Below are positions 1 through 21,268 of a stretch of DNA of 21,268 nt, piece by piece. The notes under the pieces were generated by a model. It was not told where the DNA came from and made no database searches. It saw only the letters and a program-made list of their open reading frames with translations. This DNA is from a virus. The first letter of the stretch is position 1. Every line of letters begins with the position of its first letter. The translations under genes and the position numbers were made by a program. The stretch covers positions 1-21,268 of IMG/VR virus record IMGVR_UViG_3300046001_006851. One strand, written 5' to 3'.

Positions 1-1225
1 TCTGTGGGAAGGCGATTGGAAAGCCAACTCGGGCTGTGCCAAAGCACAAAAGAAGCGCGAATCTATTCTCAAATGGCTAGACGGTGTTGCCACATACGGC
101 ATGACTCTGGATATCCCTACCTGGGTTATTCATGACAAGAATGCCAGCGACAAGTGCGGTATCAAAACACTGCAAGAAGCAGTTGACGCTACCAAATACA
201 ACAACGAATACTTTATGAAACATCGTAAAGGTGTTAAAAATGGTGGCATGAAAGTGTTGAATGTTCTGCAGGGTGCCAGTCATGCCGACGCTGATCGCTG
301 GTACGACCTAATGAAAGACTACTGCGATCCTGTCAAGTATCCAGACACACATTTTGATGGCTGGAGCATGGGTGGACAAAACATGTGTGATGTACACCTG
401 GTACTCCGACGCCTGGTGGCTCTGCGCTATGACAACCTGTTGCAAGAAGGCATACACGACTGGATGCACTTTCTAGGCACAAGCAAACTGGAGTGGGCAG
501 TGTTGCTCACAGTGATTCAACGGGCGGTGAGAAAGTATGTGAATCCGGCCTTTACCATCAGCTTTGATTGTGCCAGTCCGTTCCTGGCCACTGCCAACGG
601 ACAGGTGTACTTTGAAAGTGTGTTCCCGCATGATGACAAGTGGAGTTACCGCATGGCTCCCAGTGCCGACGATAAAAAATATGCCACTGACACACGCAAG
701 TGGGCCACCGGAGTTGTTGCCGACGGCGTCTACGATCGCTGGCAAGACTCGCCCATAAGCCAACATCTGCAGATGAAAGATATTTGTTATTACAAACCCG
801 GTGACCTAAATAAGATTGGCAAAGAAGGCAAAACAAGTTGGGACAGTTTCAGCTATGCTTTGTTGATGGGTCATAATGTGTGGTTACATTTGGAATCAGT
901 GCAACGGGCCAACAGAGAATTTGATGCTGGATCAAGACCCAAAATGATGTGGGACACCAATGGCGATTACACCAAGTTTGAAGACATTGTGGAAGCAATC
1001 TTTGCTACACCAGATCGAGCAGAAGCAGAAGCCATCATTGAACAGTACGATCGTTATTGGATGGACATAGTCGGCACTCGCGGATTCAAAGGCAAGAAGG
1101 CCAAAAACGCTCGTTCACAATTCAACGCATTGTTCGAAACAGTTGACGACGAGGTCGATGATAATGTACAATCACAACAAGCAATAGACGATCGAATTGC
1201 AATTCAAGAAGATTTAGGTTTATGA
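1..1225 (+). CDS. dpdA: DpdA-like 7-deazaguanine DNA transglycosylase (TGT superfamily), 5' end cut by window
   Basis: The frame is open from base 2, so the true start lies upstream; the first internal ATG is at 101. The protein follows the tRNA-guanine transglycosylase plan: a VLQG motif (about 253-270), a GWSMGGQN motif matching the TGT GyxxGGL loop (about 359-382), then FDCASPF. The Asp of FDC (codon 566-568) aligns with the TGT nucleophile in FDCVxPTR. A GHN motif near 868 matches the TGT Zn-site His. The CxCxxC zinc cysteines of tRNA-type TGTs are not visible; only one Cys (DICYY, about 778-792) lies there. Phage DpdA proteins swap guanine in DNA for a 7-deazaguanine base. folE, queD and queE in the same window make a DNA role more likely than tRNA queuosine modification. 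The subfamily cannot be set by eye. The gene overlaps the next one by ATGA. Confidence 0.8.
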   Translation, partial: LWEGDWKANSGCAKAQKKRESILKWLDGVATYGMTLDIPTWVIHDKNASDKCGIKTLQEAVDATKYNNEYFMKHRKGVKNGGMKVLNVLQGASHADADRWYDLMKDYCDPVKYPDTHFDGWSMGGQNMCDVHLVLRRLVALRYDNLLQEGIHDWMHFLGTSKLEWAVLLTVIQRAVRKYVNPAFTISFDCASPFLATANGQVYFESVFPHDDKWSYRMAPSADDKKYATDTRKWATGVVADGVYDRWQDSPISQHLQMKDICYYKPGDLNKIGKEGKTSWDSFSYALLMGHNVWLHLESVQRANREFDAGSRPKMMWDTNGDYTKFEDIVEAIFATPDRAEAEAIIEQYDRYWMDIVGTRGFKGKKAKNARSQFNALFETVDDEVDDNVQSQQAIDDRIAIQEDLGL

Positions 1226-1731
1226 TTAGAAAAGATCACGACGATTCGGTAAAGTTCTTTACTGGAACAGAAGTAGAACACACTCCTGCATTGGGAAAGA
1301 AAACTCTGTTTGTGGTGGGTGTGCAGTCAGTGGATGACATTGCTGCACACCTAACAGGCTGCGAACACATCTACTTTGGCGCCAACCAGAGTTTTCCCAA
1401 CTATGACATCAATGCTCGTGGTTGGCTAGACTGGGAGAACATGATTGGACCATTCCTAGACCGAGGTTATCTATGCACCCTAGACATAGATGTCAAATCC
1501 GTGGAAGGCTTGTTAGAAAGCGGATTCACCGAACATCACAACTTCATTCCCATGATATCGGTCAAGCTGCCTTACATACGCCAGCTGGGCTACAACGCCA
1601 CACTCAAACTGGACGACAAAGACTTTGCTGCTACCAATCCTGGAGTGTGGTGTCACAGTGTACACAAATTACAAAGTCGCACAGCATTCACTGACTGGGA
1701 TCAGTACAACAAAGACGAGGTAGTAAAATGA
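1222..1731 (+). CDS. conserved phage hypothetical protein next to dpdA
   Basis: A 169-residue protein whose ATG overlaps the dpdA stop (ATGA), so the two are probably translationally coupled. I do not recognise a named domain. Visible features are a hydrophobic strand (TLFVVGV) followed by QSVDDIAAHL, then HIYFGANQSF, and a second strand region (YLCTLDID). This pattern suggests a small alpha/beta fold. No signal peptide, membrane segment or metal motif is evident. Similar proteins seem familiar from T4-like aquatic phages, but I cannot name the family. Its position right after dpdA makes a link to base modification possible; this is inference from context only. It ends in an ATGA overlap with the next gene. 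Confidence 0.75.
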   Translation: MIRKDHDDSVKFFTGTEVEHTPALGKKTLFVVGVQSVDDIAAHLTGCEHIYFGANQSFPNYDINARGWLDWENMIGPFLDRGYLCTLDIDVKSVEGLLESGFTEHHNFIPMISVKLPYIRQLGYNATLKLDDKDFAATNPGVWCHSVHKLQSRTAFTDWDQYNKDEVVK

Positions 1732-2018
1732 TTAGATGGTTATGGTCAAGAATGATGAAATGGGGTTGGGATTTCAACCACAATCTACAAGAAAACGATG
1801 TAGTCTATGCCCTAGGAAGCAGAGATGATGATAGTATTGAATTGTCAGACCCATTAACCTTTAGAATACAAACAGTGTTGGGCGGCACCTTGATAGAAAC
1901 CAGTTATTATCATAGGAAATCAGAGGATCGTCGCTCTAAATTATATATTGTCACACCAGAAGAAAACTTGTCTGAAAGTGTGGGTAAAATTGTAACCATG
2001 GAACTACTACAAAAATGA
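1728..2018 (+). CDS. small hypothetical protein
   Basis: A 96-residue protein starting in an ATGA overlap with the preceding gene and ending in an ATGA overlap with the next, so it belongs to the same transcription unit as dpdA. The N-terminus is rich in Trp, Met and Arg (MIRWLWSRMMKWGW). The middle is acidic (ENDVVYALGSRDDDSIEL), and the rest alternates hydrophobic and polar residues as in a small beta protein. I see no catalytic motif and do not recognise the family. It is called as a gene because the overlaps on both sides and the open frame fit the operon pattern. Confidence 0.6.
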   Translation: MIRWLWSRMMKWGWDFNHNLQENDVVYALGSRDDDSIELSDPLTFRIQTVLGGTLIETSYYHRKSEDRRSKLYIVTPEENLSESVGKIVTMELLQK

Positions 2019-2488
2019 TACAAGCACAACGAGAAGCAATAGATCGCATCGTGGAAAAGGCCGAACGCAAAGTCTGGGTCACATTCCAAAAAGAAGGCAT
2101 ACATAAATACCCTGCGGCGCTGACAGATCCAGCGTTGGCCACAGGAGATGAATATGATGTATCGTTTTTGGGCCATCCTCATCGCCACATCTTTCATTTC
2201 AGGGTGTGGATCGATGTGTTCCATAATGACCGGGACATCGAGTTCATCCAATTCAAACGCTGGCTCGAAAACCTGTTCCGGCCTAAACATACCGACAATA
2301 ACAATAATACGGATTCCGTTCTAAGCCTTGACTACAAAAGTTGCGAGATGATCGCAGATGACATATATATACAGATTGCACAGCGATATCCGGACAGAGC
2401 TGTGTGGATTGAAGTATCCGAAGACAATGAAAACGGCTGCTTGATCAAGTATGAACTTTCTCGTCCTAACCTCTCTTTAAAAATTTAA
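2015..2488 (+). CDS. conserved phage protein, candidate divergent T-fold (QueD/PTPS-like)
   Basis: A 157-residue protein, coupled by ATGA to the gene before it. By eye it follows the order of QueD/6-pyruvoyltetrahydropterin synthase: a strand plus His (VTFQKEGIHKYP, H30), an HxH motif followed by an FHFRVWIDV strand (H56 and H58, where QueD has HGH), an acidic strand-helix (IEFIQFKRWL, where QueD has xxDFxxLK), a SCEMIADDI helix (like the QueD PTSExxAxxI helix), and a last strand VSED (like VKET). All three positions equivalent to the QueD zinc His are His, but the catalytic Cys before HGH is Leu (L52) and the LDH motif is LDY. If this alignment holds, it is a T-fold protein that could bind metal but lacks standard QueD catalysis. 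The fold call is inference; the gene is firm. It is a neighbour of dpdA. Confidence 0.75.
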   Translation: MIQAQREAIDRIVEKAERKVWVTFQKEGIHKYPAALTDPALATGDEYDVSFLGHPHRHIFHFRVWIDVFHNDRDIEFIQFKRWLENLFRPKHTDNNNNTDSVLSLDYKSCEMIADDIYIQIAQRYPDRAVWIEVSEDNENGCLIKYELSRPNLSLKI

Positions 2489-2500
2489 AAATTTTTAAAT
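2483..2500. repeat. perfect 18-bp AT-only palindrome at gene end
   Basis: The sequence ATTTAAAAATTTTTAAAT equals its own reverse complement. It covers the TAA stop of the gene ending at 2488 and lies in the 39-base gap before the next gene at 2528. With no GC in the stem it is a poor intrinsic terminator. It could be a protein-binding site or simply an AT-rich spacer. The rest of the gap has no clear promoter or strong ribosome binding site. Confidence 0.5.
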
Positions 2501-2527
2501 CTCATCAACCTTTAAAAAAGAAACATC

Positions 2528-2749
2528 ATGGCCAAACAACTCGTACAAGCCAACCCCAAGTCTACAGCAGCACTGGAAGAACTAGGAACCTTTCTGGAAT
2601 TTTGTTGCGATTTTGGATATCGTTACAATGAAGCAGACCTGTATAACTTCAAAAGTTATGCCTGGCAGCAATACAACAAGTTCACGCAGGGTAAAAACGC
2701 TCGTGACATGTGGGCCGAAGATGCTCGTAGGTTAAACAGAAATATTTAA
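2528..2749 (+). CDS. small conserved phage-type hypothetical protein
   Basis: A 73-residue protein with an ATG start; only an A-rich stretch (AAAGAAA) precedes it, with no good Shine-Dalgarno. It looks mostly helical and aromatic, with FLEFCCDFGYRYNEADLYNF and SYAWQQYNKF, and ends in a charged helix (ARDMWAEDARRLNR). It has no signal peptide or membrane segment, and I cannot assign a function. It follows the AT palindrome and is the last gene before the AT-rich sulfotransferase-like gene, three bases downstream. It resembles short hypothetical proteins of T4-like aquatic phages, but this is recollection, not a search result. Confidence 0.65.
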   Translation: MAKQLVQANPKSTAALEELGTFLEFCCDFGYRYNEADLYNFKSYAWQQYNKFTQGKNARDMWAEDARRLNRNI

Positions 2750-2752
2750 ATC

Positions 2753-3619
2753 TTGGTTACAATATTTTTTGTTCCAGGAATGTTTGGATCAACTGTTGAA
2801 TTTGTGCTAAGGTCGTATACAGACAAATTCAACAAGGTCAATGGAGAAGTGTTGTCGGATGGATCTATGCATTCATTTGAAAAAGCGTTTCACCCAACTG
2901 ATATGGAATCAATAACTCCAAAATCTGTGGTAGATATATCCACCCCAATATATCCATTTAAAAAACAACATTTTCCTGAAATACTACAAGCGTTTTTGAA
3001 CAATAAGCTCATACACAACACAATAATACTACATGCTGATTCCTTACGAGCAGCCGAACTTAATATTTTATTTCAATATCACAAAATAGCGTTTGGTGAA
3101 AAACTAAACCTCGGCCTTGATATTTTTTGTTACAATAATACTCATGACATTGTAAACTGGAATCAAAATTATACTCACTGGGACCAAATGCAGTCATGGG
3201 AGTTGCGAGAATGGTTTAGTTTGTTTTATGTTCCATGGGTGCAGGAATGGATTGAGTCACAACATCAAGCGCCCGATACATATTTAAAAGTGTGCAATAC
3301 TGATATACTGTATGATACTAAGAATACTTTCAAACGCATTTTTAAATTTCTTAATTTAACACCGACCGGCGATCTTGATTTGTTTATTGCTGATTGGACA
3401 AAAAAACAGCAATACATTGTAGACGAGTTTGACTTGTTAGATCGTATAGTTGATTGCTCTATTAATAATCAACCACTGGAGTGGCAACCCATTAACCTCA
3501 TAGCAGAAGCTATTGTGCAACAGAGACTACGAGCAGTTGGTTACGAAATACGGTGTGATGGACTAGATACGTTTCCAACAGATTCCAGAACACTTTACAA
3601 CTTATTGGAGAAATGCTAA
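2753..3619 (+). CDS. sulfotransferase-like P-loop protein, AT-rich, TTG start
   Basis: A 288-residue protein. The start is TTG at 2753, because the next in-frame ATG (2780) would delete the strand and loop FFVPGMFGSTVEF, which resembles the 5'-phosphosulfate-binding PGxxGST loop of PAPS sulfotransferases. Toward the C-terminus, VCNTDILYDTKNTFKRIFKFLNL resembles the family's EDLxxDPxxxxxxIxxFLGL segment. No other sulfotransferase hallmark is certain, so the call is tentative; an unrelated P-loop protein is possible. Base use differs from the neighbours: bases 3121-3180 are only about 25% GC by hand count. There is no clear Shine-Dalgarno. Composition and weak start suggest cargo gained separately. 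If correct, it may sulfate a surface glycan made by the sugar genes downstream. Confidence 0.6.
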   Translation: MVTIFFVPGMFGSTVEFVLRSYTDKFNKVNGEVLSDGSMHSFEKAFHPTDMESITPKSVVDISTPIYPFKKQHFPEILQAFLNNKLIHNTIILHADSLRAAELNILFQYHKIAFGEKLNLGLDIFCYNNTHDIVNWNQNYTHWDQMQSWELREWFSLFYVPWVQEWIESQHQAPDTYLKVCNTDILYDTKNTFKRIFKFLNLTPTGDLDLFIADWTKKQQYIVDEFDLLDRIVDCSINNQPLEWQPINLIAEAIVQQRLRAVGYEIRCDGLDTFPTDSRTLYNLLEKC

Positions 3620-3620
3620 C

Positions 3621-4022
3621 ATGGGTGCAAGCAGAGAAAAAGATTTGGCAGACTTTGACCTTGAGCGTTTTGTTGACATGTTCGACGAAGCTATGACCAG
3701 TCAAGATCCGCGTGTGATGGATGCGCTGCGCGGTCTCATGATGATAGTGCTACTGACTCGTCCTGAAATCAAAACAGAACACAGTCGCAACCATGGACCT
3801 CTGAGAAGATTGTTCGAAGACATGAATCATCTAAATAGACGTATGCATGACATGGAAGACAAAGTCAATAACATGGGTCGATCTAGTGATTCGGCTGAAA
3901 AATATGCATACACCCATTATCCTGACAAAAAGTATGCCATGACTGCTACACAGGCAATGGCCGCGCAAATTGATCGAGATGTATTGAACCGAGTACAAGG
4001 ACTAAATGAACGAGAAGATTAA
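3621..4022 (+). CDS. conserved phage-type hypothetical protein, helical/coiled-coil
   Basis: A 133-residue protein with a GGAG ribosome binding site (3607-3610) about ten bases before its ATG. The N-terminal half has predicted helices (LADFDLERFVDMFDEAM, DPRVMDALRGLMMIVLL). A charged stretch (LRRLFEDMNHLNRRMHDMEDKV) has heptad-like spacing and could form a coiled coil. The short hydrophobic run LMMIVLL is too brief and too flanked by charges to be a confident membrane segment. No family is recognised with certainty. It overlaps the next gene by 17 bases, consistent with the same operon. Confidence 0.65.
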   Translation: MGASREKDLADFDLERFVDMFDEAMTSQDPRVMDALRGLMMIVLLTRPEIKTEHSRNHGPLRRLFEDMNHLNRRMHDMEDKVNNMGRSSDSAEKYAYTHYPDKKYAMTATQAMAAQIDRDVLNRVQGLNERED

Positions 4023-4293
4023 ACAATTTGCCGAACAGGCTAAAAAATATGCTCTTGATGCTATGATTAAAATCACAGACCGAGAACAAGCATTGAAAGT
4101 GTATTCGGAATCTTATGATACAAAGTTCGCCGAGTTGATTGTGACGGAATGCTTGCGGCAGGTTGAAGAACAATACAAACCTGTGTTGGAAGATGAAGTC
4201 ATGATGAAGGACACGCATTGGGGTGGATATGTCCAATGCGGTGTTGATAGTTATGTGGCCATTAGAGAACATTTTTTTGGAGTTGAAGAATGA
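4006..4293 (+). CDS. small conserved phage-type hypothetical protein
   Basis: A 95-residue, mostly helical protein whose start lies inside the end of the upstream gene and whose stop overlaps the glycosyltransferase start by ATGA. The core KFAELIVTECLRQVEEQY and the C-terminal YVAIREHFFGVEE look like a pattern I associate with short hypothetical proteins of T4-like cyanophages and related phages. It has no catalytic motif, signal peptide or membrane span. Function unknown. Its tight coupling to the sugar block downstream may be positional only. Confidence 0.65.
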   Translation: MNEKIKQFAEQAKKYALDAMIKITDREQALKVYSESYDTKFAELIVTECLRQVEEQYKPVLEDEVMMKDTHWGGYVQCGVDSYVAIREHFFGVEE

Positions 4294-5492
4294 GAAAACT
4301 ATTTTATTGTGGTTTGGAGTCGTATGAAGCAAGGTACACTCTACAACTGACTGAATGGAACCGTCGTGTGTTCGATCGTAGAGGGTTGGATGTAGTTTAT
4401 GTTCCAGGCAGCACCATTGACAACACACAAAGTATCAGCGTGGGACAGGTGTTGGATGCACACGGCCGCAGTTACTTTGGCATGAGCCAAATGATGAATC
4501 TTGTGCAAATGATGCGCCGAGGAGAAGTCACAAGTGAAGATGTGATCTACTTTGAAGACATGTTTCAGCCCGGTATCGAGAGCTTGCCTTATATTCTTGA
4601 TCAAGTGGATGCGGATCAGCGTCCTAGGATCTATGTTCGCTGTCTTGCTCAGGCCATTGATCCTGATGATTTTGTTCATGTATGGGGCATGGAAAAGTGG
4701 ATGGGCCTGTATGAAAAAATGGTCAATGAGTTTGTGACAGGTGTGCTTGCTACCAACGAAGAAATGGTTGCTCACATGCGTATTGCAGGCTGGACTGCTC
4801 CTATCTACAACATCTCAGGCTTGGCGTTCGGCAAGGCAGAAGTACTGGAACGCATCGGCGGTGCGGAAAAAGTCCGACCATTTGAAGAACGCCCTCGTCG
4901 AGTGGGTTTTGCAGCTAGGTTTGATCAAGAAAAACAACCGGGCTTCTTCATGGATCTGATTGAGATGTACGGTGAACTCACCACGGAGCCTTGTGAGTTT
5001 GCCATCTACTCCGGCGGTGCATTGCGCAGCAACAATCCTGAATTTGTGACCCGTGCTAGAGCCATGGAAGCAGCCGGCAAGTTAAAAATCTATGACAACA
5101 TAAGCAAGAATGAATATTATGATCATCTCAATGACACTCGTGTATTGTTCAATTGTGCTTTACAGGACTGGGTTAGCAACACCGTCTCGGAAGCTGACAC
5201 TCTTGGAGCTAATGTGCTCTATCCTGCTTATCGTAGCTTTCCTGAAACTTTTGCAAACGATCCTAATCGACTTTATGTTCCCTGGAGCATAGATGATGCT
5301 TATCACAAGATGCAAAACTTGCTGCGTGAACCACATCACAACATGGGCTTGATCAGCGACTGGAACAACGGCACAGTTGATCGTGTGGTTGATATCATTG
5401 AAGGCCGCGGCGAACAATGGAATCGTGCAGGCAATCGATATCGTGATCATGTGGCACAAGACAAATATCATGTGAGAAAGATCGAATCATGA
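4290..5492 (+). CDS. GT-B glycosyltransferase (GT4-like)
   Basis: A 400-residue protein starting in an ATGA overlap, with GGAG at 4279-4282 upstream. The C-terminal half has the GT-B/GT4 signature order: VGFAARFDQEKQPGFFMDLI (the usual start of the nucleotide-sugar domain), then AIYSGG, then KLKIYDNISKNEYYDHLNDTRVLFNCALQDWVSNTVSEA, matching the GT4 donor-site region where a Glu contacts the sugar nucleotide. The N-terminal half (acceptor domain) has YFEDMFQPG and VRCLAQAIDP and is less typical. Donor and acceptor cannot be read from the sequence. It is followed directly by a GalE-like epimerase and a DegT-like aminotransferase, suggesting coordinated synthesis and transfer of a modified sugar. 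Cytoplasmic; no signal peptide. Confidence 0.8.
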   Translation: MRKLFYCGLESYEARYTLQLTEWNRRVFDRRGLDVVYVPGSTIDNTQSISVGQVLDAHGRSYFGMSQMMNLVQMMRRGEVTSEDVIYFEDMFQPGIESLPYILDQVDADQRPRIYVRCLAQAIDPDDFVHVWGMEKWMGLYEKMVNEFVTGVLATNEEMVAHMRIAGWTAPIYNISGLAFGKAEVLERIGGAEKVRPFEERPRRVGFAARFDQEKQPGFFMDLIEMYGELTTEPCEFAIYSGGALRSNNPEFVTRARAMEAAGKLKIYDNISKNEYYDHLNDTRVLFNCALQDWVSNTVSEADTLGANVLYPAYRSFPETFANDPNRLYVPWSIDDAYHKMQNLLREPHHNMGLISDWNNGTVDRVVDIIEGRGEQWNRAGNRYRDHVAQDKYHVRKIES

Positions 5493-6448
5493 GCACTGTT
5501 GTAGTAACAGGTGCTGCTGGTTACATTGGTGGCGAAATTGCCCTGTTGTTGAAAGATGCAGGGCACACTGTGGTTGGTATTGATCGCAGACCCTTGTCAA
5601 GTCATCTCAAAGACGTTATGGACTTTGTACAAGCAGACTTTGACAGCGACGACTCTTATCGCAAGTTGATTTCTGTACGGCCCGCAGCCATTGTACACTG
5701 TGCAGGCACCAGCTTGGTTGGCCCTAGCATTCTGCGTCCCAGTGATTACTACAACAACAATGTGGTCAAGACTCTCAACCTGCTGAACATTGTTATGGCT
5801 GCAATGCCGCAAACCAGATTTATCTTTAGCAGCAGTGCAGCAGTGTACGGTGACCCTGTTATGACTCCGTGTGATGAAGTTGATCCAAAGGAACCCATAA
5901 GTCCCTATGGTCAAAGCAAACTGATGGTGGAACAGATCCTGGAAAGTTATCACCGTGCATATGGTCTAGACTATGTGGCATTTCGCTATTTCAATGCGTG
6001 TGGCGCAGACAGCCAAGGCCGGCACGGTCAAGAGCCCGGGGCAACACACATCATTGCTCGAGTGCTGGAAAGCATTCGGGACCGTACAGAATTTGTGCTC
6101 AACGGCATTGATTACCCCACTCCCGACGGAACCTGTGTACGAGACTATGTGCATGTGGAAGATATTGCCCGAGCACACGTCATGGCGCTGGATTCAAAAG
6201 TCACAGCAGGCGTATACAATCTTGGATCCAACAACGGAACCAGCAACAGAGAAATCATTGATACAGCACAACAGGTCACTGGCAGTGCTGCGGTCGTTCA
6301 ACTTAGTCAGGCACGACCAGGCGATCCACCCGTACTTACTGCCAGTGCTGCCAAGTTTGGAATGGCTGTGGACGGCGCATGGCAAAAACATACTTTGCAT
6401 GACATGATTTCGCATGCATGGACCTGGTACAATCGATCCCATGTTTGA
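5489..6448 (+). CDS. galE: NAD-dependent sugar-nucleotide epimerase, GalE-like (extended SDR)
   Basis: A 319-residue protein with the Rossmann GxxGxxG motif at the N-terminus (VTGAAGYIG, G8/G11/G14), an acidic residue after strand 2 (GIDRR), the active-site SSAAVYG segment and SPYGQSK (the YxxxK catalytic pair), then RYFNACGAD and TCVRDYVHVEDIARAH, typical of UDP-glucose 4-epimerases. Length is close to the roughly 330 residues of GalE. The family interconverts UDP-glucose and UDP-galactose, but relatives act on other UDP-sugars, so substrate is unproven. The start overlaps the glycosyltransferase stop by ATGA. The gene ends inside the start of the aminotransferase. It probably supplies the donor sugar for the nearby transferases. 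Confidence 0.85.
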   Translation: MSTVVVTGAAGYIGGEIALLLKDAGHTVVGIDRRPLSSHLKDVMDFVQADFDSDDSYRKLISVRPAAIVHCAGTSLVGPSILRPSDYYNNNVVKTLNLLNIVMAAMPQTRFIFSSSAAVYGDPVMTPCDEVDPKEPISPYGQSKLMVEQILESYHRAYGLDYVAFRYFNACGADSQGRHGQEPGATHIIARVLESIRDRTEFVLNGIDYPTPDGTCVRDYVHVEDIARAHVMALDSKVTAGVYNLGSNNGTSNREIIDTAQQVTGSAAVVQLSQARPGDPPVLTASAAKFGMAVDGAWQKHTLHDMISHAWTWYNRSHV

Positions 6449-7028
6449 TAAGATTCTAAAATTTGAACATGCGCTGGCAGAGTTCACCGGCGCACCTTAT
6501 GTGATCATGACCGATTGCTGCACACATGCCATCGAACTTTGTCTACGCTATGACCGGATACGAAGCTGTAGTTTTACAGCATTTACCTATCTGAGTGTGG
6601 CCATGACCATGCACAAACTGGGCATCAAGTACGGCCTGGAAAACGAAGTCTGGACCGGTGAGTATCACATTCATGACACTCGAATCTGGGACAGTGCTAG
6701 ACGACTGGAAAAGAACATGTATCGACCTGGTGCCATGCAGTGCTTGAGTTTTGGACACGGTAAACCCCTGCATATTGGTCGTGGTGGTGCCATCTTGTTG
6801 GATGATCCAGCAGCATACGAGATCATGATTCGTCAACGCTATGATGGACGCGACCTAAATACATCACCCTGGCAAGCACAACACACATTTCAAGTTGGAT
6901 ATCACTACAAGCCCACGCCCGAAGAAGCTGTTCAAGGTCTGGCCATGTTGGAAGGAATCAAGGACCAAGGCTGTGTGCCTGTGCATGTCGCTTACCCAGA
7001 CCTAAGAACTATTACCATAGTAGATTGA
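6441..7028 (+). CDS. very short DegT/DnrJ/EryC1-like sugar aminotransferase
   Basis: The chosen start at 6441 (8-base overlap with the epimerase) begins right at the family's usual FExxLAEFTG segment; an in-frame ATG at 6414 is the alternative. From 6441 the protein has 195 residues, against about 370 for the family. It keeps DTRIWDSARRL (D84, the Asp that pairs with the PLP nitrogen), SFGHGKPLHIGRGGAIL (K108 as the likely Schiff-base Lys, followed by the typical glycines), and VGYHYKPTPEEAVQGLAML, like the family's GxNxRMxxxxAAxGLxQL. The spacing before D84 is shortened and the C-terminal small domain is absent. It may be a minimal active enzyme or a decayed one. The frame is intact and the gene sits in a sugar block. 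Confidence 0.75.
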   Translation: MFDKILKFEHALAEFTGAPYVIMTDCCTHAIELCLRYDRIRSCSFTAFTYLSVAMTMHKLGIKYGLENEVWTGEYHIHDTRIWDSARRLEKNMYRPGAMQCLSFGHGKPLHIGRGGAILLDDPAAYEIMIRQRYDGRDLNTSPWQAQHTFQVGYHYKPTPEEAVQGLAMLEGIKDQGCVPVHVAYPDLRTITIVD

Positions 7029-7053
7029 CTTTGCAGTCTAAATACTATACAAT
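7025..7053 (+). promoter_or_regulatory. sigma70-type promoter for folE
   Basis: TTGACT (7025-7030) and TACAAT (7048-7053) are separated by exactly 17 bases, each one mismatch from the consensus hexamer. The -35 box contains the TGA stop (7026-7028) of the aminotransferase. The start of folE is 41 bases past the -10 box. A short GACT-ttgc-AGTC inverted repeat overlaps the -35 box. Confidence 0.65.
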
Positions 7054-7094
7054 TAACAAACCGCAATCCACTGCGTCAACATCGGAGAAAAAGT

Positions 7095-7793
7095 ATGGAC
7101 ACAAGTAAAAATTTAGCACAGGTGCTTCGCGAACGAATGCAAGCCGACAACAAGCGTTTCTGGGCTGGTGATAACATCAGCGAGTATGTTAAAGATGAGT
7201 TTGACAAGAACTATCTTATTGAAGAGGCAACTGTAGCGTTTGAGGGTGTACTCGATGCACTGTTAATTGATCGTGAGAATGATCCTAATAGCAAAGGTAC
7301 AGCACGCCGCCTTGCTAAAATGTACTTCAATGAAATTATGGCAGGTAGATATGAACCAGCACCAGATGCAACCGCTTTCCCAAATGATTCGGCAGACCGT
7401 TACGAAGGTATGTTGGTGGTTAGAAGTGAGCTTCGTAGTATGTGTAGTCATCATCATCAGCCTGTGTCCGGTGTGGCTTATATCGGAATCATTGCTGCTC
7501 AAAAACTTATTGGTCTTAGCAAGTACACTCGCATTGCTCAGTGGTGTGCCCGTCGCGGTACATTACAGGAAGAACTCTGCAATGACATTGCACGAGAAAT
7601 CTCCAAAGCAACTGAAAGCGACAATGTAGCAGTGTATCTTGAAGCGGAACATGGCTGCTGCACCAATAGAGGAATAATGGCACACAGTAGTCTGACACAG
7701 ACCACAGTGCTCAAAGGTGCATTCAAGGACGACAAAGGAACAAAGAAGGAATTCTTTGACAATATCTTGCTTCAGTCAAGAAACGGTAATTAA
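7095..7793 (+). CDS. folE: GTP cyclohydrolase I (FolE type)
   Basis: A 232-residue enzyme converting GTP to 7,8-dihydroneopterin triphosphate, first step of both folate and 7-deazaguanine synthesis. Hallmarks appear in order: DPNSKGTARRLAKMY (family form DxxxTPxRvA), RSMCSHHHQPVSG (C117 and H120 match E. coli zinc ligands C110 and H113; the usual Glu of CEHH is Ser118), IGLSKYTRIAQW, RRGTLQEEL, and EHGCCTNRGI (C188 matches C181). All three zinc ligands are therefore present. The start follows GGAG (7084-7087) eight bases ahead. It is the first gene of a new transcription unit. With queD, queE and dpdA in the window, the product probably feeds DNA modification rather than folate. Its product begins the route that queD and queE continue. 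Confidence 0.92.
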   Translation: MDTSKNLAQVLRERMQADNKRFWAGDNISEYVKDEFDKNYLIEEATVAFEGVLDALLIDRENDPNSKGTARRLAKMYFNEIMAGRYEPAPDATAFPNDSADRYEGMLVVRSELRSMCSHHHQPVSGVAYIGIIAAQKLIGLSKYTRIAQWCARRGTLQEELCNDIAREISKATESDNVAVYLEAEHGCCTNRGIMAHSSLTQTTVLKGAFKDDKGTKKEFFDNILLQSRNGN

Positions 7794-7809
7794 ATTAAAG
7801 GAAAATAAT

Positions 7810-8337
7810 ATGACACAAACTGTACCCAATGTAAAATTTGCATTTCGCGAAGGCGACGAAGCTCCCGAAGATGGCGGTTGCCCGATCGGCGGAGAATTTG
7901 TTTTTAAAACAAGCACGGATTTGTTTGCCAACAAACAAGTGATTGTCTTTAGTCTGCCCGGAGCATTTACTCCCACTTGCAGCACATACCAACTGCCGGG
8001 CTTTGAACAAAAGTTTGAAGAATTTCGAGCCAAAGGCATTGATGAGATTTATTGCATCAGTGTCAACGATGCCTTTGTAATGAACGAATGGGCTCGATCG
8101 CTGGGTATTAAAAATATCAAAGTCGTCCCAGACGGCGCCGGTACTTTTACCGACGGAATGGGCATGACAGTTGACATGAGTGAGATTGGATTTGGCCTGC
8201 GCAGTCGTCGTTATGCGGCAGTGATCAACAACTGCAAAGTAGAAAAAATGTTTGTGGAACCCGACTCCAGTGCCGCAGATCCAGATCCTTACGGTGTTTC
8301 TAGCCCCGAGAGTGTGATGAAGTACATCGACCAATGA
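7810..8337 (+). CDS. peroxiredoxin, Prx5-like
   Basis: A 175-residue thiol peroxidase. The start at 7810 is preferred over an earlier in-frame ATG (7717) because AAAGGA lies seven bases ahead, the earlier one is deep inside folE, and homology begins after 7810. The peroxidatic Cys is C57 in [13 protein letters not shown], the standard PxxxTxxC active site. R134 in RSRRYAAVI matches the conserved Arg of Prx5 proteins. Other Cys are C24, C82 and C141; whether one acts as resolving Cys is unclear. No glutaredoxin domain is fused. The family reduces H2O2 and alkyl hydroperoxides in the cytoplasm. It overlaps the ferredoxin start by ATGA, so the two are coupled. Such an enzyme is unusual cargo for a phage. 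Confidence 0.9.
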
Positions 8338-8660
8338 CCTATGTTGTAACCGAAGAATGTATTCTTTGCAAACACACTGACTGTGTTGCGGTGTGTCCGG
8401 TAGATTGTTTTGTGGAAGGTCCAAACTTTCTAGCAATCGACCCGGATGGATGTATCGACTGTGCAGTGTGTGTGCCCGAGTGTCCAGTCAATGCTATCTA
8501 TGCCGAGGATGATGTTCCGGCACACTTACAAGCATTTGTGGATATCAATGCAGAATTGGCAAAAAAATGGTCGCCTATAACCAAACGAAAAGATCCACTG
8601 CCAGACCATGAAAAATGGACAAATGTTCCCAATAAATTAGAACATTTGGATCGCAGTTGA
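8334..8660 (+). CDS. fdxA: 7Fe-8S ferredoxin (FdxA type)
   Basis: A 108-residue ferredoxin closely matching the bacterial FdxA/Azotobacter FdI plan over its whole length. All nine cysteines of FdI have counterparts: C9, C12, C17, C21, C25, C40, C43, C46 and C50. In FdI the equivalents of C9, C17 and C50 bind the 3Fe-4S cluster and those of C21, C40, C43 and C46 bind the 4Fe-4S cluster. The C-terminal tail (LNAELAxxW...KDPLPDxxxW...LEHL-type) also matches, so it is not truncated. It starts in an ATGA overlap with the peroxiredoxin, suggesting linked redox roles; the electron partner is unknown. Its stop codon is part of the -35 box of the next promoter. Gammaproteobacteria and Betaproteobacteria carry this type widely. 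Confidence 0.93.
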
Positions 8661-8685
8661 CTATAAAATATTCTTTTGTTATAAT
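8657..8685 (+). promoter_or_regulatory. near-consensus sigma70 promoter for the S8 protease
   Basis: TTGACT (8657-8662) and a perfect TATAAT (8680-8685) are separated by 17 bases. The -35 box contains the fdxA stop TGA (8658-8660). The transcript would have a leader of about 25 bases carrying AGGAGG (8707-8712), then ATG at 8718: the strongest promoter plus ribosome binding site in the window. Confidence 0.8.
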
Positions 8686-8717
8686 GAATACTTAACCAAC
8701 CATATAGGAGGTCCGCA

Positions 8718-10931
8718 ATGACCAAAGTATTGAAATTTTTTGCAATTGCCGTGATGGCAATGACCATGGGGCTGGCAGTAGCAGCTGATGTAGTTCGCTA
8801 TGCGTATATCACTGCCATGGTAAAACAACCCAATGGCACGGTGATTAACCAACAATGGAAATACACCTACATCAACAACAAGCTTCGAGCCAAGGACCTA
8901 ATCAGTGCCACAACAGTTGGCGCCGTGGCATCTGTTGCGCGGCCTGTAACCCCAACTGTGACTCCAGCGGTGACTCCAGCGGTGATCCCAACTGTGCCCA
9001 GGCTAGTGTTTGATGCCAATTTCAACGCGGCCACCTACTACAACAACCCCAACATGGGCACGCCTACAGCAGTGCCCAGTTTTGACCCCAGCTGGTATTT
9101 GACCAGTGAGGCTGGCAAAACAATCTCAGCCACGGGTGCCAACTATGCCTATGCTCGTGGCTGGACTGGCAAGGGCTCGACCATTATGGTGATGGACACT
9201 GGCATTGCTGTGGCTGGCAGTGAGTTTGCTGGAAAAATCAAATACAGCGTGGACTACACACAGACCAGCATATTGGACACAGTGGGTCACGGCAGCCAGG
9301 TGGCAGCCATTGCGGCCGCTGCTCGTGACGGCAAAGGCATGCATGGTGTGGCCTACGATGCCAATCTGGCCATTGCCAAGATTGGCACGGGTAATAGCGT
9401 CAGCATGGCATCAGCTCGTCAAGCACTGGTGTGGGCACAGCAGTACACAGACATTGTGGTGGCTAACTTGAGTTCCAATGTGAACTATGCCGCTGACTAC
9501 ACCAGATCTGTTTACAGGTTGGCTGACGGTACTTTTTACAGCAACCATGTCAACTACGGTGGCACCAACTACTACAACTTGGAACGACCAACTGATTGGT
9601 CTGCGGTGTTGGGCAAGCAAATGGTGCTGGTTGTGGCCGCAGGCAATCAAGGCCTAGGCTATGTGCAGTCGCCTGCGGTGTTTGCGTCTGCTGTGGGCCG
9701 AGACGGCCGACTAGTGATGAATGGGCAGATGATTATTGCAGGTGGCTGGAACACCACCACCAACTCAGTGGAGGGCAACGGTGCAGGACACATTTGCAAA
9801 GTGTCAGTGAATCAGGTGTGTCAAGACAGTTATCGCACCAAAGACTTCTTCTTGATGGCGCCCAGTGTGGCCATTGAAACTGTGGGTGCAGACGGTGCAT
9901 ATCGAACCAGCAGCGGCACCAGTTTTGCTGCACCTGCCATATCTGGTGCAGTGGCTGTGGTTCATCAGTTGTGGCCCTACATGAAGGGTGATCAGCTGGC
10001 TCAGCTGCTGTTTAAAACTGCCAATAAAAACATAAAAAACTACAACGCAGATCAAATGGGCCATGGGCTGTTGGATCTCAACAGGGCCACACAGCCAGTG
10101 GGGTCGCTGGGCGTTTCAGTCACAGGTCGAACAGGCACAGCGCGGCCACTCAGCGGCGGTTTGGCCATTGCTGGTGTGATGGATGCATCAGTGTCCAGCA
10201 TGCTGTCGGCTGTGTCGGCTGTTGACAGCTTTGAACGAGACTTCACAGTGAACCTGTCATCTGCTGCTGGCAGCACTGTGCAGCCTGTGGAACACATGCA
10301 GCAGACTGCGGGACAAAGTTGGAGCAGTAAATTTGCAGGTCCTTCAGTCACAGCCCGAGGTGTGACCATCAGTGGCACGGGTGCCAACATCAGTGTGGGA
10401 GTCAGCAGCCAAGCATTTGATCTTCATCGGCAAGCCTTGCAGTATCAAGCCACAGTCACACAAGTGGCACACAATCCTTGGGTCAACTTCTCTGGCATGT
10501 GGGGACAAAGTGCAGGCTCCACCACTGCTGAATTCAGCATGTTGTACAGCCCAGACGCTTCGGGTGCATGGGCACAGGCAGGTGTTATGAACACTGCGGG
10601 CCAATACCAGTACGCCATGGTCAATCGCGTGTCTGACATTCGCAGTGCCTATGCTGTAGCAGGGTGGAGGAACAACAGTGTGAACTTGTATGCTGGCTTC
10701 AAGCCTACTGTGACCAGTGGCTCAGTCAACTTGACAGTTCCCACCAGTGTTGATGCTGATGGAGTCATGCACTACAGCAACGCAACCAATCAGATCCGTA
10801 ACCAACGCACTGGTTTTGTTGGCGCCAGTGTTGACTATGCACCTGTGCGCAATCACAGCCTAAATTTATCAACAACATATGGCCAAGATGGCACAGGCCA
10901 AATTGGTTTGAAATACAAGATTGCTTTATAA
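8718..10931 (+). CDS. secreted S8 subtilisin-like protease, possible autotransporter
   Basis: A 737-residue protein with AGGAGG five bases before the ATG. The N-terminus is a signal peptide (MTKVLKFFAIAVMAMTMGLAVAA, cut probably after A23). A Pro/Thr/Val linker (residues 76-93) precedes the protease domain. The triad is D160 (IMVMDTG), H191 (VGHGSQVA) and S402 (SGTSFAAPAISGA), with oxyanion Asn N310 (VVAAGNQG). Residues from about 475 on are Ser/Gly/Thr-rich with alternating strands and could form an outer-membrane beta-barrel, as in S8 autotransporters; the final residue is Leu rather than the usual Phe, so this is uncertain. Bases 10081-10140 are about 63% GC by hand count, well above neighbouring genes. 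Composition and export signal suggest acquisition from a bacterium. A role in remodelling the host envelope is possible. Confidence 0.88.
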   Translation: MTKVLKFFAIAVMAMTMGLAVAADVVRYAYITAMVKQPNGTVINQQWKYTYINNKLRAKDLISATTVGAVASVARPVTPTVTPAVTPAVIPTVPRLVFDANFNAATYYNNPNMGTPTAVPSFDPSWYLTSEAGKTISATGANYAYARGWTGKGSTIMVMDTGIAVAGSEFAGKIKYSVDYTQTSILDTVGHGSQVAAIAAAARDGKGMHGVAYDANLAIAKIGTGNSVSMASARQALVWAQQYTDIVVANLSSNVNYAADYTRSVYRLADGTFYSNHVNYGGTNYYNLERPTDWSAVLGKQMVLVVAAGNQGLGYVQSPAVFASAVGRDGRLVMNGQMIIAGGWNTTTNSVEGNGAGHICKVSVNQVCQDSYRTKDFFLMAPSVAIETVGADGAYRTSSGTSFAAPAISGAVAVVHQLWPYMKGDQLAQLLFKTANKNIKNYNADQMGHGLLDLNRATQPVGSLGVSVTGRTGTARPLSGGLAIAGVMDASVSSMLSAVSAVDSFERDFTVNLSSAAGSTVQPVEHMQQTAGQSWSSKFAGPSVTARGVTISGTGANISVGVSSQAFDLHRQALQYQATVTQVAHNPWVNFSGMWGQSAGSTTAEFSMLYSPDASGAWAQAGVMNTAGQYQYAMVNRVSDIRSAYAVAGWRNNSVNLYAGFKPTVTSGSVNLTVPTSVDADGVMHYSNATNQIRNQRTGFVGASVDYAPVRNHSLNLSTTYGQDGTGQIGLKYKIAL
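8958..8981 (+). repeat. 12-bp tandem repeat coding the Pro-rich linker
   Basis: GTGACTCCAGCG occurs twice in tandem (8958-8969 and 8970-8981), with partial copies on both sides. It encodes the VTPA repeat between the signal peptide region and the protease domain. Such repeats change linker length by slippage without breaking the frame. Confidence 0.6.
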
Positions 10932-11323
10932 TGAAACATAGAACTCACATATTTTCGGAAAATATTCCAAGTTCAATTGAGGATAGTTCTGCTCCATGGA
11001 CAAGTTTGGTAAGAGAAGACTTCCATGTGGCAGTGTACGAGGACCGTTATCCGTGTACGCCAGGCCACCTGTTGTTTGTGCCCAAGCACAATACTATGTC
11101 AGTGGTACTGGATGCATTCAACGATGCAATTATACATGGACAGACCATGATTGAGAATGGTCAATGTGACGGATTCAATATTGGTATGAATTACGGCAGT
11201 GCCGCAGGACAGACAGTCGAGTGGCCACATGTTCATTTGATTCCCAGACGGCACGGAGATGTTGAGGACCCAGTGGGAGGTGTACGCAATACCATTCCTG
11301 GCAAGGGCAACTACCATAAATAA
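10931..11323 (+). CDS. HIT-family nucleotide hydrolase-like protein
   Basis: A 130-residue protein with its ATG overlapping the protease stop by one base (TAATG). It has the HIT features: YPCTPGHLLFVPK, CDGFNIGMNYGSAAGQTVEWPHVHLIPRRHGD, then EDPVGGVRNTIPGK. Classical members have HxHxHxx after GQTV; here the first His is Trp (WPHVHLI). The middle His, which is the nucleophile in HINT and Fhit enzymes, and the third His remain. The family hydrolyses dinucleoside polyphosphates or nucleoside phosphoramidates in the cytoplasm; the substrate here is unknown. The variant may still be active. The stop codon lies within a CATAAATA late-promoter-like motif (11315-11322). Confidence 0.85.
   Translation: MKHRTHIFSENIPSSIEDSSAPWTSLVREDFHVAVYEDRYPCTPGHLLFVPKHNTMSVVLDAFNDAIIHGQTMIENGQCDGFNIGMNYGSAAGQTVEWPHVHLIPRRHGDVEDPVGGVRNTIPGKGNYHK
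11315..11322 (+). promoter_or_regulatory. candidate T4-like late promoter (CATAAATA)
   Basis: CATAAATA matches the NATAAATA form of late promoters described for T4-like cyanophages (TATAAATA in T4). It overlaps the HIT stop codon and lies 84 bases ahead of queD. The same twelve bases, CATAAATAAAAA, recur at 19727-19738 in another gap. Function is inferred from the motif only. Confidence 0.4.
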
Positions 11324-11352
11324 AAACATAGCGGTCTTGGTGTCACTCCCGC

Positions 11353-11381
11353 TTTACAAACTCTGCCACCTATGCTATAAT
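11353..11381 (+). promoter_or_regulatory. sigma70 promoter with extended -10 for queD
   Basis: TTTACA (11353-11358) and a perfect TATAAT (11376-11381) are 17 bases apart. TGC directly before TATAAT gives the extended -10 form TGnTATAAT. AGGAG (11387-11391) and the queD ATG (11399) follow closely. Confidence 0.75.
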
Positions 11382-11398
11382 CACATAGGAGAAAAATA

Positions 11399-11950
11399 AT
11401 GGCAAACTCATCAGTGGACTTAATCCGTCATTTAGAAGAAAACTTACAAAACACTAGACCAGTGAACTATAGGTACACCAGCACCAAAGAGTATCACGAC
11501 TCTTTTCCCTGCGCCTATCGACAATGGCGTGCTGACAGTCACTGTAATCTAATACACGGCTACAGCTTCAACATGAAGTTTTACTTTGGTACCAATGATC
11601 TGGATGCTCGCAACTGGGCTGCTGATTATGGAGGTCTCAAAGAACTCAAAGGTATATTGGAAAGTCAATTTGATCACACTTTATTGGTGGCCGAGGACGA
11701 TCCTGAACTGGCGTTTTACAAAGAAATGGAACGCCGCAAGTTGGCCAAACTGACTATTCTGCCCAAACTAGGCTGCGAAGGTCTGGCTGACCAGCTGTAC
11801 AAATATGTCAATGGTGTTTACATTCCAGACATGTGGGGTCAGGCAGAATCCAAACGCTTGTGGTGCTATCGTGTGGAAGTGCGTGAAACACAAGCCAACA
11901 TGGCGTTCCGTGAAGGACATCGTGAGTGGAATGAAGATTTATTTGAATAA
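11399..11950 (+). CDS. queD: QueD-like 6-carboxytetrahydropterin synthase with altered zinc site
   Basis: A 183-residue protein with AGGAG seven bases before the ATG. QueD converts dihydroneopterin triphosphate (FolE product) to 6-carboxytetrahydropterin. The sequence aligns with E. coli QueD at SHCNLIHGYSF (C49 matches catalytic C27; H53 matches H31), AADYGGLK (like xxDFxxLK), FDHTLL (D92-H93 match D70-H71) and VRET (E163 matches E110). Two zinc ligands differ: H16 is Y40 (FPCAYRQW) and H33 is Y55 (HGY instead of HGH). The catalytic residues are kept while the standard three-His zinc site is not. It is longer than bacterial QueD (about 120 residues), with an N-terminal extension and an insert before GCEGLA. 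Context with folE, queE and dpdA supports a pathway role; metal use is open. Confidence 0.85.
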   Translation: MANSSVDLIRHLEENLQNTRPVNYRYTSTKEYHDSFPCAYRQWRADSHCNLIHGYSFNMKFYFGTNDLDARNWAADYGGLKELKGILESQFDHTLLVAEDDPELAFYKEMERRKLAKLTILPKLGCEGLADQLYKYVNGVYIPDMWGQAESKRLWCYRVEVRETQANMAFREGHREWNEDLFE

Positions 11951-11958
11951 GAAACAAC

Positions 11959-12780
11959 ATGAGCGAATACCGTATATCACTGCTGTTGCCCACTAGAGGC
12001 CGCAAAGAAGCACTAAGGCGCAGTATTCTCAGCGCAGTTGATACAGCAGATGACGTTGATTCGTTTCAAGTGTTGATAGGATTTGATGATGACGACACAG
12101 CAACAGTTGACTATTTTACAACGGAACTGCAACCAGAATTGGAACAACTTGGTGTAAACTACCAAGCGCATGTGTTTGCCCCAATGGGATATATTCGTCT
12201 AAACGAATATGTAAATGGGTTGGCACGACATGCCGATGCCGATTGGTTGGTTTTCTGGAATGATGATGCTGTTATGGAAACCCAGGGCTGGGACACTGTG
12301 ATAGCTGCGCATACCGGTGAGTTCAAAGTGCTGGCATTTCACACACACAATGATCATCCCTACAGTATTTTTCCCATTGTTCCACGGAAGTGGGTTGACA
12401 TGTTTGGATATCTAAGTCCACATCAAATCAGTGACGCATGGATCAGCCAACAGGCCTATGTACTTGATATATGGAAGCGTATTGAAGTAAATGTAACGCA
12501 CGACAGATTTGATTTGACCGGCAACAACAACGACGAAATTTTTGAAAAGCGGCCCATGTTGGAAGGTAATCCAACTGACCCTAGAGACTTTCATCACAAG
12601 TTCTGGCATGATAGACGAGTGGCAGATTTGATCAAAATGGTTGGATACATGAAATCACAAGGTCTAGACTGCACGTTTGCCGAAGCAGTGTTTGCCGGCA
12701 AACAAAATCCGTGGGAAAAATTAAAAGCCAATGATACGAACAACCAAATGGCTCAATGGAAACCGGTATGGGCGAAATAG
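11959..12780 (+). CDS. GT2-like (GT-A) glycosyltransferase
   Basis: A 273-residue protein starting eight bases after the queD stop. The N-terminus ISLLLPTRGRKEALRRSI is the GT2 opening strand and loop that binds the nucleotide. FQVLIGFDDDDTAT and WLVFWNDDAVM supply acidic motifs; the latter fits the DxD metal site of GT-A enzymes. NGLARHADADWLVF has the usual helix-strand before DxD. The C-terminal half (DISPHQISDAWISQ-like region and HDRFDLTGNNNDEIF) is less recognisable. There are no membrane segments, so the protein is soluble. Donor and acceptor unknown. Followed three bases later by a methyltransferase, perhaps acting on the same glycan. Confidence 0.75.
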   Translation: MSEYRISLLLPTRGRKEALRRSILSAVDTADDVDSFQVLIGFDDDDTATVDYFTTELQPELEQLGVNYQAHVFAPMGYIRLNEYVNGLARHADADWLVFWNDDAVMETQGWDTVIAAHTGEFKVLAFHTHNDHPYSIFPIVPRKWVDMFGYLSPHQISDAWISQQAYVLDIWKRIEVNVTHDRFDLTGNNNDEIFEKRPMLEGNPTDPRDFHHKFWHDRRVADLIKMVGYMKSQGLDCTFAEAVFAGKQNPWEKLKANDTNNQMAQWKPVWAK

Positions 12781-12782
12781 TC

Positions 12783-13562
12783 ATGACATCAACACTGGAA
12801 CAACGCATCAAACAATACTGGAACAATCAGCCTTGCAATATTCGACACAGCGGAAATGAAATTGGCAGTTTAGATTTCTTTAAAGAAGTTTCGGCTCGTA
12901 GATCTCAAGTGGAGCCACATATTCCGGAGTTTGCCGGCTTTCATCTCTGGCAGGGCAAACAGGTTTTGGAAATTGGCCCAGGTATTGGATCTGATGCTGC
13001 GGAGTTTGCTCGTCACGGTGCTGACTATTACGGCATAGACTACAGTGAAGAAAGTGTCAAACTTGCTCGTAAACGATTCGAAGTTGAAGAACTCGACGGC
13101 AATTTCCACTGTGGTGACGCCAGCGACCGAGACATGTACATTGGCTTGCCGCAGTTTGATTTGATCTACAGTTACGGTGTTATACATCATTTTCCTGCCA
13201 TTGATAAAATTATCAACAATGTGCATCAAGCTCTCAAGCCCGGTGGCGAATTCCGTTTTATGGTGTATGCCCGTGACAGTTGGAAACAGGCCATGATCAA
13301 TAAAGGTCTAGATCAATACGAAGCACAGGCCGGGTGTCCCTATGCCAAAAGCTATACCAAAGATGATATTGCAGTGCTGTTGGGATCGCAATTTCACATT
13401 GAGCGGTTGCGGCAGGATCATTGTTTCATGTATAATGTACAAGCATACAAGCAAGGCCGATATGAACTGGAGCCGTGGTTTGAAGCCATGCCTGCTGCAA
13501 TGAGAGAAGCTGTCAGAGAGTATCTAGGCTGGCACCTGTTGGTCAAAGCACGAAAGATTTAA
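12783..13562 (+). CDS. class I SAM-dependent methyltransferase
   Basis: Start chosen at ATG 12783, two bases after the upstream stop; an in-frame ATG at 12756 overlaps the previous gene by 25 bases and is the alternative. From 12783 the protein has 259 residues. Motif I is VLEIGPGIGSDAAEFARHG, followed by the acidic end of strand 2 (YYGIDYSEESVKLA), GDASD, and motif IV/post-region FDLIYSYGVIHHFPAIDKIINN, then LKPGGEFRFMVYA. This is the standard Rossmann methyltransferase of the Methyltransf_11/25 type. The substrate cannot be read. Neighbouring glycosyltransferase genes suggest a sugar or lipid acceptor; modification of a 7-deazaguanine precursor cannot be excluded. Confidence 0.85.
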   Translation: MTSTLEQRIKQYWNNQPCNIRHSGNEIGSLDFFKEVSARRSQVEPHIPEFAGFHLWQGKQVLEIGPGIGSDAAEFARHGADYYGIDYSEESVKLARKRFEVEELDGNFHCGDASDRDMYIGLPQFDLIYSYGVIHHFPAIDKIINNVHQALKPGGEFRFMVYARDSWKQAMINKGLDQYEAQAGCPYAKSYTKDDIAVLLGSQFHIERLRQDHCFMYNVQAYKQGRYELEPWFEAMPAAMREAVREYLGWHLLVKARKI

Positions 13563-13565
13563 TAA

Positions 13566-13976
13566 ATGAAATTGCCAAAAAACTTATCCGTAGATTCAGA
13601 CTGGTCAACAATCGATCTGTCGTCGGCAGAGTACACATTAGACAGTAACATGACAACGCCCTACACAATCAATACTTCTACAATCAATACTTCTCCATGG
13701 AAAAATGTTTCTGGTACAAGCAGTACCGGTACAGTGAGCATCAGCGAAAATGGTATTGAAATGCAACCCGGTGCTGATATTGTGATTGGCGGCCAGAGTT
13801 TGACAAAAACACTGGCTGCCATAAACGAACGATTGGCCATTTTACAACCAAACACCCAACTAGAATCAGAGTGGAAAGAATTGAAAGAGCTGGGCGAACG
13901 CTACCGCGAAATGGAGCAAGACCTGCTGGAAAAAGCCCGAGTCTGGGGTATACTCAAAGCACCAAGCAAGCGATAG
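13566..13976 (+). CDS. conserved phage-type hypothetical protein with C-terminal coiled coil
   Basis: A 136-residue protein. The N-terminal half is Ser/Thr/Asn-rich and low in complexity (including TINTSTINTS). The middle has GADIVIGGQSLTKTLAAINERLAILQPN, then LESEWKELKELGERYREMEQDLLEKARVWGILK, a long charged amphipathic helix that fits a coiled coil. This C-terminal pattern is familiar from hypothetical proteins of T4-like cyanophages and pelagiphages, where a role in the virion is plausible but not known to me. No signal peptide or enzyme motif. It starts three bases after the methyltransferase stop. Confidence 0.7.
   Translation: MKLPKNLSVDSDWSTIDLSSAEYTLDSNMTTPYTINTSTINTSPWKNVSGTSSTGTVSISENGIEMQPGADIVIGGQSLTKTLAAINERLAILQPNTQLESEWKELKELGERYREMEQDLLEKARVWGILKAPSKR
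13665..13694 (+). repeat. perfect 15-bp tandem duplication
   Basis: ACAATCAATACTTCT occurs twice head to tail (13665-13679 and 13680-13694), giving the TINTS peptide twice in the Ser/Thr-rich N-terminal half of the surrounding gene. The identity of both copies suggests a recent in-frame duplication. Confidence 0.7.
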
Positions 13977-13989
13977 ATGTAACACACCA

Positions 13990-14493
13990 ATGACCGAAGA
14001 AAAAAAATCTAATATTGCCAAAGGTAGAAATAGCTTTGATGCAGATATAGATGGTGCCATTGTTCCGTTCTTCAATCGAAATGTCACGCCGTATGGCACT
14101 GAAGCAGGTGGTGCTAAATTTGAACTGGTTCCTGTTACCAAACAAAAAGACATAATGATCAATCATGCTAGGATGTATGCCCAGCAAGAACATGATAGAA
14201 TTATGCAGTTGGTTGCTGTGTTGGAAAAGCAAGCGCAGGATATCAAACGCCGATTGGATGTAACAGATGCAGTGCATGCAGCAGAGTATCAATTTCAAGT
14301 GGTGATAGGCAACTGTTACTGGCTAGCCTGGGACCGCCGCAAAGAAAAAATGCTGCTGGTTCATCATGGACCCAATGACTGGAGTAGTGGGCCGCCCGAT
14401 AATTATGTGTATCAGTCACAGGTAAAATACATGGGTGACCATACATGGATGGAAATAACTGAAGGAACAGGCAATGGGAACATATTACCGTAA
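13990..14493 (+). CDS. DUF2452-like protein
   Basis: A 167-residue protein. The central helix (IMQLVAVLEKQAQDIKRRLDVTDAVHAAEY) followed by FQVVIGNCYWLAWDRRKEKMLLVHHGPNDW and VKYMGDHTWMEI matches, from memory, the DUF2452 pattern of a helix, then FxPxIGxxYxLY, EEW, and a final LLADHTWE motif. The family occurs in bacteria and phages with no assigned function. No transmembrane span or signal. It ends inside the following methyltransferase gene (20-base overlap), so the two are probably translated together. Confidence 0.7.
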   Translation: MTEEKKSNIAKGRNSFDADIDGAIVPFFNRNVTPYGTEAGGAKFELVPVTKQKDIMINHARMYAQQEHDRIMQLVAVLEKQAQDIKRRLDVTDAVHAAEYQFQVVIGNCYWLAWDRRKEKMLLVHHGPNDWSSGPPDNYVYQSQVKYMGDHTWMEITEGTGNGNILP

Positions 14494-15094
14494 CATAACA
14501 AAATTCATTGACACAATTGACAACGGCCATTGGATCGAAATTGGAGTGGACCGTGGCGAAGGCAGTACCCGATTCTTTGCGGATCTGTGCCAAGCTCGTG
14601 GGGTGGATTTTTACGGTGTAGATATGGATGCTGAACAAATTAAACGGGCAACCAGCAATTTAATGGTTGACGGAACACTGCCAGATCATGTAAAATTAGC
14701 ACAGGCCAAGGGCGAAGAATTTTTACAACAGTTGGACCCAGCAGTTAAAATATCATTGGCATACCTGGACAACTTTGATTGGGATTACTGGTTGGGTGGC
14801 GCAGAAGAAGGGTTTGTAGCCGGTGTCAAACAGAAGTATAGAGATTTAATGAACATTGAGATGACCAACCTAAATAGTCAGCAAACACACCTGTTGCAGG
14901 CAATCTTGTTGATGAACAGGATGACTGACAACAGCATTATCATATGTGATGACACTTGGTATCATCCGCAAGAAGGTGTTTTCATTGGCAAGTGCTCTGC
15001 TGCTATTCCTTTTCTAATGCTGCAAGGATATAGACATTTGCACAATGATGGATACAGGCAAAACAGCGGCGCAATTTTTGGAAGATTTAAGTAA
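14474..15094 (+). CDS. SAM-dependent methyltransferase-like protein (Methyltransf_24 type)
   Basis: A 206-residue protein with GAAGGA (14461-14466) ahead of its ATG, which lies inside the previous gene. WIEIGVDRGEGSTRFFADL is a motif I variant, VDFYGVDMDAEQIKRA gives the acidic residue after strand 2, and SIIICDDTWYHP fits the metal-binding or active-site strand of the Methyltransf_24/cephalosporin hydroxylase-like group. Those enzymes include sugar and O-methyltransferases. The substrate is unknown; the sugar genes around it suggest glycan methylation. The C-terminal YRQNSGAIFGRF is a typical final strand. Followed eight bases later by queE. Confidence 0.7.
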   Translation: MGTYYRNITKFIDTIDNGHWIEIGVDRGEGSTRFFADLCQARGVDFYGVDMDAEQIKRATSNLMVDGTLPDHVKLAQAKGEEFLQQLDPAVKISLAYLDNFDWDYWLGGAEEGFVAGVKQKYRDLMNIEMTNLNSQQTHLLQAILLMNRMTDNSIIICDDTWYHPQEGVFIGKCSAAIPFLMLQGYRHLHNDGYRQNSGAIFGRFK

Positions 15095-15102
15095 AGGATA
15101 AT

Positions 15103-15978
15103 ATGTTCGGAACAAACGAAATCATTGGCAAGAAGTACTTTAAAGACGCACAAGAAAACACCTTGATGGTGACCAGTATGTTCTTTACCTTACAAGGTGA
15201 AGGACCCTATGCTGGCTTGCCAGCACTGTTTATTCGACTGGCCAAATGCAACTTGGATTGCAGTTTCTGTGACACATTCTTTGATGACGGTGATGTGTTC
15301 ACCTATGCAGAACTGGAACAAAAGGCACATGAAACTATTCGCGACTTTTGGGTCAGCAAAGGCAAACCAGTGCCTGAGTGGGCAGTGCGGGATCGCAACG
15401 ACTATCCCGGAGTTGTTCTGGTAATGACTGGCGGCGAACCCTTGCTGCAAGACAACATCTCGGGATGGATGAAACGACAGTTGTTGCACTACAAAGCAGT
15501 GCAGGTTGAAAGCAACGGCATACCTGACACAGATGTGCCTACTGGTGTCACACTGGTGTGTTCGCCCAAATGCATTGAGAAGAATGGCAAGGCTGTCAAG
15601 TATCTTGCACCCAGTAAAACTATTTTAGACCGTGCAGACTGTTTGAAGTTTGTTGTAACTGCCGATGCGGAATCACCTTACAACACAGTTCCAGACTGGG
15701 CATTTGAATGGAAACAGCGCAACCCCAACAAGGAAGTTTACTGTAGCCCAATGAACGTCTACAACAGTTTTCCACAGAAGATCAAATTGTTGCGAGCAGA
15801 GAAAGGCCAAATAACCATGGCTGAACGCAGCACTGTGGATGAAGTGATTAGTTTTTGGGAACCAGGGCTGTTGAACTTGGCTGACAACCAACGCAATCAT
15901 GAATATGTGGGGCAGTTTTGTATAGAGAATGGGTTCAAGTTGAACTTGCAGCAGCATCTATACACAAGTTTGGCATAA
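15103..15978 (+). CDS. queE: 7-carboxy-7-deazaguanine synthase (radical SAM)
   Basis: A 291-residue radical SAM enzyme that rearranges 6-carboxytetrahydropterin to 7-carboxy-7-deazaguanine. FTLQGEGPYAGLPALFIRLAKCNLDCSFCDT is the QueE signature: QGEG, then the cluster motif CxxxCxxC with C49, C53 and C56. VMTGGEPLLQ is the SAM-binding GGEP motif, VESNG and VCSPK match later QueE core strands, and LQxHxY near the C-terminus is typical of QueE. It is longer than E. coli QueE (223 residues), mainly through an insert after the cluster motif and an extended C-terminal half. AAAGGA lies five bases ahead of the ATG. It is third in the route after folE and queD. Confidence 0.92.
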   Translation: MFGTNEIIGKKYFKDAQENTLMVTSMFFTLQGEGPYAGLPALFIRLAKCNLDCSFCDTFFDDGDVFTYAELEQKAHETIRDFWVSKGKPVPEWAVRDRNDYPGVVLVMTGGEPLLQDNISGWMKRQLLHYKAVQVESNGIPDTDVPTGVTLVCSPKCIEKNGKAVKYLAPSKTILDRADCLKFVVTADAESPYNTVPDWAFEWKQRNPNKEVYCSPMNVYNSFPQKIKLLRAEKGQITMAERSTVDEVISFWEPGLLNLADNQRNHEYVGQFCIENGFKLNLQQHLYTSLA

Positions 15979-15992
15979 CAAAGGAAAACACA

Positions 15993-16382
15993 ATGGGATT
16001 TTTTGATAGATTTAAAAAGAAGCCAGCGCCAGAAACTCCGAAACCCCGGACGGAGAAACCTAAAGCACCAGTCAAAACTGAAAAAGAAATTGCTACAGAA
16101 AAAGGACAACCTTGGGTTGCTATCTTGAGCATGGACATTGATCCTGACAACTTGCATCAGGGTGCATTTGAACTGGACTGGAATGACAAGTTTGTGGCCA
16201 ATCTGGTGCGAGCAGGCTATCAAGGTCGGCCCGATGACAAAGATTCCGACATAGTGGATCGCTGGTTTCAAAATGTTTGCAGGCATGTGGTCATGGAAAC
16301 CTGGGAACAGGAAATGGCCAACAATCCTAGTCGTGTGGTTAAACAACGAGACATCGGCGACGGCAGAACAGAAGTGTCTTGA
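15993..16382 (+). CDS. conserved phage-type hypothetical protein
   Basis: Start chosen at ATG 15993, with AAAGGA (15980-15985) upstream; an in-frame ATG at 15918 lies within queE and adds no homologous-looking sequence. The protein has 129 residues: a short amphipathic N-terminus (MGFFDRFKKK), a Pro/Lys/Glu-rich linker (residues 11-32), and a compact domain with EIATEKGQPWVAILSMDID, GAFELDWNDKFVANLVRAGY and DIVDRWFQNVCRHVVMETWEQ. This order is familiar from T4-like aquatic phage hypotheticals. Function unknown. It touches the first SGNH gene by one base. Confidence 0.7.
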   Translation: MGFFDRFKKKPAPETPKPRTEKPKAPVKTEKEIATEKGQPWVAILSMDIDPDNLHQGAFELDWNDKFVANLVRAGYQGRPDDKDSDIVDRWFQNVCRHVVMETWEQEMANNPSRVVKQRDIGDGRTEVS

Positions 16383-17005
16383 TGATCTTGTTCAACGGTG
16401 ACAGCCATACAGCTGGATCTAATACAACTGTTGCAGATAGATTTAGTAATTTGGTATCTGCTGCATTTGATGCTGATACTGTTAATCTAGCAAAAATCGG
16501 AGCCAGCAACGCTCGAATTTTAAGAACCACACAGGAATACATTGCCAATAACACAGTGGATTTAATCGTGGTTGGATGGTCTACCTGGGAACGCGAAGAA
16601 TGGAAATATCAAGATAGTTATTACAGTGTTAACTCGTCCGGGCATGACGCATTGCCACCAGCACTGTTAGACCGGTACAAAACATGGGTAATAGATCAAA
16701 CACCAGACAGTTTAATTGCTAAATCGCAAAAGTGGCACGAAGATATTTACAAATTTCATTTGGAATTAGAACAAAAAAATATAAAGCATTTGTTTTTTAA
16801 TTGCATGTATGATTTTTTTCGTCCATTGAATGTTTACAACTGGAACAATCAATATATAGGGCCATATGACAATGACAGCAGCTATTACTGGTATTTAAAA
16901 AATCAAGGTATCAACGCCGACCAATGGTATCATTATTGCGCCGACGGTCATGCCCAATGGGCAAGGTTGTTAGTTAATTATATTAAAGAATACAAATTAC
17001 TATGA
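16382..17005 (+). CDS. SGNH/GDSL hydrolase-like protein, copy 1
   Basis: Start taken at ATG 16382 (TGATG junction); a TTG one codon earlier is possible. The 207-residue protein has FNGDSHTAG at the N-terminus (block I, catalytic Ser8), GASNARILRTT (block II/III area), VVGWSTWEREEW, and CADGHAQWARLL near the end, where the Asp and His of DGH probably complete the triad as in block V. The family includes esterases and carbohydrate O-acetyl hydrolases or transferases. It is AT-rich relative to its neighbours. The next gene is a clear paralogue. No signal peptide; likely cytoplasmic or virion-associated. Confidence 0.72.
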   Translation: MILFNGDSHTAGSNTTVADRFSNLVSAAFDADTVNLAKIGASNARILRTTQEYIANNTVDLIVVGWSTWEREEWKYQDSYYSVNSSGHDALPPALLDRYKTWVIDQTPDSLIAKSQKWHEDIYKFHLELEQKNIKHLFFNCMYDFFRPLNVYNWNNQYIGPYDNDSSYYWYLKNQGINADQWYHYCADGHAQWARLLVNYIKEYKLL

Positions 17006-17703
17006 TATTGTATGTAAACGGCGACAGCCATACCGCAGCAGCAGAAGCAGTCAATCCACATGCATTTGCCATGGACGATGGACCATTGTTTTACATGGGG
17101 CGGGCACCACATCCAGAAAATTTAGCAGTGAGCTGGGGCACACGCTTGAGCAAAGCATTAAGAGCCAGTTTCCACTGCGGTGCCGAGAGTGCCAGCAGCA
17201 ACACCAGAATACTCAGAACAACCAGAGATTGGCTGACCAAAATACGAAACTTTGACGAAGTGTTGATGGTGATTCAATGGAGTACCTGGGAACGCGAAGA
17301 ATGGTTGATTGACGGTGTGTACTATCAAATTGGTGCCAGCGGACAGGACGATGTGCCCGAAGAACATACACAACGCTACAAGGAATTTGTAGTTGGTGTT
17401 GATTGGAAAGAAAAAACCAAACAAGCACATAATGAAATTTGGCAACTGCATACCGATCTGGAGGGCCTGGGTGTAAATCACATCTTCTTCAATGGCAACA
17501 ACGATTTTAGTGCAATTACAGACCGAAAAGACTGGGGCACCAGTTATATTGACCCATATGATCCTGCAGGCACTTACAGTGCTCGAATACAAGCACAAGG
17601 TATCCAAACAGTTACGCCCAAATCGTGGCATTTTGGCAGCGATGGCCATAGCTTTTGGAATCGTTTTATGTTACAATATATCAATGCCAACAACAAAGTT
17701 TAA
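17002..17703 (+). CDS. SGNH/GDSL hydrolase-like protein, copy 2
   Basis: A 233-residue protein coupled by ATGA to copy 1. It shares the same blocks in the same order: VNGDSHTA (Ser9), SNTRILRTT, IQWSTWEREEW, HIFFNGNNDF, YIDPYD and SDGHSFWNRF. It differs by an insert of roughly 25 residues after block I (NPHAFAMDDGPLFYMGRAPH). Identity is strongest at the active-site blocks, as expected for an old tandem duplication with diverged specificity. Possible roles are deacetylation or acetylation of surface sugars. The exact chemistry cannot be read from sequence. Confidence 0.75.
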   Translation: MILYVNGDSHTAAAEAVNPHAFAMDDGPLFYMGRAPHPENLAVSWGTRLSKALRASFHCGAESASSNTRILRTTRDWLTKIRNFDEVLMVIQWSTWEREEWLIDGVYYQIGASGQDDVPEEHTQRYKEFVVGVDWKEKTKQAHNEIWQLHTDLEGLGVNHIFFNGNNDFSAITDRKDWGTSYIDPYDPAGTYSARIQAQGIQTVTPKSWHFGSDGHSFWNRFMLQYINANNKV

Positions 17704-17712
17704 AGAGTTATC

Positions 17713-18720
17713 ATGCGTTATGTGTTAATTGATACAGCCAACATGTTCTTTCGTGCCAGGCACACAGCTTTTCGCGCCAGTGATCCTTGGGAAAAAGTCG
17801 GAGTAGCACTGCATACCACCTTGATGAGTGCCAACAAAGTGGTCAAACGCTTTGAAGCAGATCATGTGGTATTTGCACTGGAAGGTCGCAGCTGGCGCAA
17901 AGATCACTACAAACCTTACAAGGCCAATCGTGCTGTGGCTCGCGCAGCACTGACCGAGGCCGAAGCCGAAGAAGATGCCATGTTCTGGGAAGCATTTGAT
18001 AACCTGACTAAATACTTGTCAGAGCGAACCAACTGTAGTGTGATTAGATGCCCCACTGCCGAAGGCGATGACATCATTGCTCGCTGGATCAATCTACATC
18101 CCCAAGACGAACACATTGTGATCAGCAGCGACACAGATTTTGTGCAGTTGGTGGCCCAAAATGTAAAACAATACAATGGTATCACAGACGAACTTATCAC
18201 AGTTGACGGTATCTTTGATGCCAAAGGCCGACCTGTAGTTGACAAGAAAACAAAAGAACCCAAGAAGATTCCAGACCCTGCGTGGTTGTTGTTTGAAAAG
18301 TGCATGCGTGGCGACACCAGCGACAATGTGTTTTCGGCATATCCAGGAGTGCGCACCAAAGGTACCAAGAACAAGGTGGGCCTAGAAGAAGCATTTGCTG
18401 ATCGTACAAACAAAGGCTATTCGTGGAACAATCTCATGTTGCAGCGTTGGACTGACCACAACGGCGAAGAACATCGTGTGCTGGACGACTACGAGCGCAA
18501 TAGACAGTTAATCGATCTTACACATCAGCCGCAGGCCATCAAAGACACTGTGGATCTTGCCATCATTGACCAGGTGTCGCACAAAGATATTGGTCAAGTT
18601 GGTGTGAGATTCATGCAGTTCTGTGGCAAATACGATTTGGTCCGATGCAGCGAAGGTGCCGACAGTTTTGGTCGTTGGTTGAACGAGACATATAAAGGAG
18701 TACTAAATGTTAGTGGCTAA
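17713..18720 (+). CDS. 5'-3' exonuclease / flap endonuclease (T4 RNase H-like)
   Basis: A 335-residue FEN-family nuclease. The start follows AAAGAG (17702-17707). Metal-site and family motifs are VLIDTANMFFRARH (D7), GRSWRKDHYKPYKANR (arch/helical gateway region), PTAEGDDIIARW, VISSDTDFVQLV and MRGDTSDNVFSAYPGVRTKGT (the GDxxDN and helix-hairpin-helix part). In T4 the equivalent RNase H removes RNA primers and flaps during replication. The length is close to that of T4 RNase H (305). This gene is the clearest replication function in the window. It overlaps the next gene by 14 bases, and AAAGGAG for that gene lies within its 3' end. Confidence 0.88.
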   Translation: MRYVLIDTANMFFRARHTAFRASDPWEKVGVALHTTLMSANKVVKRFEADHVVFALEGRSWRKDHYKPYKANRAVARAALTEAEAEEDAMFWEAFDNLTKYLSERTNCSVIRCPTAEGDDIIARWINLHPQDEHIVISSDTDFVQLVAQNVKQYNGITDELITVDGIFDAKGRPVVDKKTKEPKKIPDPAWLLFEKCMRGDTSDNVFSAYPGVRTKGTKNKVGLEEAFADRTNKGYSWNNLMLQRWTDHNGEEHRVLDDYERNRQLIDLTHQPQAIKDTVDLAIIDQVSHKDIGQVGVRFMQFCGKYDLVRCSEGADSFGRWLNETYKGVLNVSG

Positions 18721-19141
18721 AGTAATAGCAGATAAACAATATTGGATTTTGCAAGACGACAATCAAAAGGTCGGCAACATCGAAGCATGGAACGGCGGCT
18801 ATCAGGTTCGCATACATGATCAAGTAAAACAGTTTAAAACAATTAAACTTGCGGCTCGTGAATCAAACATTGTGTTTGAAAAAGGCGCGGTGCCAACCAA
18901 ACCAGACACCAGCCAGGTACATGGCTTTCCTGTGTCAGGCAGATGTTATAATCCTGTATGGGATGTGGCACATCGCTTGCCGTTGTATACCAAGACTCGC
19001 AAAAGCAAAAGTTGGTTTGCTGCCGGATGGTATTCTATCAAGCGTGGGCGTAAATGGAAGTTGGTACAGGATCCCAAGTTGATTGCACTACAACGCTATC
19101 CGTATCAAGGCCCATTCCACAGCAAAGAAGAAGTAAAATGA
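18707..19141 (+). CDS. conserved phage-type hypothetical protein
   Basis: A 144-residue basic protein with a good ribosome binding site (AAAGGAG, 18694-18700) inside the nuclease gene. The N-terminal half is beta-rich (QYWILQDDNQKVGNIEAWNGGYQVRIHDQVKQF). The C-terminal half has a distinctive VSGRCYNPVWDVAHRLPLYTKTRKSKSWFAAGWYSIK and LIALQRYPYQGPF pattern, familiar from T4-like aquatic phages. No enzyme motif is seen; a nucleic-acid-binding role would fit the basic charge and the nuclease neighbour, but this is inference. It ends in an ATGA overlap. Confidence 0.75.
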   Translation: MLVAKVIADKQYWILQDDNQKVGNIEAWNGGYQVRIHDQVKQFKTIKLAARESNIVFEKGAVPTKPDTSQVHGFPVSGRCYNPVWDVAHRLPLYTKTRKSKSWFAAGWYSIKRGRKWKLVQDPKLIALQRYPYQGPFHSKEEVK

Positions 19142-19503
19142 ATCCGTTTAGAGACCAAGAAAAGTTCATGCGAGCATGCGATCAGAAAACTGATGCGTAT
19201 GCAATTTCTCAGTACAACATGTATCTGAATCTGATAGACGAAGAACATGCTGAACTCAAACAAGCAGTTGCCGACGACGACATGACCGAACAGTTGGATG
19301 CCTTGATTGATATTTTAGTTGTGACAATTGGTGCTATTCACAGTGCTGGCTTTGATGGTGAAGGTGCTTGGAAAGAAGTCATGAGTACAAACTTTGCTAA
19401 GATTGATCGTGAAACTGGCAAGGTGCGCAAGCGTGAAGATGGCAAGGTACTCAAGCCCACCGGTTGGACTCCGCCAGATCTCAAAACATATCTTAAAAAA
19501 TGA
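19138..19503 (+). CDS. MazG-like nucleotide pyrophosphohydrolase
   Basis: Start chosen at 19138 (ATGA overlap) instead of an in-frame ATG at 19054 inside the previous gene. The 121-residue protein has LIDEEHAELKQAV (the ExxE part) and EQLDALIDILVVTIGAI (the ExxD part), together the EExxE...ExxD magnesium site of all-alpha NTP pyrophosphatases, then the AWKEVMSTNFAKID and GKVRKREDGKVLKPTGWTPPDL tail seen in phage and bacterial MazG/PRA-PH-like enzymes. These hydrolyse NTPs or dNTPs to the monophosphate and PPi, perhaps cleaning or shaping the dNTP pool or (p)ppGpp level. Substrate unproven. Confidence 0.85.
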   Translation: MNPFRDQEKFMRACDQKTDAYAISQYNMYLNLIDEEHAELKQAVADDDMTEQLDALIDILVVTIGAIHSAGFDGEGAWKEVMSTNFAKIDRETGKVRKREDGKVLKPTGWTPPDLKTYLKK

Positions 19504-19709
19504 GTATCCATATTCAAAAATTCATTGAGCGTGTACAGGGTTTTGAAGCCAGAGCCGCAAAAGACTTTACCATGTCAATGAAAGATGCCAAAGATCTACA
19601 CGCCGATATCACACGACTACTGTTGACTGTGAATCAACTGCGCGAAATGACTGTTGCTGCCCAACAAAACGACAAAATTTCCATTGAAGTTGGGGGCGGC
19701 TCATTCTAA
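19500..19709 (+). CDS. small conserved phage-type hypothetical protein
   Basis: A 69-residue protein coupled by ATGA to the MazG-like gene. It is mostly one or two amphipathic helices (IQKFIERVQGFEARAAKDF, DAKDLHADITRLLLTVNQLREMTVAAQ) followed by a short strand (ISIEVGGGSF). This layout suggests a helical oligomer. Similar short proteins occur in T4-like aquatic phages as I recall. Function unknown. It is the last gene of the run that begins at queD; a promoter-like motif follows. Confidence 0.65.
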   Translation: MSIHIQKFIERVQGFEARAAKDFTMSMKDAKDLHADITRLLLTVNQLREMTVAAQQNDKISIEVGGGSF

Positions 19710-19726
19710 TAACTCCCTATATTTGT

Positions 19727-19734
19727 CATAAATA
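19727..19734 (+). promoter_or_regulatory. candidate T4-like late promoter (CATAAATA)
   Basis: CATAAATA lies in the 44-base gap before the gene at 19754 and is followed by AAAA, the same twelve-base string as at 11315-11326. It fits the NATAAATA late-promoter pattern of T4-like cyanophages. A convincing sigma70 pair is not visible in this gap. Confidence 0.45.
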
Positions 19735-19753
19735 AAAATGTAGGAGTTTAATG

Positions 19754-20050
19754 ATGTCAAGACCCAAACCCAAAGTTCTTTTAGAACTCACAAACAAAGC
19801 CACTTACAAGACAGAACAGGTGTTGTCTTCGTCCGGCGTGTGGGCGGTATTCTATGATGACACTCCGATCAATCTCAAGACCAGCAACATGCTGGTGCAG
19901 ACTCCTGGACCCAAATACAAGAAAGTTTCTTTCTCCAATCCCGGACATGCTCACAATCTTTCAAAGAAGTTAAACGCACAATTCAAGACTGACAAGTTCA
20001 CTGTGGTGTTGTTGAAGCAGGGCGATACTGTTCAGCCCAGTGGTGCGTGA
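19754..20050 (+). CDS. small conserved phage-type hypothetical protein
   Basis: Two ATGs are in tandem at 19751 and 19754; the second is chosen because AGGAG (19742-19746) is then seven bases away. The protein has 98 residues. Features: VLLELTNKATYKTEQVL, then WAVFYDDTPINLKT, then GPKYKKVSFSNPGHAHNLSKKLNAQFKTDKFTVVLLK. The segment KYKKVSFSNPGHAxNL is very familiar from T4-like aquatic phages, where it is hypothetical. Small alpha/beta fold likely, basic in charge. It is first behind the late-promoter-like motif. Function unknown. Confidence 0.72.
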   Translation: MSRPKPKVLLELTNKATYKTEQVLSSSGVWAVFYDDTPINLKTSNMLVQTPGPKYKKVSFSNPGHAHNLSKKLNAQFKTDKFTVVLLKQGDTVQPSGA

Positions 20051-20399
20051 CAAACTAAAATTGACTCAAGCATTGGTAGCAGAGCTGCCAGTAGAGTTCA
20101 ACGAGTCTGTGGAATCTGCATCAAGATCCTGGTGGTCAAACATTCGCAAGACCGGCGGCATGAGATTGACTGACCACGGTTACTATGTGTTTAGTCGTGT
20201 GTTGGATCTGGCACATTACGGAATAGATATCAAGCCAACAGCCAGTCGCATTGTGTTGGCGTTAGATCGCAAACTACAAACTCCTTACTATATAGAAATT
20301 GAAAAACGCATACCTGTGAGAGTATACATGTTTGGCAGCCGCGAAGCAGTGACAGCACAGTTGTATGGTGATTTGGAAAAGTTCTTAAAGAATTATTAA
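20040..20399 (+). CDS. conserved phage-type hypothetical protein, GTG start
   Basis: A 119-residue protein starting at GTG 20040 (or GTG 20043) within the end of the previous gene; no in-frame ATG is near. Features are RSWWSNIRKTGGMRLTDHGYYVFSRVLDLAHYGIDI, in which a helix-turn-helix-like arrangement is possible, followed by strands (YYIEIEKRIPVRVYMFG) and a C-terminal helix. A DNA-binding or regulatory role is possible but unproven. I recall similar hypothetical proteins in T4-like phages. Its end is one base before the next gene. Confidence 0.68.
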   Translation: MVRDKLKLTQALVAELPVEFNESVESASRSWWSNIRKTGGMRLTDHGYYVFSRVLDLAHYGIDIKPTASRIVLALDRKLQTPYYIEIEKRIPVRVYMFGSREAVTAQLYGDLEKFLKNY

Positions 20400-20400
20400 C

Positions 20401-21201
20401 ATGATTGATACAATCACAATTGTATTTCAAGACGAATTAGAAACATTAAAAACTCAAGCGCGGAGTTTAGCAGTTTACGGTAAAGACTTGGGTACTATAT
20501 TTGTAGTGATAAATCAAGACACAGATCTAGTGCCCGAAATTGATCGATCCTGGTGGGGTCGTTTTCATGATCATGTTCAAATAATTTCAAGAAATACATT
20601 TGGAGATGCATGGGTTCAAAACGGTTGGGTAAGTCAGCAGGCATTAAAATTGTTGACCAGCACTTTTAGCAGCAATGATTGGAGCATAATACTTGATGCT
20701 AAAACTTTTTTTGTTAACCCTATGCCTGAGGTGGAATCTAGGCCGGCTGTAGGCCAGCTGGAGATTTATCCGGTATTTGTGCCCAGTCAAGAGATAGTCA
20801 ACCGGTTGTTTGGAATTGATCTTGTAAAACAACTAGGGCCCGGTGGTGTTCCTTTCGTAATCAACAATGGTCAAGCTCGGGAAATGATCAAGTGGATAGA
20901 GTCCCACACTCAACAGACATTTGCCAGCTGGTTCCAAAGTCAAGGCATGCTGACAGAATTTATTTTGTATTCAGGATGGATACAGTATCAGTACGGTGAT
21001 TTTAATTCGTTGTACAATGTTTCAAAATCCAATCTGCAGCCGTGTAATCTTTGTCACAGCGAAGTGGCCAGTTTTGATCGTATATTTAAAACAATGGCCA
21101 GTGCTACCACAGTTAGTGTACATCGCAGAGCATGGACCGAATTGACTCCCGTGCAACAAACACAATATACCAATTTCTTAGCCAGCAGGGGCATTCTATG
21201 A
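20401..21201 (+). CDS. DUF6492-like putative glycosyltransferase (GT-A)
   Basis: A 266-residue protein. ITIVFQDELETLKTQARSL is a GT-A-like opening strand and helix; GWVSQQALKLL followed by DWSIILDAKTFFVNP matches, from memory, the DUF6492 pattern in which the Asp-containing strand corresponds to the DxD region. GGVPFVINNG and the later HRRAW segment fit the sugar-binding C-terminal half. Donor and acceptor are unknown. No membrane span. It overlaps the PIG-L deacetylase start by ATGA, so the pair probably act on the same glycan. Confidence 0.7.
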   Translation: MIDTITIVFQDELETLKTQARSLAVYGKDLGTIFVVINQDTDLVPEIDRSWWGRFHDHVQIISRNTFGDAWVQNGWVSQQALKLLTSTFSSNDWSIILDAKTFFVNPMPEVESRPAVGQLEIYPVFVPSQEIVNRLFGIDLVKQLGPGGVPFVINNGQAREMIKWIESHTQQTFASWFQSQGMLTEFILYSGWIQYQYGDFNSLYNVSKSNLQPCNLCHSEVASFDRIFKTMASATTVSVHRRAWTELTPVQQTQYTNFLASRGIL

Positions 21202-21268
21202 AAGCAGTATGTGTGGTTGCGCATCCTGACGACTGTGTGATCTTTGCTTATAGTTTTATACACAATCA
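21198..21268 (+). CDS. PIG-L/LmbE-family deacetylase, 3' end cut by window
   Basis: The ATG overlaps the previous stop (ATGA) and the frame stays open to the window end, giving 23 residues. The N-terminus KAVCVVAHPDDCVIF matches the PIG-L/LmbE opening strand and the AHPDDE zinc motif, with Cys where Glu is usual. The family removes N-acetyl groups from GlcNAc-containing glycolipids and related substrates. Only the first motif is visible, so activity and specificity cannot be judged. Coupling to the putative glycosyltransferase suggests glycan modification. Confidence 0.65.
   Translation, partial: MKAVCVVAHPDDCVIFAYSFIHN

Follow-up and report, generated by a model that had tools for sequence, protein, structure and literature searches.

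Does a phage that carries a dpdA-like gene together with folE, a queD-like gene and queE exchange guanines in its own DNA, and would such a pathway end in a plain 7-deazaguanine? The question is raised by IMG/VR record IMGVR_UViG_3300046001_006851, whose 21,268 bases are called the window here; the record is classed as linear, which often means a fragment. An initial annotation had recognized the four genes as a dispersed pathway, kilobases apart and separated by sugar, redox and protease genes. All four were recovered at their positions by sequence, fold and profile comparisons. The picture of dispersal fared less well: the genes lie where they had been placed, but they belong to one ordered block in 160/160 viral loci inspected, and at least two of the supposed separators, a glycosyltransferase (GT) and a 157-amino-acid protein, accompany dpdA, folE or queE in phages of differing classification. 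The features of the block in the window are as follows.

2..1225, + strand: predicted DpdA-like DNA guanine transglycosylase, 407 amino acids, open at the window start (fold and profile)
1222..1731, + strand: 169-amino-acid protein g1222, after dpdA in the window lineage (37/37 near and 38/39 distant loci)
2015..2488, + strand: 157-amino-acid phrog_17812 protein g2015 (37/37 near and 39/39 distant loci)
4290..5492, + strand: GT-B, GT4-type glycosyltransferase GT4290, candidate base-modifying enzyme (fold, family and linkage)
5489..6448, + strand: NAD-dependent sugar epimerase/dehydratase, following the window-type GT (PF01370, E = 6.4e-57)
6414..7028, + strand: short DegT/DnrJ/EryC1-type aminotransferase, 204 amino acids (PF01041, E = 2.5e-14)
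7095..7793, + strand: GTP cyclohydrolase I, FolE (Pfam PF01227, E = 2.8e-39)
10931..11323, + strand: HIT-domain protein, near folE and queD/queE (PF01230, E = 3.4e-8)
11399..11950, + strand: phage-type QueD-like PTPS with HGY for HGH (PF01242, E = 1.6e-13; phrog_2389, E = 3.7e-35)
15103..15978, + strand: radical-SAM 7-carboxy-7-deazaguanine synthase, QueE (phrog_2076, E = 1.6e-44; 7-carboxy-7-deazaguanine synthase in the PDB, E = 2.7e-12)

The labels "integrase," "signal-like" and "autotransporter-like" are readings of translations, with no family match behind them.

Gene order and linkage of the block

The marker genes keep one order in 80/80 near and 80/80 distant viral loci; the few deviations came from other scans (L286, PA5oct and some loci with HIT before FolE). 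Every locus with at least 6 kb downstream has the GT (37/37 near and 39/39 distant) and, in the reverse direction, a DpdA-family gene was found in all 71 GT loci with at least 2.5 kb upstream. A sliding clamp gene lies within the stretch in 65 of 80 GT loci and precedes DpdA in most of the DpdA loci listed. Mean identity of the GT, 83.4%, is the highest among 17 family rows compared across up to seven regions (DpdA, 81.6%; clamp, 76.9%). Because the block is inherited together, linkage within the main lineage does not count as independent evidence.

The same association recurs outside this lineage. GT and g2015 lie beside dpdA, folE or queE in PA5oct, Phosso, ACP17, X1 and BUCT-ZZ01, cultured phages that are classified differently and have no QueC match above the cutoff (the QueC-less phages below). 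PA5oct shares the DpdA-like family of the window (36% identity), FolE, QueD and QueE, and its GT directly follows dpdA; unlike in the window, FolE and QueD are 54 kb away. In Phosso, g2015-GT is near FolE/QueE and 172 kb from dpdA. The ACP17 cassette (QueD-like, FolE, g1222, DpdA2, GT, g2015, QueE) resembles the window in its same-type QueD-like protein, FolE, g1222, GT, g2015 and QueE and in the lack of a QueC match, but its transglycosylase is DpdA2 proper and no epimerase is annotated in the stretch. The order in X1 is GT-DpdA2-g2015-QueE, and BUCT-ZZ01 has FolE, a second, weakly GT4-like protein, DpdA2, g2015 and a window-type GT (E = 1.9e-142). Pfam gave no match for g1222, a homologue of which directly precedes DpdA2 in ACP17 and, in PA5oct-type phages, lies ∼28 kb away from dpdA. 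On an Azospirillum contig, a DpdA-like gene, a GT and a Vut_1/YhhQ-like transporter gene are found together; this GT occurred once among 385 sampled genomes of the class, in the contig's own genome, and 1 of the 30 bacterial DpdA-like loci L214 to L243 has a GT. We conclude that GT4290 and g2015 belong to the deazaguanine block.

The companion protein g2015 was present in 5/5 QueC-less and 0/5 QueC-bearing phages (QueC of PBPA162 by annotation). No GT was found in the stretches tested of the five QueC-bearing phages; since blastp and tblastn with GT queries miss distant members (the window GT finds none in Phosso, and X1 and ZZ01 escaped tblastn with the Azospirillum GT), this absence is based on scans of partial regions with profiles. 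The g2015-containing records of RHph_I1_18, Bakedbeans, D479, Ahp1 and MA9V-3 likewise gave no GT by tblastn, the method that also missed X1 and ZZ01. A relationship of g2015 to PTPS was considered and found unsupported (hhalign, 9.7%).

The DpdA-like protein and precursor synthesis

The window edge removes ∼112 N-terminal residues of the DpdA-like open reading frame (ORF), which matches nothing in Pfam, PHROGs or NCBIfam; none of 53 family members matched Pfam. The fold was therefore modeled on a full-length relative (protein P0001 of locus L002) that is 94% identical over the shared part, with a pLDDT of 86.8. In Foldseek searches of the PDB, ranks 1 to 15 were all TGT types (best E = 5.3e-8), as were the 50 matches listed by VIA-align (305 residues aligned at Z = 19.3, with an rmsd of 4.4). 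The protein is thus predicted by the model to have a TGT fold. Neither sequence nor profile searches linked the family to solved TGTs, hhalign gave no link to the phage 9g DpdA, and single-sequence comparison with the DpdA2 of nt-1 gave weak scores.

Profiles place the family closer to phage DpdA2. In pairwise hhalign comparisons, the family profile matched DpdA2 with 96.4% probability (E = 1.3e-9) across both catalytic Asp motifs and tRNA TGT with 30% (a TGT set of eight rows, four of them usable sequences and four empty); for bacterial members alone, the values were 96.3% and 70.3%. Both motifs, DSGGxQ and the nucleophile Asp, are conserved in alignments A1 and A2: DSGG[FY]Q is present in 164/165 family ORFs and the IS[FY]D site in 151/165. 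The truncated window ORF lacks the region of DSGGxQ but retains the motif ISFDCASP, whose Asp at about position 566-568 marks the probable nucleophile site by analogy with TGT, from which we take the roles of both Asp residues. Because the DpdA2 of ACP17 matches the broad DpdA-like profile far more weakly (E = 4.1e-5) than the D2 profile, which was built with ACP17 included (E = 2.2e-176), the window-type family looks like a sister group of DpdA2, not DpdA2 itself. The dpdA-like label given in the initial annotation is supported by the relative's model and by the profiles. Scans with the PA5oct and Vibrio 2.275.O DpdAs found no loci, and one with the Phosso DpdA found two.

FolE, PTPS and QueE were present in 9/9 large records searched. 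Aligned to a solved enzyme, the window FolE retains the C-x-H-H and H-x-C pattern, presumably its metal and active-site residues. In the QueD-like protein, HGY and AYR stand in place of the HGH of solved enzymes, and the expected zinc histidines are lacking; PA5oct has one HGH and one HGY protein. The idea that HGY signals another function was considered and dropped, as QueC-bearing PBPA162, together with phiST, ACP17 and ZZ01, all have HGY. The translated window QueE contains C-x3-C-x2-C, and the contiguous motif is missing from all but one of the 35 QueE ORFs across the loci.

QueC was not matched in the window or in the cultured-phage records of PA5oct, Phosso, ACP17 and ZZ01. Among 19 virus records of relatives, which may be fragments, 18 had no match above the cutoff (one, G004, had a weak match below it); the sole match above it, beside queE in G002, reads as an NAD synthetase-like protein and was rejected.

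The glycosyltransferase and its sugar genes

Structure and profile comparisons give GT4290 a predicted GT-B fold and place it in the GT4 sequence family. The window protein itself has no Pfam match; Glycos_transf_1 was detected at E ≤ 0.01 in 12/54 homologues and lay above the cutoff in X1 and BUCT-ZZ01. Its fold matches are generic GT4 enzymes, and none of those listed is a known DNA glucosyltransferase, including the T4 alpha- and beta-glucosyltransferases, a result that excludes nothing. Window-type GTs carry QDWVSNTVSEAD in place of the ETLGISxYEGA of other GTs, so that E-x7-E, the usual motif of such glycosyltransferases, is altered. An epimerase gene follows the window-type GT in 30/33 loci and the other GT type in 2/30, as typed by a loose motif (L154 was typed wrongly, and L167, which has an epimerase, was untypable). 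The short aminotransferase is found in 32/37 near and 0/39 distant loci. Gene neighborhood suggests that the GT may transfer a sugar to a DNA base.

Proposed pathway and alternatives

We propose, with a probability of roughly 60%, that the block encodes a QueC-less pathway of 7-deazaguanine DNA hypermodification comprising synthesis of 7-carboxy-7-deazaguanine (CDG), insertion by DpdA and glycosylation. We infer the enzyme activities, the order of steps, the sugar, the acceptor atom and the occurrence of the base in virion DNA. GTP would be converted to CDG by FolE, the phage-type QueD and QueE, the DpdA-like enzyme would swap guanine in DNA for CDG or a derivative, and the GT4-type enzyme would then put a sugar on the inserted base. 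The activated sugar would come, in the window lineage, from the neighboring epimerase, either alone or together with the short aminotransferase. The phrog_17812 protein probably works on CDG instead of QueC, and the function would most likely be escape from host restriction. Counting against the proposal are the generic GT4 fold matches, the altered E-x7-E motif, the g2015 records that gave no GT match, the single GT among 30 bacterial DpdA-like loci, the zinc histidines missing from the window-type QueD and the QueE ORFs that lack the contiguous cysteine motif. DpdL, attributed to Cui et al. in 2023, is reportedly a CDG decarboxylase; if phrog_17812 were DpdL, the base would lose its carboxyl group, leaving the sugar acceptor unclear. 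That the window genes swap guanines in phage DNA for 7-deazaguanines is very likely, and the DNA of the window phage would then contain a modified guanine. The 7-deazaguanine pathway seen in the initial annotation is supported in this respect by the predicted TGT fold, the DpdA2-like profile and the set of synthesis genes, but it may well not end in plain CDG.

That the GT recurs next to these genes in phages of quite different kinds suggests a sugar-decorated guanine. Were the product plain dCDG, or dDG after decarboxylation by phrog_17812, the GT would act elsewhere, for example on a virion protein or a host surface sugar. Every enzyme up to CDG and a DpdA are indeed present, the phiST stretch with QueD-QueE-FolE-MazG-g2015 has no annotated QueC and gave no GT match within 14 kb, and glycosyltransferase clusters of jumbo cyanophages are thought to make surface polysaccharide, according to the part of PMC7824862 consulted. 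We nevertheless regard a plain base as unlikely, given that all five QueC-less cultured phages and one bacterial contig have a GT next to or near dpdA or folE, and given the rarity of the Azospirillum GT in its class. The GT could also modify a free pterin derived from the FolE product, as cyanobacterial tetrahydrobiopterin glucosyltransferases do, with a separate DNA pathway. Such enzymes are among its fold matches (9v0l, Z = 22.4; 5ze7, rank 28) and the cassette includes FolE and a PTPS, but many GT4 enzymes score equally well or better, and the GT adjoins dpdA, not folE, in PA5oct, ACP17, X1 and the Azospirillum contig (the Phosso GT is near folE and far from dpdA), which makes this reading highly improbable.

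T4-like glucosylation of hydroxymethylated pyrimidines alongside the deazaguanine pathway appears highly improbable: a thymidylate synthase-family gene is near folE in PA5oct, and such a gene occurs in 8/18 virus records and on the Azospirillum contig, but the other 10 records, of unknown completeness, have none, including GT-carrying relatives of 352,754 and 337,119 bases. The role proposed for GT4290 resembles that of the T4 alpha/beta glucosyltransferases and other phage DNA glycosyltransferases, namely the addition of sugar to an already modified base once DNA has been replicated; in the window phage, that base would be a 7-deazaguanine, and the fold matches listed are generic GT4 enzymes. 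We also consider it highly improbable that the DpdA-like enzyme has tRNA as its substrate or, in the manner of Cap10, links deazaguanine to protein. Cap10 is among its weaker fold matches (9ntn, rank 20, E = 0.012), but the profile is nearer to DpdA2 than to TGT, no CxCxxC zinc motif was seen on reading the family alignment, all eight bacterial genomes tested that have the DpdA-like gene keep a true TGT (E ≤ 1e-144), and the sliding clamp gene is a frequent neighbor. DNA of the DpdA2 phage nt-1 carries dPreQ0, according to the part of PMC6884629 consulted. The preQ0-type pathway of nt-1 and KVP40-like phages resembles that of the window in its TGT-related enzyme with DSGG and IS[FY]D motifs and in annotated FolE and PTPS; unlike the window block, nt-1 has QueC, is outside the 26 records with a phrog_17812 gene and has no GT match in the 17.5 kb tested.

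For glycosylated 7-deazaguanine (e.g., a sugar on CDG) in DNA, made with a GT4 enzyme and with phrog_17812 replacing QueC, across several phages of differing classification and on a bacterial mobile contig, the odds seem to us about even. The deazaguanine synthesis and incorporation system of jumbo phage PA5oct was predicted by Iyer and others in 2021 (PMC7824862), whose description, in the part consulted, does not mention the GT; membership of the GT and phrog_17812 in the block is our main addition. The literature searched yielded no mention of a GT-deazaguanine link and no report on the base content of these phages, and the part consulted of a paper on a new aquatic jumbo lineage (PMC12619734) names glycosyltransferases and not deazaguanine. 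If our proposal is correct, DNA guanines would bear a sugar in a jumbo-phage lineage represented by hundreds of virus-collection contigs, and also in cultured phages of Pseudomonas, Acidovorax, Xanthomonas, Synechococcus and Sinorhizobium. This class of base hypermodification would unite deazaguanine and sugar strategies, account for the existence of QueC-less deazaguanine clusters and offer a new tool enzyme for DNA labeling, and restriction and sequencing of these phages would behave differently. A direct test is feasible in cultured phages such as Paride/PA5oct.

The HIT-domain protein of the block shows a peculiarity of its own. The HIT triad normally begins with His; in 37 of 39 homologues, this first His is W or Y, and 37 match [WY]PH[VI]HLIP.

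A conserved gene block around dpdA

The window is an IMG/VR virus record of 21,268 bases, classed as linear; the cassette genes named here all lie on its + strand, and ARAGORN found no tRNA genes in it. Family matches were obtained for FolE, a QueD-like PTPS protein and QueE, and none in the window for QueC. The QueD-like protein matches solved enzymes weakly (E 0.016) and the phage family phrog_2389 strongly. The DpdA-like ORF is cut off at the beginning of the window; its full length is 519 residues, judged from a relative with 94% identity. DpdA-like relatives are encoded by 502 of 507 IMG/VR pattern matches and, in a wider query, by at least 597 records (597/599 among the matches listed).

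The initial annotation had called the deazaguanine genes dispersed. This description was only partly borne out: the genes form one block, and the order of the markers within the available stretch is constant in 80/80 near and 80/80 distant viral loci. Each set comprises the 80 best loci of its scan, and these loci are related to each other. The order recurring in seven regions is clamp, DpdA, g1222, g2015, glycosyltransferase (GT), epimerase, aminotransferase, FolE, HIT, QueD, GT11959, QueE, SGNH, and exonuclease. The clamp is visible in six of these regions, as the window begins inside DpdA, and the aminotransferase also in six, having not been found in the large relative G001. Departures from this order occur in PA5oct (GT before g2015, g1222 elsewhere), in L286 (GT before DpdA) and in some loci beyond the two sets (HIT before FolE). 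In a reverse scan from GT, DpdA was found in 73/80 loci; the sequences of the other seven begin ≤2.4 kb ahead of GT, and DpdA is present in all 71 loci having ≥2.5 kb upstream.

Marker genes of the block: window position (+ strand), near loci (n = 37), distant loci (n = 39); counts are for loci with ≥6 kb of downstream sequence
g1222, 169-aa protein: 1222-1731; 37; 38
g2015, 157-aa phrog_17812 protein: 2015-2488; 37; 39
GT, GT4 type: 4290-5492; 37; 39
Epimerase: 5489-6448; 36; 5
Aminotransferase: 6414-7028; 32; 0
FolE: 7095-7793; 32; 30
HIT: 10931-11323; 23; 16
QueD-like: 11399-11950; 21; 0
GT11959: 12; 0
QueE: 15103-15978; 1 (mostly past flank end); 31
Exonuclease: 0; 24

Other genes lie among these markers. 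Between folE and the protease (7807-8660) are a peroxiredoxin and a DUF3470 ferredoxin, the latter present again in several near relatives. The protease, a subtilase (PF00082; 8718-10931), has homologues in 3/6 large relatives. By inspection its N terminus is signal-like and its C-terminal part is long and resembles an autotransporter, which would be unusual in a phage protein. Between queE and the exonuclease (16379-17703) are two similar tandem proteins, which we take to be SGNH-like; the first matches DUF6071, and one or two copies occur in 7/7 regions. The FolE of G001 (L104) is 34.9% identical to that of the window and is likely a non-orthologous replacement.

Identity of the DpdA-like protein

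Sequence searches with the DpdA-like protein against Pfam, PHROG, NCBIfam and PDB gave no match, and the family profile drew two PDB matches, both at chance level. The fold predicted from 53 sequences (pLDDT 86.8) retrieved only TGT types at Foldseek ranks 1 to 15 and in the 50 VIA-align rows shown (Z 18.1 to 19.3), and the motifs DSGG[FY]Q and IS[FY]D are conserved across the family. In pairwise profile comparisons, the family scored 96.4% (E 1.3e-9) against DpdA2 of seven phages and 30% against bacterial tRNA TGT (four usable rows); bacterial members alone scored 96.3% and 70.3%, and DpdA2 against TGT scored 92.8%. Eight bacterial genomes holding a DpdA-like member also have an ordinary TGT. 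Because of this fold, motif, profile and bacterial evidence, the protein does not appear to cluster with tRNA TGT, the outcome named as contradicting the annotation; the placement is by profile comparison.

Bacterial contigs (L214-L243; Limnohabitans, Polynucleobacter, Sphingobium, Novosphingobium, and others) carry DpdA-like genes of 26 to 35% identity. Four listed loci (L217, L220, L232, and L243) have a 500- to 660-aa unknown gene directly upstream, on the other strand in L220, and in L217 a cytosine-methyltransferase-like gene, recognized by inspection, lies close by.

DpdA2 accompanies dPreQ0 in phage nt-1 (PMC6884629), and Vibrio phage 6E351A, with a DpdA and QueF cluster, has 15% modified dG with the mass of dPreQ1 (PMC12028318).

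Glycosyltransferase, g2015, and QueC across phages

The GT model (pLDDT 82.6) has a GT-B fold of GT4 type, with a match to BshA (E 6.5e-11); structure alignment gave a Z of 25.8 for sucrose-phosphate synthase and of 25.3 for MshA. Glycos_transf_1 matches 12/54 homologues. Mean identity within the block is highest for GT (83.4%, compared with 81.6% for DpdA and 76.9% for the clamp). Over 90 wider loci GT is more variable than DpdA (50.1% versus 59.2%) because two GT subtypes exist. The epimerase comes next after the window subtype in 30/33 loci and after the other in 2/30; one locus with an untyped GT also has it.

In PA5oct, the gene directly after dpdA is a GT homologue; such homologues occur in 11 records of Pseudomonas phages, two of which are PA5oct. 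In ACP17, whose transglycosylase is a true DpdA2, the order is QueD-like, FolE, g1222 homologue (E 2.1e-24), DpdA2, GT (1.8e-81), g2015 (1.1e-52), QueE. Xanthomonas phage X1 has GT (profile E 1.4e-45; Pfam 45.5 bits), DpdA2, g2015, QueE, and in Synechococcus phage BUCT-ZZ01 the genes are those for QueE, a phosphoribosyltransferase, QueD, FolE, another protein with weak GT4 similarity, DpdA2, g2015, and finally a GT of the window type (E 1.9e-142). In Phosso, g2015 and GT are close to FolE and QueE, with dpdA elsewhere. A 17-kb contig of Azospirillum isscasi carries a DpdA-like gene, GT in opposite orientation, a Vut_1 (YhhQ-like) transporter and, by inspection, integrase-like genes; this GT was found in 1/385 sampled genomes of the bacterial class, that of the contig itself, and in no plasmid of the collection. 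Judged from gene content and order, a single inherited block is unlikely to explain the linkage of GT to deazaguanine genes in these contexts, since two transglycosylase families and different gene orders are involved.

g2015 occurs in 5/5 phages with no QueC match above the cutoff (PA5oct, Phosso, ACP17, and BUCT-ZZ01, with no match, and X1, with 16.2 bits) and in 0/5 with QueC (nt-1, pf16, Moby, Vibrio 2.275.O, and, by annotation, PBPA162). The contrast is softer for GT, because the profile scans covered partial regions (nt-1, 17.5 kb; 2.275.O, 30 kb; PBPA162, 8.5 kb; pf16 and Moby, only ∼2.5 kb). The 26 g2015 records comprise 11 PA5oct-type, two ACP17, Phosso, X1, ZZ01, five Cellulophaga, and five others outside the QueC comparison. 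In Cellulophaga phage phiST, a stretch encoding QueD, QueE, FolE, MazG, and g2015 lacks a QueC annotation and gave no GT match.

Published sources describe a PA5oct deazaguanine synthesis and incorporation system (PMC7824862) and, in a 2026 review, predicted incorporation in jumbo phages (PMC13282480). A term search for "deazaguanine" gave no match in the main text of the MIJ3, PA5oct, Callisto, and Paride papers, and the GT-deazaguanine cluster link was not found in the literature searched, which left some key papers outside.

Proposed pathway

FolE, QueD, and QueE convert GTP to 7-carboxy-7-deazaguanine (CDG) in an established pathway. The phage enzymes would make CDG by this route, DpdA would replace guanine in DNA with this base or a derivative, and GT would then add a sugar; g2015 may process CDG. 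A CDG decarboxylase, DpdL, was reportedly predicted in phages by Cui and others in 2023; if g2015 is DpdL, the sugar acceptor is unclear. Guanine freed by DpdA could be recycled by the cassette phosphoribosyltransferase, whose gene was seen in ZZ01 and at 28 loci that include PA5oct.

Phosphoribosyltransferase genes inside the cassette
L168: 9492-10085
PA5oct: EST35_0321
ZZ01: 71302-71763

The records of PA5oct EST35_0253 (FolE) and EST35_0254 (QueD) carry an ESI-MS/MS note, and FolE was detected in virions of Vibrio phage 6E351A (PMC12028318).
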